Below are positions 1 through 54,333 of a stretch of DNA of 54,333 bases, one piece after another (positions within the stretch are counted from its first letter, which is position 1; every line of letters begins with the position of its first letter). Under the pieces are notes generated by a model. The model was not told where the DNA came from, did not search any database, and was given only the letters and a program-made list of their open reading frames with translations. The DNA comes from an uncultured Eubacteriales bacterium (GTDB lineage Bacteria > Bacillota > Clostridia > Peptostreptococcales > Anaerovoracaceae): the NCBI GenBank assembly GCA_902763505.1, contig CACWSO010000002.1:110712-165044 (forward strand), read 5' to 3'. Made by a program: the position numbers and the translations under genes.

Positions 1-1
1 G

Positions 2-499
2 TTTTCTGACAACATTACTCAGGACGGTGTAAATCACAGAGTTTATATCGCGTATATATTCTCGATTCAGGCGGCTATCGTCGAAGTTGACGAAGAAACC
101 GGAAAAGTCACAGTTCTCAAGTTCTACGCTGCAGACGACTGCGGACGAGCTATCAATCCAGCACTCATTGAGGGACAGATTATCGGAAGTGTTGTAATGG
201 GCATGGGATATGCGCTATCTGAGAACTTCATCATGGAAGATGGTTATGTGAAAACAGAACAGTTCGGACAGTTGGGCATTCCGAAGATAACGGATGCTCC
301 GGTTGTTGAACCGATCATCATCGAAGAGAACCATCCATTCGGTCCGTATGGTGCGAAAGGCCTCGGCGAAGTTGCGCTCAACGCGGCAGCGCCTGCTATT
401 CTGAACGCCATATACGATGCGGTCGGTGTCCGGATCAATTCGACACCGGTAGATCAGAAACGACTTGCAGCGGCGATCAAAGGAGACAAAATCTACTAA
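2..499 (+). CDS. Xanthine dehydrogenase-family molybdenum hydroxylase, large subunit, C-terminal part (partial)
   Basis: The reading frame is open from base 2 to a TAA at 497-499, so this is the 3' end of a gene that begins outside the window. The visible ~165 residues contain the signatures of the molybdopterin-binding subunit of xanthine dehydrogenase/aldehyde oxidase-type hydroxylases: CGRAINPALIEGQ, a glycine-rich MGMGYALSE stretch, and GAKGLGE near the end, which carries the catalytic glutamate of the family. These enzymes hydroxylate purines, nicotinate or related N-heterocycles using water as oxygen donor. An NCS1 permease follows 42 bp downstream with no terminator between, which fits joint uptake and oxidation of a heterocycle. 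The substrate cannot be told from this fragment. Confidence 0.9.
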   Translation, partial: FSDNITQDGVNHRVYIAYIFSIQAAIVEVDEETGKVTVLKFYAADDCGRAINPALIEGQIIGSVVMGMGYALSENFIMEDGYVKTEQFGQLGIPKITDAPVVEPIIIEENHPFGPYGAKGLGEVALNAAAPAILNAIYDAVGVRINSTPVDQKRLAAAIKGDKIY

Positions 500-541
500 A
501 GCAGGGGTAATGACATATTATCCGCTCGAAAGGAGATTACT

Positions 542-1831
542 ATGGGAAAAAAAGAAGAATTTCGCAAGGGGGATTATGAATTAGAGAAAATTCCACAAGA
601 AAACAGAAAAAGCCTGATTGCGCTGATATTCATCTATGTGGGATATGGGATGAATTCATCGGAGATCTTATCAGGCGGTACGATCACCAATGCACTTGGC
701 GTATCAAAGGGGCTGACCGCAATCTACATTTCGATTGGTATCCTTTGCTGCATTGGTGCACTATCCAGTTATGCAGCTGCCAAGACAGGACTAACGTTCA
801 GTTTGCTCACACGTTATGTATTCGGGACTTTGGGAACGAAGATACCTTCTGTTGTTCTGGCGGCAGTTCACTTCTGCTGGTTTGGCGTACTGACTGCAGT
901 CGCTGCGACATTTATCCATGAGGTATTCGGATTCAATCTGATTCTCGTTTCGATCGTCCTCGGTTTGCTGATCGCGGCATCAGCAGTACTCGGAGTGAAG
1001 GCGCTGACGGTCATCGGATATCTGGCTGTACCGACAATACTGGTCGTTGCTGTCATGGGAACGGTTTCGCTTTTCAATGCAGAGTATAATGGTTTTGCCC
1101 CGGGCGATGGTTCGATGACATTCTTAACGGGTATCTCCACTGGCGTTGGCGCGTTCATCTGCGGTGCGACGCTGATTGCGGACGTCACTAGATTCTCAAG
1201 AACGCCGGGACAGGCGGTTGTGGGAGCAATCATTGGCGTATCAGTAGGTTTGCTTGTTATGAGAACGCTGGGAGCATTCAGTATCGGCATTACCGGTGAA
1301 GCTGACATCGTGTTGGCATTCATCAGAATGGGTCTGCCGGTAGGAGGTTTCATCTTCCTGCTGCTGAATGTATGGACCACAAATGATACGATTCTGTACT
1401 CCTCAGGACTTGCATTTTCAAATGTATTCAAAATCGATCGTCTAAGAATAACCATCATTATTGGTATTCTGGGAACAATCGTAGCAGTATCCGGAATCTA
1501 CAATCACTTCGGGGCTTGGCTGAACTTCCTCGCAACAGGAATTCCTCCAATCAGCGGCGTTGTATTTGCAGACTTTTATCTGCTACACAAACAAAAATAC
1601 GTTAACTTAGAATCATTAAAGAATAAATGGAATCCAGTCGCTTTCATTGCATGGTTTGGAGCGGTAGGAATTGCAATGATACATGTTGGAATTCCTGCAG
1701 TAAATGGATTGGTTTCTGCAGCTATAATCTATTTGGTTATCATGAGGATTCTAAAAACTGCAAAACCTGATTATTACGCACAGCTTACACATGGATATGC
1801 AGAGGATGACCTTGAACAAATAGTGGAATAA
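542..1831 (+). CDS. NCS1-family purine/cytosine-type permease
   Basis: This 429-aa, very hydrophobic protein has about 12 membrane segments. The N-terminal cytoplasmic stretch DYELEKIPQENRKS and the first helices with NSSEILSGGT are typical of the nucleobase:cation symporter-1 family (CodB, allantoin, hydantoin and related carriers). AAAGGAG lies just before the ATG. It follows the molybdenum hydroxylase fragment and ends at a strong terminator, so it is the last gene of that operon. It is a clear paralogue of the permease at 19660-20985: both share the DYEL...IP...RKS lead-in and the TFSLLTRY/TFSLQTRY...FGTLG.K.PS region. The substrate is probably a nucleobase or another N-heterocycle. Confidence 0.88.
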   Translation: MGKKEEFRKGDYELEKIPQENRKSLIALIFIYVGYGMNSSEILSGGTITNALGVSKGLTAIYISIGILCCIGALSSYAAAKTGLTFSLLTRYVFGTLGTKIPSVVLAAVHFCWFGVLTAVAATFIHEVFGFNLILVSIVLGLLIAASAVLGVKALTVIGYLAVPTILVVAVMGTVSLFNAEYNGFAPGDGSMTFLTGISTGVGAFICGATLIADVTRFSRTPGQAVVGAIIGVSVGLLVMRTLGAFSIGITGEADIVLAFIRMGLPVGGFIFLLLNVWTTNDTILYSSGLAFSNVFKIDRLRITIIIGILGTIVAVSGIYNHFGAWLNFLATGIPPISGVVFADFYLLHKQKYVNLESLKNKWNPVAFIAWFGAVGIAMIHVGIPAVNGLVSAAIIYLVIMRILKTAKPDYYAQLTHGYAEDDLEQIVE

Positions 1832-1872
1832 AGCATGGGACAAATCATAAAAAGATTATATCCTCAATCCTC

Positions 1873-1902
1873 AAAAAGCGCTCACCTCGGTGAGCGCTTT
1901 TT
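1873..1902 (+). terminator. Strong rho-independent terminator
   Basis: Arms AAAAAGCGCTCACC and GGTGAGCGCTTTTT pair perfectly around a two-base centre (TC), so the real hairpin loop opens a few pairs more. The 3' arm itself supplies the U-run. It lies 41 bp after the NCS1 permease stop and closes the hydroxylase-permease transcript. The A-run on the left makes it potentially active from the other strand too. Confidence 0.93.
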
Positions 1903-1910
1903 CTTGTGAT

Positions 1911-2150
1911 TAGAAAGTATCGGGTAGTACGAGGTGTCCGTGGGTCAACCTTCCGGGTCGTATTTTTGATGATCATTGTGTCTCTTGTGTCTGCACTATG
2001 TCATTTATGGATTTCAGTGCTTTTGCATATAGCATATAGTTGAACACAATTTGTATTGACCCCAAAGGGAAATGGGTTGATGTTATAATAAACGAAGCTG
2101 GAATATTGCAAATAATCTTATGAAAAGCGAAAAAATATTTATTCAAAACA
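1911..2150. other. Intergenic region without a recognised gene
   Basis: Together with the terminator before it, this makes a gap of about 319 bp between genes. A TCAACCTTCCGGGTCGT stretch at 1944-1960 recurs in slightly changed form near 17592 (TCAACCTTCCAGGTCGT). A TATAAT at 2084-2089 has only a TTGACC 22 bp upstream, so it is a weak promoter candidate for the VanZ-like gene. I see nothing else here. Confidence 0.4.
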
Positions 2151-2507
2151 ATGCAACGCAAATACCTAATCACAACGCTCATCATCATGGCGTTCATATT
2201 CATCCAGTCGGCGCTACCGGGGGATCTGTCGAGCAATGAAAGCAACTTCATCGTGCAGATTCTGGTGGCGCTGTTTGATGTGGATGCAGACAGTGCTGGT
2301 TTTGCAGTAAGGAAATGTGCCCATTTCACCGAGTATCTGGTGTTGGGCGGAAGTGCGATGCTGATGTTCAGCGAGGTGCGGTTATCCGGATTGATCGCGT
2401 GGGCAGTGGGTGCCGCATATGCTGTGACGGATGAGTTCCATCAGTTGTTCGTTGCCGGCAGGAGTTGTGAGGTCAGGGACATGTGCATCTGTCTGGTACT
2501 TTCTTGA
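2151..2507 (+). pseudogene. VanZ-like membrane protein, C-terminally truncated
   Basis: This 118-aa ORF has a first hydrophobic helix followed by the VanZ family pattern: RKCAHFTEYLVLGG, a hydrophobic stretch, then AYAVTDEFHQLFVAGRSCEVRDM. In full-length members the RD motif continues into an Asp and a final transmembrane helix. Here the frame reads CICLVLS and stops. The other two frames after this point do not restore the helix. The stop lies 10 bp from the stop codon of the convergent regulator, with no terminator between, as if a deletion joined the two. It has no strong ribosome binding site. VanZ proteins in general relate to glycopeptide or cell-envelope tolerance, but I would not claim activity for this copy. 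Confidence 0.7.
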
Positions 2508-2517
2508 GAAAACAGCT

Positions 2518-5235
2518 TTACTTTATACTCACTGGCAGATTTATCCCATATTCCAAAAACATATCATCCAGGCGTATTTTGGCATGTGTTGTGAATGCTG
2601 GGTCGATGTTATCAATCAGCATCAGGCTGACATCCTTCGCCTTGAAGAAGGCATTGATGCTGAGTAGCAAATTGATGTAATCGAAGTACACTTCCTCCAG
2701 ATAAGGATAGGTTTCGATGATTTGATCGTAGTATTTGATAAAGTCATAGTATTCCTGTCGGCTGAAGCAGAAATCGCCAAGATTTTTGAGTATCTTAAAA
2801 TGTAGAAGTCTGTATTTCTCACGGTATCCTTCTATAAATGCGGTGTATGGATAATCTTCCATGAACTCGCCTTTGAACATATTTTTTGCTGTCAAAAGAT
2901 CATTGATGATATCCTCTGTGACAACTTTGCTGTCTGGTTCGATAAGTTGATAATCCATGCTCTTGCCATGGCATATTTCATCGATAAATGCGACATCAAG
3001 TTTGATTTCTGAACAGTTGATGCTGTAGCGGTCAGCTACACGCTGGATATAAGAGGACTGACTGCCGTGGGAGAGCGTTGGCTCCAGTGCTTTTCTGAGT
3101 TCCGATAGAGATACACCAAACTGATTTAGGCTCTTGGAAGGATTGTATGGAAAAACAGTATCCATGATGACGTCTTTGCTTGCGCCGGAAGAATACTTAC
3201 AAATAAGAAATTGAAGAATCTCCATACTGGAGGTTCTTTTTATGATGCTGGAAGCATCCTCTCCATTAATCGTAAACTTGCCAAGGGTGTTGATTTCCAT
3301 GGAATAGTTTACAGATGAAACGTAGTCAGATTTTGGTTCGAACCAGCTGTATTTATGGTATCGACATATTTCTTGTAGCTCTGACTCTTTTCTTGAGCTG
3401 TTCAGCAAATCGCCTGTGCTTTTCAGTATTTTGATTTGTGCGGAAAGTATGGCGGCTTTCATGTGTTCATAGTTATCCGAGTAACTAAGCGCAGTATTGA
3501 ATGCATCCATGGCAGACTCATTATCGCCTATGACGCGGTAGACTTTGCCGAGTGCATAATTGGATCTCGACAGGTCATAATCAAAGCCATATGTTTGTGC
3601 GAGTGCTACGGCCTTTTTTGCCCATTCAAGAGCTGCATCATTATTATCCTGGGATAGCTGACAGGAACTCATTGTTACATAGAGGAACATAGGTACCATA
3701 TTTCGGTCTGCACTGGCAATTTCCATGGCTTGAGATAAAAGTGCTTCAGCTTCTTTTGGATTTCCTTTTCGCATGACGAACCAAGCCATTTCATCAAGCG
3801 TGATTGCCTGTGCGTATGTATGTCTGGATTGCTCTGAAATGTACAGCGCTTTTTGCGCATATTTTAGTCCCTCTTCATCTTTTTGCATCGCGCGGCAGCA
3901 TGTAGCTAGGTAACTGAGCGCACTTGACATGAGAGTGTTAGCACCGATTAAGGATACATTTTTAATGGAATCTTGAAGCAGTGATTTACCGGCATAGAGG
4001 TTACCATGTGTCAGCTCAATGATTCCTGCGAAAAACTGCAGTTGAGCTGTCTGTAGGTAATTCTTTTCCCCTTTTGATACAGAAATCATGTTCAGCAACG
4101 GACGCACGAATCCTTGAGATACGGTTGGCGGGAGACTTCTGTTTATAATTCCGGCAGCGGTCGATGTAAGTACAGAAGGATATAGTGCCGTCAAATGAGA
4201 GACAAAAATGGAAATCAAATCTTCTGGCGCATATCTGTCCCTGATAACAGGAACAAGTATAGACAGTCGTTCGATGTCATAGGTAATAGCCGCGTGAATA
4301 TATGCCTCGGCGTAATAGTAGTGTTTTTCATAAGCCAGAGACAGATTACGGTGTGCTGTTACTAAATCATCCTTAGAACAATGTTCAGCATATTTTCCAT
4401 ACAGATACTGTCGGAACAGATAATGGCATGTCACTTTACCATCTGGCAGCCTGTAAATAAAAGAAGTTGTACGTAGCAGATCATCGATGATGGAATTACT
4501 GTTTTCTATCCTTAGGTAATCATCGACAATTTCAGGAATAATAAACTCCATGAGAGAAATTTCTTCGAGAAATTGCATGGTTTCAGAATCAATAGTTCCC
4601 AGAAGATCTTCCACCAAAGGCCCCGTGATGCGAGGAATGCTGTGGACAAGATCTGTAAGAATCATATCCCGCTCAAAAGAGGACTTGAACTGCACAGCTT
4701 CATAGAATGCGTTGTAGCAAAGAATCCATCCTGTTGTTTTTCTTCGTATATAGCTAATCTGACTTTGCTCGAAATTCAGATTATGAAGATCATTAAAATA
4801 TTGCGTGGATTCCTCTTGATTGAAAGCGAGCGCCTCGAAGAAGAGCAGTGTTGAATCGCGTGCACTGGTTATCAGATGACGGATTTCATCAGTGCAGTGG
4901 ATTCCAATAATGATTGTTTTTATATTTGGGAGATTCTGATGAATGCCATTTTCAATAAGGTTTAAGATGTCGGCATTAATCTCCAGTGGTGATTCAGTCA
5001 AATCAAAGACAACAACAGCCTGAGAAGATAGATTGCTGAGGTCAATCTTCCGGATTCCGGAATCGTGGTGGCAATTGATCCAAACAACCTCGCTGTTTCT
5101 TGCTTCAGCATAACTGTTAATCAATGTTGCCTTCCCGGAACCTTTGATGGAGAAGATACCAACGACAGAGTATCGATCTAAAATCTTAAAGAGTCGTTCA
5201 CGTATTACGATGTTATTATCCTGCGACCGATTCAT
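2518..5235 (-). CDS. Large SARP/BTAD-type transcriptional regulator with P-loop ATPase domain
   Basis: The protein is 905 aa. Residues 25-40 hold a Walker A motif (KGSGKAT) that starts a MalT/STAND-like NTPase region. A VVVFDL segment resembles Walker B. The middle (about 340-640) looks like a TPR-type helical array. The C-terminal ~260 residues begin with MEINTLGKFTINGE and continue as an OmpR-type winged helix followed by a bacterial transcriptional activator domain (BTAD) with TPR-like helices. This is the order seen in AfsR/SARP-related activators, though here the DNA-binding unit sits at the C-terminal side, and there is no LuxR HTH. GGAGGT precedes the ATG. It is divergent from the gcvPA-like gene, and the shared region carries phased direct repeats, so it probably controls that operon and itself. 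The ligand is unknown. Confidence 0.8.
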   Translation of the reverse strand: MNRSQDNNIVIRERLFKILDRYSVVGIFSIKGSGKATLINSYAEARNSEVVWINCHHDSGIRKIDLSNLSSQAVVVFDLTESPLEINADILNLIENGIHQNLPNIKTIIIGIHCTDEIRHLITSARDSTLLFFEALAFNQEESTQYFNDLHNLNFEQSQISYIRRKTTGWILCYNAFYEAVQFKSSFERDMILTDLVHSIPRITGPLVEDLLGTIDSETMQFLEEISLMEFIIPEIVDDYLRIENSNSIIDDLLRTTSFIYRLPDGKVTCHYLFRQYLYGKYAEHCSKDDLVTAHRNLSLAYEKHYYYAEAYIHAAITYDIERLSILVPVIRDRYAPEDLISIFVSHLTALYPSVLTSTAAGIINRSLPPTVSQGFVRPLLNMISVSKGEKNYLQTAQLQFFAGIIELTHGNLYAGKSLLQDSIKNVSLIGANTLMSSALSYLATCCRAMQKDEEGLKYAQKALYISEQSRHTYAQAITLDEMAWFVMRKGNPKEAEALLSQAMEIASADRNMVPMFLYVTMSSCQLSQDNNDAALEWAKKAVALAQTYGFDYDLSRSNYALGKVYRVIGDNESAMDAFNTALSYSDNYEHMKAAILSAQIKILKSTGDLLNSSRKESELQEICRYHKYSWFEPKSDYVSSVNYSMEINTLGKFTINGEDASSIIKRTSSMEILQFLICKYSSGASKDVIMDTVFPYNPSKSLNQFGVSLSELRKALEPTLSHGSQSSYIQRVADRYSINCSEIKLDVAFIDEICHGKSMDYQLIEPDSKVVTEDIINDLLTAKNMFKGEFMEDYPYTAFIEGYREKYRLLHFKILKNLGDFCFSRQEYYDFIKYYDQIIETYPYLEEVYFDYINLLLSINAFFKAKDVSLMLIDNIDPAFTTHAKIRLDDMFLEYGINLPVSIK

Positions 5236-5260
5236 TACATTACCTCCATGAAGTATACAT

Positions 5261-5288
5261 ACTATATCACATTATTGTAAGTTTTCAA
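5261..5288 (-). promoter_or_regulatory. Candidate promoter of the SARP-type regulator
   Basis: Reading the minus strand, TTGAAA (5283-5288) and TATAGT (5261-5266) are separated by 16 bp and lie upstream of the regulator start at 5235. The -35 box overlaps the first copy of the TGTAAGT repeat, which suggests autoregulation. This was found by eye only. Confidence 0.5.
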
Positions 5289-5328
5289 GCCGAATCTGTA
5301 AGTTTTTCGTAAATTGTGAATGCTAAAT
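5276..5328 (+). promoter_or_regulatory. Helically phased direct repeats: candidate SARP operator and promoter of the gcvP-like operon
   Basis: Heptamers TGTAAGT start at 5276 and 5297, and a variant CGTAAAT starts at 5308. The spacings are 21 and 11 bp, about two turns and one turn of the helix. The last heptamer ends at 5314, eight bases before CTAAAT (5323-5328), a plausible -10 box; no consensus -35 is visible. Known SARP regulators bind heptamer direct repeats at 11- or 22-bp spacing that replace the -35, with the last repeat about 8 bp from the -10. The adjacent divergent gene encodes a SARP/BTAD-type protein, so this fits well but is an inference. Confidence 0.55.
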
Positions 5329-5372
5329 TCAGAGAAACAAGTTAATTCACAAAAAAAGAAAAGGAGGTAAAA

Positions 5373-6776
5373 ATGCAGAACAGCAATAAGAATCCAGTGT
5401 ATCCATATATGCCTAACACACTGCCGGAAGTGCGACAGGAAATGCTGGATAGGGTGGGCATAAAAAGTGTTGATGAATTGTTCGCACATATACCAGAAGA
5501 GATTCGATTTGGTGATAAGCCTTTGCCTCTACCGGAACGGATGGCCTCTGAGCAAGCTTTATCCCGATACATCACAGGGATTCTGAAAAAGAACAAGACT
5601 TGTGATGATTATATCAGTTTTCTCGGTGGCGGAGTTGCGCAGCATTATATTCCGGCGGTTTGCGACGCAATGGTTCAGAAAGGTGAATTCCTGACGACTT
5701 TCATGGGTCATTACTGTGTCGACTCTGGTAAGTATCAGGTATGGTGGGAATTCCAGTCATTGATATGTGATCTCACAGGTATGGAGATGATGGGTTGGCC
5801 AGCTCAAGAAGGAGCAACATCTTCCTGGAGTGCGATTCTGACTGCAGCGAGAGTAAACAGCGGCAGAAAAGAAGCAGTTGTCGCCGGAAATATCGATCCG
5901 GACAAACTCAGAAATATTAAAGAAGTATGCAGAGCAAAACTGGACATCAAGGTAAGCAAGATTGATGAGAAGACAGGTTTAGTAGATATGGATGACTACC
6001 TGTCGCTGATCAATGAAAATACAGCTGTTGTATACTTCGAAAATCCGACTTTCCTGGGAGGTATCGAAGACAGAGGTGAGGAAATCGCAAAGTATGCGCA
6101 TGAAAAGGGTGCATATGTTGTTGTGTATGTTGATCCTATTTCTCTGGGACTGTTGGAAACACCGAAGAATTACGGTGCTAACGTTGTCTGTGGTGAACTC
6201 CAGTCTCTTGGTATCAGGATGCAGTATGGCGGAGGAATGAGTGGTTTTGTTGCAACACCATACGAAGACAAGTGGATTGTTGAATATCCATTCCTGGCAC
6301 TGTCCAGATATAAGACAGTAGAAGAAGGAGAGTTTGGATATGCAAGCATGAACTATGAGACCGTTTCTTATAACAAGAGAGAGAACGCAGGAGATGTAAC
6401 AAGTACATGTTCGGCTTTGTGGAGTGTAGCAGTTGCTTGCTACCTGACTCTTCTGGGACCGGATGGACTCAGAGAAGTCGGTGAAACAATGGCGTACAAG
6501 GCTGCTTATGCGAAGAAAAAACTGGGAGAGCTAGATAAAGTAGATATTCTGTTTGACTCCAAGTCTCTCAAGGAATTCACAGTCAACTTTGATAAGAGCG
6601 GTAAGACAGTAAAAGAAATAAACGAAGCACTTATGGAACGCGGTATCTTCGGAGGGCATGATTTATCTGAAGGATTCCCTCAATTTGGACAGAGTGCACT
6701 GTACTGTGTAACGGAATGCAGGACAAAAGAAGAAATCGATTACCTTGTTGAATCTTTACAGGAGGTGCTGAAATGA
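5373..6776 (+). CDS. GcvPA-like PLP-fold protein (divergent glycine dehydrogenase subunit 1 paralogue)
   Basis: At 467 aa this is about normal GcvPA size. The N-terminus (YMPNTLPEVRQEMLDRVGI...ELFAHIPEEIR) and many later blocks match the alpha subunit of the two-subunit glycine decarboxylase (P-protein). Signature segments are changed. The usual YTPYQPE-type stretch reads FMGHYCVDSG, and the usual NASMYDGATA-type stretch reads GWPAQEGATS. In bacteria GcvPA pairs with GcvPB, which carries the PLP lysine, and works with the lipoyl H-protein and the T-protein, but neither of those is encoded nearby. AAGGAGG precedes the ATG, and the stop overlaps the next start (ATGA). I infer a P-protein-like heterodimer that may decarboxylate or cleave a compound other than glycine. 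Confidence 0.82.
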   Translation: MQNSNKNPVYPYMPNTLPEVRQEMLDRVGIKSVDELFAHIPEEIRFGDKPLPLPERMASEQALSRYITGILKKNKTCDDYISFLGGGVAQHYIPAVCDAMVQKGEFLTTFMGHYCVDSGKYQVWWEFQSLICDLTGMEMMGWPAQEGATSSWSAILTAARVNSGRKEAVVAGNIDPDKLRNIKEVCRAKLDIKVSKIDEKTGLVDMDDYLSLINENTAVVYFENPTFLGGIEDRGEEIAKYAHEKGAYVVVYVDPISLGLLETPKNYGANVVCGELQSLGIRMQYGGGMSGFVATPYEDKWIVEYPFLALSRYKTVEEGEFGYASMNYETVSYNKRENAGDVTSTCSALWSVAVACYLTLLGPDGLREVGETMAYKAAYAKKKLGELDKVDILFDSKSLKEFTVNFDKSGKTVKEINEALMERGIFGGHDLSEGFPQFGQSALYCVTECRTKEEIDYLVESLQEVLK

Positions 6777-8389
6777 AAAGCAATTATCTGAGTGAAGAAA
6801 AAGGCAGAGGTGGAAAAGAATTCGTTGATCCTCAGCGCATAATAAGGGACAAGTTTCAACAGGTAAGATGGCAGGAACCGTTGGTCTACGATATTGGAAG
6901 ACCAGGTGAAAGGGGTGTGCTTCTTGATTCGGCAGAACCTGAAATCGTTGATGAACTCGGAGAAGACATTACAAATATCGTTCCTGAGAAGATGCTCAGA
7001 AAGGAAGCACCAAGACTTCCGGAAGTCGGTCAGGCCAGAGTAGTTAAGCACTTTACAAGGCTTTCGGAGCAGATGTCCAGCGAGGACAGTACCATTTGCT
7101 TCCCGCTTGGAACATGCACGATGAAGTACAATCCGAAGATCCATGAGCGTTTTGTCAATATGCCGCAGTTCACAGAACTTCATCCGAGACAGGATGAGTC
7201 AACGGTTCAGGGTGTACTGGAAATTATGTACAAAATGCAGGAATATCTGAAAGCATTATCCGGTCTTGGTGCAGTATCACTTCAGCCGGCGTGCGGCTCA
7301 CAGGGAGTATTCTCAAACGCTAGAATCCTGAGAGCATATCAGGAAGATAGAGGTTTAGGTCTCGATAAGAAGGACGAGATCATTTCAACGGTATTCTCAC
7401 ATCCTTGTAATCCTGCCACCCCGGCAATGAGTGGATACAAAGTTATCACCCTTTATCCGGATGAGACTGGTTACCCGAATATTGAGAAGTTCAAGGCAGC
7501 AATCAGCGAGAGAACAGCAGGCATGATTATCTGCTGCCCGGATGATACTGGTATCTTCAATCCGGACATCGCTGAAATCAACAGAGCAGTTCACGAAGCA
7601 GGCGGCTTGACGATCTTAGATTCAGCCAATGCTAATGGATATTTCGGTTGGGCAAGAGCGAAAGAATCAGGCTTCGATATGACACACTGGAATCTGCATA
7701 AGAGTTTCGCAAGTCCACATGGCGGAGCGGGACCAGGAGCAGGGCCAATCGCAGTACGTGAAGATTTGGCGCAGTATCTGCCTGTACCAACTGTTGAGTA
7801 CGATGGCGATAAGTATTATCTCAACTATGATCTTCCGAAGAGCATTGGCAAGATCAGATCCTTCTACGGAAATATCGGTGTAGTCATCAGGTCATTTGCA
7901 TGGGTTACATCCCTTGGCAAGGAAGGAATGCGTGAAGTAACAAACACTGCAGTACTGAACAGTAATTACCTGAGGACATTCCTGGAAGCACTTCCTGGAA
8001 TAGAAGTCGGATTTGATATGCCGCAGAGATTGCATGAAATCAGATACAGTTTGGATAAGATTTATCAAGACACGGGATTTGATTCAGATTTGATTACACA
8101 GAGACTGAATGACTTTGGAATTGGCGGCAGTTTCACGAGTCACCATCCGATGATCGTTCCAAATCCGATTACTCCAGAACCAACGGAGACTTATTCCAAG
8201 GAAGAGATTGATGAATATGCAGCTGCAATGAAGGAAATCGTCAGAGAATGTTATGAAGAGCCTGAGCTGATTGAACATGCTCCGAACAATTGCAGCTTCC
8301 CTAACATTACGGAAGAAATGGCAAATCCTGAGAGACAGGCGCCTTGCAGATCAGTTTTCGAGAGAGTGCATAAGGGCGAGGTGAAATAG
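6773..8389 (+). CDS. GcvPB-like PLP-dependent protein (divergent glycine dehydrogenase subunit 2 paralogue)
   Basis: This 538-aa protein keeps the backbone of GcvPB: PLGTCTMKYNPK near residue 111, HPRQDESTVQG near 137, and NLHKSFASPHGGAGPG with the predicted PLP lysine at K310. Family-conserved positions differ. The AGAHGE-type segment reads CGSQG, so His is replaced by Gln177. The AHGTNPASA-type segment reads SHPCNPATP around H210. The NPNTLG-type segment reads CPDDTG. The DGANLNA-type segment reads DSANANG. PLP binding is therefore probably kept while the substrate or lipoyl contacts are rebuilt. It is translationally coupled to the GcvPA-like gene and followed after 1 bp by an AcoX-like gene. 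Annotation as ordinary glycine cleavage P-protein would be risky. Confidence 0.82.
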   Translation: MKSNYLSEEKGRGGKEFVDPQRIIRDKFQQVRWQEPLVYDIGRPGERGVLLDSAEPEIVDELGEDITNIVPEKMLRKEAPRLPEVGQARVVKHFTRLSEQMSSEDSTICFPLGTCTMKYNPKIHERFVNMPQFTELHPRQDESTVQGVLEIMYKMQEYLKALSGLGAVSLQPACGSQGVFSNARILRAYQEDRGLGLDKKDEIISTVFSHPCNPATPAMSGYKVITLYPDETGYPNIEKFKAAISERTAGMIICCPDDTGIFNPDIAEINRAVHEAGGLTILDSANANGYFGWARAKESGFDMTHWNLHKSFASPHGGAGPGAGPIAVREDLAQYLPVPTVEYDGDKYYLNYDLPKSIGKIRSFYGNIGVVIRSFAWVTSLGKEGMREVTNTAVLNSNYLRTFLEALPGIEVGFDMPQRLHEIRYSLDKIYQDTGFDSDLITQRLNDFGIGGSFTSHHPMIVPNPITPEPTETYSKEEIDEYAAAMKEIVRECYEEPELIEHAPNNCSFPNITEEMANPERQAPCRSVFERVHKGEVK

Positions 8390-8390
8390 C

Positions 8391-9506
8391 ATGAAAAAAT
8401 TGGGGTTTATCGTAAATCCCTTCGCTGGTATCGGAGGGAGTGTTGCTCTTAAAGGGAGTGATGGAGATGAAATAGTAGAAAAAGCACTGGCTCTTGGTGC
8501 TGTGCAGAAAGCTCCAACGAGAGCCGTGCAGGCTTTGGAAGAACTGAAGCCATATAAAGACAGTTTCGTTTTCATAACATGCCATGGTGATATGGGCGAG
8601 AATGAAGCTGTTGCAGCAGGGTTTGATCCTCAAATTATCGGAGATGAACTAGGAGAGAGAACGAAAGCACAAGACACATGCAACGCAGCTTTGAAAATGG
8701 AAGAAGAGAATGTTGATCTTATTCTATTCGCAGGAGGCGACGGGACAGCAAGAGATATTTATGACACGATTGGAACAAGGATTCCGGTTGTCGGAATCCC
8801 GGCTGGAACGAAAATGCACTCTGCAATCTATGCGTCCTCTCCAAAAGCAGCGGGAAGTCTTTGTGCAATGTATCTGAATGATATCGTGAAGAGAACAACA
8901 GAGCTGGAGGTCATGGATATTGATGAAGATGCGTTCAGAAAAGGGAAGGTAATAGCGAAGCTATATGGAGCTCTAAAAGTACCAAATGAACCTAACCTGA
9001 CGCAGGGCATGAAGAGTGGTGGACACGCATCCGATGACAGCGCATATCTGGATGGGATCAGTGATTACGTTGTTGATGACATGAAAGAAGATACTCTGTA
9101 TATCATCGGCTCGGGAACAACCTGCCAACCAGTCATGGACAAACTGGGTCTTGAAAATACGCTGCTGGGTGTAGACGTTGTTCAGAACAAGAGGCTGTTA
9201 GCGAAAGATGTGACAGAGAATCAGCTTAAGGAAATCGTTAAAGACAAAAAAGCGATTATATATGTTACGCCGATTGGAGGACAGGGATACATCTTTGGTC
9301 GTGGCAATCAGCAGCTGAGCGGCGAGGTCATCAGGATGGTCGGAACCGATAATGTTCGTATTATCGCGACGCCTTCAAAAATCAACTCCCTTCCGAAGCA
9401 TCAGTTAAGGGTAGATACCGGTGATGTTGAGGTAGACGAAATGTTAAAAGGCCCGAAACGGGTTATCTGCAATAGAGCAGAAATATCGATTCTTGATATT
9501 GTATAG
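8391..9506 (+). CDS. ATP-NAD kinase-like protein (AcoX/COG3199 type)
   Basis: The 371-aa protein starts with GFIVNPFAGIGGSVALKG and contains LILFAGGDGTARDI (about residues 110-124). GGDGT is the nucleotide-binding motif of the NAD/diacylglycerol-kinase superfamily. The length and the N-terminal IVNP.AG.GG segment match the AcoX-like branch, which is often found inside catabolic operons and whose reaction is not well established. It follows the gcvPB-like stop by 1 bp, so it is surely co-transcribed. It could phosphorylate NAD or a pathway intermediate. The true NAD kinase of the cell is likely elsewhere. Confidence 0.8.
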   Translation: MKKLGFIVNPFAGIGGSVALKGSDGDEIVEKALALGAVQKAPTRAVQALEELKPYKDSFVFITCHGDMGENEAVAAGFDPQIIGDELGERTKAQDTCNAALKMEEENVDLILFAGGDGTARDIYDTIGTRIPVVGIPAGTKMHSAIYASSPKAAGSLCAMYLNDIVKRTTELEVMDIDEDAFRKGKVIAKLYGALKVPNEPNLTQGMKSGGHASDDSAYLDGISDYVVDDMKEDTLYIIGSGTTCQPVMDKLGLENTLLGVDVVQNKRLLAKDVTENQLKEIVKDKKAIIYVTPIGGQGYIFGRGNQQLSGEVIRMVGTDNVRIIATPSKINSLPKHQLRVDTGDVEVDEMLKGPKRVICNRAEISILDIV

Positions 9507-9544
9507 AAATAATTATTTGTAAATTTATAAGAAAGGAGAAAGAC

Positions 9545-10909
9545 ATGGAAAGCGAAAGACTTAGCTCCAATCATGGTGAAGGTTCGTTTAAGCGAGTCTT
9601 AGGGTTCTGGCCGCTTGTATTCTTCGGATTCATCGCCATGTCACCTACCGCAGGTGCTACGTACTATCCAGATACGCAGACCACATCGAATGGCTACAGC
9701 TGGATAGGATATGTCATTGCGTCGGTATTGATTGTGTTAACGGTATTATCCTATCAGATCATGGTTAAGAAAAAACCAAGCGCAGGATCAGCGTATGCAT
9801 ATTCAACAGTAGGTCTTGGACCAAAGGCAGGCTTTATGGTTGGATGGACACTGCTCATTGACTATGCACTGACACCAATGTTTGTTCTGGCCATCGCAGG
9901 AATGTACCTGAATGCTATCTTCCCAGGAATTCCAATTCCTGGCTGGATCATCATAATCGGCATAATGGTAACAGTACTTTCCGTTGTAGGCGTAAAAATC
10001 GGCGTACTCGTAGAGAATGCATTGGGCATATTCCTTATTATATTCATGATTGTATTCATGGGTGCAGGATTATTCGCCATCATCCACAATCAGGATCAAT
10101 CAGCATTCAGACCAGAAGTATTCTATGATAGCCAGCAGATTTCCTGGAATGGAACGCTGCAAGCTGCATCCCTCGGCATTTTGTCCTTTGTAGGATTTGA
10201 TGCTATCAGTACTCTTGCAGAGGAGACAAAACTTTCGGTAAAGAAATTCACGCATACCTTGATGGTAGCGGCACTATTGCAGGCCTTCTGCCTGATTGTC
10301 TCAGTATATATCATGGCAGCCGCAAAGGATTGGACGACGATTCCAGAAGAGAACTTTGATACTTCTTATCTGTATCTGTTAGGTGAGTGGACGAACTCAA
10401 CAGTTGCAGACGTTCTGGTAGTTATTAAGGAACTCGGTATCGTAGCACTGATTGTAGCATTCGTTACAGCATCCAGCCGTGTTCTCTACTCAATGGGTCG
10501 TTCGGAAGCAATTCCTAAGGGCGTATTCGGACATCTGAGTGTTAAGTTCGGTACACCAACCTGGGGCGCTCTGATAGTTTGCATCATCGCAATCCTCGGC
10601 GCACTGTTCCTTGATTGGACATTCATCGCAGCAATCGTATCCTTCGGCGCATGTATCGGATTCATTGGTGTTAACCTCTCGGTATTCGTACAGTGCTGGA
10701 TCAAAGAGAAAGACCACAAGGTATTCAGACATCTTATTGCACCGCTGTTCGCAGCAATAGCAATATTCTATGTACTCTGTCACCAGAGCACTGCATGCCT
10801 GATCGTCGGTGTTGCATGGATGATTATCGGTGCAATCGTGCTGGTCGTAAGATACAAGACGAAGCCGACATTCAAGGAAGCTCTTGATAATGGAACGCTG
10901 GAGATGTAG
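9545..10909 (+). CDS. APC-superfamily amino-acid permease
   Basis: The protein is 454 aa with about 12 hydrophobic segments. Early motifs fit amino acid-polyamine-organocation transporters: GFIAMSPTAGATYYPDTQT in helix 1, then PSAGSAYAYSTVGLGPKAGFMVGW around helix 3. AGAAAGGAG precedes the start. It lies between the GcvP/AcoX-like genes and the class V aminotransferase, so it is the likely importer of this pathway's amino compound. A perfect 15-bp hairpin follows its stop. Confidence 0.87.
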   Translation: MESERLSSNHGEGSFKRVLGFWPLVFFGFIAMSPTAGATYYPDTQTTSNGYSWIGYVIASVLIVLTVLSYQIMVKKKPSAGSAYAYSTVGLGPKAGFMVGWTLLIDYALTPMFVLAIAGMYLNAIFPGIPIPGWIIIIGIMVTVLSVVGVKIGVLVENALGIFLIIFMIVFMGAGLFAIIHNQDQSAFRPEVFYDSQQISWNGTLQAASLGILSFVGFDAISTLAEETKLSVKKFTHTLMVAALLQAFCLIVSVYIMAAAKDWTTIPEENFDTSYLYLLGEWTNSTVADVLVVIKELGIVALIVAFVTASSRVLYSMGRSEAIPKGVFGHLSVKFGTPTWGALIVCIIAILGALFLDWTFIAAIVSFGACIGFIGVNLSVFVQCWIKEKDHKVFRHLIAPLFAAIAIFYVLCHQSTACLIVGVAWMIIGAIVLVVRYKTKPTFKEALDNGTLEM

Positions 10910-10953
10910 TAAAACGTTGATAATCGAGAAATAGTTACCGTAAGATAACAAGA

Positions 10954-10995
10954 CAGTTGGCTCCAGAACAGCAAAGCATCTTCTGGAGCCAACTG
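10954..10995 (+). repeat. Perfect 15-bp inverted repeat after the amino-acid permease
   Basis: CAGTTGGCTCCAGAA (10954-10968) pairs without mismatch to TTCTGGAGCCAACTG (10981-10995) around a 12-nt loop. No U-run follows, so it is not a standard intrinsic terminator. Its intercistronic position suggests mRNA processing, 3'-end protection of the upstream message, or a partial stop that sets the ratio of permease to downstream enzymes. A similar structure follows the other permease at 21010-21047. Confidence 0.85.
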
Positions 10996-11026
10996 CTTAG
11001 AGAAGGCAGAAGAGAAGATAGATGAT

Positions 11027-12178
11027 ATGAAAAGAGGTATTGAATTGATCAATTGCATGAATCCGCGCACGCTTCCTCAGATTACGCAGTGCGGCGGGCC
11101 AAATCCAGTACCGGAGAGGGTTTTGCAGGCTTTATCCAAGCAGACACTGTATCATTACGATCCGGTATTCCTGAAGATTTATGAAGACACAACTGAAAAA
11201 ATCAAGCAACTGTTTCGTACAAATAATGATGTGATCATGATGCATGGAGAAGCAGTGCTCGGGCTGGAAGCTGCAGCTGCCAGTCTTGTTGCACCAGGAG
11301 ACTTGTGCCTTAACCTTGTGTCAGGACCTTTCGGGAAAGGCTATTCCAGACATCTGAAACACGCTGGTGGAAGAGTAATAGAAATTGAAGTGCCATTTAA
11401 CGAATCGATCACAACGCAGCAGGTTGCGAAAGCCTTTGATGAGCATCCCGATATAGCTGTGGTATCCATGGTGCATTCAGAGACACCAGCCGGGACTCTG
11501 AATCCCATTGAGACAATCTGTCCTGTCGCGAAAGCGCATGGCGCAGTAACGATAGTCGATGCAGTTTCCTCCGCAGGGGGAATGGATGTATGTCCTGATT
11601 GGGGAATTGATATCTGCATCACAAGTCCGCAGAAATGTATTTCCGGGACACCGGGGACAGCCGTTGCGGTTGTTAGTAAAGATGCTTGGAAAAAGATGCT
11701 CGATAGAGAAGAGCCATTTAGAGGATCAATATTGAGTATGCTTGATATGAAAGAACGTTGGTTGGAAGGCGGAAGATTTCCATATACGCCATCTGTCAAT
11801 CAAGTATATGCGCTGAATGAAGCAGTTACACTGATTTTAGAAGAAGGACTGGATCATGTTTTTGCGCGGCATGAGCGAGTGGCGAATTATTGCAGAGCAG
11901 AGATCCGGGCGATGGGCTTGGAACTTTGGCCTGTTTCCGATGAAATCATGTCAACTTGTGTAACTGCGATTACAATTCCTGAAGGCATTACAGATGAGCA
12001 GCTTCGCGGGTGGATGAGAGAAAAATACAAAGTGATGATTTCAGGAAGCCATGGGGAATTATCCGGCAAACTCGTGCGGATTGGGCACATGGGGAATACA
12101 GCGACAGAAACGAGAGTGATGGTTGCAATTGATGCGTTGAAGAAAACACTGAAAGATATTGGAAAGGAGGAACAGTGA
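11027..12178 (+). CDS. Class V (fold type I) aminotransferase, pyridoxamine-pyruvate transaminase-like
   Basis: The 383-aa protein shows the alanine-glyoxylate/serine-glyoxylate aminotransferase fold: HGEAVLGLEAAAASLVAPGD near residue 73, VDAVSSAGGMD with D178 for the pyridine nitrogen, and SPQKCISG with the predicted PLP lysine at K203. The YHYDPVF..IYED segment, the HGEAVLGLEAAAASL block and IEVPFNESI match my memory of the pyridoxamine-pyruvate transaminase subfamily more closely than AGXT/SGAT. No strong Shine-Dalgarno precedes 11027; a start at 11057 (MNPRTLPQIT) is possible. It sits between a permease and an alpha/beta hydrolase, and its stop overlaps the next gene's ribosome binding region. 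Pyridoxamine may not be its natural amino donor. Confidence 0.72.
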   Translation: MKRGIELINCMNPRTLPQITQCGGPNPVPERVLQALSKQTLYHYDPVFLKIYEDTTEKIKQLFRTNNDVIMMHGEAVLGLEAAAASLVAPGDLCLNLVSGPFGKGYSRHLKHAGGRVIEIEVPFNESITTQQVAKAFDEHPDIAVVSMVHSETPAGTLNPIETICPVAKAHGAVTIVDAVSSAGGMDVCPDWGIDICITSPQKCISGTPGTAVAVVSKDAWKKMLDREEPFRGSILSMLDMKERWLEGGRFPYTPSVNQVYALNEAVTLILEEGLDHVFARHERVANYCRAEIRAMGLELWPVSDEIMSTCVTAITIPEGITDEQLRGWMREKYKVMISGSHGELSGKLVRIGHMGNTATETRVMVAIDALKKTLKDIGKEEQ

Positions 12179-12179
12179 T

Positions 12180-13070
12180 ATGGCAAAAATCACAGAAGGG
12201 TTCATGCCTTTTCATGGTTATCAGACATATTATCGAATTGTCGGGGAACAAATAGATGCGAAGAAGCCGCTGCTGACAATCCACGGAGGTCCCGGTTCTC
12301 AGCATGACTACCTAGAGTCATTGGATGACATAGCAGAAGAGTATGGGCGTCAGGTCATTTACTATGACCAGATCGGATGTGGCAAATCACTTCTGCCAAT
12401 ATCCTGTCCGGACATGTGGTGCGAAGAGCTGTTCATGGAAGAATTGATTGAACTGAGAAAGCACTTAGGCTTGGATGAGTGTCATATACTCGGGCAGTCA
12501 TGGGGAGGGATGCTTTTGATGAAGTATGCCCTTACGCAGCCGGAAGGTGTAGATAGTATGATAGTGGCAAGTTCACCTGCTGATATTTCACTGTGGTGTG
12601 ATGAGGCGATACGACTCATGGATTATATGCCGACAGAATATGCAGATGTCCTCAAAAGATGTATGGAGACAGGGGATTATTCAGGAGAAGAATTCGAAAA
12701 AGCTTATGCGGAGTACTATTCAAGATTCGTATATGCGCAAAAGGGAGAGAAACCAGAGTATTTGAGAAGACCGAAAGCTGGACCGCAGCCGAATGAGGTA
12801 TACCTCACCATGCAGGGACACGGTGAGTTTGAAGTTACCGGTAAGATGAAGACGTACAATGTAGTTGATCGGCTGCATGAAATAACAATCCCAACTCTTG
12901 TAACATCAGGTCTGATGGATGAATGTACCCCGCTGATTGCAAAACAGGTGGCAGATGGAATACCAGGAGCAAAGTGGAGTCTATTCCGTTATAGTGCACA
13001 TTTGGTACATGCAGAAGAACCTGTTTTGTATAACAAAACTGTTGAAGAGTTTCTTGAAGAACATGAGTAA
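12180..13070 (+). CDS. Alpha/beta hydrolase, prolyl-aminopeptidase-like
   Basis: I chose the ATG at 12180, 9 nt after AAAGGAGG; an upstream in-frame start at 12159 would lie inside that ribosome binding site. The 296-aa protein has HGGPGS (oxyanion loop, about residue 37), GQSWGG with the nucleophilic Ser, a late GLMDE with the acid, and SAHLVHAEEP with the His. This set and the HGGPG motif place it in the proline iminopeptidase branch (peptidase family S33). Such enzymes release N-terminal proline, but many members hydrolyse other amides, esters or lactones. It is co-transcribed with the aminotransferase and a dicarboxylate-type transporter. Confidence 0.82.
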   Translation: MAKITEGFMPFHGYQTYYRIVGEQIDAKKPLLTIHGGPGSQHDYLESLDDIAEEYGRQVIYYDQIGCGKSLLPISCPDMWCEELFMEELIELRKHLGLDECHILGQSWGGMLLMKYALTQPEGVDSMIVASSPADISLWCDEAIRLMDYMPTEYADVLKRCMETGDYSGEEFEKAYAEYYSRFVYAQKGEKPEYLRRPKAGPQPNEVYLTMQGHGEFEVTGKMKTYNVVDRLHEITIPTLVTSGLMDECTPLIAKQVADGIPGAKWSLFRYSAHLVHAEEPVLYNKTVEEFLEEHE

Positions 13071-13089
13071 CTGTTAGGAGCACAGAGGA

Positions 13090-14373
13090 ATGGGACAGAT
13101 TATTGTAGCAACCGTGATAACAGGTATTGTTCTAGTTCTGTTTGTGACACAGGCAATTCCACTTTCGATCACATCTGTGTTTGGTGCGTTGGCGATGGCT
13201 TTCGCAGGAATCATTGAATTTTCTGATGCGTTGGCTGGATTCAGTTCCGATGCAGTTATGCTGACGATTGGTGCGATTATTATGGGAAGCGCACTGACTG
13301 AATGCGGGGTGACGGAGTTGATTGGTCATTCACTACTCAAGATTCCTAAAGTTGGGCAGAGTGAAAGAGCTTTCTTACTGGTTGTTCTGATTACATGTGC
13401 AACCCTGTCCGCGTTCTTGAGTAATGTGGCCTGTGTAGCCATGTTCTTGCCGCTTGTTGCAGCAACAGCACGGCTGTCAGAAGGAAGAATAACAAAAAAG
13501 AATACTTATATGGCAATCGGCATGTCTGCCTTGGTTGGAGGATGTTGTACATTGGTTGGTTCAACGCCTCAGTTGATAGCACAGGGAATACTGCAGGCTA
13601 CAGAAGGTTGTGAACAAATGACTTTCTTTGAACTCACAAAGGGTGGCGTGTTGGCAGTCATAATGGTCATAGCATATTTCACAACGATTGGTTACAACTT
13701 TGAGAAGAAAGTGTTCACATTTGACGAAGTTCCGGATGAATTTGAAGAGGATACGGAATTTGATATGTCAACGATCAATAAACCGAAAGCCATTTTGGCC
13801 TCTTCCATTTTTGTTACATGTATCATCCTCTTTGTAGCAGGAGTAGGAACAGTTGGTGGTGTTGGAATGGCTGGAGGATGCCTTTGTATTGCGACAAGAT
13901 GCATTTCCGAGAAAAGAGCATTTATGACGATGGATTGGCGTGCGGTCGCTATTTTAGGCGGAACACTGGGAATCGCGAAAGGGTTGAATGCCAGCGGTGC
14001 AATACAGTTGGTAGCCGAAAAGACATTGGATCTATTTGGTGGAGAGAGTGCAAATCCGTTTATTCTCTGCTTCGCAATATATGTATTAAGCACCGTACTT
14101 GGAAACATCGTCTCACATACGGCGACGTCCGCGATATTATGTCCGCTTGGGATTGCATTGGCACTGGCGTTAGAAGTAAATCCAATCACTTTTGTTGTGG
14201 CGATTATAATAGGGTGTAATGCAACGTTTGTTACACCAACAGCTACGACACCGGTAACGATGACACTAGTAGGTGGTTATCGCTTTATGGATTATGTTAA
14301 AGTAGGGACACCGCTCAATATTGTGGTAATGATTGTTGTCGGACTGATGATACCTGTACTTTACGGTTTTTAA
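13090..14373 (+). CDS. DASS/SLC13-type anion:Na+ symporter family permease
   Basis: This is a 427-aa protein with about 11-12 hydrophobic segments. It contains the two inverted-repeat signatures of the divalent anion:sodium symporter superfamily: SNVACVAMFLPLV in the first half and NATFVTPTATTPVTMT followed by FMDYVKVGTPLNIV in the second. AGGAG ends 7 nt before the start. Substrates in the family are di- or tricarboxylates, sulfate or related anions. In this cluster it could import a substrate or export an acidic end product. Confidence 0.85.
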   Translation: MGQIIVATVITGIVLVLFVTQAIPLSITSVFGALAMAFAGIIEFSDALAGFSSDAVMLTIGAIIMGSALTECGVTELIGHSLLKIPKVGQSERAFLLVVLITCATLSAFLSNVACVAMFLPLVAATARLSEGRITKKNTYMAIGMSALVGGCCTLVGSTPQLIAQGILQATEGCEQMTFFELTKGGVLAVIMVIAYFTTIGYNFEKKVFTFDEVPDEFEEDTEFDMSTINKPKAILASSIFVTCIILFVAGVGTVGGVGMAGGCLCIATRCISEKRAFMTMDWRAVAILGGTLGIAKGLNASGAIQLVAEKTLDLFGGESANPFILCFAIYVLSTVLGNIVSHTATSAILCPLGIALALALEVNPITFVVAIIIGCNATFVTPTATTPVTMTLVGGYRFMDYVKVGTPLNIVVMIVVGLMIPVLYGF

Positions 14374-14416
14374 TTGATTTATTTGTCGATACATTTTAGT
14401 TATCGATGGCTGAAGA

Positions 14417-15370
14417 ATGAAAGCAGGAAAATTGAATGAAAAAGGGCTCGCGCATATTCTCATGGCTTTGCTCTTCATTGCCTGGGGTTTTGACTACGTG
14501 CCGGCGAAGTGGGCATTGGAACTGTTGACGCCAAGCTGTCTCATGTTCTTCAAGTTCGCAGTCGGCGCCCTTTTTGTTATATTGATTCGGCTTGTGCTAA
14601 AGAAAAAAGGATTCATCAGAAAGAAGGACATCCCGGTTTTTATCGTATGCGCGCTCGTCGGTCAAATCGGCTACTTTGAGTGCGAGTACAATGCGATGAA
14701 CCTGATGCCTGTCGCACTGATCACGATTGTGCTCGCCTTCACGCCAACCGTTTCAATCATCATCGAAAGGATACTGTACAAGCGCCACGCAAACGGTAAA
14801 ATCTATATTGGTATAGCCGGATGTCTGGTCGGGATTGCGCTTGTCGTTGGTGCGGATCTGAGCATTCTGACACAAGGCAGGGGAGCCGGTTATCTGCTGG
14901 CCTTCGGAGCCGTTTTGTGCTGGAACATCTACAACTTCATTACGGCAGGACTGAAAGGGTATGACAGCCTGACGCTGTCCATGAACCAACTGATTTGCGC
15001 CTCGCTGATGCTCATACCTTCAGCGGTTTATTCCATGCCTGCCACCAGTGAGTTTTCTCCGTTGGTTGTCTTCGGAATTCTATGGATCGGCATCGTCGAC
15101 AGCGGATTAGGATATCTGATCATCGTCTATGGGCTTAAGAAACTTGGCCCAACCACAAATGCCGTCTATTCCAACTTCCAACCAGTTACCGCCGCATTCT
15201 TCGGCGCCTTATTGCTTGGAGAGACGATTACCTGGTTGCAGATTATCGGTGGAATCATCGTCATCGCCGCAGGGTTTATCGTGATTTGGGAGAAAGGCAA
15301 GATTGATGCGTCGTATGCAGATCGGAATGAAACAAATCATGATGAGGTAGAAGAAAAAGAAGAGAATTAG
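14417..15370 (+). CDS. EamA/DMT-superfamily transporter
   Basis: The 317-aa protein has ten predicted membrane segments arranged as two EamA repeats: one starts with FIAWGFDYVPAKWALELL, and the second with YLLAFGAVLCWNIYNFITAG and ends with NFQPVTAAFFGALLLGE. These are typical drug/metabolite exporters of amino acids or related metabolites. The C-terminus is a charged tail. The 43-bp gap to the DASS gene has no terminator, so read-through is possible. The gene looks richer in GC at third positions than the genes before it, hinting at a separate history. The ribosome binding site is weak. A strong terminator follows. Confidence 0.85.
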   Translation: MKAGKLNEKGLAHILMALLFIAWGFDYVPAKWALELLTPSCLMFFKFAVGALFVILIRLVLKKKGFIRKKDIPVFIVCALVGQIGYFECEYNAMNLMPVALITIVLAFTPTVSIIIERILYKRHANGKIYIGIAGCLVGIALVVGADLSILTQGRGAGYLLAFGAVLCWNIYNFITAGLKGYDSLTLSMNQLICASLMLIPSAVYSMPATSEFSPLVVFGILWIGIVDSGLGYLIIVYGLKKLGPTTNAVYSNFQPVTAAFFGALLLGETITWLQIIGGIIVIAAGFIVIWEKGKIDASYADRNETNHDEVEEKEEN

Positions 15371-15408
15371 GGTTTCAAGTCCATTTGAAAGAGAAACCGC
15401 CTTTCAGG

Positions 15409-15436
15409 AAAAGCGCCCACTGATGTGGGCGCTTTT
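15409..15436 (+). terminator. Rho-independent terminator
   Basis: AAAAGCGCCCAC and GTGGGCGCTTTT pair perfectly around TGAT. It follows the EamA gene by 39 bp and ends the long gcvP-like transcription unit, if that runs through to here. Confidence 0.92.
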
Positions 15437-15608
15437 GCCTGCCTTTGCATTTCTGTGTTCAAATGTTTATTTTTTGTACAAGAGTAAAAGGTGGTTAGGA
15501 CAAATAGTATGCTTGTAAGTTATAATTACCAAAATGATGATTATACATATCATGCATATCTTAGTATTTAGGTAATTGTGGTAACAGAATATTTAGAGGA
15601 GGGCTTAA

Positions 15609-15956
15609 ATGAAAAAGGACATTAAAAAATGGTTTAGTTTAATACTAATAACCACATTATTCTGTTTTGGTACAGTATTTATAACTGGATGTGGGGATGA
15701 CTATGACGATTCTGATTATGAGGATAGCTACGATTCTTATGATAGCTATGATGATAGTTATGATTCCGGTTATGACAGTTACGATTCTTATGATAGCTAT
15801 GATTCTGGCTATGACTCCGATTATGATGATTGGGATACAGATGACAATGGAGTTGCAGGGTGGCAAGATGTAGACACTGACGATGATGGAAATGTTTCAG
15901 ATGAAGAGTTTAACGACTATCTGAATGATTGGGAGCAAGAGCTAGATAATTATTAA
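15609..15956 (+). CDS. Asp/Ser/Tyr-repeat lipoprotein with two EF-hand-like loops
   Basis: This 115-aa protein begins with a lipoprotein signal (KKW, hydrophobic core, lipobox ITGC with Cys28). The mature part is built from repeats of DSYDSYD/DSGYDS type and is extremely acidic. It ends in two calcium-loop-like segments: DTDDNGVAGWQD and DTDDDGNVSDEE. The second matches the canonical EF-hand pattern D-x-D-x-D-G-x-V-S-x-x-E. AGAGGAGGG precedes the ATG, and its own terminator follows. I do not recognise a named family. It is probably an anchored surface protein that may bind Ca2+ or other cations. Confidence 0.8.
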   Translation: MKKDIKKWFSLILITTLFCFGTVFITGCGDDYDDSDYEDSYDSYDSYDDSYDSGYDSYDSYDSYDSGYDSDYDDWDTDDNGVAGWQDVDTDDDGNVSDEEFNDYLNDWEQELDNY

Positions 15957-15995
15957 AATAGCAAAATGATTAAACAATAATATACACACAAAAGG

Positions 15996-16023
15996 CCGAG
16001 AACGTTGCTCTCGGTTTTTTTCT
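15996..16023 (+). terminator. Rho-independent terminator
   Basis: CCGAGA and TCTCGG pair around a 7-nt loop and are followed by seven Ts. It lies 40 bp after the acidic lipoprotein gene. Confidence 0.88.
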
Positions 16024-16125
16024 TCTCTAATTATTATGTAGATGATCTTTATAGTCCTGATTTTGTTGCCTTTGAATATGCGCCATAATCAGTCCGAGGA
16101 TGATGCGTTGTGCCTGCGCAAAAAT

Positions 16126-16186
16126 GATAGTACTGTGATACTATCCATATAAGATAGAGCTTGTTCAACAGGCTCTGTCTTATATG
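16126..16186 (+). promoter_or_regulatory. Two adjacent hairpins upstream of PRPP synthetase
   Basis: The first hairpin is GATAGTA (16126-16132) with TACTATC (16139-16145). Immediately after it, CATATAAGATAGAGCTTGTT pairs with AACAGGCTCTGTCTTATATG (16146-16186), about 20 bp with only two G-U pairs and a tiny centre. A TATAAT lies at 16188-16193 but lacks a well-placed -35. The stem may be a leader structure, a protein operator around the promoter, or the end of an unseen transcript. I recognise no known riboswitch family in it. The rest of the 307-bp gap after the lipoprotein gene shows nothing else. Confidence 0.5.
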
Positions 16187-16263
16187 TTATAATCACGAAA
16201 GGGAGCGTAGGAATAGAGTGACAGATATGACAGGGACAGTATGACTAAAAGAGGAGAATGCCA

Positions 16264-17448
16264 ATGCTGAATGAGAGCAAAGATTTAAGGACAATCAAAA
16301 ACTATGAGAATGTTCCGGAAGGGAAACTGGGAATCATTGTGATGAAAGGCTGCCAGGAATTAGGCCGGCAGATCGATTGGTATCTATCTAAATGGCGGAA
16401 AGAAGAGCCGGGTGCTTTAGAGAATAAGCCGAAAGACTATGTAAAAGAATCTTACGTACTCGACACGGAAACCATTCGGTTTGGAACTGGAGAAGGGAAG
16501 GGCCAGATCAATGTTTCTGTAAGAGGTTATGATTTGTACATCCTGATTGATGTAACAAACTATTCTTTGGAATATACGATATCAGGACACAAAAATCATA
16601 TGTCCCCAGACGATCATTATCAGGATCTGAAGAGATTGATTGCTGCGACCAGCGGAAAAGCAAAGAGAATAACCGTAGTGATGCCGTTCCTGTACGAAGG
16701 TCGCCAGCACAGGCGGACGATGAGAGAATCGCTGGATTGCGCAAGTATGCTTCAGGAACTAATTGCTCTGGGCGTTGATAATATTGTAACGTTCGATGCG
16801 CACGATCCAAGAGTGCAGAATGCGATTCCAAACAATGGGTTTGATTCATTCCGTCCGACATATCAGTTCATCAAAGGCATTTTGGAGAATTGCGACGATC
16901 TGAAAATTGACTCTGATCATCTGATGATTATCAGCCCGGACGAAGGGGCAACAGAAAGAGCAGTTTATCTGGCATCGATTCTCGGCGTCAATATGGGAAT
17001 GTTTTATAAACGCCGCGATTATACGAAGATTGTTGATGGCCGTAACCCGATTGTCGCTCATGAGTTTATGGGGGATTCTGTTGAAGGCAAAGACGTCTGG
17101 ATCATTGATGATATGATTTCTTCCGGCGACAGCATGATCGACGTTGCCCGCCAGCTCAAAAAGCGCAAAGCAAACCGCATATTCTTGATTTCAACCTTCG
17201 GTCTGTTTACCAACGGCATGGATCGATTCGACAAAGCCTATGAAGAAGGATTGTTTTATCGCATTGTGACTACAGATTTGACCTATATGCCGGAGGAATT
17301 CTCTGATCGTGAATACATGATCAAGTGCGGTATGAGCAAGTTCATTGCGTATATAGTTGACACTCTAAACCACGATGAATCAGTAGCTGAACTTCTGAAC
17401 CCTTACAAGAAGATAGAAGCAATTGTTCAGGAGTATATGGAGAAATGA
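16264..17448 (+). CDS. prs: Ribose-phosphate pyrophosphokinase (PRPP synthetase), long clostridial form
   Basis: I chose ATG 16264 because GAGGAG (16251-16256) sits 7 nt before it; the ATG at 16258 is only 1 nt from that site. The 394-aa protein makes PRPP from ribose 5-phosphate and ATP for purine, pyrimidine, NAD, His and Trp synthesis. It contains VMPFLYEGRQHRRTMRESL (about residue 140), TFDAHDPRVQNAIP, and the PRPP-binding loop VWIIDDMISSGDSMIDVA in the C-terminal half. It is longer than the ~315-aa canonical enzyme, with an N-terminal extension, as in other Clostridia. It is monocistronic, with a strong terminator directly after. Confidence 0.93.
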   Translation: MLNESKDLRTIKNYENVPEGKLGIIVMKGCQELGRQIDWYLSKWRKEEPGALENKPKDYVKESYVLDTETIRFGTGEGKGQINVSVRGYDLYILIDVTNYSLEYTISGHKNHMSPDDHYQDLKRLIAATSGKAKRITVVMPFLYEGRQHRRTMRESLDCASMLQELIALGVDNIVTFDAHDPRVQNAIPNNGFDSFRPTYQFIKGILENCDDLKIDSDHLMIISPDEGATERAVYLASILGVNMGMFYKRRDYTKIVDGRNPIVAHEFMGDSVEGKDVWIIDDMISSGDSMIDVARQLKKRKANRIFLISTFGLFTNGMDRFDKAYEEGLFYRIVTTDLTYMPEEFSDREYMIKCGMSKFIAYIVDTLNHDESVAELLNPYKKIEAIVQEYMEK

Positions 17449-17455
17449 GCCGATA

Positions 17456-17492
17456 AGACCCGCAGGAGTTGATCCTGCGGGTCTTTTTTTTT
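17456..17492 (+). terminator. Rho-independent terminator
   Basis: AGACCCGCAGGA and TCCTGCGGGTCT pair perfectly around GTTGA, followed by a run of Ts to about 17492. It ends the PRPP synthetase transcript. Confidence 0.95.
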
Positions 17493-17697
17493 CTCATGTT
17501 GCTTTTTGCATTATGCATTATAAAAAGAGCATTACTCTCCTGTTGGCCGTTTCTGATCGAGGACTTTTCTGTCTTCCGAGCGTGGATCGGATTCAACCTT
17601 CCAGGTCGTGTCTTCATTGACAATCTTTGTTGCCGTTTCTTGAAAAGTGTTATTCCAGAATGCCATATAGAACAGACATCATATTATTTCGATTTTA
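17493..17697. other. Non-coding upstream region of the heterocycle/dimethylmalate-type cluster
   Basis: The gap between prs and the next gene is 446 bp. This part holds TCAACCTTCCAGGTCGT, which is nearly the same as at 1944-1960, and a TTTGCATTATGCATT word seen in other intergenic regions. A 114-codon ORF here has no ribosome binding site and no protein-like pattern. The sigma-54 elements lie just downstream. Confidence 0.4.
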
Positions 17698-17725
17698 TGA
17701 AACACTGTGAAACATCGCTGAAACA
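17698..17725 (+). promoter_or_regulatory. Three phased TGAAACA repeats: candidate upstream activator site
   Basis: TGAAACA occurs at 17698, 17708 and 17719, that is, at 10- and 11-bp spacing, so all copies face the same side of the helix. They lie about 110-135 bp upstream of the sigma-54 promoter, the usual distance for enhancer-binding activators. The PrpR-type activator of this cluster is the obvious candidate to bind them. This is an inference from position and phasing. Confidence 0.5.
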
Positions 17726-17831
17726 TATTGCTCTTTTGATATCATTTTTTCTTGTTTTAAAAGCGATTAAAAAGAAAGTGAAAAATTTTTTTTCCAGTAG
17801 CCACAAGGCTTGAGGGCGTTTAGGGGAAAAG

Positions 17832-17848
17832 TTGGCATGAAAAATGCG
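17832..17848 (+). promoter_or_regulatory. Sigma-54 (-24/-12) promoter
   Basis: TTGGCATGAAAAATGCG contains the invariant GG and GC with exactly 10 bp between them, as in the TGGCAC-N5-TTGCA consensus. The transcription start should be near 17859, 36 bp before the first gene. The cluster encodes its own sigma-54 activator at 23930-25771, which strongly supports the call. Confidence 0.8.
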
Positions 17849-17894
17849 TTATTAACATACAAAATGATGGAAGCAATAGGTTGAGGGCAAATAG

Positions 17895-19121
17895 ATGGGC
17901 ATGACTATCATTCAAAAGATAATAGCGAAACACACAAATCAAAGAGATGTAGAGGTAGGGAGTATCGTTGATATTTCTGTTGATAAAGTTCTTGTAAATG
18001 ATGTCACAGGGCCTATTTCTATAAAAAGAATGTCCGAAATGGGATTTGATAAAGTATTTGACCCTGAGAAAGTGATATTCGTAATGGATCACTTCACTCC
18101 AAATTCCAGCCTCGATGCAGCGACTCATTGCAAATTCTGCCGTGAATTTGCAAAGAATAATCAGATATTTAATTTTTATGACTCTGTAGGTATTGAACAT
18201 GTTGTATTGCATGAAGATGGTCTTGTGGCACCTGGTGAAGTCATAATAGGTGCGGATTCGCATTCCTGTACCCATGGCGCGGTTGGCGCCTTTGCAACAG
18301 GAATGGGGAGCACAGATGTCGCAGTTGCTATGGCTACGGGGAAGATCTGGGTAAAAGTTCCGGAAACGATTAAAGTAACATTTAAGGGTGTACTTAAGAG
18401 ACCGCTCTGCGGTAAAGATCTTGCGCTGAAAATGATCAAATCATTAAGAGCAGATGGTGCGACGTACAAAGCATTAGAAATCGGCGGAGAAGTAATAGAA
18501 TCACTTCCGATGTGTGACCGGTTTACCATCTGCAATATGGCAATCGAGACAGGGGCGAAGTGTGGAATCATTCACCCTGCTACAAAGGATTGTGCAACCT
18601 TCAAGAGTGATATCGATGCAGTTTATGACAGAGAGATAGTCATTGATGTTGATAGTTTAAGTCCACAGATTGCTTTGCCGGATTCACCAGATAAAGTAAG
18701 TGATATAGAAGATATCCATGAAAGAGTGGATCAGGTATTCATTGGTTCATGTACGAACGGAAGAATTGAAGATCTGCGGGCTGCAGCGCAGATCCTTGAT
18801 GGGAGAAAAGTCCATCCGGATGTTAGATTGCTCGTTACACCTGCAACCTTAAACGTGTTTAGGCAGGCAGAAACAGAAGGACTAATCAAGGTGTTTTTAG
18901 ATGCAGGAGCAATAATTGGAGCACCATCATGTGGACCTTGTTTTGGAGGCCATTCCGGAGTGCTGGCGAAAGGGGAAGTGTGCCTGTCAACAACGAATAG
19001 GAATTTTAAAGGGAGAATGGGTGACTTGGAAGCTAAAGTTTACTTGGGAAGTCCGGCAGTTGCGGCTACGACAGCAGTTAATGGGGTTATAAGCGACCCA
19101 AGAGAGGTAATGAATGAGTAA
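17895..19121 (+). CDS. Aconitase/LeuC-family large subunit, 2,3-dimethylmalate dehydratase (DmdA)-like
   Basis: The 408-aa protein is the large subunit of a two-part aconitase-superfamily (de)hydratase. It has HEDGLVAPGEVIIGADSHS, GSCTNGR (Cys286) and GAPSCGPCFGGH (Cys346, Cys349), the three cysteines that hold the [4Fe-4S] cluster. The two-subunit form is shared by isopropylmalate isomerase, homoaconitase and the dimethylmaleate hydratase DmdAB of nicotinate fermenters. No leuA or leuB is nearby, while a dimethylmalate-lyase-type gene and a methylitaconate-isomerase-type gene are, so a DmdA-like role (dimethylmaleate or similar + H2O to a dialkylmalate) is preferred. It is the first gene after the sigma-54 promoter and overlaps the small-subunit gene by 8 bp. 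Confidence 0.82.
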   Translation: MGMTIIQKIIAKHTNQRDVEVGSIVDISVDKVLVNDVTGPISIKRMSEMGFDKVFDPEKVIFVMDHFTPNSSLDAATHCKFCREFAKNNQIFNFYDSVGIEHVVLHEDGLVAPGEVIIGADSHSCTHGAVGAFATGMGSTDVAVAMATGKIWVKVPETIKVTFKGVLKRPLCGKDLALKMIKSLRADGATYKALEIGGEVIESLPMCDRFTICNMAIETGAKCGIIHPATKDCATFKSDIDAVYDREIVIDVDSLSPQIALPDSPDKVSDIEDIHERVDQVFIGSCTNGRIEDLRAAAQILDGRKVHPDVRLLVTPATLNVFRQAETEGLIKVFLDAGAIIGAPSCGPCFGGHSGVLAKGEVCLSTTNRNFKGRMGDLEAKVYLGSPAVAATTAVNGVISDPREVMNE

Positions 19122-19611
19122 AGTACATATTTTTGGTGACAACATAAATACAGATTATATCGTACCTGGAAAGTATCTAGACAACTCAAACCCTGACTTC
19201 CTCGCGACAGTATGTATGGAAGGATATGAGGAAGGGTACAGTAAGAAGATAAAGCAGGGAGATATATTTATTGCTGGTGAGAATTTTGGATGTGGCAGTT
19301 CGAGAGAACATGCACCTATAAGCATCAAGGCTGCGGGAGTATCGTACGTTATTGCGAGCAGCTTTGCCAGAATCTTTTATCGTAATGCGATCAACATTGG
19401 TCTTCCATTAATTGAACTTCAGGACGCATCTCTGAAAGTGGAGGAAGGAGATGCGATTGAAGTTCAATTCCATAAAGGCATTATAAAAAACCTTTCAAAA
19501 AACAAGAGTTATAAGTTCAAAGTTCCTCCAGATTTCATTGTCGAAATAATCAAGAAGGGAGGAATGGTTAATTATATAAGAATGAATAACTTAAAATCGT
19601 TAAAGGATTGA
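19114..19611 (+). CDS. Aconitase/LeuD-family small subunit, DmdB-like
   Basis: This 165-aa swivelling-domain subunit partners the preceding large subunit. It carries FGDNINTDYIVPGKYL at the start and the family motif ENFGCGSSREHAP (around residue 57), followed by SSFARIFYRNAINIGLPLIE. AGAGG precedes the ATG, which lies inside the end of the large-subunit gene, so translation is coupled. LeuD and DmdB cannot be separated by sequence alone; the context favours the latter. Confidence 0.82.
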   Translation: MSKVHIFGDNINTDYIVPGKYLDNSNPDFLATVCMEGYEEGYSKKIKQGDIFIAGENFGCGSSREHAPISIKAAGVSYVIASSFARIFYRNAINIGLPLIELQDASLKVEEGDAIEVQFHKGIIKNLSKNKSYKFKVPPDFIVEIIKKGGMVNYIRMNNLKSLKD

Positions 19612-19659
19612 ATACTTAAAGATAGTTATAGTTAGTAAAACAATAAGAAAGGAGAAAAA

Positions 19660-20985
19660 ATGAACGAGCAGAAAGAAAAACGTCAAGTCTTTGATGACGA
19701 TTATGAATTAACGCAAATACCCCTAAATAAGAGAAAAAGCATTCTGGCAATCGCTTTTGTTCTTGGCGGTATGGCGCTGAATTCAACAGAAGTAGTTTCT
19801 GGAGGAACAATTGCTGCTCCACTCGGACTGCAAATGGGTTTGATCGCACTGGGGATAGGTTCATTCCTTGATGCGCTACTGGCATTCTCATTATCATTTC
19901 CTGCAGCAAGGTATGGAGTAACTTTTTCACTCCAGACTCGATATGCTTTTGGTACTTTAGGCAACAAAGTTCCATCATTCATGCTGACAGCAATACTGCT
20001 TGGTTGGCTAGGATTCCTAATCGCATTGCTGGCAGATGGTATCGTCGCAATATTCCCGGGAATCAATTGGCACCTGATGGTATTCATTGCTGGTTTCGGT
20101 ATGCTGTTTGTATCACTGAAAGGAGTTAAAGGACTGCAGTATTTCGGTTATTTAGCAGTACCGATTGTAATTGTAACAGGTGTATATGGAATATATACAA
20201 TCAGTGAGTCTGTCCCTAAATTTATTGAGGCTGACCCGAATGCATCATTTACGATCGGAGTATCGCAGGCATTTGCAGCAGCTGTAACAGCAGGTCTAGT
20301 TTATACAGATGTCAGCAGATTTGGTAAGACACCATTAAGAGGTGGCATAGGCGCCTTTGTAGGCGCGTTCTGCGGTCTGATGTTCTGTCGAACGGTAGGT
20401 GCGTTTACCGCAGCTGCTACTGGTGAAACAGAATACATCCTTGCATTTATGGCTTTAGGTCTTGGAGTTCCTGCTTTCCTCTTCCTGGTATTCAACCTGA
20501 CGTCGTCCATTGATACACAGCTTTATTCTGTAGGCCTTGGTTTCGCAAACGTATTCAATTACAGCAGAGTTAAGCTGACTGCTATTGGTGGTGTAATTGG
20601 TGTATTGGTAGCAATCACCGGTGTAATTGATTACTGGACTGCATGGCTCAGTACGCTGGGTGTAATAGTTCCACCGCTTGGAGGAATTATGCTTGCTAAC
20701 TATTATGTAACCTGCAAGGTCGGATACTGCGCACTTGAGGATATCAAATGCAAGATCAACTGGGTTGCAATCATTTCATGGTTGATTGGAATCGGATGTT
20801 CGATGGTAAGCGACTTCTGTCCATCAATTCAGGGAATAATCGGAGGATTCTTTGCATATGCAATCATCATGGCAGTCATCAAAAAGACCAAATATGAAAC
20901 ATGGAAATATCTGACGAATTATGATCAGGCTGTTGCATATAATGAGAGAATCGAACAAGAAAAAAATGTTGCTGTTAATGAGTAA
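19660..20985 (+). CDS. NCS1-family heterocycle permease
   Basis: This 441-aa protein with about 12 helices is a paralogue of the permease at 542-1831. DYELTQIPLNKRKSIL, NSTEVVSGGT and TFSLQTRYAFGTLGNKVPS are shared blocks. AGAAAGGAG precedes the start. It lies between the hydratase pair and the flavin reductase, so the likely substrate is the N-heterocycle or cyclic amide that the cluster degrades. NCS1 carriers are known for cytosine, uracil, allantoin, hydantoins and similar rings, which agrees with the cyclic amidase encoded downstream. A perfect 16-bp hairpin follows the gene. Confidence 0.87.
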   Translation: MNEQKEKRQVFDDDYELTQIPLNKRKSILAIAFVLGGMALNSTEVVSGGTIAAPLGLQMGLIALGIGSFLDALLAFSLSFPAARYGVTFSLQTRYAFGTLGNKVPSFMLTAILLGWLGFLIALLADGIVAIFPGINWHLMVFIAGFGMLFVSLKGVKGLQYFGYLAVPIVIVTGVYGIYTISESVPKFIEADPNASFTIGVSQAFAAAVTAGLVYTDVSRFGKTPLRGGIGAFVGAFCGLMFCRTVGAFTAAATGETEYILAFMALGLGVPAFLFLVFNLTSSIDTQLYSVGLGFANVFNYSRVKLTAIGGVIGVLVAITGVIDYWTAWLSTLGVIVPPLGGIMLANYYVTCKVGYCALEDIKCKINWVAIISWLIGIGCSMVSDFCPSIQGIIGGFFAYAIIMAVIKKTKYETWKYLTNYDQAVAYNERIEQEKNVAVNE

Positions 20986-21009
20986 ATAGTTTGGTAATGC
21001 TGAAAGACA

Positions 21010-21047
21010 GGTAGATTGCACTTAAATGCGATTAAGTGCAATCTACC
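21010..21047 (+). repeat. Perfect 16-bp inverted repeat after the NCS1 permease
   Basis: GGTAGATTGCACTTAA (21010-21025) and TTAAGTGCAATCTACC (21032-21047) are exact complements around a 6-nt loop. No U-run follows. It ends 13 bp before the ribosome binding site of the flavoenzyme gene. An mRNA-processing or stability element, partial attenuation, or a protein operator are all possible. Confidence 0.88.
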
Positions 21048-21072
21048 CGCAATAGAAAATGGAGGGAGCAAA

Positions 21073-22983
21073 TTGACCAATATGATACTGACACCTATAA
21101 AAATAGGAAACCAGATAATAAAAAACAGATTTGTGGTTCCCGCTATGGCAACCAATTACTGCGATCATAACGGTTATGCGACAGAAAGGTTTATTAGATA
21201 TCTGGAACGCAAATCACAGGGCGGATGGGGCTTAATTATTACAGAGAACTACGCGGTAAATCCGGAGGGAAGGGGATTATGGGTTCCTGGCCTCTGGGAA
21301 GATGGTCAGATCGAAGGCCATAAGAAAATGACCAACGCTGTTCATGCGACTGGGTGCAAGGTTATTGCTCAGATTTATCATGCCGGAAGACAGACTTCAC
21401 GTAACATAACAGGAGCAGATCTTCTTGCGCCTTCGGCAATACCATGTCCTGTTATGCAAGAACTGCCTAAAGAATTGACTTATGATCAAATCGAAGGAAT
21501 CAAGAGAGATTTCGTTATGACAGCTAAGAGAGCGCAGAAAGCAGGATTTGATGGAATTGAGTTGCACTGCGGACATGGCTATCTCCTTGCTGAATTCCTT
21601 TCGACTTATGCAAATAAAAGAACAGACAAATATGGCGGCAATCTAACTAACAGAATGAGATTACCGCTTGAGATATATAGAATGATTCGCAACGAGTGTG
21701 GATCCGATTTTCTAATCACTTGCCGTATTTCAGGGGACGAATTTGTTCCTGGAGGTCGAACTATCGAAGAAACGAAGCAAATTGCGTCAGCTTTTGCCAA
21801 GGAAGGTTTTGATGCAATGCATATCACCGCTGGGGTATATGAAAGTACAGAATACATCATGCAACCAATGTATGTTCCCAGTGGTTTTTTAGTAGATTTT
21901 GCTGCTGAAGTAAAAAGTGTAGTGGATATTCCGGTAATCACAGTAGGAAGAATCAATGATCCTGATATGGCTGAGAAGATAATCCAGTCAGGAAAAGCAG
22001 ATATGGTATCTATGGGGCGAGCCAGTCTTGCAGATCCGGATTTGCCGAACAAATATATGGATGGTGATTTGGCGGATATCAGGCAATGTATCGCTTGTCA
22101 ACAGGGATGCAAGGACAACGCAGGCAAAGGTGAGCCTATTTGTTGTCTGGTCAACCCTAAACTTGGATTCGAGTACGAAGAAAGCGATACTCATACAGAA
22201 AGCAAAAAAATCGATGTAGTTGGTGGTGGAGTTGCAGGAATGGAAGCAGCAATAGCAGCAAAAGATGCCGGGCACGATGTGACACTCTATGAAGCAACAG
22301 ATCGCCTTGGTGGACAGTTTGAAATTGCAGCGTACCCACCGGCAAAGGGCATTTTGGCCACATTAATTGCGTGGGAAAGACACCAGCTAGAAAAACGGGG
22401 TATCAATATTAATATGAATACAGAATATACTGCTGATATCTGTATGAAAAAGCAGCCGGATGGAGTCATTATAGCGACAGGTGGAACACCAAAAGTCCCT
22501 AGAATTGAAGGAATCGATTTACCGCATGTTGTTACCGCAACTGATGTTTTGAGGGGAAAGTCAGAAGTCGGAGGCAGAGTCGTAGTTGCCGGTGGCGGGA
22601 TGATAGGAACTGAAACCGCAGATTATTTAGCCACTTATGGAAAGAGTGTGACAATAGTGGAAATGCTGCCGGAGGTTGCTATGGAAGAAGAACCTTCCAG
22701 AAAAGTATTCTTGATGGAGTCCCTTACAAAAAGAGGGGTAAATATTCTAGTCGATACAAAAATCAAATCTATTTCTGAAAGAGGGGTTGTACTAGAAAAC
22801 AAAACAAATGAAAAGACCGTAGAAGCGGATTCAGTAGTCATCGCACTCGGAATGAATTCAGTTAATGAGCTTGCAGATGAGCTGCAAGGAAAAACTAAAA
22901 TCGAGGTCATTGGTGATGCGAAGACTGTACGAAATGCACTTTATGCAGTCAGAGAAGGTTATCTGGCAGGAAGAAATATTTAA
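21073..22983 (+). CDS. NADH:flavin oxidoreductase, FadH/BaiCD-type (FMN, 4Fe-4S, FAD)
   Basis: I chose TTG 21073, 6 nt after GGAGGG; an ATG at 21082 is 15 nt away, and starts further upstream would lie in the hairpin. The ~636-aa protein has three parts. Residues about 1-340 form an Old-Yellow-Enzyme TIM barrel (GFDGIELHCGHGYLLAEFLS; KYGGNLTNRMR). Next is a CIACQQGC...C cysteine cluster for one [4Fe-4S]. Last is an FAD/NAD(P)-binding domain with VGGGVAGMEAA and VVVAGGGMIGTETA. This is the layout of 2,4-dienoyl-CoA reductase and bile-acid C=C reductases, which reduce activated double bonds. Here it probably saturates a C=C of the imported ring or of an unsaturated intermediate. Confidence 0.88.
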   Translation: MTNMILTPIKIGNQIIKNRFVVPAMATNYCDHNGYATERFIRYLERKSQGGWGLIITENYAVNPEGRGLWVPGLWEDGQIEGHKKMTNAVHATGCKVIAQIYHAGRQTSRNITGADLLAPSAIPCPVMQELPKELTYDQIEGIKRDFVMTAKRAQKAGFDGIELHCGHGYLLAEFLSTYANKRTDKYGGNLTNRMRLPLEIYRMIRNECGSDFLITCRISGDEFVPGGRTIEETKQIASAFAKEGFDAMHITAGVYESTEYIMQPMYVPSGFLVDFAAEVKSVVDIPVITVGRINDPDMAEKIIQSGKADMVSMGRASLADPDLPNKYMDGDLADIRQCIACQQGCKDNAGKGEPICCLVNPKLGFEYEESDTHTESKKIDVVGGGVAGMEAAIAAKDAGHDVTLYEATDRLGGQFEIAAYPPAKGILATLIAWERHQLEKRGININMNTEYTADICMKKQPDGVIIATGGTPKVPRIEGIDLPHVVTATDVLRGKSEVGGRVVVAGGGMIGTETADYLATYGKSVTIVEMLPEVAMEEEPSRKVFLMESLTKRGVNILVDTKIKSISERGVVLENKTNEKTVEADSVVIALGMNSVNELADELQGKTKIEVIGDAKTVRNALYAVREGYLAGRNI

Positions 22984-22997
22984 GAAGAAGGTATTCA

Positions 22998-23855
22998 ATG
23001 AAAAATAGGTCTATTAGAGAAAAACTTAATAACAATGAGTTTATTTGTGCTATAGGGATTGGAAATGCACTGGAGGCCAAACTGGTTGAGGCGGCGGGTT
23101 TTGATTGTATCTATATGACTGGTTATGGTGTAGTTGCTGAGAATTTTGGCATGCCTGATATCGGTCTTGTGACCATGTCAGAAATGGCAGAAACGGCAAG
23201 ACGCATCGCAAATGCGACAACGCTTCCTGTGATAGCAGATGCAGATACTGGCTACGGCAACTCTATAAACGTGATGCGCACGGTAAAGGAGTATGAGTCG
23301 GCAGGCGTTTCAGTAATTCAATTTGAAGATCAGACTTGGCCAAAAAGATGCGGCCATATGGATGGGAAGACATTGCTTCCGGCAGAAAATATGGTGGCAA
23401 ACATCAGAGCTGCAGTTGAAGTCAGGAAAAAAGATGATTTTCTGATTATAGCTAGAACAGATGCTGTTGCCGTTGAAGGATTTGAGGCAGCTATTGAAAG
23501 AGGAATGATGTATGCAGAAAACGGTGCAGACATCATATTTGTTGAAGCACCAACAGACTTAAAGCAAGTTGAGGAAATACCAAAGAGATTTGGAGATATT
23601 CCAACATTGTACAATCTTTCACCTCGCTCTCCAGATCTCAGTTGGCAGCAAGTTGCAGATATGGGATTTTCCATTGCCATATATCCATGTATCTGTATTG
23701 CCCCACACGTTTATGGGGTGCAGCAGGAACTTCAGGCATTCAAGGAAACGGGATATTCGCCATCATTTGGCAGATGGGCAAAGGAATTTGCAGATACAAA
23801 CGATTTTCTCGGGCTTAGAGAATTAAGGGAAAAAGAGAAAAAATATTCTAAATAG
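22998..23855 (+). CDS. Isocitrate-lyase/PEP-mutase superfamily C-C lyase, 2,3-dimethylmalate lyase or methylisocitrate lyase-like
   Basis: The 285-aa TIM barrel contains DADTGYG (metal site, D81/D83) and the flexible-loop motif PKRCGHMDGK with catalytic Cys118. Together these mark the lyases of the family (PrpB, dimethylmalate lyase, oxaloacetate hydrolases) rather than the mutases. In nicotinate fermentation the dimethylmalate lyase splits 2,3-dimethylmalate into pyruvate and propionate. Co-occurrence with a DmdAB-like pair, and absence of a citrate synthase or PrpC, favour that reaction or one with a related 2,3-dialkylmalate. It is a compact operon member, 14 bp after the flavoenzyme gene. 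Confidence 0.85.
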   Translation: MKNRSIREKLNNNEFICAIGIGNALEAKLVEAAGFDCIYMTGYGVVAENFGMPDIGLVTMSEMAETARRIANATTLPVIADADTGYGNSINVMRTVKEYESAGVSVIQFEDQTWPKRCGHMDGKTLLPAENMVANIRAAVEVRKKDDFLIIARTDAVAVEGFEAAIERGMMYAENGADIIFVEAPTDLKQVEEIPKRFGDIPTLYNLSPRSPDLSWQQVADMGFSIAIYPCICIAPHVYGVQQELQAFKETGYSPSFGRWAKEFADTNDFLGLRELREKEKKYSK

Positions 23856-23929
23856 TACGATAATACCATAAACTGTATACTATATTAAGGCAATCACAGC
23901 TGATATCTAGAAAAGAAAGAGGTGATATC

Positions 23930-25771
23930 ATGAACCAAATAGCCGTCGTAGGATACAGTAAGCTAAACAGCCAAATCAATAAAATCAAGCACAGATATCC
24001 GGGAATTCAGTTTGATATGCTGGAAGTTAATCTGGATCGAGTTGTGGATACGGTCAAGCAGTATTATACCAAACACAATAATTGCGTATTCATTTCATCT
24101 GGTGCTAATGCGAGAATCATCTCAGAAAATTTGGATGTACCATTCGTAGAAATCAATTCAACAGGATATGATCTTCTGACAACCTTTGGAGAGATTCGTC
24201 TTCTTAGCAATCATGTCATGATAGCGACGTATAAGGAAAAGCTCCCTTATTTAAGCAAGGTCAAACATATTTTTAATATCGACTACACCGAGAGAGTTTA
24301 TCATGATCAGAATGAACTAAAAATGATCATCGATGAATGCAAAGAAAAAGGCATCCATGACATCATCGGGAGCAGTATGGTTTGTGAGACAGCGGAGAAA
24401 AACAATATCCGAAGTTATATGCTTTGGTCTGAACCAGCAATATGTTATGCCATAGATAATGCAATCAGCATATATGATGCGAGAGAAAGTGCCATAGAAA
24501 ATGTTGAGCGTCTCAAGACATTATTAAACTTTGCGCATGAGGGCATCATTGTTACAGACAGGGATGGCACCATAGAACTGTTCAATTCAAAAGCTGAGAG
24601 ACTGATTGGCGTGAGAGCTCACAGAGCCATCGGTAGCAATATTACACGTGTAGTAAAAAATACTCGAATAGATAGTGTGCTAAAAGATGGAAGAGCTGAA
24701 CTAAACCAGATACATAGCTTAAATGATGTGAAGATATTGACAAACCGTGTTCCTATTATCATCGATAATGAGACAGTTGGCGCTATCGCAACATTCCAGC
24801 AGTTAGATGCAGTACAAAAGGCAGAAGAGGAGATACGAAAATCACTGTCAAAGAAAGGATTTATTGCGAAAATCACATTTGATGATATTCTCAGACAATC
24901 CCCGAAAATGGAGAAAGTAATCCAAATGGCAAAACGGTATGCAAAGACCGATGCCAGCGTAGTGATTCGCGGAGACAACGGAACAGGCAAAGAGCTCTTG
25001 GCCCAAAGCATCCACAATTACAGCATGCGAAAAGGAGGACCGTTTGTAGCAATCAACTGCGGGGCAATCGCTCCATCCTTGTTGGAAAGTGAGTTGTTTG
25101 GTTATGAAGGTGGAGCATTTACCGGTGCCTTAAAAAGTGGAAAAAGAGGTATTTTTGAAATCGCCCACAAAGGAACGTTGTTCTTAGATGAAATAGGCGA
25201 AATGCCTCTGGAAATACAGACCAAATTGCTCAGGGTTCTTGAACAAAAGCAAATCATGAGAGTTGGTGGAGAAACGATTGTTTCTGTAGACGTCAGGATT
25301 ATTGCAGCAACTAATAAGAACCTATATGACATGGTGGAAAGAGGAGAATTCAGAGCAGATCTTTATTATCGATTGAATGTACTTGGGCTAAATATTCCAT
25401 CACTAAATGACAGAAAAGAAGACATTGTCATAATTGGGAAGAAATTGCTTCAGGAAAACCGGAGGGATATTTCGGATGAAGAGGCAGAAAAAATAGGGCG
25501 TTATATTTCGCAGTTAGATTATAGCTGGCCGGGAAATGTCAGAGAGCTTCGAAACATCATTGAACGGTTCAGCAGTTTATACAATTTAGACGAGGATGCG
25601 TATCAGTTGTTAGACCAATGTATTTTATTAGAAAATGAACCGAGGGAAAAAAGCAATATTTTAGAAGCATTGAATAAATTTGAAGGAAGAAAAAAGGAAG
25701 CTGCAGATTATCTCGGTATTAGCAGAACAACATTATGGAGAAAAATGAAGGAATTAGGGATTGAAGATTGA
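23930..25771 (+). CDS. PrpR-type sigma-54-dependent transcriptional activator
   Basis: The protein is 613 aa. The N-terminal ~190 residues are a PrpR_N sensor domain (FISSGANARIISENLDVPFVEI). Residues about 195-300 form a PAS domain (LNFAHEGIIVTDRDGTIELFNSKAE). Then comes a sigma-54 AAA+ domain with Walker A GDNGTGKE, the sigma-54 contact loop GAFTGA and Walker B GTLFLDEIGEMP. The C-terminal Fis-type HTH reads KKEAADYLGISRTTLWRK. PrpR proteins respond to pathway acids such as 2-methylcitrate. It sits inside the cluster, downstream of the sigma-54 promoter at 17832, so positive autoregulation is likely. RBS AGAGGTGAT precedes the ATG. Confidence 0.92.
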   Translation: MNQIAVVGYSKLNSQINKIKHRYPGIQFDMLEVNLDRVVDTVKQYYTKHNNCVFISSGANARIISENLDVPFVEINSTGYDLLTTFGEIRLLSNHVMIATYKEKLPYLSKVKHIFNIDYTERVYHDQNELKMIIDECKEKGIHDIIGSSMVCETAEKNNIRSYMLWSEPAICYAIDNAISIYDARESAIENVERLKTLLNFAHEGIIVTDRDGTIELFNSKAERLIGVRAHRAIGSNITRVVKNTRIDSVLKDGRAELNQIHSLNDVKILTNRVPIIIDNETVGAIATFQQLDAVQKAEEEIRKSLSKKGFIAKITFDDILRQSPKMEKVIQMAKRYAKTDASVVIRGDNGTGKELLAQSIHNYSMRKGGPFVAINCGAIAPSLLESELFGYEGGAFTGALKSGKRGIFEIAHKGTLFLDEIGEMPLEIQTKLLRVLEQKQIMRVGGETIVSVDVRIIAATNKNLYDMVERGEFRADLYYRLNVLGLNIPSLNDRKEDIVIIGKKLLQENRRDISDEEAEKIGRYISQLDYSWPGNVRELRNIIERFSSLYNLDEDAYQLLDQCILLENEPREKSNILEALNKFEGRKKEAADYLGISRTTLWRKMKELGIED

Positions 25772-25820
25772 TCGGTAAATGCTTGGATCAACCGATAGGT
25801 TGGAGGATAAGGAGGATATT

Positions 25821-26756
25821 ATGAAACTTAAAGTTTGTGGATTACAGATTGGAGTATGGAAGGAAGGGGAAACCGTAGAATCTTACACCAATAAGCACAT
25901 TGAACTTCTGGAAAGAGCAGTTAAAGAAGAATCCGAAAAGGAAGGCGGCAAACCTTATGTCTGTGTTTTGCCTGAAACAATGACGTATGCATATTTTGCA
26001 GGGGTAGTTGATGACAAATGGTTCAACTATTTTGAGGATGCACAGACCGGACCTACAACAACAAAGATGATTCAACTTGCGAAGGAACTGGATGTACATA
26101 TTGTTTACAGTTTTGTGGAAAAAGCAGTTGAGTTTGGAGTGAATCACTACTACAACAGTTGTGCAATGGTATCACCAACAAGAGGTCTGATTGCAGTTTA
26201 TAGAAAATGTCATATTCCTTATATGGATTTCGATCACATGCAGGTTCATGAGAGCTATTATTTCGAACCAGGACAAGTCCTGCCTGTATTTAAGATGGAC
26301 AATGGTGTTACGTTTGGAATGTTGCTCTGCTATGACCGTTCATATCCTCTGGCATGGCAGACACTGTATCTGCAGGGTGCCCAGATGGTATTCCTGCCTG
26401 CGTGTGCGTGGGGTTTCCGTGGTCAGTTCTTCCAGAATGAGTTGAGAACCAGAGCTTTTGAAACCCATACCTTTGTTGTTGCAGTTAACAGAGCCGGAGA
26501 TGAGCAGGTTGAAGGTGAAAGACTTGTCAGAAATCACTTTGGTAAGTCTCTCATTGCAGGACCAACCGGTGAGCTGATCACTTCTCTCGAAAAGGAGCAG
26601 TGGGAATACATCGCAGCAGTTGTAGATCTGGATGAAATTGAGCAGGCTCATTTGACGTTGCCGTTCAAACTTGACAGAAGACCTGATTTATATGGAATCT
26701 GCACTGCAAAGGGAACCTTTGGCTCACCATATATCCATACACATAATCGTCCGTAG
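25821..26756 (+). CDS. Carbon-nitrogen hydrolase (nitrilase superfamily amidase / N-carbamoylase-like)
   Basis: The start at 25821 follows GGAGGATATT; a longer frame from 25779 has no such site. The 311-aa protein shows the Glu-Lys-Cys triad of the superfamily: LPET (Glu52), YRKCHIP (Lys129) and LLCYDRSYP (Cys170). These enzymes hydrolyse amides or N-carbamoyl groups, releasing ammonia (and CO2 for N-carbamoyl substrates). It lies directly before a dihydropyrimidinase-type gene. That pairing is known from reductive pyrimidine degradation, hydantoin use and cyclic-imide degradation (imidase plus half-amidase), so it probably acts on the opened ring. Confidence 0.87.
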   Translation: MKLKVCGLQIGVWKEGETVESYTNKHIELLERAVKEESEKEGGKPYVCVLPETMTYAYFAGVVDDKWFNYFEDAQTGPTTTKMIQLAKELDVHIVYSFVEKAVEFGVNHYYNSCAMVSPTRGLIAVYRKCHIPYMDFDHMQVHESYYFEPGQVLPVFKMDNGVTFGMLLCYDRSYPLAWQTLYLQGAQMVFLPACAWGFRGQFFQNELRTRAFETHTFVVAVNRAGDEQVEGERLVRNHFGKSLIAGPTGELITSLEKEQWEYIAAVVDLDEIEQAHLTLPFKLDRRPDLYGICTAKGTFGSPYIHTHNRP

Positions 26757-26802
26757 CCATGCTTTAGTCAGACAACTCTTATGAATAGAAATGGAGGACA
26801 AA

Positions 26803-28266
26803 ATGAAAGCAGATTTAATCGTAAAAAATGGTATTGTCGTTACTAATGAGGGTCTCATAAAAGGTGGTGTTGCAGCAAAAGATGGTGTGATTGTTGCAAT
26901 AGCTGCTGACGAGAACTTGCCAGAAGCAGAAAAAGAATATGATGCGAAAGGGCTTTTGATAATGCCGGGCGTTATTGAGCCACATTGCCATCTGGGACTT
27001 GATAAAAACGAAGATGGCTCCTTTAAGGGAGTCGAAAGATATATTGAAGATGTTGCAACAGAATCAAAGGCCGCTGCAGTAGGAGGAATCACTACAATCA
27101 ATACTACTGTTGAAGGGCTTGGGCCAGGGGGAAAGCGTTTCTATGGTGTAAAGAACAAAATGGAAAATGCGAAACCTGCATTAGATAATGCATATGTAGA
27201 TATTAAGTATTATCTTGGGGTCAAGGATGACGAAGAAATTGCGGAGTTTAATGAACTGAGAGATGAGGGGCTGCTGAGTTGTGCGAAGGTATTCTTGGGA
27301 TTTAAAGGCGCTGCAGCAAAGGTGTTCGGACATCCGGAAGAAGGATATAGTAATGATTTCCTGTTCCGTGCAGCCAGAGACCTTGCCGCGCAGAAGGGTC
27401 CTGTCCAGCTGATGGTTCACTGTGAGGATGCTTCAGTCATGAATTACATGGCACCAGCAATTGAGGCAGAGGGTCCGGTATGCGGCAACTATATTGACCT
27501 ATATGACAGATCACGGCCGGGTTTTCTAGAAGCTATGGATTTGTGCAAGATGGCATATATTACACACTACCACAATTGTCCGCTGTACATAGTTCATATT
27601 AGCGCCAAGGAAACAGTCGACCAGTTGGAGTGGTTCCAGAGTAAAGGATATAAAATCACAGGAGAGACGTGTCTGCATTATCTGCTGCTGGCTTCTGACG
27701 ATCCGATTTGCTTTGAGAATCCGGATTGGAACAATATGGCCAAAGTGTCTCCTCCAATTAGAAACAGTTCAAACAGGGATGCACTGTGGCGCGGAGTAAT
27801 GAACGGATCCATAACCTGTATTGGCACTGATCACGTAAATTATAGTGCTCACACAAACAAATTAGGAGGTAGCTTTTGGGATGCCCCGGGCGGATGCGGA
27901 GATGGCATGAGTTTGTTAATGACCGCGCTCTTCTCTGAGGGAGTCGTAAAACGTAAAATGCCGGTTGAAGATTTCACAAAACTAATGAGTGAGAATCCAG
28001 CAAAAGCACTGGGGATCTATCCGCAGAAGGGAGCCATCAGAATTGGATCAGATTTTGATGTAGTTGTCTTCGACCCTCACGAAAAATGGAAGTTCTCATT
28101 TGAAGATACATACTCCACCCATTATGGAAGTATTTACGAAGAAAGAGAGTTCCAGGGCAGACCAAAGGCCACTTTCGTAAGAGGAACAATGATTGCTGAG
28201 AATGGAAAAATCGTCGTAGGTAAACCGACTGGTAAATATGTAAAGAATTCCACAACAACTTATTAA
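26803..28266 (+). CDS. Dihydropyrimidinase/hydantoinase-family cyclic amidohydrolase
   Basis: I placed the start at 26803 because GGAGG (26793-26797) lies 5 nt upstream; the ATG at 26791 overlaps that site. The 487-aa protein has all binuclear-metal ligands of the family: HCH (His61, His63), the Lys in FLGFKG (Lys168, normally carboxylated), His206 in MVHCEDA, His265 in YIVHIS and Asp343 in IGTDH. Family reactions open cyclic amides: dihydropyrimidines, hydantoins, cyclic imides, allantoin, or tetrahydro-6-oxonicotinate (enamidase). It follows the nitrilase-type gene and precedes the first MmgE/PrpD gene by 14 bp. Confidence 0.9.
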   Translation: MKADLIVKNGIVVTNEGLIKGGVAAKDGVIVAIAADENLPEAEKEYDAKGLLIMPGVIEPHCHLGLDKNEDGSFKGVERYIEDVATESKAAAVGGITTINTTVEGLGPGGKRFYGVKNKMENAKPALDNAYVDIKYYLGVKDDEEIAEFNELRDEGLLSCAKVFLGFKGAAAKVFGHPEEGYSNDFLFRAARDLAAQKGPVQLMVHCEDASVMNYMAPAIEAEGPVCGNYIDLYDRSRPGFLEAMDLCKMAYITHYHNCPLYIVHISAKETVDQLEWFQSKGYKITGETCLHYLLLASDDPICFENPDWNNMAKVSPPIRNSSNRDALWRGVMNGSITCIGTDHVNYSAHTNKLGGSFWDAPGGCGDGMSLLMTALFSEGVVKRKMPVEDFTKLMSENPAKALGIYPQKGAIRIGSDFDVVVFDPHEKWKFSFEDTYSTHYGSIYEEREFQGRPKATFVRGTMIAENGKIVVGKPTGKYVKNSTTTY

Positions 28267-28280
28267 CGAGGAGGTTTAAT

Positions 28281-29621
28281 ATGGCAAAAAAAAATCTGAC
28301 CGAAATAATAGTTGATTTCATTTGTGATACACAGTATGAAGATATCCCTGAAATTGTGGTCGAAAACGCAAAGGGGAGAATTCTCGATTCTATCGGCGTT
28401 GCGTTCAAGGGAGGAACAGAATCTGTTGGAGAAACAGTCAAACGTTTTGCAAGAGAGAATTGCCACGGCGAAGAAGCGACAGTTATAAACGGTGGTTTCA
28501 AGACGAACTATCGAGACGCTGCCTTTGTGAACGGCGTGCTGACCCATGCGATCGATTTCGATGATCACTTTATCCTTTCACATCCGAGCATGGGAGTTGT
28601 ACCAGCACTGCTCTCAATAGCAGAAAAGGTAAATGCTTCAGGCAAGGAAATGATTACAGCTTTTGTTGTTGGTCTGGAAATCTATACAAAAGTACAGCAA
28701 TGCACAAGTACAGAACCATGGTACAGAGGGTTTCATGCTTCTGGTATATGGGGCGGATTGTCTGCAGTTGCTGCCGCAGGGAAACTACTGAAACTGGACA
28801 AGAAGCAAATGACAATGGCGTGGGGAATCGCATGTTCAACATTCTGCGGTCTGAAGAGAAACATGGGGACAATGACAAAGCCATATCACTGTGGACGTTC
28901 AGTAGAAGGAGGCGTACTTGCAGCACTGCTGGCAAAACAGGGCTTTACATCTCATCCGGAAGCTTTTGAGGGAAGATTTGGATACCTGCACGTGTTCTGC
29001 ACAAAACCACGTACCGAATATATTGAACAGTTGGGGAAGGTGTGGGATCTTAAAGAAACTCCGACGCTGATCAAGCCACATCCATCCTGCGGAGGCACGC
29101 ATGCCGCTATGAATGGAATGCTGGAATTGATTCGTAGATACGATATCAGAGAAGAGGATGTCGAAAAAGTTGATGTTGGTATGAATCAAGGCGGTGTGGA
29201 TTCTCTGTATTATCCGAACCCTAAGGATATTTATGAAGCAAAGTTCAGTATGCACTTCTGTATGGCACTTCTGCTGCACTACAGAAGATGGGGATTATCT
29301 CTGCACACAGATGAAGTTGTGAACAGTGAGCCGATGAGAGCGTTATACCCTAAGGTGAACTTCTTCGTCGATGAAGAGTTAGATAAGACAATTGACAGAG
29401 ATTACACAGATTATTATGCGGTGGTCACTGTAACAATGAAAGACGGGACAGTACATACTATTCAGTCTAATCCACCAGTTCTGGATTTCAATCAGATCAA
29501 AGACAAGTTTAAGGATTGCGTTTTCCCGATTGCAGGGAAAGAAAGAGGGGAAGCAATTATAAAAGTCGTTGAAGAACTGGAAGTCTATAACCAGAGTGAT
29601 CTCATGGGCCTTCTCGCTTGA
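28281..29621 (+). CDS. MmgE/PrpD-family protein, copy 1
   Basis: The 446-aa protein has the family's N-terminal helical domain pattern HAIDFDDHFILSHPSM (about residue 92), then GFHASGIWG and GTMTKPYHCGRSVEGGVLAALLAKQGF. Known members are 2-methylcitrate dehydratase (PrpD), cis-aconitate decarboxylase and iminodisuccinate epimerase, all acting at carbons next to carboxylates of small di- or tricarboxylic acids. GAGGAGG precedes the start. A second, quite different member lies two genes downstream, so two separate steps or a heteromeric pair are possible. The reaction cannot be assigned. Confidence 0.87.
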   Translation: MAKKNLTEIIVDFICDTQYEDIPEIVVENAKGRILDSIGVAFKGGTESVGETVKRFARENCHGEEATVINGGFKTNYRDAAFVNGVLTHAIDFDDHFILSHPSMGVVPALLSIAEKVNASGKEMITAFVVGLEIYTKVQQCTSTEPWYRGFHASGIWGGLSAVAAAGKLLKLDKKQMTMAWGIACSTFCGLKRNMGTMTKPYHCGRSVEGGVLAALLAKQGFTSHPEAFEGRFGYLHVFCTKPRTEYIEQLGKVWDLKETPTLIKPHPSCGGTHAAMNGMLELIRRYDIREEDVEKVDVGMNQGGVDSLYYPNPKDIYEAKFSMHFCMALLLHYRRWGLSLHTDEVVNSEPMRALYPKVNFFVDEELDKTIDRDYTDYYAVVTVTMKDGTVHTIQSNPPVLDFNQIKDKFKDCVFPIAGKERGEAIIKVVEELEVYNQSDLMGLLA

Positions 29622-29634
29622 AAGGAAAACAAAG

Positions 29635-30792
29635 ATGTCAGAACAAAGACGGTTTGAATGCACAATTATGAGAGGTGGCAGCAGTAAGGCGGTGTTCTTT
29701 AAAAAGGACAGATTGCCAGATGACGCGGTTCTTCGCGATCGCATTATTCTAGCAGCTTTTGGCAGTCCGGATGTCAGACAAATCGATGGACTGGGCGGGA
29801 GTGATATCACCACTTCTAAAGTTGCTATTATCGGACCGCCAACCAAGGAAGACGCTGATATAGATTATCTATTTGGGCAGGTCCAGATTAACGCCCCAGA
29901 AGTAATATGGAATACGAATTGTGGGAACATATCAGCGGCAGTCGGGCCCTTTGCTATTGACGAGGGGTTGGTAGAAGCGCAGGAGCCTTATACGATATTG
30001 CGAATTAACAACCTCAGTACCGATAAAACAATTATTGCAAGGGTACCGGTCAAGGGCGGCAAGGCGGTCGTACAAGGTGACTACGAGATACCGGGGGTTC
30101 CGGGTAGTGGAGCCAAGATTGAACTGGATTACAAAGAGTGTATCGGTGCAGCCACAGGGAGACTCCTCCCTACTGGAAATGTATCAGACATTTTGGATGT
30201 CCCTGGCATTGGGCGTGTGGAAGTGAGCATTGTAGACATTGCAAATTCTGTATGCTTCGTTAAGGCAGAAGATATTGGTGTTAACGGCTACATGTCTCCT
30301 CCGGAAATACGAGGTGATAAGGAACTGCAGAACAAGCTGGAGGCAATTCGAAATGAGGCAGCAAAGGCAATGGGACTGATTTCCGAGGGAGATGTTGCAC
30401 TGGAAAAAAGTCCAATACAACCATTGATATCCTTTGTCAGCCAGGCAAATGATTACATAGACTATGGAACGGGGAAGACAATCAAAGGGGAAGACATGGA
30501 TTTTGCTGCCAGAATTCTCTTTAATCAGATGCCGACTGATAGTTTTCCTATTACTGCAACTATCTGCATTTCTGTTGCTTCGCAAATAAAGGGAACTGTT
30601 GTTAACAGTATTATGAATGAGAATCAAGTTGGGAGAGGTGCTGTTAACTTCGGGCACGCCCGGGGGATCAATCACGTTGAAGTTGTTGTAAATGAGAATA
30701 ATGGAAATATTACGGTAGAAAAGGCACTGGTCGGAAGGACAGCCAGAAGGTTGATGGACGGAAATGTATATGTACGTCCGGATGTTTTTTGA
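29635..30792 (+). CDS. PrpF/methylitaconate delta-isomerase-family protein
   Basis: I chose ATG 29635 (MSEQRRFECT), 8 nt after AGGA; longer frames run into the preceding gene. The 385-aa protein has the DapF-like fold signature of the PrpF/Mii family: an N-terminal IMRGGSSKAVFF, DGLGGSDITTSKVA, a central NCGNISAAVGPFAI, and a second-half VGRGAVNFGHARG. Characterised relatives isomerise 2-methyl-cis/trans-aconitate (PrpF) or 3-methylitaconate to 2,3-dimethylmaleate (Mii). With the DmdAB-like hydratase and the lyase present, a Mii-like isomerisation feeding dialkylmaleate to the hydratase is the simplest reading. Confidence 0.85.
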   Translation: MSEQRRFECTIMRGGSSKAVFFKKDRLPDDAVLRDRIILAAFGSPDVRQIDGLGGSDITTSKVAIIGPPTKEDADIDYLFGQVQINAPEVIWNTNCGNISAAVGPFAIDEGLVEAQEPYTILRINNLSTDKTIIARVPVKGGKAVVQGDYEIPGVPGSGAKIELDYKECIGAATGRLLPTGNVSDILDVPGIGRVEVSIVDIANSVCFVKAEDIGVNGYMSPPEIRGDKELQNKLEAIRNEAAKAMGLISEGDVALEKSPIQPLISFVSQANDYIDYGTGKTIKGEDMDFAARILFNQMPTDSFPITATICISVASQIKGTVVNSIMNENQVGRGAVNFGHARGINHVEVVVNENNGNITVEKALVGRTARRLMDGNVYVRPDVF

Positions 30793-30813
30793 ATGATCAT
30801 TCAGGAGGAAAAA

Positions 30814-32187
30814 ATGAACAATAAAAGTATTTCTGAAACTATTACAGAATTTGTTTTGAATCTAAAATATGAGGATATTCCACCAGAAGTTATCGATTAT
30901 GCGAAACTGCTTTTGATAGATTCATTGGGATGCGCAGAAGCAGCGATTGATGAGCCACATGCGAAACAGCTGTTTGAAGCAATTTCTAAAAAAGACAGTC
31001 ATGATGAAGCTAGACTCTGGGGATCCGATATAATGGTGGACCTTGACGATGCAGTAATCTACAATGGAAGCCTTATACACGGACTGGACTACGATGATAC
31101 CCATGCATTGGCAATTACACACCCGAGCAGCTCTGTAGCAACTGCAGGGCTGACGATAGGTGAGTACTTGAATAAATCTGGAAAGGATATCATCACTGCA
31201 ATGATAGCTGGATATGAAGTGTTACTGCGACTGGGGTCATATGCAAACGGTGGGCTTCATGACAGAGCATTTCATCCGACGGGTTGCTTGAATGCATTTT
31301 CCTCAGCTTGTATCGCAGGAAAACTAATGGGAGTAGAGCCTCTTGTACTGCGGAACGCATTAGGCATTTGCGGAAGCCAAGCAGCTGCGATTCTGGAGTT
31401 TCTGAATGATGGTACCGATGTTAAAAAGATACATCCGGGATGGGGAATTCATTCTGCATTGTATGCATTAGACTATGCAGGGTACGGGTTTACGGGTCCA
31501 ATCAAAGTATTTGAAGGAGTTCAAGGATATTTCGCCGCACACATTGGGCGGACGGAAGGAATTGAGGAGGTCTTTTCTGATTTTGGTAACCGTTGGTACA
31601 CAAGTGAGATCGCTTTTAAATTCTATCCGGTATGTCATTGGTTGCATGGATTTAATGATATTCTCTTCAAAATGGAAGAAGAAAACTCGTTTGGTGCTGA
31701 TGATATAGAGACCCTCGAATGCATAATTGATGAACGTGTGAGTGAGGTCGGATATGCAGCACCGGATAAATTGAGACCAGCAACAGAATATCACCAGAGA
31801 TTCAGTCTGTATTATACCATTGCCATGGCGGCTTACAAAGGCAGACTTGGACCAAAAGAGATTAATGCTGAACATATGAAGGATCAAGGGCTTTTAGACA
31901 TGATAGATCGCGTCAAGATCAAAGTCGATCCTGATGCATATGTACCAGGAGCTTTCCCTGCTCAGTTGAATGTCACTTTGAAGGATGGCCGCCAATTTTG
32001 CGGATCGCAGCCTTATGAAGTTGGAAACAAAAAGAATCCAGCCAAGAAGGAACATGTCCTGAGAAAGTATTATGACAACACATTGGATTATATCGGTAAG
32101 GACAAAGCAGATAAGATTGTCGAAGATGTTGAGAACTTCGAAACGCAGACAAATGTAGCTGATATTCTGGACAACCTGAAAAGATAG
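30814..32187 (+). CDS. MmgE/PrpD-family protein, copy 2
   Basis: The start at 30814 follows AGGAGG; an in-frame ATG at 30793 overlaps the previous stop and lacks a ribosome binding site. The 457-aa protein shows HGLDYDDTHALAITHPSS, AFHPTGCLNAFSSA and a GWGIHSALYALDYAGYGFTGP segment. The last replaces the KP.H.G-type stretch seen in copy 1, so the active sites differ. It is co-transcribed with PrpF and the SDR. It probably dehydrates, epimerises or decarboxylates a pathway acid; the reaction is unknown. Confidence 0.86.
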   Translation: MNNKSISETITEFVLNLKYEDIPPEVIDYAKLLLIDSLGCAEAAIDEPHAKQLFEAISKKDSHDEARLWGSDIMVDLDDAVIYNGSLIHGLDYDDTHALAITHPSSSVATAGLTIGEYLNKSGKDIITAMIAGYEVLLRLGSYANGGLHDRAFHPTGCLNAFSSACIAGKLMGVEPLVLRNALGICGSQAAAILEFLNDGTDVKKIHPGWGIHSALYALDYAGYGFTGPIKVFEGVQGYFAAHIGRTEGIEEVFSDFGNRWYTSEIAFKFYPVCHWLHGFNDILFKMEEENSFGADDIETLECIIDERVSEVGYAAPDKLRPATEYHQRFSLYYTIAMAAYKGRLGPKEINAEHMKDQGLLDMIDRVKIKVDPDAYVPGAFPAQLNVTLKDGRQFCGSQPYEVGNKKNPAKKEHVLRKYYDNTLDYIGKDKADKIVEDVENFETQTNVADILDNLKR

Positions 32188-32231
32188 ATTTTGAAAAGAA
32201 AGCGTATTGAATAACGTGAAAGGAGAATCAA

Positions 32232-32999
32232 ATGGGGAAATTAGATGGTAGAGTAGCCGTAGTAACAGGTGCTGCGAGAGGAATCGGTGCGGCTGCAGCA
32301 GAGGCTTTAGCGAAGGAAGGTGCGAAGGTCTGTGTTAACATCCGTTCAGAGTCAAGAAGAGAAGAAGCAAATGGTGTTGTTGAAAAAATCAAAGCACAAG
32401 GCGGTGAAGCATTTGTGTATCAGGCGGATGTGACCCAGCCGGAAGAAGTATGCGCGATGTTTAAAGAGGTTGCGGATAGATATGGCGGCATCGATATCCT
32501 TGTAAATAATGCCGGAACGCTTGTGCGTGGAAGACTGCAGGATACAAGCTATGAGGATATCGACAAAATGCTCCGCGCAGACCTGTTCTCAGTTTGCGTA
32601 TGTATGAAAGAAGCATATCCATATCTTGTTAAATCAAAACACGGTAGAGTAATTAATGTAACCTCTCAGCTTGGGCAAAAGGGCGAAGGTGAAGTTGCGA
32701 TCTACTGTGCTGCCAAGACAGGAGTTATTGGACTTACAAGAGCAATGGCATTAGAGTACTCTGCTCTTGGTGAAGGAAATAATATTCTTGTAAATGCCGT
32801 GGCACCAGGACCAATCGAAGGAGGCTTATCAGCCGATATGAGTCCAGAACTGAGGGAACTTAAGGAAGCAACTTTACCGCTTGGTAGACTTGGAACTCCA
32901 GAGGAGTGTGCATCTTCGTTTGTATTCCTCGCTGGAGATGAATGCACTTTGTTCTATGGACAGACATTAGGTGCGACATGTGGAGACACGATGGTTTAA
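32232..32999 (+). CDS. Short-chain dehydrogenase/reductase (FabG-like)
   Basis: The 255-aa protein is a classical SDR: TGAARGIG near residue 13 (NAD(P) binding), NNAG near 90, the catalytic Ser in NVTSQLG, and YCAAK for the Tyr/Lys pair. Last-gene position before a terminator indicates a pathway role, for example reducing an aldehyde or ketone released by ring opening, rather than fatty-acid synthesis, since no fab genes are near. AAAGGAG precedes the ATG. Confidence 0.88.
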   Translation: MGKLDGRVAVVTGAARGIGAAAAEALAKEGAKVCVNIRSESRREEANGVVEKIKAQGGEAFVYQADVTQPEEVCAMFKEVADRYGGIDILVNNAGTLVRGRLQDTSYEDIDKMLRADLFSVCVCMKEAYPYLVKSKHGRVINVTSQLGQKGEGEVAIYCAAKTGVIGLTRAMALEYSALGEGNNILVNAVAPGPIEGGLSADMSPELRELKEATLPLGRLGTPEECASSFVFLAGDECTLFYGQTLGATCGDTMV

Positions 33000-33038
33000 G
33001 ATCAGGATGAGGGATGTCAAATCTCCTATATTATTTGG

Positions 33039-33075
33039 AAAGCCCCGGTTGTGCATGGATCGGGGCTTTTCTTTT
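33039..33075 (+). terminator. Rho-independent terminator of the twelve-gene cluster
   Basis: AAAGCCCCG (33039-33047) pairs with CGGGGCTTT (33061-33069) and is followed by TTCTTTT. It lies 40 bp after the SDR stop. Confidence 0.88.
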
Positions 33076-33126
33076 GAAGGCACCTATCATTCCAGTGTTA
33101 GACGGGTCAGAGCGACTGAGGAACAC

Positions 33127-33154
33127 TTGCATCTTAGATAACACAAGATATAAT
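33127..33154 (+). promoter_or_regulatory. Sigma-A-type promoter of a candidate small RNA
   Basis: TTGCAT (33127-33132) and TATAAT (33149-33154) are separated by 16 bp. The next gene on this strand begins 340 bp away, but a terminator lies at 33307-33340. Confidence 0.6.
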
Positions 33155-33160
33155 AAATGT

Positions 33161-33340
33161 AAGTACCGTGAGCCACACTGAAAGGCGAGGTATCATTTTC
33201 TAAGACAATCCGGGTTTTTACGAGAATGGTTTAGGAGAATGGTTGTGAAGAGATAAGATATTAGGACCAAATAAGATGTTGAATTAAGACATTGAATCAC
33301 GAAGGGCTGCAGGGACATCTCCCCGCAGTCTTTTGCTTTT
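33161..33340 (+). ncRNA. Candidate ~180-nt small RNA
   Basis: It is bounded by the promoter at 33127-33154 and an intrinsic terminator: CTGCAGGGA (33307-33315) pairs with TCCCCGCAG (33320-33328) with one mismatch around CATC, followed by TCTTTTGCTTTTT. The longest ATG frames inside are only a few codons. The upstream cluster already ends at 33075 and the downstream gene has its own extended -10 element at 33406-33414, so this transcript stands alone. No known RNA family is recognised. Confidence 0.45.
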
Positions 33341-33405
33341 TATTGCCTTTGCATTATGCATTGGCGGGTTTTTATCTGTGTCGATATCAAAGGAAGGCAA
33401 ATCAG

Positions 33406-33414
33406 TGGTATAAT
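33406..33414 (+). promoter_or_regulatory. Extended -10 promoter of the transglutaminase-like gene
   Basis: TGGTATAAT at 33406-33414 has the TGn extension; no good -35 is visible 16-18 bp upstream. The gene start is 80 bp downstream. The same GTGGTATAAT word occurs near 52033. Confidence 0.5.
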
Positions 33415-33493
33415 AGTCACCGACTACGTAAGAACACGCAAATAAAAGAAAGGAAAATGATGTTTCGTTTCTGGAAACATCAGAAAAGCAGCT

Positions 33494-35893
33494 ATGGGTA
33501 TTCAAAAGAAAATATTTGCGATCATCATGTCGCTGATGATGGTGCTGACTTACACGCCAAGTGTAGCGTTCGCGACGAACGGAGAACAGCAGGCAGAGCA
33601 GCAGACCGCACAGCAGACAGAAGAACAACAAACTGAGCCACAGACGGAAGTGCAGCAAACAGAACAGCTGGCGGAAGAACAAGAAGCAGGACAGCAAGCA
33701 GAGCAGAAGACTGAGGGACAACAAGTGCAGACTGAACAGCAAGTCAGTGAAGAGAAGACAGATGTCGTGCAGGGAGCGCAGCCAACAAATGGAGTCGAAA
33801 GTGCGAAAGAGCGGACTCTTCCGGTGGGCGGATGGTCTCCGGCAGAGGCTAAATACAGTCCGGAAGACATCGAAATCGAATTCTCCCTGAATGAAGGAAA
33901 GAGCAAACGTAAGGCCGCCAAAGGTGACAGCATGTCTGTGTTCACGAAGGGCGTATCTGATGCAGGATATAATGCTCTTACTGAAACACAGAAAAGCTAT
34001 TACGAAGAAATCGATAAAGCAGTGCTTGCATTCATGAACGCGGATTTGGATGTTGTACCAACCAAATGGGATGGTGGTATAGATTATATCTTTGCAAAAG
34101 TGGATTATGCAGAGCTGGGGATCACAGATAATGAGGAAGCTCAGATAGCATTCTATGCCTACGGATATGATCATCCGGGCTATTACTGGCTCAGCAATTC
34201 GTTCATAGTCACTGATGATGCTTTGTACCTTTGTACAGACGAAGAATACGCCAGCGCCGGCGAAAGGCTTGCCATCAATTCACTGGTAAGCTCCAGTGTC
34301 AAGACGTATGCGGAGCTCGCGGAGAAAGGAACGGATACCTTGGATGAGATTGCGATCATTCACGATCTCATCGTAAATGATATTGACTATGCTTATCAAA
34401 GCGATGGGCATACACCAGAGAATGCCAATTGGGCGCACTCTGTGCAGGGCGTATTCGACACGTACTACAAGCAGGCGGTCTGCGAAGGGTACGCGGAAGC
34501 CTTTGCACTGATCATGAACTATATGGATATTCCGAATTATTACATCGTCGGTAATGCCGACGGCAGCGGAGCAGGCGGCGGTAGCGGACACGCATGGAAT
34601 GCAGTCTCCATCGATAACGGACAGACCTATCTCTATATGGATCTCACATGGGACGATTTCGGAGGGGAGGATGGATACGCGTATACGTATTTCGGCATGC
34701 CGTCATCAGATTTTGAAGCGACCCACTACAAGAATACTTCTCAATATGAAGACGTCGATGATTGGCTGTACGATATCAACGAAGAGTTCAACGACAGCTT
34801 TGAAAACACATACTACTGCAAAGGCGGATTTTACTATGATGGATCTGCCGATACGGCGAACTTCGCATCAGGCGTCATCGACAAGGCGGCTCGTGCCGGC
34901 AGCTGGCTTTCCTTCATGACTCCGTCAGTGAGCGCCCTGGAGGAAGTTGCCAATGAGCTTGGTTTAGAATTGCTGCTCTATCCGGTATCATACAAAGGCA
35001 CCGAGTACTACTACACAGTCGTTGGGTTGGACATCACTCACGTCCATTCCTGGAGCGAACCGGAATACAATTGGTCACATGACAATCGATGGGTGACAGC
35101 AATCCGTGTATGTCAGGAACCAAACTGTACAGTCGGCGCAGAGGAAAAGACTGTGGAAACCACTTATGAGATCATTGGAAACATATGCGTTGAAGATGGT
35201 ACGATCAAATACACTGCAGACTTCCAGAACGAAGCCTTTGAAACCCAGATGAAAGAGGTGGCGCAAAAGGCTTTGGGCCATGCCTGGAAGCATGTGATCA
35301 ACAAGGCCACGCTCTCGAAAAACGGCAGCGAATATGATCAGTGTTCCAGGTGTCCGGCTAAGCAGGGCACAGCGACGATTTACTATCCGAAGACCTTCAA
35401 GCTGTCCACAACGGCATACACCTATAGCGGAACAGTAAAGAAGCCGGCAGTTACAGTGAAGAACTCGCTTGGCAAAACCCTTTCCGCAGCAAGTTATAAG
35501 GTGTCTTATTCCAAGAATAAGTATGTTGGAACAGCTTACGCGAAAGTCACACTTAATGCGCCGAGATACAGCGGTACAGCGACACTGAAGTTCAAGATCA
35601 ACCCGAAGGGAACGTCCCTCAGTAAGCTGGCGCCGAAGAAGAAAGCCTTCACAGTAACCTGGAAAAAGCAGGCGACGCAGACCACTGGCTATCAGATCCA
35701 GTACTCTACGAGCAGCAAGTTCGCCAGCGGCAACAAGCTTGTGACAGTTGCAAAGACTGGCACAACTTCCAAGACCATCAGCAAGCTCAAGGCGAAGAAG
35801 AGATACTACGTCAGAGTCCGGACCTACAAGACCGTCAGTGGAACTAAGTACTATTCCGGCTGGTCGGCGAAGAAGTCAGTTAAGACGAAGTAA
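33494..35893 (+). CDS. Secreted transglutaminase-like protein with Gln/Glu-rich linker and fibronectin-III-like C-terminus
   Basis: The protein is 799 aa. Residues 1-27 are a signal peptide ending in SVAFA. Residues about 30-85 are a Gln/Glu/Thr-rich low-complexity linker. A transglutaminase-like domain follows with AVCEGYAEAF (Cys330), GHAWNAV (His366) and the Asp of YMDLTWDD (about 382), the papain-like triad. The C-terminal third holds an Ig-like YSGTVKKPAVTVK module and a FN3-like module (YQIQYSTSSKF; YYVRVRTYK; Lys-rich end). It is probably a wall-associated peptidase or cross-linking enzyme. The start is odd: the best ribosome binding site (AAAGGAA, 33449-33455) serves ATGs at 33457/33460 in another frame, while ATG 33494 has only a weak site and its frame is closed at 33458. 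Confidence 0.83.
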   Translation: MGIQKKIFAIIMSLMMVLTYTPSVAFATNGEQQAEQQTAQQTEEQQTEPQTEVQQTEQLAEEQEAGQQAEQKTEGQQVQTEQQVSEEKTDVVQGAQPTNGVESAKERTLPVGGWSPAEAKYSPEDIEIEFSLNEGKSKRKAAKGDSMSVFTKGVSDAGYNALTETQKSYYEEIDKAVLAFMNADLDVVPTKWDGGIDYIFAKVDYAELGITDNEEAQIAFYAYGYDHPGYYWLSNSFIVTDDALYLCTDEEYASAGERLAINSLVSSSVKTYAELAEKGTDTLDEIAIIHDLIVNDIDYAYQSDGHTPENANWAHSVQGVFDTYYKQAVCEGYAEAFALIMNYMDIPNYYIVGNADGSGAGGGSGHAWNAVSIDNGQTYLYMDLTWDDFGGEDGYAYTYFGMPSSDFEATHYKNTSQYEDVDDWLYDINEEFNDSFENTYYCKGGFYYDGSADTANFASGVIDKAARAGSWLSFMTPSVSALEEVANELGLELLLYPVSYKGTEYYYTVVGLDITHVHSWSEPEYNWSHDNRWVTAIRVCQEPNCTVGAEEKTVETTYEIIGNICVEDGTIKYTADFQNEAFETQMKEVAQKALGHAWKHVINKATLSKNGSEYDQCSRCPAKQGTATIYYPKTFKLSTTAYTYSGTVKKPAVTVKNSLGKTLSAASYKVSYSKNKYVGTAYAKVTLNAPRYSGTATLKFKINPKGTSLSKLAPKKKAFTVTWKKQATQTTGYQIQYSTSSKFASGNKLVTVAKTGTTSKTISKLKAKKRYYVRVRTYKTVSGTKYYSGWSAKKSVKTK

Positions 35894-35919
35894 CCAACCA
35901 ATAACCTAAACAGTTATCG

Positions 35920-35957
35920 GCATCGGATGTTTGAATCAGGCATCCGGTGCTTTTGCT
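35920..35957 (+). terminator. Terminator between convergent genes
   Basis: GCATCGGATG (35920-35929) and CATCCGGTGC (35941-35950) pair with one G-U and are followed by TTTTGCTTT. The right arm lies within the last codons of the LysR gene. It ends the transglutaminase transcript. Confidence 0.8.
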
Positions 35958-36850
35958 TTATAGTCAGAGAAATAATCGATGAGGAGTTTTTTGATTCCTT
36001 TCGTATCAGGCTTGTTATGTTTTTTTCTGCAGTACAGATACTGTGTGCAGCAGATTGGGTCACCGTGATCATCGACGATTCCTATAGCGCGAGTGCCTTT
36101 TGTTTGTCTACGCAATAAATCATAATAGATTGTCCCGGTCATTACTGCCACGAGATTATCTAGAGCGATATATTCAAGCGTTTCATTAATGTTGGAAACT
36201 ACGATGGTGATCGGCTTTTGCTGAGCATCCTGAAACAGGGCATTGTAATCACGTATCAGGCTGGAATGTTGTGCTGTCAGAATGAATCTGTCATTGAGCA
36301 TATCCGATATGTGTATTTTGTCTTCAGAGGCAAAAGGATGCCTGTCAGATACAATTAACTGTAAAGGTTCATTGACAAGGGTGACAGAGTCAAAGGATTT
36401 ATTCTGTATGATTTTCGAAGAGATACAGAGATCGCTCTTGTGGGTCAGCAGATTGTTTTCCAGTTCGTGGGCAGGGACTGCACCAGAAGACATGAATGCG
36501 ATATCAGGATAAGATTCCAAAATGCGATGCAAAAGTCCGGGAAACAAAATCAGCGGAAGACATTGGATCTTAACAGTATTATTATCGAGAGCATTTCTGA
36601 GTGTAATTTCGTATAAGCCGTCATTGAGTTCTTTGACCGCGGACTTCGCGTAGGGAAGAAAGATTTCTCCGCTGTCGCTTAGCTGTATATTCCGTCCTAC
36701 TCTGTCAAATAATTTGAAGCCGATTTCATCTTCCAGTCTGGATATGGCCTTCGACATTGCAGGTTCAGAAATATTCAATTCATCAGCAGCGCTTGTCAGG
36801 TGCATACTTTCAGCAACTGCAATAAAGTATTTAAGCTGATCGATATTCAT
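35936..36850 (-). CDS. LysR-family transcriptional regulator
   Basis: The start is taken at 36850 (MNIDQLKYFIAVAES) because GAGG lies about 7 nt upstream; a GTG at 36862 overlaps that site. The 304-aa protein has the N-terminal winged HTH (SAADELNISEPAMSKAISRLEDEIGFKLFDR) split across the usual positions 18-50, and the LysR substrate-binding domain (LQLIVSDRHPF; DRFILTAQ). It is divergent from the MFS/C45/amidohydrolase/esterase operon and is the likely controller of it. Its co-inducer is unknown. Confidence 0.92.
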   Translation of the reverse strand: MNIDQLKYFIAVAESMHLTSAADELNISEPAMSKAISRLEDEIGFKLFDRVGRNIQLSDSGEIFLPYAKSAVKELNDGLYEITLRNALDNNTVKIQCLPLILFPGLLHRILESYPDIAFMSSGAVPAHELENNLLTHKSDLCISSKIIQNKSFDSVTLVNEPLQLIVSDRHPFASEDKIHISDMLNDRFILTAQHSSLIRDYNALFQDAQQKPITIVVSNINETLEYIALDNLVAVMTGTIYYDLLRRQTKGTRAIGIVDDHGDPICCTQYLYCRKKHNKPDTKGIKKLLIDYFSDYKAKAPDA

Positions 36851-36888
36851 CTGGAACCTCACATATCTGGATTGCTGTTGTTGGGGTT

Positions 36889-36917
36889 AAGGTAGCATTT
36901 AAGCGTTATAATGTCAA
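36889..36917 (-). promoter_or_regulatory. Candidate promoter of the LysR gene
   Basis: On the minus strand, TTGACA (36912-36917) is a consensus -35 and TACCTT (36889-36894), a weak -10, lies 17 bp further. The weak -10 would suit a lightly expressed regulator. Confidence 0.45.
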
Positions 36918-36924
36918 TGGAATC

Positions 36925-36959
36925 GGAACAATTAATAACTTTTTGTCATCAATTATTCC
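36925..36959. promoter_or_regulatory. Inverted repeat: candidate LysR operator
   Basis: GGAACAATT (36925-36933) and AATTATTCC (36951-36959) match at 8 of 9 positions as an inverted repeat around 17 bp. It lies just upstream of the -35 of the MFS operon and next to the LysR promoter, the normal location for a LysR recognition and activation site. Confidence 0.45.
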
Positions 36960-36968
36960 GCATAGCGA

Positions 36969-36998
36969 TTGCTTATCTGGTATTGCCAACTCCATAAT
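36969..36998 (+). promoter_or_regulatory. Candidate promoter of the MFS/C45/esterase operon
   Basis: TTGCTT (36969-36974) and CATAAT (36993-36998) are separated by 18 bp. Both boxes are suboptimal, as expected for an activator-dependent promoter. The first start codon is 40 bp downstream. Confidence 0.5.
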
Positions 36999-37038
36999 TA
37001 AGAAAAAAACGAACTAATTTATTGTGGAGGTGAATGGA

Positions 37039-38280
37039 ATGTCTATGGATGTTAAGCGCTGGTTTATACTGGCGGCACAAATCATTATCGCATTGGCAGT
37101 AGGATTTCCTTACATGCTGTCAATCATCGTCGGCCCACTGAACGCAGAAAAAGGATGGGCGATACCGACTATGATGCTCGTCTTTACAATCTGTATGTGG
37201 ATACAGAGTCCGGCAATGATCATATTTGGTAAGCTTAGAGAGAAATGGGGAAACAGAAAACTGATTATTCTTGGTGGAATTCTATATGGTGTTTCTGTTT
37301 CCGTAAGTGTCCTGTTTACAAATGTGTGGGGCTTCGTCATCATTGGCGGCGGTATATCAGGATTCTGCATGTTCGGTATCTTTGTGGCACAGCTTGCAAA
37401 TGTAGGTGTCCTGTTCCCGGATAAGCGTGGGCTTGCAACAGGTATCTATTACGCTTGTCAGTCATTTCTGTTTTCAGCTTCCTGTGTTCCGCTCGCAATG
37501 CTGATCGAAAAAATGAACGTTGTTCCGGCAATCATCCTGATTGGTATCATCTTCGGTGTTATAACCGTTGTTCTGGGTATTTTTGCAGTTGATCCACCAG
37601 AAGGGTATGCGCCGAAGGGATGGACTCCTGATGAGGAAGTAACAGAAACAAGTGTCAGAGGTCCTGAATACAACTGGATTGGGATGCTTAAAACACCGAT
37701 ATTTTATCTGCTTCTTCTAACTCTGATTGGCCTGATGATTGGAGGCATGGCAATGTCAAGCAACGTATCTCTGATGGCACAGTCGGCGCTTGGAATTGGA
37801 GCGACAAAAGGCGCAGCGTACGGAACAATCTTCTTTGTAGGTTCAGGTATCGGCGGTATTATTTCAGGACTTCTGACTGATAAACTGGGCGGAGGAAAAG
37901 CGCTGCTGGCACTTTGCGCATTGTCGTTCATATTTGTTGGAATTTATCTGACAGTTGGTCAGGGTGTAAGCTTCCTGTTTGCTCTAGTTGTAGTATTTGT
38001 CGGCATTGGTTATGGCGGAATGGGCACTGCAATGGCAGTTATCACAATGAACAGCTGGGGGGAAAAGCACTTTGGCGTAAATATGGGATTTGTCGGAATC
38101 GCGGGTATGATATCAGCATTGGTAGGACCGCTTGTAGCTGGAGCAGCCGAAGTCAATACGACATTGACAGTAATTCTCATTGTGAATGTAATGGGTGCAG
38201 TCGCTGCGTTTGGATTTATCAAAGCATACAAGGTATTCCTCAGAAAGTGGAGAGAAGAACAGCAGATTGAAGCTGAGTAA
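37039..38280 (+). CDS. MFS transporter (OFA/oxalate-formate antiporter-like)
   Basis: The start at 37039 lies 8 nt after GGAGG; a GTG at 37024 overlaps that site. The 413-aa protein has 12 helices. Helix 1 to loop reads ALAVGFPYMLSIIVGPLNAEKGW, the loop between helices 2 and 3 reads GKLREKWGNRKLI, and ACQSFLFSASCVPLAMLIEK fits the middle of the protein. The general pattern resembles OFA-type carboxylate carriers. As first gene of a LysR-controlled operon it likely imports or exchanges the substrate or product. Confidence 0.85.
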   Translation: MSMDVKRWFILAAQIIIALAVGFPYMLSIIVGPLNAEKGWAIPTMMLVFTICMWIQSPAMIIFGKLREKWGNRKLIILGGILYGVSVSVSVLFTNVWGFVIIGGGISGFCMFGIFVAQLANVGVLFPDKRGLATGIYYACQSFLFSASCVPLAMLIEKMNVVPAIILIGIIFGVITVVLGIFAVDPPEGYAPKGWTPDEEVTETSVRGPEYNWIGMLKTPIFYLLLLTLIGLMIGGMAMSSNVSLMAQSALGIGATKGAAYGTIFFVGSGIGGIISGLLTDKLGGGKALLALCALSFIFVGIYLTVGQGVSFLFALVVVFVGIGYGGMGTAMAVITMNSWGEKHFGVNMGFVGIAGMISALVGPLVAGAAEVNTTLTVILIVNVMGAVAAFGFIKAYKVFLRKWREEQQIEAE

Positions 38281-38299
38281 AAAAGAGAGGATGATACAA

Positions 38300-39751
38300 A
38301 TGATCACGATCAATTGGGAAAAGTATCTGGACTTTGATGCCCAGCTGCCTCCTCCGGGGATGCGTGAGGTCATCTTCGTCAAGGGGACCCCTTATGAAAT
38401 GGGCCGGCAGTATGGTGAGCAGACAAAGGACATGATTAAACGAAATTTCTGTCTGGTCCTGGGGGATGCGCTGAAGAATTATACGCAGGAGCAGATTATC
38501 GATAGAGTAACGCTACTCAGCAATGATATCGCGAAAAAGGCACCCGAGATTCACGAATGGTATAAAGGTATCGCTGACGGATCTGGAATGACATATGGGG
38601 AGATTGCCCTAATTAATATCCAACTATGGGTCAGCATTCCATATCTCATGTGCAGCACGATTGCTGCTACTGATGAAGCCACAGCAGATGGTAAGACGAT
38701 TGCGGGTGTCAACGGTGACGTTACTTATAACATGAGTGGATATGGCGTGACACTGGTTGCCTTCCCGGACGAAGGAAATGCCTTTGTGACGCTGCCGCAG
38801 CTGGCGGGGCAGATGGGATCCAACTTCGCGATGAACGAAAAAGGTCTGATTGTAACCTTCGACGGCGGAGAATCAGAACTGGCCGAAGATACATCCTTTG
38901 GGTTCGCGGATTTTATCAGCGCTGAAGTATATGCAGTATCGAAATGCGATACATCTAAGGAAGCGGAAGAGTTGATTAAGTCTCTTGGTGTTGCAGGGGG
39001 ATGGATTTATCTGTTTGCAGACAAAGATAAAGACCTCAGGATTTTGGAACACACGTCCAGATGTGATGTGACCAGACTTTCGGGTCAGTATGGCGAGAGA
39101 AACTACATTCATGCGGCAAATCACTTTGTCGATGAGGAGATGAGAAAGTCAAGTATTGACGTTGAAATCAACAAAGATTCCTATACCCGCTATGACACAG
39201 AGGAAAAGCTCCTTTCTGAACTGTACGGCAGGCTTGATCTCGACAATATGATGGATATACTTGCAAGCCATGACTGGTGGGACGGTGAAAAGTGGAACAA
39301 AGAGCAGTGGGGAGTGCAGGAAAGCAACTTCACACCAGAAATGCATGCGCCGGATTTCAGAACGGGAACAAGGTGTTTCGGCATCGTGGAAGATGCAGTA
39401 GCATTTATCCTTCATGGAACAACTGACAGAGCAGTGTCATTTATCCCGGGAAGCCAGGGTAAGTATGCGAAGGTGCCGGTGAAGCATACGCCTGATGAAG
39501 TGTTGTATGGATTTGAAGAGGATGCAGTGATTGCCGCTTGGCAGGCAGCAGAAAGACTGGCAAAGACGGGAACTATGTCAAAAGAAAAAATCGATATATT
39601 AGATCAGGCAAGAGAGCATATTTTCGCAGGCAAAAACTATCTGGCGAAGCTGAACATCTACAACACTTTCGACAACGAAGAAGCAAGAAAGCATTACGGA
39701 TATGCAGCGAGTGAATTCAGCTATGCATATGTAATTTCACAGACGGTATAA
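38300..39751 (+). CDS. C45-type Ntn-hydrolase (acyl-CoA:6-APA acyltransferase/carcinine-hydrolase-like)
   Basis: The start is 38300, 9 nt after GAGAGG. The 483-aa protein has VKGTPYEMGRQYGEQTKDMI near the N-terminus and LMCSTIAATDEATADGKTIAGVNGD around residue 118. Autocatalytic cleavage before Cys118 would give the N-terminal nucleophile, as in peptidase family C45. A later QMGSNFAMNEKGLIVTFDGG also fits. Family members hydrolyse or form amide bonds of N-acyl compounds (penicillin side chains, N-acyl amino acids, beta-alanyl amines). In this operon it would free an acid from an amide before further use. It lies 19 bp after the MFS gene. Confidence 0.8.
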   Translation: MITINWEKYLDFDAQLPPPGMREVIFVKGTPYEMGRQYGEQTKDMIKRNFCLVLGDALKNYTQEQIIDRVTLLSNDIAKKAPEIHEWYKGIADGSGMTYGEIALINIQLWVSIPYLMCSTIAATDEATADGKTIAGVNGDVTYNMSGYGVTLVAFPDEGNAFVTLPQLAGQMGSNFAMNEKGLIVTFDGGESELAEDTSFGFADFISAEVYAVSKCDTSKEAEELIKSLGVAGGWIYLFADKDKDLRILEHTSRCDVTRLSGQYGERNYIHAANHFVDEEMRKSSIDVEINKDSYTRYDTEEKLLSELYGRLDLDNMMDILASHDWWDGEKWNKEQWGVQESNFTPEMHAPDFRTGTRCFGIVEDAVAFILHGTTDRAVSFIPGSQGKYAKVPVKHTPDEVLYGFEEDAVIAAWQAAERLAKTGTMSKEKIDILDQAREHIFAGKNYLAKLNIYNTFDNEEARKHYGYAASEFSYAYVISQTV

Positions 39752-39765
39752 CTATAGGAAGCGTA

Positions 39766-41028
39766 ATGATCATGCAAGATAAACTCTGGACAAAAAATTT
39801 CATACTTTTGATTGTGGCATCGTTGGGTTCAGGTTTTCTGGTAAGTTTGTTCCTCAATACGCTGCCTATTTATGCAGAACAGATGACGGGGACGGCTGTA
39901 TATGCCGGCCTCGTCACAACCGGATATTCAATGGCAGCACTCGCGACAAGACCGGTAGTGGGGATTTTATGTGAGAGAGTCAGTGCTCTGAAACTCATCA
40001 TCATTGGATTATCAATGATGATGGTGACTTGCTACGCATATAAATTTGCATCGACTATTGCTGTATTAATTCTAATCAGAGTGCTGCATGGAATTGGATT
40101 TGGAATCAAATCGACAGCATCGGGTGTTCTGGCAGCTGAGATCATCCCCAAATCGAGATTTGCGGAAGGAATTGGCATGTTTGGACTGTATTTGCCAGTT
40201 GCCAATGCTATTGGACCGGCCTTCGGACTATGGGTTGCAGAAGAGGGGTCTTTCCAGACACTTTTTAACATTGCGGGAGCCATTGGAATCGTCAGTGTCG
40301 TGCTGATGTTTCTGATAAGACAGCCGAGAACATCCAGTCAGGAGGCAGGGAAAAAACGAGTGGACGCTGGAGAAGAACAGGAAACCATTTCTGCAGACAG
40401 ACTGCCAAAATCATTTATTGGTTTTGAATTTGGTGTCGTGTATCCGTCTCTGACCCTGATGCTGGTGTATTTCGGATATAGTGCAATCATCTCGTTCGTT
40501 GCTCTGTATGCAATTTCGTCAGGGGTCAGTGGAATCGGCTTGTTTTTCACCATTGGAGCAATCGCACTGTTTGTTGCCAGACTCTTTTTCGCGAAACTTG
40601 TCAAAAGGTATGGATACCATAGGTTTGTCATTGTAAGTATCATACTGTTTGCTGCTGTTCTGTTCCTGATTCCGCACATTGAGAATATCATAGCATTGTA
40701 TGGTTGCTCCATCTTTTATGGAGCAGCGCTTGGAATCGTTCCAATGGCAGTCAATGCGCAGGTGCTGGAGAGATGTTCTGTGAAAAGACGCGGAACAGCC
40801 ATGGCAGCGTACACGTCATCTATGGATTTAGGAATAGGAATCGGTTCAGTTTTGATGGGAGCAGTCGTCGATAGCGGAGGATTTACACCAGCCTTCTCTA
40901 TGGCTGGAGGCATATGCGCAGCAGGTGCGGTTGTTTATGTACTGACAGTAGCAAGAGATCATGAACAGTATGTGGCACGTATTGAGGCGCTTGCATCGGG
41001 AGAGCAGGTAGCAGGAGATCAGATATGA
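39766..41028 (+). CDS. MFS transporter (DHA1-like)
   Basis: This 420-aa, 12-helix protein has YAGLVTTGYSMAALATRPVVGILCERVSALK in the helix 2-3 loop region and RVLHGIGFGIKSTASGVLAAEIIPKSRFAEGIGMFG in helices 4-5, typical of drug:H+ antiporter-type MFS carriers. It is not closely related to the MFS protein two genes upstream, so the operon has two different carriers, perhaps one for uptake and one for efflux. AGGAAG precedes the start. Its stop overlaps the ATG of the amidohydrolase. Confidence 0.86.
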   Translation: MIMQDKLWTKNFILLIVASLGSGFLVSLFLNTLPIYAEQMTGTAVYAGLVTTGYSMAALATRPVVGILCERVSALKLIIIGLSMMMVTCYAYKFASTIAVLILIRVLHGIGFGIKSTASGVLAAEIIPKSRFAEGIGMFGLYLPVANAIGPAFGLWVAEEGSFQTLFNIAGAIGIVSVVLMFLIRQPRTSSQEAGKKRVDAGEEQETISADRLPKSFIGFEFGVVYPSLTLMLVYFGYSAIISFVALYAISSGVSGIGLFFTIGAIALFVARLFFAKLVKRYGYHRFVIVSIILFAAVLFLIPHIENIIALYGCSIFYGAALGIVPMAVNAQVLERCSVKRRGTAMAAYTSSMDLGIGIGSVLMGAVVDSGGFTPAFSMAGGICAAGAVVYVLTVARDHEQYVARIEALASGEQVAGDQI

Positions 41029-42719
41029 TTCAAAAAATTCTGAGAAACGGAACGATCTACACTGTAGAGGGAGCTGGATGGGAAAAACGCCCGGCAGAAG
41101 CAATGGCTCTGACAGAAGAAGGCATCATTGCTGCAGTAGGTGCTGAGGATGATGTTCTGAAGCTGAGAGAAGAGCAGACAGTAGTTCTGGATTTAGAGAG
41201 GAATACAGTTTTGCCGGGGTTGATCGACAGCCATGCACATATGCCAGGGAAAGCCTTTGCTGAGCTGTTTCAGATCAATTTATTTGGTGTTATGGATAGA
41301 GAACCAGCACTGGTAGAGATACGGACGTTCATAGATCGACACCCAAATTACACTTCATACTTCGGGATGGGGTTCAACATGGGAATGGTAGATGAAGAGG
41401 GCAAACCTCCTTGTGCTGCATGGTTGGACGAAATCTGTTCAGACAAGCCAGTGCAGCTCAGTTCCTATGATATGCATTCCAGATGGCTGAATACAAAAGC
41501 TCTGGAAGTATGTAATATTACAAAAGATACACCTGACCCGGCTATGGGACACATCCATCGGGATGAGTGGGGTAATCCGACAGGCCTTTTGACGGACTGT
41601 CAGAGCATTCCATTGATGCAGATGTCTTTCACACGTGAGCAGTGTATTCAGGCAACGACACGCTTTGTGAAGACGATGAATGCATGGGGATACACAGCAA
41701 TCAATTCCATTGCGCCGCATCAGCAGACGAGCCCGTATATCTATCAGGATGTGCAGGCAAATGGAGATTTGACAGCACGAATTACAACTGCGCAATTCAT
41801 CCGACATATGAATGCGGCAGAAGATCTGGAGACTTTGCAAGGGATGAAAAAGGAATTGGATTCTGATTTGATCAAAGTCACGACGGCGAAGTATCTGATT
41901 GATGGTGTTGTGGAAGGGTATACAGCGTATCTGAAGGAACCTTATGATGAGGCAGCAGGACTTGGAACAGATTACAATTCTTATCCTGAGTGGACTGTGA
42001 AAGAACTGGCAGAATCCTTTGAAAGGGTGATGAATGAAGGTTTCAGTGTGCACTGTCACAGCATCGGAGATGCTGCAACATCGATGGTGTTGGATGCGTT
42101 GGAAGAGGCAAATGCAGTAAGCAACGGTGCAACACAAAGGCAAGGAGCATATCGGAATGTGATTACCCATTTGCAGATTGTGGATCCTTCTGATATCGGC
42201 CGCATGGCCCAGCTGGGAGTGATTGCAGCAATCCAGCCATTCTGGCACTTTAAGGAGCCGGGATTCTTTAACACCGTTGAACTCATTGCACTGGGTAAAA
42301 ATCGAGCTGAAAAGGAATACCCCGCGAAATCTTTTGTGGATGCAGGCATCCTGATTACAGCGTCAGGAGATTTTCCAGTGTCTCAGGAAAACAACCCTTT
42401 CTATGGAATCAAGGCAGGTGTGATTAGGAATCTTTACAATAACGAAGACTTTGGGGAGAGCATTTCTGATCCGGATGACGAACGATTCCTGTTGGGTAAA
42501 GAAGAGAGGCTTACTGTGCCTCAGATGATTGAAGCATATACGATCAACGGAGCATATCAACTGTTCCGCGAGAATGAAATAGGTTCTCTGGCTCCAGGGA
42601 AAAAAGCAGACTATATTGTTATCGACAGAGATCCACTTACAATTGATGTTATGGACCTTGATAAAATACAGCTTTTGCAGACAGTGTTCAATGGAGAGGT
42701 TGTTTATGATAGAACGTGA
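41025..42719 (+). CDS. YtcJ-type metal-dependent amidohydrolase (amidohydrolase family 3)
   Basis: The 564-aa protein has the amidohydrolase barrel signature LPGLIDSHAHMPGKAF (His70, His72), later VHCHSIGDAA and ASGDFPVS, and ends with the typical GSLAPGKKADYIVIDRDPL. YtcJ-like enzymes hydrolyse amide bonds of diverse, mostly unknown small substrates and differ from the dihydropyrimidinase-type enzyme at 26803. It overlaps the upstream MFS gene by 4 bp and the downstream esterase by 14 bp. Confidence 0.87.
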   Translation: MIQKILRNGTIYTVEGAGWEKRPAEAMALTEEGIIAAVGAEDDVLKLREEQTVVLDLERNTVLPGLIDSHAHMPGKAFAELFQINLFGVMDREPALVEIRTFIDRHPNYTSYFGMGFNMGMVDEEGKPPCAAWLDEICSDKPVQLSSYDMHSRWLNTKALEVCNITKDTPDPAMGHIHRDEWGNPTGLLTDCQSIPLMQMSFTREQCIQATTRFVKTMNAWGYTAINSIAPHQQTSPYIYQDVQANGDLTARITTAQFIRHMNAAEDLETLQGMKKELDSDLIKVTTAKYLIDGVVEGYTAYLKEPYDEAAGLGTDYNSYPEWTVKELAESFERVMNEGFSVHCHSIGDAATSMVLDALEEANAVSNGATQRQGAYRNVITHLQIVDPSDIGRMAQLGVIAAIQPFWHFKEPGFFNTVELIALGKNRAEKEYPAKSFVDAGILITASGDFPVSQENNPFYGIKAGVIRNLYNNEDFGESISDPDDERFLLGKEERLTVPQMIEAYTINGAYQLFRENEIGSLAPGKKADYIVIDRDPLTIDVMDLDKIQLLQTVFNGEVVYDRT

Positions 42720-44376
42720 AGTACGAACGCCTACAGGAACATATGTGGGATTCTGTAAGGATAGCATTCGTGAGTTTCTGGGAATCCGTTATGTAGAGCC
42801 TGTCAGCTTCTGGGAATTTCCTCAGCCATTGACGACAACACCTGGGGATAGGATTGAGGCTAAGACATACGGCCCACAGTGTTTGCAGCCTACGTCACCG
42901 GATGAGCTGGCATCGCTGGGTGAGAAAAGTAATGATTGTCTGACGCTCAATATCTGGACAAAAGACAACGATAATACAGGAAAACCAGTTATGGTTTATA
43001 TCCATGGCGGAAGCTATAGCAATGGCGGCAATGCCGACCCAATCACTTGTGGCAAAGGATTTTTGGAGCTTTTACCCAATGATGAAGATGCGGTTATGGT
43101 AAAGATTAATTACCGTGTGGGCATCTTCGGATGTGCAGATCTAACCGTATTAGAGGGTGACACATCACAGTTCCATGATACGCTGGCGCTTCATATTGTC
43201 GACCAGATTGCGGCGCTTCGGTGGGTACACGAAAACATCTCCGCTTTTGGCGGCGATCCAGACAACGTGACCTTGTTTGGTCAGTCGGCTGGAAGCATGT
43301 CTATCGCTTATCTGATGGCCAATGAAGAAGCGCGGAATTACTTCAGCCGCGGTATTATGCAGAGCGGAATTCCGGGATTCGGGCTGGCAACCAAAGAAGC
43401 CAAAGCCACAACATGCAAAGGTTTATTCGATGCACTCGGAATCAGAACCATCGATGAACTGATGTCAAAAGATGATGACTTCTGGAATGAGCATTACGAT
43501 AAAGTATTCATGCAGTTTGCAGGTGGTATTTGTCCACGTGTCATTGACGGCAAGTATATCAAAGATACGATGTATGATGAAATCAAAAACGGAAAAGCAC
43601 GGGATATCTCTCTAATGGTCGGTGGGACGACTGGAGAAATGGATGTTTATAAATACTGTATGATGGATCCGTCGCACATCAATACGGCGGATGAGGTTCT
43701 GGACATGCTATACGCTATGAATGAAGAGTGCGGCAACAGCATTTGCCAGATGACCCCATATGGCCATGATGAGATTCATGAGGAATATATTAATGCTGGT
43801 GAGGACTCGCTGCGACGGGCGTGTAATATATTCAGCGCTTATGCGACGCAGCTGGGATCTGTTTACTATGCAGAGTGGCAATCGAAGTGGAATAATACAT
43901 ATCACTACGCATGGAATTGGATGCCGGATGCAACGATGCTCTCAAAAACTGGCCAGAAGACATCGTTTTCTTCGTGGGGAAGAGCACTGCACTGTGCAGA
44001 ACTTCCTGTCCTATTTAATTCAGGAGATGTCGCATATCCAGCCCTGGGCACATGGTGGGTATTTTATCTTGGAGAGGATATTAAAGAAACAGTTCCGAAG
44101 AGCATTGTGCCAGTTGATTTGGCCCGCAAAGCAGCATTGACATGGTATTCCTTCGCGAAAACAGGTAATCCGAACAACGAGCTCATTCCGGAATGGAAAC
44201 CGTTTGATGAAGAAGATAGGGCGACTATGTTTATAGATGAAGAATGGGACCTGCGATCTGATGCTCTGATTGAAGATAGGAATTTGCTTCGAGGAATAGA
44301 GTTTGCGAAAAGACAGGACAACACTCTGAAAAATACAAGAAAAGTAGCAATGAATGTGCATGCAATGGAGAGGTGA
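42706..44376 (+). CDS. Type-B carboxylesterase, cytoplasmic form
   Basis: The start at 42706 follows GGAGAGG; longer in-frame starts lie deep in the preceding gene. The 556-aa protein has IHGGSYSNGG (oxyanion), GGDPDNVTLFGQSAGSMS (nucleophile Ser194), a GGTTGEMD acid and GRALHCAELP His. It has no signal peptide, so it acts in the cytoplasm. It is clearly a paralogue, over the full length, of the lipoprotein esterase encoded on the other strand at 44864-46555. It probably hydrolyses ester-linked substrate brought in by the MFS carriers. Confidence 0.88.
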   Translation: MIEREVRTPTGTYVGFCKDSIREFLGIRYVEPVSFWEFPQPLTTTPGDRIEAKTYGPQCLQPTSPDELASLGEKSNDCLTLNIWTKDNDNTGKPVMVYIHGGSYSNGGNADPITCGKGFLELLPNDEDAVMVKINYRVGIFGCADLTVLEGDTSQFHDTLALHIVDQIAALRWVHENISAFGGDPDNVTLFGQSAGSMSIAYLMANEEARNYFSRGIMQSGIPGFGLATKEAKATTCKGLFDALGIRTIDELMSKDDDFWNEHYDKVFMQFAGGICPRVIDGKYIKDTMYDEIKNGKARDISLMVGGTTGEMDVYKYCMMDPSHINTADEVLDMLYAMNEECGNSICQMTPYGHDEIHEEYINAGEDSLRRACNIFSAYATQLGSVYYAEWQSKWNNTYHYAWNWMPDATMLSKTGQKTSFSSWGRALHCAELPVLFNSGDVAYPALGTWWVFYLGEDIKETVPKSIVPVDLARKAALTWYSFAKTGNPNNELIPEWKPFDEEDRATMFIDEEWDLRSDALIEDRNLLRGIEFAKRQDNTLKNTRKVAMNVHAMER

Positions 44377-44381
44377 GGATT

Positions 44382-44804
44382 ATGAAGTATCAGAACCCAA
44401 CATCTGAACAGATGAAAGAGATTTACAAGGAGTACATTAAAGCTTTCCAGAATCAGGACTGGGCGACTGTAAGAGAATATGTGTCGGATAATATTTATTT
44501 TTACTGGGGTGTAAGTATGGATCCGCTGATCGGCAAAGATGCTTTCGTCGGATTCTTTGAGGAAGTCGCTAAGTATTGGAGCGAGTATCCTGAGGCTGAA
44601 GTAATCGATGCAACAGTACCGGTACTCAGAGTGTGGATCAACAATACGATTACTGTTCATAAAGACTGGGAGAATAGTCCATTTGAAGCTTTTGGGATGA
44701 CACCGAAAGCTGGAGACAAATACAATCCGCAGGGCTATGTTAATTACGTCTTTAATGAAGACGGACAGATTGCGATTATCATCGACAATGATTATGAGCA
44801 TTAA
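44382..44804 (+). CDS. SnoaL-like / NTF2-fold protein
   Basis: I chose ATG 44382, 8 nt after GGAGAGG. The 140-aa protein has an N-terminal helix pair (EQMKEIYKEYIKAFQNQDW), YFYWGVSMDPLIGKDAFVGFFEEVAKYW, and beta strands with VLRVWINNTITVHKDW and VNYVFNEDGQIAIIIDNDY. This is the cone-shaped NTF2/SnoaL pattern of polyketide cyclases, small dehydratases, isomerases and hydrolases. It is the last gene of the operon; its substrate is unknown. Confidence 0.75.
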   Translation: MKYQNPTSEQMKEIYKEYIKAFQNQDWATVREYVSDNIYFYWGVSMDPLIGKDAFVGFFEEVAKYWSEYPEAEVIDATVPVLRVWINNTITVHKDWENSPFEAFGMTPKAGDKYNPQGYVNYVFNEDGQIAIIIDNDYEH

Positions 44805-44808
44805 AGAA

Positions 44809-44834
44809 AGACCGCCGGCAGACGCCGACGGTCT
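44809..44834. terminator. Bidirectional terminator between convergent genes
   Basis: AGACCGCCGGC (44809-44819) pairs with GCCGACGGTCT (44824-44834) with one mismatch around AGAC. A T-rich stretch follows in the plus direction, and TCTTT in the minus direction. It serves both the MFS/esterase operon and the lipoprotein esterase gene. Confidence 0.8.
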
Positions 44835-44863
44835 TCTGTTATCTAATTATATTGCCTTTGCAC

Positions 44864-46555
44864 CTACGGTCTGATTTTATCAAGTACCTGTCTGTCTTCT
44901 GATCTTGGGTCTTTCTGCTGTTCCCATGAACAATCGGTACCGATGATCATAGTCTCACGGTCTGTCGTATCATACTTTGACCATTCGCCAATCAAATCGT
45001 TATTTGGATCTCCGTTCTTTGCGAAGGAGTACCATGTCGTTTCTGTTGACTGAACAAGTTCTTCAGGAATGCCTTCTGCCGGACCTGCCAACTCAGGATA
45101 TCCGTTTTCTACACAACCGAAGACAAGAATCTGTTCCATACAGTGCATTGGTCTTCCCCAAGGGGATACTTCAGCGACATCACCCTCTGCTTTGAGGACA
45201 GCTTCTTTATCCGGTGCCCACTCCCAATAGTACATGTAGACATCGGAGCCTGCTTCTGAGAGTGCTTCAGCGATAAAGATTGCAGTCTGACGATAGTGTG
45301 AATCGTTGAACAGATCCATCCATCTCTTTACAGGGTCATCTCCAAGAGCCAGATACTCATCAATGATATCCTGGTGACCAAGTGGTGACCACTTCACAAT
45401 GGCATCACCGGCTCTATCCTGCATGACTTCAAGATAATCGATGATTGGCTGTGGATCCGTAACTGGTTCTGAAATGCTGTTGTCCCAGTCGATGGCTTCG
45501 AAGTCATATTCACCGCTGACAGTTCCAATCATGACATCGATGTCTTTTGCAACACCATCTTTCAGTGCCTGATATCCGTCGAGTGGAATGACTTTGCCGT
45601 CAGCAACTCTGTGTGGATGATGCAGTTCTTCATCGATTTGATCATATTTCGCCATGATGTCATCATCCGAAAGTGCCATTAATTCATCAATGGATGATAC
45701 GCCAAGAATCTCAAAAACTTTAGCGGAGTTTTCTTCTGATTTTTCAAGTGAAATCTGTCTGTTGAAAATGTTTCCGCTTTCCAGAATGATGTGCTGGAAA
45801 TACTGATTGGCTTCCGGAATGGTCAGCAGAGTACAAGCAGAGCCTGCGCCGAAGGACTGTCCCATGAGGGTGACATTTTCTGGGTCGCCACCGAAGGACG
45901 CGATATTCTCATTGACCCAGCGGAGTGCCAGTTCCTGATCTAGTGTTGCCAGGTTGATGGCATCAGCATAAGTTGCCTCATCATATCCTTCCAGAGCTGA
46001 AAGGTTCAGAGAACCGAAGATGCCAAGTCTGTAGTTCAGTGATACGAGGACAGCATCTTCACCTTCTGCAAGGTTTCTGATGAAGAACTCTCCATCATAG
46101 CAAGGGTCATACGTTCCGCCCTGCCATCCACCACCGCCGTGGATGAATACGATGACCGGTTTCTTCTCTTTTGTGACATCTCTTGTCCATACATTGAGAT
46201 CCAGGCAGTCATGTGACTGTTTCCACTGTGATGCAATTTCGACATCATCATCAACTTGGAAGCAGGATGGACCCCACTCATCACATACAACTTCATCTTC
46301 GGAAGTTGTTGATACCATCTGCGGAACTTCCCACTTGCCGACTGGGTCAGCATAGGAGATGCCCAGGAATTCCTGAACACCGTCATTATCGTGGCCTAGA
46401 TACGTTCCTGTATTAGCAACGACCTCAATGTCAGATACGATTGCTTCCTCGGTATCCGCTGCTTCTTCAGCATCACTGCTACCTGAAGAACCGCAGGAGC
46501 ATAGACCTAGTACGAATACAATACAAAGGCCAAATAACAGTAGTTTCTTTTTCAT
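44864..46555 (-). CDS. Type-B carboxylesterase lipoprotein
   Basis: The start at 46555 (MKKKLLLFG) is preceded by AAGGAGG; a longer frame from 46600 is unlikely. The 563-aa protein has a lipoprotein signal (LGLCSC lipobox), a short acidic linker, then the carboxylesterase domain: VFIHGGGGWQGG, GGDPENVTLMGQSFGAGS (nucleophile Ser), GTVSGEYD (acid) and WGRPMHCMEQ (His). It should be anchored outside the membrane. It is paralogous to the cytoplasmic esterase at 42706-44376, giving one enzyme on each side of the membrane. Its leader has a terminator-like hairpin and a mini-ORF. Confidence 0.9.
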   Translation of the reverse strand: MKKKLLLFGLCIVFVLGLCSCGSSGSSDAEEAADTEEAIVSDIEVVANTGTYLGHDNDGVQEFLGISYADPVGKWEVPQMVSTTSEDEVVCDEWGPSCFQVDDDVEIASQWKQSHDCLDLNVWTRDVTKEKKPVIVFIHGGGGWQGGTYDPCYDGEFFIRNLAEGEDAVLVSLNYRLGIFGSLNLSALEGYDEATYADAINLATLDQELALRWVNENIASFGGDPENVTLMGQSFGAGSACTLLTIPEANQYFQHIILESGNIFNRQISLEKSEENSAKVFEILGVSSIDELMALSDDDIMAKYDQIDEELHHPHRVADGKVIPLDGYQALKDGVAKDIDVMIGTVSGEYDFEAIDWDNSISEPVTDPQPIIDYLEVMQDRAGDAIVKWSPLGHQDIIDEYLALGDDPVKRWMDLFNDSHYRQTAIFIAEALSEAGSDVYMYYWEWAPDKEAVLKAEGDVAEVSPWGRPMHCMEQILVFGCVENGYPELAGPAEGIPEELVQSTETTWYSFAKNGDPNNDLIGEWSKYDTTDRETMIIGTDCSWEQQKDPRSEDRQVLDKIRP

Positions 46556-46581
46556 CTTCTCCTCCTTCTTTCCATAATCAA

Positions 46582-46617
46582 TTAAAAAGGACCAACGCAA
46601 ACTATGCGTTGATCCAT
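46582..46617 (-). promoter_or_regulatory. Candidate leader peptide and attenuator of the lipoprotein esterase
   Basis: On the minus strand an 11-codon frame (MDQRIVCVGPF, stop) begins at 46617, 9 nt after AAAAGGA. It spans a terminator-like hairpin: GGATCAACGCA with TGCGTTGGTCC (46589-46615, one G-U, 5-nt loop) followed by TTTTTAATT. The structure lies between the predicted esterase promoter and its ribosome binding site. Ribosome position on the mini-ORF could decide whether the hairpin forms. The hairpin is clear; translation of the mini-ORF is inferred. Confidence 0.5.
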
Positions 46618-46699
46618 AAAAAGCAATCCTTTTCAGGCTGTCTTTTCAGTCTTTCAACCTTTTGAATTAACTACTGAGATCTGTCACCTGCTGCGGCAG

Positions 46700-46754
46700 T
46701 TTACAAACCTCCCTTGGTATTTTATACTTTATCATAGTAAACAGTTATCGTCAA
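46700..46754. promoter_or_regulatory. Overlapping promoters of the esterase (minus) and histidine kinase (plus)
   Basis: Plus strand: TTTACA (46700-46705), a 17-bp spacer, TATACT (46723-46728), leading to the kinase start at 46754. Minus strand: TTGACG (46749-46754), a 17-bp spacer, TAAAGT (46726-46731), leading to a ~165-nt esterase leader. The two -10 boxes share bases, so polymerase can use only one at a time. This makes a built-in switch between sensor and esterase. Confidence 0.55.
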
Positions 46755-48538
46755 TGATATGTTCTATATCTGCCATGAGAAACGTTTTCAGAAAAACTGC
46801 AATACTCATCATAGCGGGAATCCTGATCATAGCCATTCCAGTAGAAGTGCTGGGTATTTTTCATAATCAGAGGATGTTTGAGAAGGAAGCGGAAGCCAAG
46901 CTTCAGTATGCGGTTGAAAATTCTGCCGAAGAGATGGATATGATTTTTAATGGAATGGATGACCTTCTTAATATGATGCAGGCAACTGCCAGAGCAGAGT
47001 TCAGTGGTGAAGCGTATCGTTCTGATATCTCTCAATATGAGCGTGCGAAAGAAAAGTACAGTAATATTCTGAAAGAGACCTTGGAGGAAACATCATACAT
47101 ATCTGGTCTATATCTCACATTTAACCCGGATATATATAAAAACAGGCAGGAAATCTGGTGGGCCTATAATGACAAGGAAGAAGTCGAATTTATAGATTCT
47201 ACGCCTATTGAAGTAACACCTGTCTGGCTTCCCGATGACAGCGCTTATGAACCAGATTACTATTATGATGCAATCAAATACGGTGATTTCTGGGTCGGCA
47301 TGGATTTTGATGATACTCTTGGAGTATATATGACAACACATACACGTCCTGTATACGATAAAAACAATGAGCTGATTGGCATCGTGGGTGCGGACATCTA
47401 TATGGATAACATCATCAAAATGGTAAAAGCAATGCCGATTTACGAGGATAGTGAGGCGGTTCTGTTTGGGACTGAGCTTGATGTCTATGCGTCGAGCATC
47501 AATGCGAAGAATCCAGATAATCATTTTAAGAAACTCGTTGAAGGCATCCGTGAAACAGGAGAAGAAAAAGGACATTTCTGGTATAAATCAAATGATGGAA
47601 AAAGGAGCATTGCTGCTTTTGTTACTCTCGATAATGGATGGGTTGTCGCGAGTTCTCAGCCTGCAGGAAGTGTCATGACTGCTGCCACAGAAACAAGAGA
47701 TACATTGCTGCTTACAATGGCGCTGACCATATTGGCCATTATTGGGCTAGTCATCTTCCTGATCAGGAGAAACTATGGACCGATTGTTGAAAACGCGGAG
47801 CAGAATGAAATTATTGTAATCAACAAATCAAGACAGGCAAAGCTTGGTGAGATGATTGGCAATATTGCTCATCAGAGCAAGCAACCTTTGAACAGCATTA
47901 ATATTGATGTCTCCAATATGGAGGATGATTTTCTCGCTGGAGAACTTACTGCAGAACAGTTTTCTCAGTACGCAGAAAAGATCAAAGGCAACGTGTCACG
48001 CATGTCATCAACAATAAATGATTTTGCAGATTTCCTGAAACCAGATCGCGAAAGAGTGAGATTTTCTGTCGCAGATGAAGTTGATAAGACGTTATCTATG
48101 CTTGATGAGAGCTTACGCATAAACAGAATTGAAGTGAATCGAAACTATTGCGATGATGCCTTTGTTGAAGGCTTTCCGAATGAATTTGTGCAGTGCATTT
48201 TTAACATTCTCGAGAACGCAAGGGATGCCGTGATTGATGCAGAGAACGATAAACGAGAGATAGACATTACAATCAGCAAAAATACTGCATCTGTTGGAAA
48301 GTTCATCCGTATCGATATCTTCAATACCGGAGAACCAATACCAGATGGTTCACGACTTTTTGAGCCGTACTATACAACACGTGAAGAAGGCGGGGGAACC
48401 GGATTGGGTCTTTATCTTACAAAGCAGATTGTGGAAGACCATTTCGATGGAAAGATTAGTTTCGCAAATTCAGATTTTGGTGTGACGTTTACGATTGAAA
48501 TACCGGAGGCGCAGCATGGAAAAGTGGAAAGAGCTTAA
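46754..48538 (+). CDS. Membrane sensor histidine kinase with dCache-type extracellular domain
   Basis: The protein is 594 aa. One TM segment lies at about 14-36 and a second at about 317-337. Between them is a ~280-residue extracellular sensor with the dCache pattern (WLPDDSAYEPDYYYDAIKYGDFWVGMDF; GADIYMDNI). The kinase core has the H-box IAHQSKQPLN (His373), the N-box NILENARDAV and the G-box GGGTGLGLYLTKQIV. No HAMP domain is evident. No Shine-Dalgarno precedes either ATG 46754 or 46775, and the predicted transcript starts about 19 nt upstream, so translation may be weak. It overlaps its response regulator gene by 23 bp. Confidence 0.9.
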   Translation: MICSISAMRNVFRKTAILIIAGILIIAIPVEVLGIFHNQRMFEKEAEAKLQYAVENSAEEMDMIFNGMDDLLNMMQATARAEFSGEAYRSDISQYERAKEKYSNILKETLEETSYISGLYLTFNPDIYKNRQEIWWAYNDKEEVEFIDSTPIEVTPVWLPDDSAYEPDYYYDAIKYGDFWVGMDFDDTLGVYMTTHTRPVYDKNNELIGIVGADIYMDNIIKMVKAMPIYEDSEAVLFGTELDVYASSINAKNPDNHFKKLVEGIRETGEEKGHFWYKSNDGKRSIAAFVTLDNGWVVASSQPAGSVMTAATETRDTLLLTMALTILAIIGLVIFLIRRNYGPIVENAEQNEIIVINKSRQAKLGEMIGNIAHQSKQPLNSINIDVSNMEDDFLAGELTAEQFSQYAEKIKGNVSRMSSTINDFADFLKPDRERVRFSVADEVDKTLSMLDESLRINRIEVNRNYCDDAFVEGFPNEFVQCIFNILENARDAVIDAENDKREIDITISKNTASVGKFIRIDIFNTGEPIPDGSRLFEPYYTTREEGGGTGLGLYLTKQIVEDHFDGKISFANSDFGVTFTIEIPEAQHGKVERA

Positions 48539-49274
48539 AATCTTATACGTTGAAGATGATGAGGAAACAAGAATCAGTCTGGAACGCTTTCTTAAGCGGA
48601 GATTCGGACGAGTTTTTCTCGCAGAAGATGGCGAACAGGGGCTTGTTGTTTTTGAACAAGAATCTCCTGATATTTGTATCGTGGATATTCTTCTGCCAGG
48701 AATCAATGGTCTGGATATGATCAGTCAAATGAAAATGATGGGAAAGGATTGCAAGTATCTGATTACATCCACAGTTGGAGACGCCGGAACCATTCTTTCT
48801 GCAGTAAATTTGAACATCAATAATTATATTGTCAAGCCAATCGATACGGCAGACTTGGAACACAAACTCAATACCATCGCTTCGGATATCATGGCATCGC
48901 GTAAGAAGAATGACCGGGCTTCACTTTCGGCGCTACCAGATAAAGGCGAGAAAGAGGAAGAAATCAGACGCGGTGTTATATCCATTATGAAGGATGCTTG
49001 TGGTCGGGGTCCACAGAACGTCACAACTTTCATTTCCGGAGAAAGTATTGAAATCAATTTGTATGGTGTGCTGTCTAAACAGGAAAAGACGTTGCTCGCC
49101 AATCACGGGAATCGCGGTCACGTGGAAGAGGGCAGGCGGATGCTATATGCTCTTATCAGCGATCAGATTGCTGCGATGATTCATGAGTGTACGGGGATTA
49201 CGACCGAGCTGGCACAAGTATCCGTTGACTGCGGAACCGATCACGATAAGCTGGTGTATAGGGTGGTGGAGTAA
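48516..49274 (+). CDS. Response regulator with DUF2294/MpsC-like output domain
   Basis: ATG 48516 follows GGAGG. The 252-aa protein has a normal receiver: acidic pair Glu13/Asp14 (VEDDEE), phosphoacceptor Asp57 in CIVDILLPGING, Thr/Ser at about 86, and Lys107 in IVKPID. A ~30-residue linker leads to a C-terminal domain (about 146-252) with GRGPQNVTTFISGESIEINLYGVLSKQEKTL and EEGRRMLYALISDQIAAMIHECTG. That matches my recollection of the DUF2294 family, which includes MpsC-like proteins linked to membrane potential and bicarbonate/Na+ systems. There is no DNA-binding, GGDEF or HD domain. The pairing of receiver and DUF2294 is unusual. Confidence 0.82.
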   Translation: MEKWKELKILYVEDDEETRISLERFLKRRFGRVFLAEDGEQGLVVFEQESPDICIVDILLPGINGLDMISQMKMMGKDCKYLITSTVGDAGTILSAVNLNINNYIVKPIDTADLEHKLNTIASDIMASRKKNDRASLSALPDKGEKEEEIRRGVISIMKDACGRGPQNVTTFISGESIEINLYGVLSKQEKTLLANHGNRGHVEEGRRMLYALISDQIAAMIHECTGITTELAQVSVDCGTDHDKLVYRVVE

Positions 49275-49356
49275 GAGGTAAAGAGGCACTGTTGAGTAAG
49301 ATGTGTTGTTGCGGGTTTTTATTCAACAACAAGTATTATTTTAAAGGAGGAACACA

Positions 49357-50310
49357 ATGAATTACTGTCCCAATTGTGGTGCCGACTTAACAGAACAATA
49401 TGGATTTGATCCGGATGAGCATGAATGGACTTGCACCGAATGTGGTTACGAAATACAAATGAGTGATGAATCCACTTCGGGGATAGATATGTTCGCTGAG
49501 ATGGCTTTTAACCTAGGAGAAGCTGCATACAACAAAGGGAAGCTAAATGATGCAACAAAAGAGGCCAATCAACTTGAAAGAGAACGAATACATCTAGAAA
49601 AACAATCTGCTAAAGCAAATCGTAAAATTGAGGAAAAGCAAATCAAACATCGCAAAAAAATGGAAGCGATGGAATCAAGAACCCCGGAAGAGGTTAAAGC
49701 GGAGATAAAACAAAGGAGAGCAATTGCAAAATACATTGTGATTGCGGTAATTGTTGTAGTACTTCTGGGAGCAGGCGTATATGGAATTTATAAATATAAG
49801 GAACTAAAAGAGGTTGGAATAGATTCAGACAATTGTATAGGCAAAAACTATAAAGAAGTGGTGGAAATTCTTGAAGCTTCCGGTTTTGAGCAGATTAATG
49901 CTAGAGGGATAGCAGATCTTTCATACAAAGAAATAGGAGAAAAGGAATATACCGTTAAAGAAGTAGTGATAAATGGGGAAAGAAGTTTTAAAGCTGATTC
50001 GAAGTTCTTTTACGATTCAGAAGTGCAGTTACTTTATCACCTGGCGAAAAAAATGAATCCACCATTAACATCCAAAGAAGCCAAAGGGAAAGACTATAGA
50101 AAGGTTGAAAAAGAATTTAAGAATAATGGATTTGGCAATATACAGCTTAAACCCGAATATGACATTATATTTCAATGGGCAGCTGATGATGGAGAAGTAA
50201 AGAGTGTAACTATCGATGGTGAAAAGAATTATTCGACAGATAAGAAATATCGCATTGACGCAGATGTTGTGATTACATATCACACACTTAGAAGTAATAA
50301 GCCAGGGTGA
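49357..50310 (+). CDS. Zinc-ribbon membrane protein with coiled coil and two PASTA-like repeats
   Basis: The 317-aa protein starts with a zinc ribbon (Cys4, Cys7, Cys26, Cys29). It continues with a charged coiled coil (about 65-120, rich in Lys/Glu/Arg) and a single TM helix at 124-145. Outside the membrane it has two related ~75-residue modules, starting CIGKNYKEVVEILEASGF and AKGKDYRKVEKEFKNNGF. The G-K-x-Y-x-x-V-x-x-x-x-x-x-x-G-F pattern resembles PASTA-type units. AAAGGAGG precedes the ATG. Its DNA is more AT-rich than its neighbours. I do not recognise a named function; signalling between the cell surface and cytoplasm is possible. Confidence 0.75.
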   Translation: MNYCPNCGADLTEQYGFDPDEHEWTCTECGYEIQMSDESTSGIDMFAEMAFNLGEAAYNKGKLNDATKEANQLERERIHLEKQSAKANRKIEEKQIKHRKKMEAMESRTPEEVKAEIKQRRAIAKYIVIAVIVVVLLGAGVYGIYKYKELKEVGIDSDNCIGKNYKEVVEILEASGFEQINARGIADLSYKEIGEKEYTVKEVVINGERSFKADSKFFYDSEVQLLYHLAKKMNPPLTSKEAKGKDYRKVEKEFKNNGFGNIQLKPEYDIIFQWAADDGEVKSVTIDGEKNYSTDKKYRIDADVVITYHTLRSNKPG

Positions 50311-50395
50311 TAATTGCGATGATTGTTTGAGTTGCTGTTAGCAATACTTTTTAAGACGAAGTAATGAAATAAAGTAGGTTTCTTTAAGATATTAT

Positions 50396-50430
50396 GCACC
50401 GGATGTCAATATGGCATTCGGTGCTTTTGC
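50396..50430 (+). terminator. Rho-independent terminator
   Basis: GCACCGGATG (50396-50405) pairs with CATTCGGTGC (50415-50424) with one G-U and is followed by TTTTGC. It closely resembles the terminator at 35920-35957. Confidence 0.8.
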
Positions 50431-50498
50431 ATGTAAAGAACTATAATGTTAAGATGTATCAAACGCTAGTTGATCGAAGTCCTTACAAAGGAGAGCGA

Positions 50499-51707
50499 AT
50501 GATGAAGAAAAAGACCATGTTGGTAATAGGGTTGGTTGTTGCTTTTGCTGCAGTACTTTTGTGTGCGGGATGTGACAGCCAGGACAGTCAGGAGAGTCAG
50601 AGCAGCCAGGAAAGCAATGTTGAGACATCGCTGAATAATGCTGAAACATCGCTGAAAATACACGTCATTTCCGATTACAATCTGGGTGAAGACTGGATCA
50701 GTCAGTTTGAACAGGGCGCCCGGGAAGAGATCACCGGACAAAGAACTGATGCAGAAGTGGAATGCGGCGTGATCAAAGACACCACAGTGGCAGATCAGAT
50801 TCTGGGATATGGTCTGAGCGGCGGGTTTGACGGATTGCTCATCGCCGCTGATACACAGGATTCAGAAACGGCCGAAGCCGTCGCGCAGGCCAGAGAGCAG
50901 GGTGTTCCTGTTGTAGGATTTGGCGATAACGTGAACAACGGATACAATACAGCCGCGCCTGAAGATCTTGCAAAATCTATGGCCCAGGTGCTGGTCGCGC
51001 AGGTCGCACTCCGCCAAGGCGCGGATGCCTGGGGCCAATCAGATTTCGGCGACCAGCTCGGCCGCGCTGTGCAAGGCAGCTGGACTACATTGAACAGTTC
51101 CGAAGATAAGAAACTGTTTGTGCCTCCGTATGTCATGGAATGCAGCAAAAACAGCGAGGGCAGATACGAAATGAACCGGGTTTCTCTGATTTCAGATATT
51201 GGAGACACACCGGATGGAAACGGCTACAACTACATTCTGAATACAGGAAACAACTATTACCTTTATCCGGAGAATCCGGGACAGCTGGAATGCCACTGGG
51301 AACCGGATGGGTATTCCGGTTCTGACAGTTTGATGAAAACGACCGATGACACCGGCATCGACGGCGGCGGAAACAGCACCTTCTTTTTGGATATGAATAC
51401 CTATGGCTACGGCGAGGAATATTTCCGGGGAACGATCAGCACCTTTGAAGGATATGGGGCAATGGGGAATGAACCTGAAGAGTGCATCGCGCTGAATCTT
51501 GAGTCGCCGGTCAGGGTCCTTCTGACTGACGGCAGAGACATTCTGCTCAGTGTCATTCAGCTTAATGCCAGTCAGCTCGATACAGAGCAGTCGTTGTCGA
51601 ATCTCGCAAACAATGGAACCGCCGTAACGGTGACAGGCGAATTGTTTGAGGCCGAAACAGACCATCACTTCACGCCAGTCCTTATGAATGTAACCGGAGT
51701 GGAATAA
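50499..51707 (+). CDS. Lipoprotein with partial periplasmic-sugar-binding-like lobe
   Basis: The start at 50499 or 50502 follows AAAGGAG. The ~402-aa protein has a signal ending in LLCAGC (lipobox) and a Ser/Gln linker. Then comes a ~120-residue region (KIHVISDYNLGEDWISQFEQGA; DGLLIAADTQD; AVAQAREQGVPVVGFGD) that looks like the first lobe of RbsB/LacI-type periplasmic binding proteins. After that the protein leaves the family: no second lobe is recognisable, and the C-terminal ~200 residues (TVTGELFEAETDHHFTPVLM) look like a separate beta-rich domain. No ABC transporter is adjacent, so transport is not implied. The gene is GC-richer than the one before it. Confidence 0.72.
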   Translation: MMKKKTMLVIGLVVAFAAVLLCAGCDSQDSQESQSSQESNVETSLNNAETSLKIHVISDYNLGEDWISQFEQGAREEITGQRTDAEVECGVIKDTTVADQILGYGLSGGFDGLLIAADTQDSETAEAVAQAREQGVPVVGFGDNVNNGYNTAAPEDLAKSMAQVLVAQVALRQGADAWGQSDFGDQLGRAVQGSWTTLNSSEDKKLFVPPYVMECSKNSEGRYEMNRVSLISDIGDTPDGNGYNYILNTGNNYYLYPENPGQLECHWEPDGYSGSDSLMKTTDDTGIDGGGNSTFFLDMNTYGYGEEYFRGTISTFEGYGAMGNEPEECIALNLESPVRVLLTDGRDILLSVIQLNASQLDTEQSLSNLANNGTAVTVTGELFEAETDHHFTPVLMNVTGVE

Positions 51708-51729
51708 AAAGAGTCGGATGTTGAAACAG

Positions 51730-51771
51730 AAAACCTGCCTTTGCATCATGCATCGGCAGGTTTTTCTTTGG
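51730..51771 (+). terminator. Rho-independent terminator
   Basis: AAAACCTGCC (51730-51739) pairs with GGCAGGTTTT (51755-51764) around a loop that contains TTTGCATCATGCATC; more Ts follow. It ends the lipoprotein gene. Confidence 0.9.
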
Positions 51772-52027
51772 AGTGCTTTTGTTTGTGAGTCATCCTTTGC
51801 AGGTTTGAGCCCGTAAAGATGTTGTTGTCTGAGCAGCACATATCATAGACGGCTTCATCTACATCTCCGACGCATTCCCAGGTGTTATCTTCGATTTCTT
51901 CATAGTCGACGTCATCGCTTTCATCGTAGTCATAATCATAATCTTCGTCGGTACCATAGTCATAATCATCGTCGGTGTCATAGTCATCGCCGGTGTCATA
52001 GTCTGTATGCGTGATGTGGTGAGGCAA
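51746..52027 (-). pseudogene. Asp/Tyr-rich ORF, possible gene remnant
   Basis: This 93-codon minus-strand frame starts only at a TTG, lacks a ribosome binding site, and its end runs through the terminator of the opposite gene. Even so, its first 45 codons give a DYDTGDDYDTDDDYDYG-type repeat, like the acidic lipoprotein at 15609-15956, and then WECVGDVDEAVYDMCCSDN. No signal peptide is present. It may be the leftover 3' part of a similar surface protein, or a chance product of the repeated GTCATAGTCATC DNA. Confidence 0.35.
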
Positions 52028-52059
52028 TTGAGTGGTATAATTTCATCATGACAGAACAG

Positions 52060-52088
52060 TTGCAGGGCTGCTGCAGGGCAGCTATAAT
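52060..52088 (+). promoter_or_regulatory. Sigma-A-type promoter of the HAD gene
   Basis: TTGCAG (52060-52065) and a consensus TATAAT (52083-52088) are separated by exactly 17 bp. The spacer is GC-rich with a GCTGCTGCAGGGCAGC near-palindrome. The start codon is 32 bp downstream. An extra TGGTATAAT lies at 52033-52041. Confidence 0.7.
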
Positions 52089-52119
52089 ACAGCCACAGAC
52101 GAGCGAAGGAGAAGACGAT

Positions 52120-52713
52120 ATGGTAAAGAACATTGTGTTAGATATAGGGCATGTGCTCATTGGATTCGAGTGGATGGATCATATCCGCCAGAGGTTTGAC
52201 GAGGAGACTGCCCGGATCGTAACGGATGCCATTTGGAAGAAGGACTACTGGTCGGAACTAGACCGGGGAGTTTTGAGCGACGAAGAGATTCTGGAGCTGT
52301 TTTACAGTGAGGCGCCGGACCACCGGCAGGAGATCAAAGAAGCTTTTGACAATGTCGGCGAGTGTCTGCTCCGGTGCGACTACGCGATTCCATGGATCGA
52401 CGAACTCAAGAGCAAAGGCTTCAATGTCTACTATCTATCCAATTACTCTGAGCACCTGATGCGCGTCAACCCGTCTGTGCTGGACTTCCTGCCGCACATG
52501 GATGGAGGAGTGTTTTCGTGCTATGTGAAGAAGATCAAGCCGGATCCGGAAATCTATCGGTGCCTGCTCGAGAAGTACGACCTTCGCGCAGAAGAGTGTC
52601 TGTTCTTCGATGATCGGGAAGAAAATGTGCTCGCTGCGCGTGAGCTGGGGATCCAGGCCGTGCAGTTTGAAAGCTATGAACAGGCAAAGGCAATAACGGA
52701 CAGCCTGGAGTAG
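52120..52713 (+). CDS. HAD-superfamily phosphatase (subfamily IA, YihX-like)
   Basis: ATG 52120 follows AAGGAG. The 197-aa protein has motif I LDIGHVL (nucleophile Asp8; the usual second Asp is Gly, as in YihX-type members with DLGNV), motif II LSNYS, motif III Lys in KKIKPDPEIYRCLL and motif IV FFDDREENVLAARELGI. It probably dephosphorylates a small sugar or nucleotide phosphate in the cytoplasm. It stands alone with its own promoter. Confidence 0.88.
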   Translation: MVKNIVLDIGHVLIGFEWMDHIRQRFDEETARIVTDAIWKKDYWSELDRGVLSDEEILELFYSEAPDHRQEIKEAFDNVGECLLRCDYAIPWIDELKSKGFNVYYLSNYSEHLMRVNPSVLDFLPHMDGGVFSCYVKKIKPDPEIYRCLLEKYDLRAEECLFFDDREENVLAARELGIQAVQFESYEQAKAITDSLE

Positions 52714-53248
52714 GACTGTTTTAGCTCCCGCTTGGCTGAAAATAGAGTTGTTTTAGCTCCGCTTGCACCAAAATTAGATAATCAACAATTTGGGGTTATT
52801 ATAATTTGATCATAATAATCCCTTTTTAGTGTGATTAATAAAAAGGGATTATCCTAACTTGATTTGATGGCGATGACCATTGGATCGATAACACTTTTTC
52901 TTTACTTTTGGTGATTTGGGATGAGTTTTCATCTCGATTTGAGTGGCTGATTTTGAAGTGATAGCCCCAAAACTTTAATTACTAAAAAAATGTATTATTT
53001 ATATCCAAAAACAATAACCCAAAATCTGATTATATTTTGATTATGGGTCATCGGGCTTTTGCATTGGTCATCTGGACTTTTGCATTGGCCATGTATATTC
53101 CATTTTCCCCTTGTAATTGTGTTGAAAAGCTATTTTCTATCAGTTCAGAATTGCGGTATAATATTGATATAATAATAGCAGTAAGATAATAACAGGATAA
53201 CAAACTATCGCAGGAAGATATTCTTATAATTGATAGGAGGAACCATAG
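52714..53248. other. AT-rich intergenic region with several repeats
   Basis: This 535-bp gap has no gene I can support. It holds a direct repeat TGTTTTAGCTCC(C)GCTTG at 52717-52734 and 52749-52765. It also holds a perfect 14-bp inverted repeat ATAATCCCTTTTTA / TAAAAAGGGATTAT (52815-52828 and 52839-52852, 10-nt loop). A tandem pair of GGTCATCGGGCTTTTGCATT-like units lies at 53046-53086. A TATAAT at 53157-53162 may belong to the rhodanese gene promoter. Confidence 0.6.
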
Positions 53249-53563
53249 ATGTTTTTTTTGAAAGAGAGAAAAGATATCAATGCAGGACTTGAAAGATTCA
53301 GAGCTACGCCGAACGCAGTTCTGGTTGATGTACGCAATCCAAGCGAATGCAAGCATGGAGTCATTCCGGGCAGCATCAATATTCCGCTGAACAAGCTCAG
53401 CATGGCCAAGAAGCTGATACCGGATCCGGCGACGCCGGTATTCACATACTGCACCAACGGAGGCAGGGCGGACAGAGCGGCCAAGAGGCTGAAGAGAATG
53501 GGCTTTGTGAACTGCGTAAGCCTCGGCGGAGTGACCGGATACAGAGGAGAGATACAGAAATAG
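53249..53563 (+). CDS. Single-domain rhodanese-like protein
   Basis: The 104-aa protein covers a complete single rhodanese domain: VLVDVRNPSECKHGVIPGSINIPL in the first half and VFTYCTNGGRADRAAKRLKRMGF with the active-site Cys68 in a CTNGGR loop. It transfers sulfane sulfur or acts as a redox or sulfur shuttle in the cytoplasm. The partner is unknown, as no molybdenum-cofactor or thiolation gene is adjacent. GGAGGAACC precedes the start. Confidence 0.9.
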   Translation: MFFLKERKDINAGLERFRATPNAVLVDVRNPSECKHGVIPGSINIPLNKLSMAKKLIPDPATPVFTYCTNGGRADRAAKRLKRMGFVNCVSLGGVTGYRGEIQK

Positions 53564-53642
53564 CAGAGATCAGATTGAGAAATAGCAGAGGCCAGATAAA
53601 GAAATAATAGAGAAACAAAGAAGATACAATAGAGAAACAATT

Positions 53643-53669
53643 AAATCCCGCGCAATGCGGGATTTTTCT
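53643..53669 (+). terminator. Rho-independent terminator
   Basis: AAATCCCGC (53643-53651) and GCGGGATTT (53657-53665) pair perfectly around GCAAT, followed by TTCTT. It ends the rhodanese transcript just before the tRNA promoter. Confidence 0.9.
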
Positions 53670-53697
53670 TGTAATAGCTGTCGATTTGGGTTATACT
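53669..53697 (+). promoter_or_regulatory. Promoter of the tRNA-Thr/tuf unit
   Basis: TTGTAA (53669-53674), a 17-bp spacer and TATACT (53692-53697) predict a start near 53704, ten bases before the tRNA. The -35 directly abuts the terminator before it. Confidence 0.7.
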
Positions 53698-53713
53698 TTT
53701 GATGTATGGGCGC

Positions 53714-53790
53714 GCTGACGTAGCTCAGTCGGTAGAGCACCTCATTGGTAATGAGGAGGTTCGGCGGTTCAAGTCCGCTCGTCAGCTCCA
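53714..53790 (+). tRNA. tRNA-Thr (anticodon GGT)
   Basis: The acceptor strands GCTGACG and CGTCAGC pair fully. The D-arm contains AGCTCAGTCGGTAGAGC, the anticodon stem CCTCA/TGAGG encloses the 7-nt loop TTGGTAA (anticodon GGT), and the T-arm has GGTTCAAGTCC. The 3' CCA is encoded (53788-53790). It is placed directly before tuf, a common arrangement in Firmicutes. Confidence 0.97.
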
Positions 53791-53863
53791 ATAGTTATTG
53801 TCTCGGGGACGCCCGGGGCAGAAGAAATGTATAATAACGTTATTTTACAGGAGGAAAAAACCA

Positions 53864-54333
53864 ATGGCAAAAGCAAAATTCGAAAGAACTAAGCCACACA
53901 TCAACATCGGAACGATCGGTCACGTAGACCACGGCAAGACTACACTGACAGCAGCCATCACAAGCGTACTGAACAGAAAGTACGGACTGGGCGGCGACGT
54001 AGCATTCGACGAGATCGACAAGGCACCGGAAGAGAAGGAAAGAACCATCTCAACAGCACACGTAGAATATGAGACACCGAACAGACACTACGCACACGTA
54101 GACTGCCCGGGACACGCAGACTATGTAAAGAACATGATCACAGGAGCAGCACAGATGGACGGAGCGATCCTGGTAGTAGCAGCAACAGACGGCCCGATGC
54201 CGCAGACAAGAGAGCACATCCTGCTGTCAAGACAGGTAGGCGTACCATACATCATCGTATTCCTGAACAAGTGTGACATGGTAGACGACGAAGAGCTTCT
54301 GGACCTGGTAGAGATGGAAGTAAGAGAACTGCT
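53864..54333 (+). CDS. tuf: Elongation factor Tu, N-terminal part (partial at window end)
   Basis: The first 156 codons are present, and the gene runs off the window. EF-Tu brings aminoacyl-tRNA to the ribosome. Visible motifs are GHVDHGKT (P-loop), DCPGHADY (G3) and NKCD (G4). Codon use is strongly restricted, as expected for a highly expressed gene, and AGGAGG precedes the ATG. Odd point: where the switch-I G2 motif normally reads R-G-I-T-I, this copy reads [12 protein letters not shown]. Gly and Ile are missing, an in-frame loss of six bases between 54043 and 54044, right beside the Mg-coordinating Thr. It could be a sequence error or a real variant. Confidence 0.95.

Follow-up and report, generated by a model that had tools for sequence, protein, structure and literature searches.

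An operon of twelve genes in an uncultured Eubacteriales bacterium that may serve the anaerobic breakdown of a cyclic imide

The window analysed here, a stretch of 54,333 nucleotides from an uncultured Eubacteriales bacterium, contains in positions 17895-32999 twelve plus-strand open reading frames, all of which begin with ATG at the starts used and which are separated by gaps of -8 to 96 bases. The likely starts of the OYE (21082), CN hydrolase (25821) and isomerase (29635) genes lie each later than that of the longest open reading frame. The inventory agrees with an earlier sequence-only reading of this DNA, which had listed twelve co-directional genes of the same families. The features are as follows.

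17698..17725, plus strand: three TGAAACA direct repeats (at 17698, 17708 and 17719), found in the sequence; candidate activator sites
17833..17848, plus strand: sigma-54 type -24/-12 promoter, TGGCATGAAAAATGCG; sole relaxed match in the window
17895..19121, plus strand: aconitase-family hydratase, large subunit (LeuC/HacA/DmdA group); NCBIfam hacA_fam, 533 bits, above the subfamily cut-off
19114..19611, plus strand: aconitase-family hydratase, small subunit (LeuD/DmdB group); TIGR02087 LeuD/DmdB, above the subfamily cut-off
19660..20985, plus strand: NCS1 permease, cytosine-permease branch; Pfam PF02133; NF008241, 203 bits, below the cut-off of 326
21082..22983, plus strand: OYE/FadH-type flavin Fe-S C=C oxidoreductase; Pfam PF00724; Fe-S cysteines kept; start chosen by alignment
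22998..23855, plus strand: ICL/PEP-mutase superfamily C-C lyase with KRCGH motif and unusual NLSPRS pocket (Asn206-Ser211); family match, alignments
23930..25771, plus strand: PrpR-type sigma-54 activator (PrpR_N, PAS, AAA+ with GAFTGA, HTH_8); domain matches
25821..26756, plus strand: CN hydrolase (nitrilase superfamily); family match; Glu, Lys, Cys triad visible in alignment
26791..28266, plus strand: dihydropyrimidinase/hydantoinase-type cyclic amidohydrolase (DHPase-like); family match; metal-ligand positions kept
28281..29621, plus strand: MmgE/PrpD protein 1; closest solved relative iminodisuccinate (IDS) epimerase, 192 bits; conserved residues
29635..30792, plus strand: PrpF-family isomerase, 3-methylitaconate isomerase (Mii) clade; 3G7K 354 bits vs. 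PrpF 241
30793..32187, plus strand: MmgE/PrpD protein 2; closest solved relatives Bacillus IRG1 homologue and IDS epimerase
32232..32999, plus strand: short-chain dehydrogenase/reductase (SDR); family match

The sigma-54 promoter predicted earlier ahead of these genes was found at 17833, where the relaxed -24/-12 pattern has its only match in the window on both strands; in a control of 200 mononucleotide shuffles the mean number of matches was 0.23 and the largest 3. A stricter consensus (one mismatch) misses this site, and its three other matches in the window are at chance level. The TGAAACA repeats could be binding sites of an activator. The upstream gene is followed by a terminator-like stem ending at 17485. 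The plus strand within the operon contains four weak terminator-like sites, the whole scan giving 8 sites, fewer than the shuffle mean of 10.8. Since the terminator scan revealed no plus-strand site between 32999 and 33600, the earlier placing of the operon end at 33075 does not coincide with a marked boundary. We infer that the operon is read as one transcript.

The large subunit of the hydratase aligns with the PDB isopropylmalate/citramalate isomerase at 383 bits. A separate set of leucine biosynthesis genes, LeuA, LeuB and LeuC, located together at C8, outside the operon, speaks against the hydratase being the leucine LeuCD of the genome. The assignment of the isomerase to the Mii type, made already in the sequence-only reading, holds, as 3G7K is its best match and it belongs to a clade (100/100) in which 11 of the 16 rows come from nicotinate-type loci; short matches were dropped from the trees (fewer than 200 aligned residues for the lyase, and 300 for DmdA and Mii). 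Both MmgE/PrpD proteins contain the N- and C-terminal Pfam domains and keep the conserved His and Lys residues.

Matches to the lyase were found in 42 other genomes, and neighbourhood stretches were taken from 20 of them. The motif that we take to be the specificity determinant of 2,3-dimethylmalate lyase, N-M-V-E in 3FA3, reads N-[MW]-[VIAL]-E in 24 of 25 aligned relatives, while the operon lyase has NLSP and a two-residue deletion, unlike all 25 of them and E. coli PrpB. It also lacks the pocket threonine of N-[ILM]-T-E and the Arg of PLSAFRAMNR, presumably functional residues of PrpB. The accessible part of one paper names Cys191 and Arg228 of Mycobacterium tuberculosis ICL as catalytic (PMC7609661). 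The differences from PrpB weigh against the possibility, which we regard as very improbable, that the genes form a 2-methylcitrate (propionate) operon next to genes of no related function. The operon shares with the 2-methylcitrate cycle members of the PrpR, PrpD, PrpF and PrpB families, and the labels would suit it; however, methylcitrate synthase is absent from the operon, the single citrate-synthase family match in the host genome has no relatives of the operon genes nearby, the isomerase is nearer to Mii than to PrpF, and none of the prpB, prpD and prpF equivalog cut-offs is reached by the operon proteins.

The Mii-type isomerase, the LeuCD-type hydratase and the ICL-family lyase are shared with a cluster of genome G548 (locus L027), which we take to be a nicotinate fermentation cluster of the Eubacterium barkeri type. 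A pyridine carboxylate could accordingly be degraded by a nicotinate-like route in which the DHPase opens a six-membered lactam instead of enamidase, with the missing steps encoded elsewhere; one nicotinate-type locus (L099) also contains an NCS1 permease, 24% identical to that of the operon. Yet the operon lacks the molybdenum hydroxylase, enamidase, B12 mutase, MutL and 6-hydroxynicotinate reductase (the set to which the last belongs had already been reported missing), and it adds the NCS1 permease, DHPase-like enzyme, CN hydrolase, two PrpD proteins, OYE and SDR, of which the PrpD proteins and the CN hydrolase would be surplus in such a route. The B12-dependent 2-methyleneglutarate mutase, already reported missing in the earlier reading, was looked for without success elsewhere in the host genome (completeness 96.5%): by their domains, two of the three B12-binding matches are of the aminomutase type and one is MetH-like. 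All ten other nicotinate-type loci have a relative of the G548 mutase. We consider the nicotinate-like route improbable. Dimethylmalate, the cleavage substrate favoured earlier, also lost ground, since the G548 hydratase is closer to the LeuC of the host genome (71%) than to the window protein (47%) and the lyase pocket differs from those of the 25 relatives.

In the CN hydrolase, the aligned Glu, Lys and Cys presumably occupy the catalytic triad positions. The DHPase-like protein keeps in alignment HxH, Lys, His, His and Asp, which we take to be the ligands of a binuclear metal centre, including the carbamylated Lys; its score against the TIGR02033 dihydropyrimidinase equivalog is 254.5 bits, below the cut-off of 393.25, and the tree gave it no settled place. 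An insertion in this protein is common to most amidase-paired proteins. It is found also in two unpaired ones, a Natrinema plasmid-2 protein and E. coli AllB, and the identity of the DHPase-like protein to its relatives is at most 34% among the matches listed; these observations, like its unsettled place in the tree, count against the imide proposal given below.

The operon quite possibly serves to take up a small cyclic amide on induction and to degrade it anaerobically; the most likely substrate is a substituted cyclic imide of the maleimide, succinimide or glutarimide type. The analysis shows the gene families, the residues kept, the arrangement of the operon and the recurrence of two sub-sets of genes; the substrate, the order of steps and the products are predicted. 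The imide would be imported by the NCS1 permease and opened to a half-amide by the DHPase-like enzyme, from which the CN hydrolase would release ammonia and a substituted C4-dicarboxylate core. OYE and SDR may modify a C=C or C-OH, in a direction that we infer, and the two MmgE/PrpD proteins with the Mii-type isomerase may adjust stereochemistry, elimination and the position of the double bond. A substituted malate, made by the LeuCD-type hydratase, would finally be cleaved by the ICL-family lyase to a 2-oxoacid and a second carboxylic acid. Tetrapyrrole breakdown as the source of the substrate, suggested earlier, gained no support.

The earlier expectation that the genes travel as a unit holds for parts of the set: no second copy of the full set of twelve was found in the genomes and plasmids searched, but two sub-sets recur. 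The first, a carboxylate module, comprises PrpR, Mii-type isomerase, LeuCD-type hydratase, OYE, two MmgE/PrpD proteins and lyase. Firmicute G874 encodes PrpR, Mii (51%), DmdB, DmdA, OYE, TctA, a TctB-sized ORF, TctC and two PrpD proteins, with a divergent lyase gene; the stretch thus has a tricarboxylate-type transporter and is devoid of ring enzymes. G1007 has PrpR, Mii, DmdAB, OYE and one PrpD, as well as relatives of the three Tct proteins, an HMGL-like protein and a pair of proteins resembling succinyl-CoA ligase. Of 18 genomes in the family of G874, six have the isomerase, two of them in these acid-module loci and four in nicotinate-type loci. A plasmid search with MmgE/PrpD protein 1 gave a locus combining several PrpD genes with a tricarboxylate transporter, which is not specific.

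The second sub-set consists of a DHPase-like enzyme and a linear amidase, in some loci with an aconitase-family hydratase and a C-C lyase. In Firmicute G776, PrpD and SDR are followed three ORFs on by OYE, DHPase-like protein, isochorismatase amidase, OYE and two ETF subunits, and further by DmdAB, lyase and an ABC transporter; its family yielded no second cluster (1/3 genomes, G776 itself). Plasmid loci of Natrinema zhouii, Haloferax, Halorubrum and Natrinema versiforme encode isochorismatase amidase, DHPase-like protein, CoA transferase, HMGL and LeuCD, the last locus additionally an ICL-family lyase and MmgE/PrpD, while those of Shinella and Antarctobacter encode DHPase-like protein, isochorismatase, AcnA and ICL-family lyase. 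The Shinella stretch has an aminotransferase gene at its end, which counts against the imide proposal. Among 19 annotated plasmid loci, a small and partly hand-picked sample in which several loci were opened for promising neighbour names, a hydratase and a lyase lie near the DHPase-like gene in 6 of the 11 loci that also encode a linear amidase, either isochorismatase or CN hydrolase, vs. none of the 8 that do not, four of the six positive loci being from related haloarchaea. Nine records (H38, H45, H47, H52, H54, H56, H74, H84, H85) were opened from plasmid searches of 28 and 46 records, most of them for suggestive neighbour names or as relatives. Six control loci were picked by us from 30 spread rows of the plasmid DHPase listing, which include the already opened Halomarina and Antarctobacter; many redundant Klebsiella and E. 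coli dihydroorotase rows were skipped. Five of the 11 amidase-paired loci are without the hydratase and lyase pair, an observation unfavourable to the imide proposal: those of Aminobacter, Methylobacterium and Variovorax (the one amidase-paired plasmid locus with a CN hydrolase) have neither, and those of Halomarina and Hydrogenophaga have the lyase only.

The ring could instead be a ureide (dihydropyrimidine or hydantoin), opened by the DHPase and relieved by the CN hydrolase of its carbamoyl group as CO2 and ammonia, the amino acid being processed further. NCS1 and DHPase families, both represented here, are typical of ureides, and the operon has in common with reductive pyrimidine degradation a reductase, a DHPase and a CN hydrolase. 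The CN hydrolase is nearest to N-carbamoylputrescine amidase, beta-ureidopropionase and N-carbamoyl-D-amino-acid hydrolase, which suits a ureide and counts against the imide. The G776 isochorismatase scores highest with N-carbamoylsarcosine amidohydrolase, and in G165, the source of the nearest DHPase within the order sample, the DHPase gene adjoins that of an M20 peptidase, a ureide-type partner. However, the operon lacks the DPYD-type reductase of pyrimidine degradation and has a diacid module, and aconitase-family hydratases and C-C lyases, which are enzymes of diacids, repeatedly accompany DHPase-like genes. Because neither an aminotransferase nor an ammonia-lyase, expected for an amino acid product, is encoded in the operon, a cyclic imide fits somewhat better, and we regard the ureide as rather unlikely.

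The ring-amide logic of the sequence-only reading (opening, de-amidation, cleavage of the diacid) is thus favoured by the recurrence, in other lineages, of a cyclic amidohydrolase with a linear amidase, an aconitase-family hydratase and a C-C lyase. Tentatively, a common strategy, not described in the literature searched, may extend across Firmicutes, haloarchaea and Proteobacteria, in which a DHPase-like imidase and a linear amidase convert a substituted cyclic imide to a diacid, which is hydrated by an aconitase-family enzyme and then split by a lyase, the lyases being of several non-homologous kinds. The operon would represent this strategy in anaerobic form, its lyase being suited to an acid with a polar or carboxylate side chain; a tetrapyrrole fragment of hematinic-acid type is one candidate substrate. 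If so, orphan DHPase-like enzymes, orphan MmgE/PrpD proteins and relatives of dimethylmalate lyase would be joined in one pathway logic whose substrates can be tested, and genes could be named for the recovery of nitrogen and carbon from cyclic imides in bacteria and archaea. The operon would also exemplify how the addition of an importer and two hydrolases could widen a module for carboxylate degradation.

The literature searched, mainly open papers at listing or abstract level, contained no paper on this gene combination, and a search on an isonicotinate/citrazinate route gave nothing useful. In the accessible part of the description of the Aspergillus nidulans hxn pathway of nicotinate breakdown, OYE, SDR, cyclic imidase and amidase act in series, similarly to the logic proposed here (PMC9304392). 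Unlike the operon, this pathway is fungal, includes monooxygenase steps and ends, as far as described there, in hydroxyglutarate, with no hydratase and lyase module, and its HxnM resembles a peptidoglycan-deacetylase-type protein rather than a DHPase (PMC9304392). The itaconate/methylsuccinate degradation cluster, according to the part of the source available, also has an MmgE/PrpD protein acting on a C4-dicarboxylate, but uses CoA-ester chemistry in place of an ICL-type lyase (PMC12290011). The neighbourhood of a riboflavin-degradation locus, in the portion of the report seen, is unlike that of the operon (PMC12934955).

Direct orthologues of the DHPase-like protein were sought in vain: matches at E<=1e-60 occur in 2 of 297 genomes of the order, host included; a search of genome contigs gave one match of 26%, and 1026 plasmid records were all below 60% identity, with 34% the best among the matches listed. 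The CN hydrolase was found at E<=1e-45 in 2 of 398 genomes of the phylum, host included, and in plasmids the best among the matches listed was 31%. In the second genome, its gene lies on a 4.6-kb contig with genes of an Fe-S protein and an unassigned protein, which give no clue to the pathway. Of 41 genus genomes, only four, host included, have the upstream PRPP synthetase at E<=1e-100, too few for a comparison of the insertion site. The PrpF-family gene of the operon occurs in 1 of 49 genus genomes, the host itself, and the nucleotide composition of the operon is foreign to the host.

The twelve genes that the sequence-only reading had placed in one operon do form a real and coherent unit, preceded by a putative promoter recognised by its sequence pattern:

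17833-17848, + strand, sigma-54 type promoter (putative)
17895-32999, + strand, operon of 12 genes

Three copies of TGAAACA lie 108 to 135 bases 5' of the promoter, and the operon regulator comprises PrpR_N, PAS, and sigma-54 interaction domains, the latter with GAFTGA. Gene families were assigned with the use of NCBIfam, Pfam, and PDB sequence searches, which indicate relatives of known enzymes rather than confirmed members of those functional classes. Among the NCBIfam matches listed, none of the operon proteins attained an equivalog cut-off, and subfamily cut-offs were passed solely by both hydratase subunits. The isomerase scored 270.6 bits against the prpF model (cut-off 440.55), the lyase 246.3 bits against prpB (354.4), and the dihydropyrimidinase-like protein (DHPase) 254.5 bits against an equivalog model (393.25). 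Downstream of the operon, 33494-35893 encodes a 799 aa protein with Gln/Glu-rich N-terminal repeats and a weak match to a transglutaminase-related lipoprotein model.

The operon is best called a new variant, in which a module for nicotinate-type acid cleavage is joined to one for opening cyclic amides. The tree places the isomerase in a 16-row clade with full support (100/100): 11 nicotinate-type loci, two of genome G468, and one each of G874, G1007, and the window. For the reference locus L027, the nicotinate-type label is based on Pfam; the ten other loci carry it by their BLAST matches to L027, which include the B12 mutase. A single stretch of the Firmicute G874 encodes PrpR, isomerase (51% identity to that of the window), small and large hydratase subunits, OYE, TctA, a TctB-sized ORF, TctC, and two MmgE/PrpD proteins, with a divergent lyase gene beside them. 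It shares eight of the 12 operon genes by family, in addition to a tricarboxylate-type transporter; NCS1, DHPase, CN hydrolase, and SDR are absent from it. The locus of a relative, G1007 (L120, G1007:C68), retains isomerase, hydratase, OYE, three Tct proteins, and PrpD, an ICL-family lyase being encoded in a separate locus. L120 also encodes an HMGL-like protein and a succinyl-CoA-ligase-like pair, which suggests that the acid pathway here takes a CoA-dependent form. The transporter in G468 is of the MatC/CitMHS type; encoded with it are PrpR, hydratase, lyase, isomerase, PrpD, a DUF1847 protein, and a methyltransferase. Given these three loci, it makes sense that OYE, PrpD, isomerase, hydratase, and lyase would be a unit acting on an imported acid; the ring enzymes of the window may deliver the acid to it.

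Nicotinate-fermentation-type clusters occur in several Firmicute families (L121-L124, L027, L092, L094, L095, L099, L105). Their hydratase seems to have been recruited more than once, as in the tree it is LeuC-like in some of them (that of L027 is close to the LeuC of the genome from which the window comes) and forms a separate clade in others. A tandem array of three ICL-family lyases and two LeuCD-type hydratase pairs, with an adjoining PrpR-type regulator, is present in L090 (G711:C44, 223-6427); it is followed by a 503-aa ORF, and an ORF of like size in the similar loci L088 and L089 is a sodium:solute symporter.

Independent gene clusters back the proposed logic, in which a ring amide is opened and de-amidated and the diacid is cleaved; the specific product (dimethylmalate) and source (tetrapyrrole) proposed with it find no backing in them. 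In the Firmicute G776, genes of PrpD, SDR, and three ORFs are followed by those of OYE, a DHPase-like protein, and an isochorismatase-family amidase. After these come another OYE, a pair of ETF subunits, the subunits of the hydratase, lyase, and an ABC transporter. The top match of this amidase is N-carbamoylsarcosine amidohydrolase (91.6 bits), the next being 3ot4/3uao (83.6 bits). The 3uao protein is a maleamate amidohydrolase. Haloarchaeal proteins adjoining an isochorismatase gene top the list of plasmid matches of the window DHPase. In Natrinema zhouii, Haloferax alexandrinus, Halorubrum ezzemoulense, and Natrinema versiforme, the DHPase-like and isochorismatase genes are followed by those of CoA transferase, HMGL, and LeuCD, and all four loci have an annotated flavin-dependent oxidoreductase (of FAD_binding_2 type in N. 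zhouii); the N. versiforme locus additionally contains ICL-family lyase and MmgE/PrpD genes. Neighbours of DHPase-like genes include AcnA and ICL-family lyase in Shinella and Antarctobacter, a PrpB-type lyase in Hydrogenophaga, and two MmgE/PrpD, flavoprotein, and ETF genes in Methylobacterium nodulans.

Annotation was read around the DHPase-like gene in 19 plasmid loci, and a linear amidase (isochorismatase or CN hydrolase) was found within the stretch shown in 11 of them. Six of these 11 encode an aconitase-family hydratase and a C-C lyase (N. zhouii, Haloferax, Halorubrum, N. versiforme, Shinella, and Antarctobacter), two a lyase without hydratase (Halomarina and Hydrogenophaga), and three neither (Aminobacter, Variovorax, and Methylobacterium). 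An aconitase-family hydratase is encoded in none of the eight loci without linear amidase, six of which were taken from an evenly spread list. As the sample is small and partly chosen (related haloarchaea make up four of the six positives, and suggestive neighbour names were the reason for selecting several loci), no probability is attached to these counts. One amidase-less locus, of a Paracoccus plasmid (L137, 8989-13608), encodes a dihydropyrimidinase with an asparaginase and a polysaccharide-deacetylase gene nearby; the polysaccharide-deacetylase family includes known cyclic imidases. Another, of a Streptomyces zaomyceticus plasmid (L141, 3163-10443), encodes, close to the gene of an enediyne chromoprotein, a PrpF-domain protein, an aldolase/citrate-lyase protein, an acyl-CoA dehydrogenase, and a dihydroorotase-like protein.

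Ureide breakdown leads to an amino acid, while imide breakdown leads directly to a diacid. No aminotransferase or ammonia-lyase gene is present among the 12 operon genes, all assigned to families, or annotated in the stretches of N. zhouii, Haloferax, Halorubrum, N. versiforme, and Antarctobacter; an aminotransferase gene terminates the Shinella stretch. However, the operon CN hydrolase is most similar to N-carbamoyl amidases, which speaks against an imide. The window DHPase contains residues after the carbamylated lysine that are missing in E. coli HyuA and the G165 protein and found in most amidase-paired proteins, but also in a Natrinema plasmid-2 protein and E. coli AllB, and its placement is not resolved by the tree. 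Since neither residues nor tree discriminate and the CN hydrolase is N-carbamoyl-like, the case for an imide as the ring substrate is one of context. PMC9304392 gives the order of the A. nidulans nicotinate pathway as OYE, SDR, cyclic imidase, and amidase, a precedent for joining these four functions, although its imidase is of another kind.

Both the KRCGH catalytic motif and the ARTD arginine are conserved in the operon lyase. In the alignment with 25 relatives and E. coli PrpB (NITE), the pocket motif of 24 relatives is N-[MW]-[VIAL]-E, one (L107) has NAT with a two-residue deletion as in the window lyase, and the window lyase alone has NLSP, followed by Arg and Ser. Among solved structures, two PrpB chains have NLTE and NMTE, and dimethylmalate lyase has NMVE. 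The Hydrogenophaga lyase has NITE, and those of Shinella and Antarctobacter have a different stretch there, which is longer (NMGFG...). The equivalent stretch of E. coli isocitrate lyase, YNCSPSFNW, was matched by eye, the aligner having put it a few positions off. Going by published structures, these residues would form the pocket for the C3 side chain. If so, NLSP-Arg-Ser at these positions would make a polar or charged C3 side chain of the cleaved acid more likely than the methyl of dimethylmalate. This idea is not helped by the hydratase small subunit, which carries YLDN at the position where the homoaconitase motif has arginine. The terminal branch of the window lyase in the tree is 2.32, compared to a median of 0.36.

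Horizontal gain is the simplest reading of the origin of the operon. The PrpF family is present in one of 49 genus genomes, that of the window itself, and DHPase at E<=1e-60 in two of 297 order genomes, own genome counted. Tetranucleotide correlation with the mean of five other own-genome stretches is 0.77 for the operon and 0.89 and 0.91 for its two flanks, while the five stretches correlate with each other at 0.93 to 0.97; the G+C content of the operon is 0.424 vs. 0.488 to 0.519. The intermediate composition of the flanks leaves some room for a chimeric contig in the draft genome as an alternative to horizontal gain. Elsewhere in the same genome (G000:C9, about 32660-49066; L036 and L037), a citrate-lyase ACP, a second OYE/FadH protein, and a single-chain aconitase are encoded within about 17 kb.
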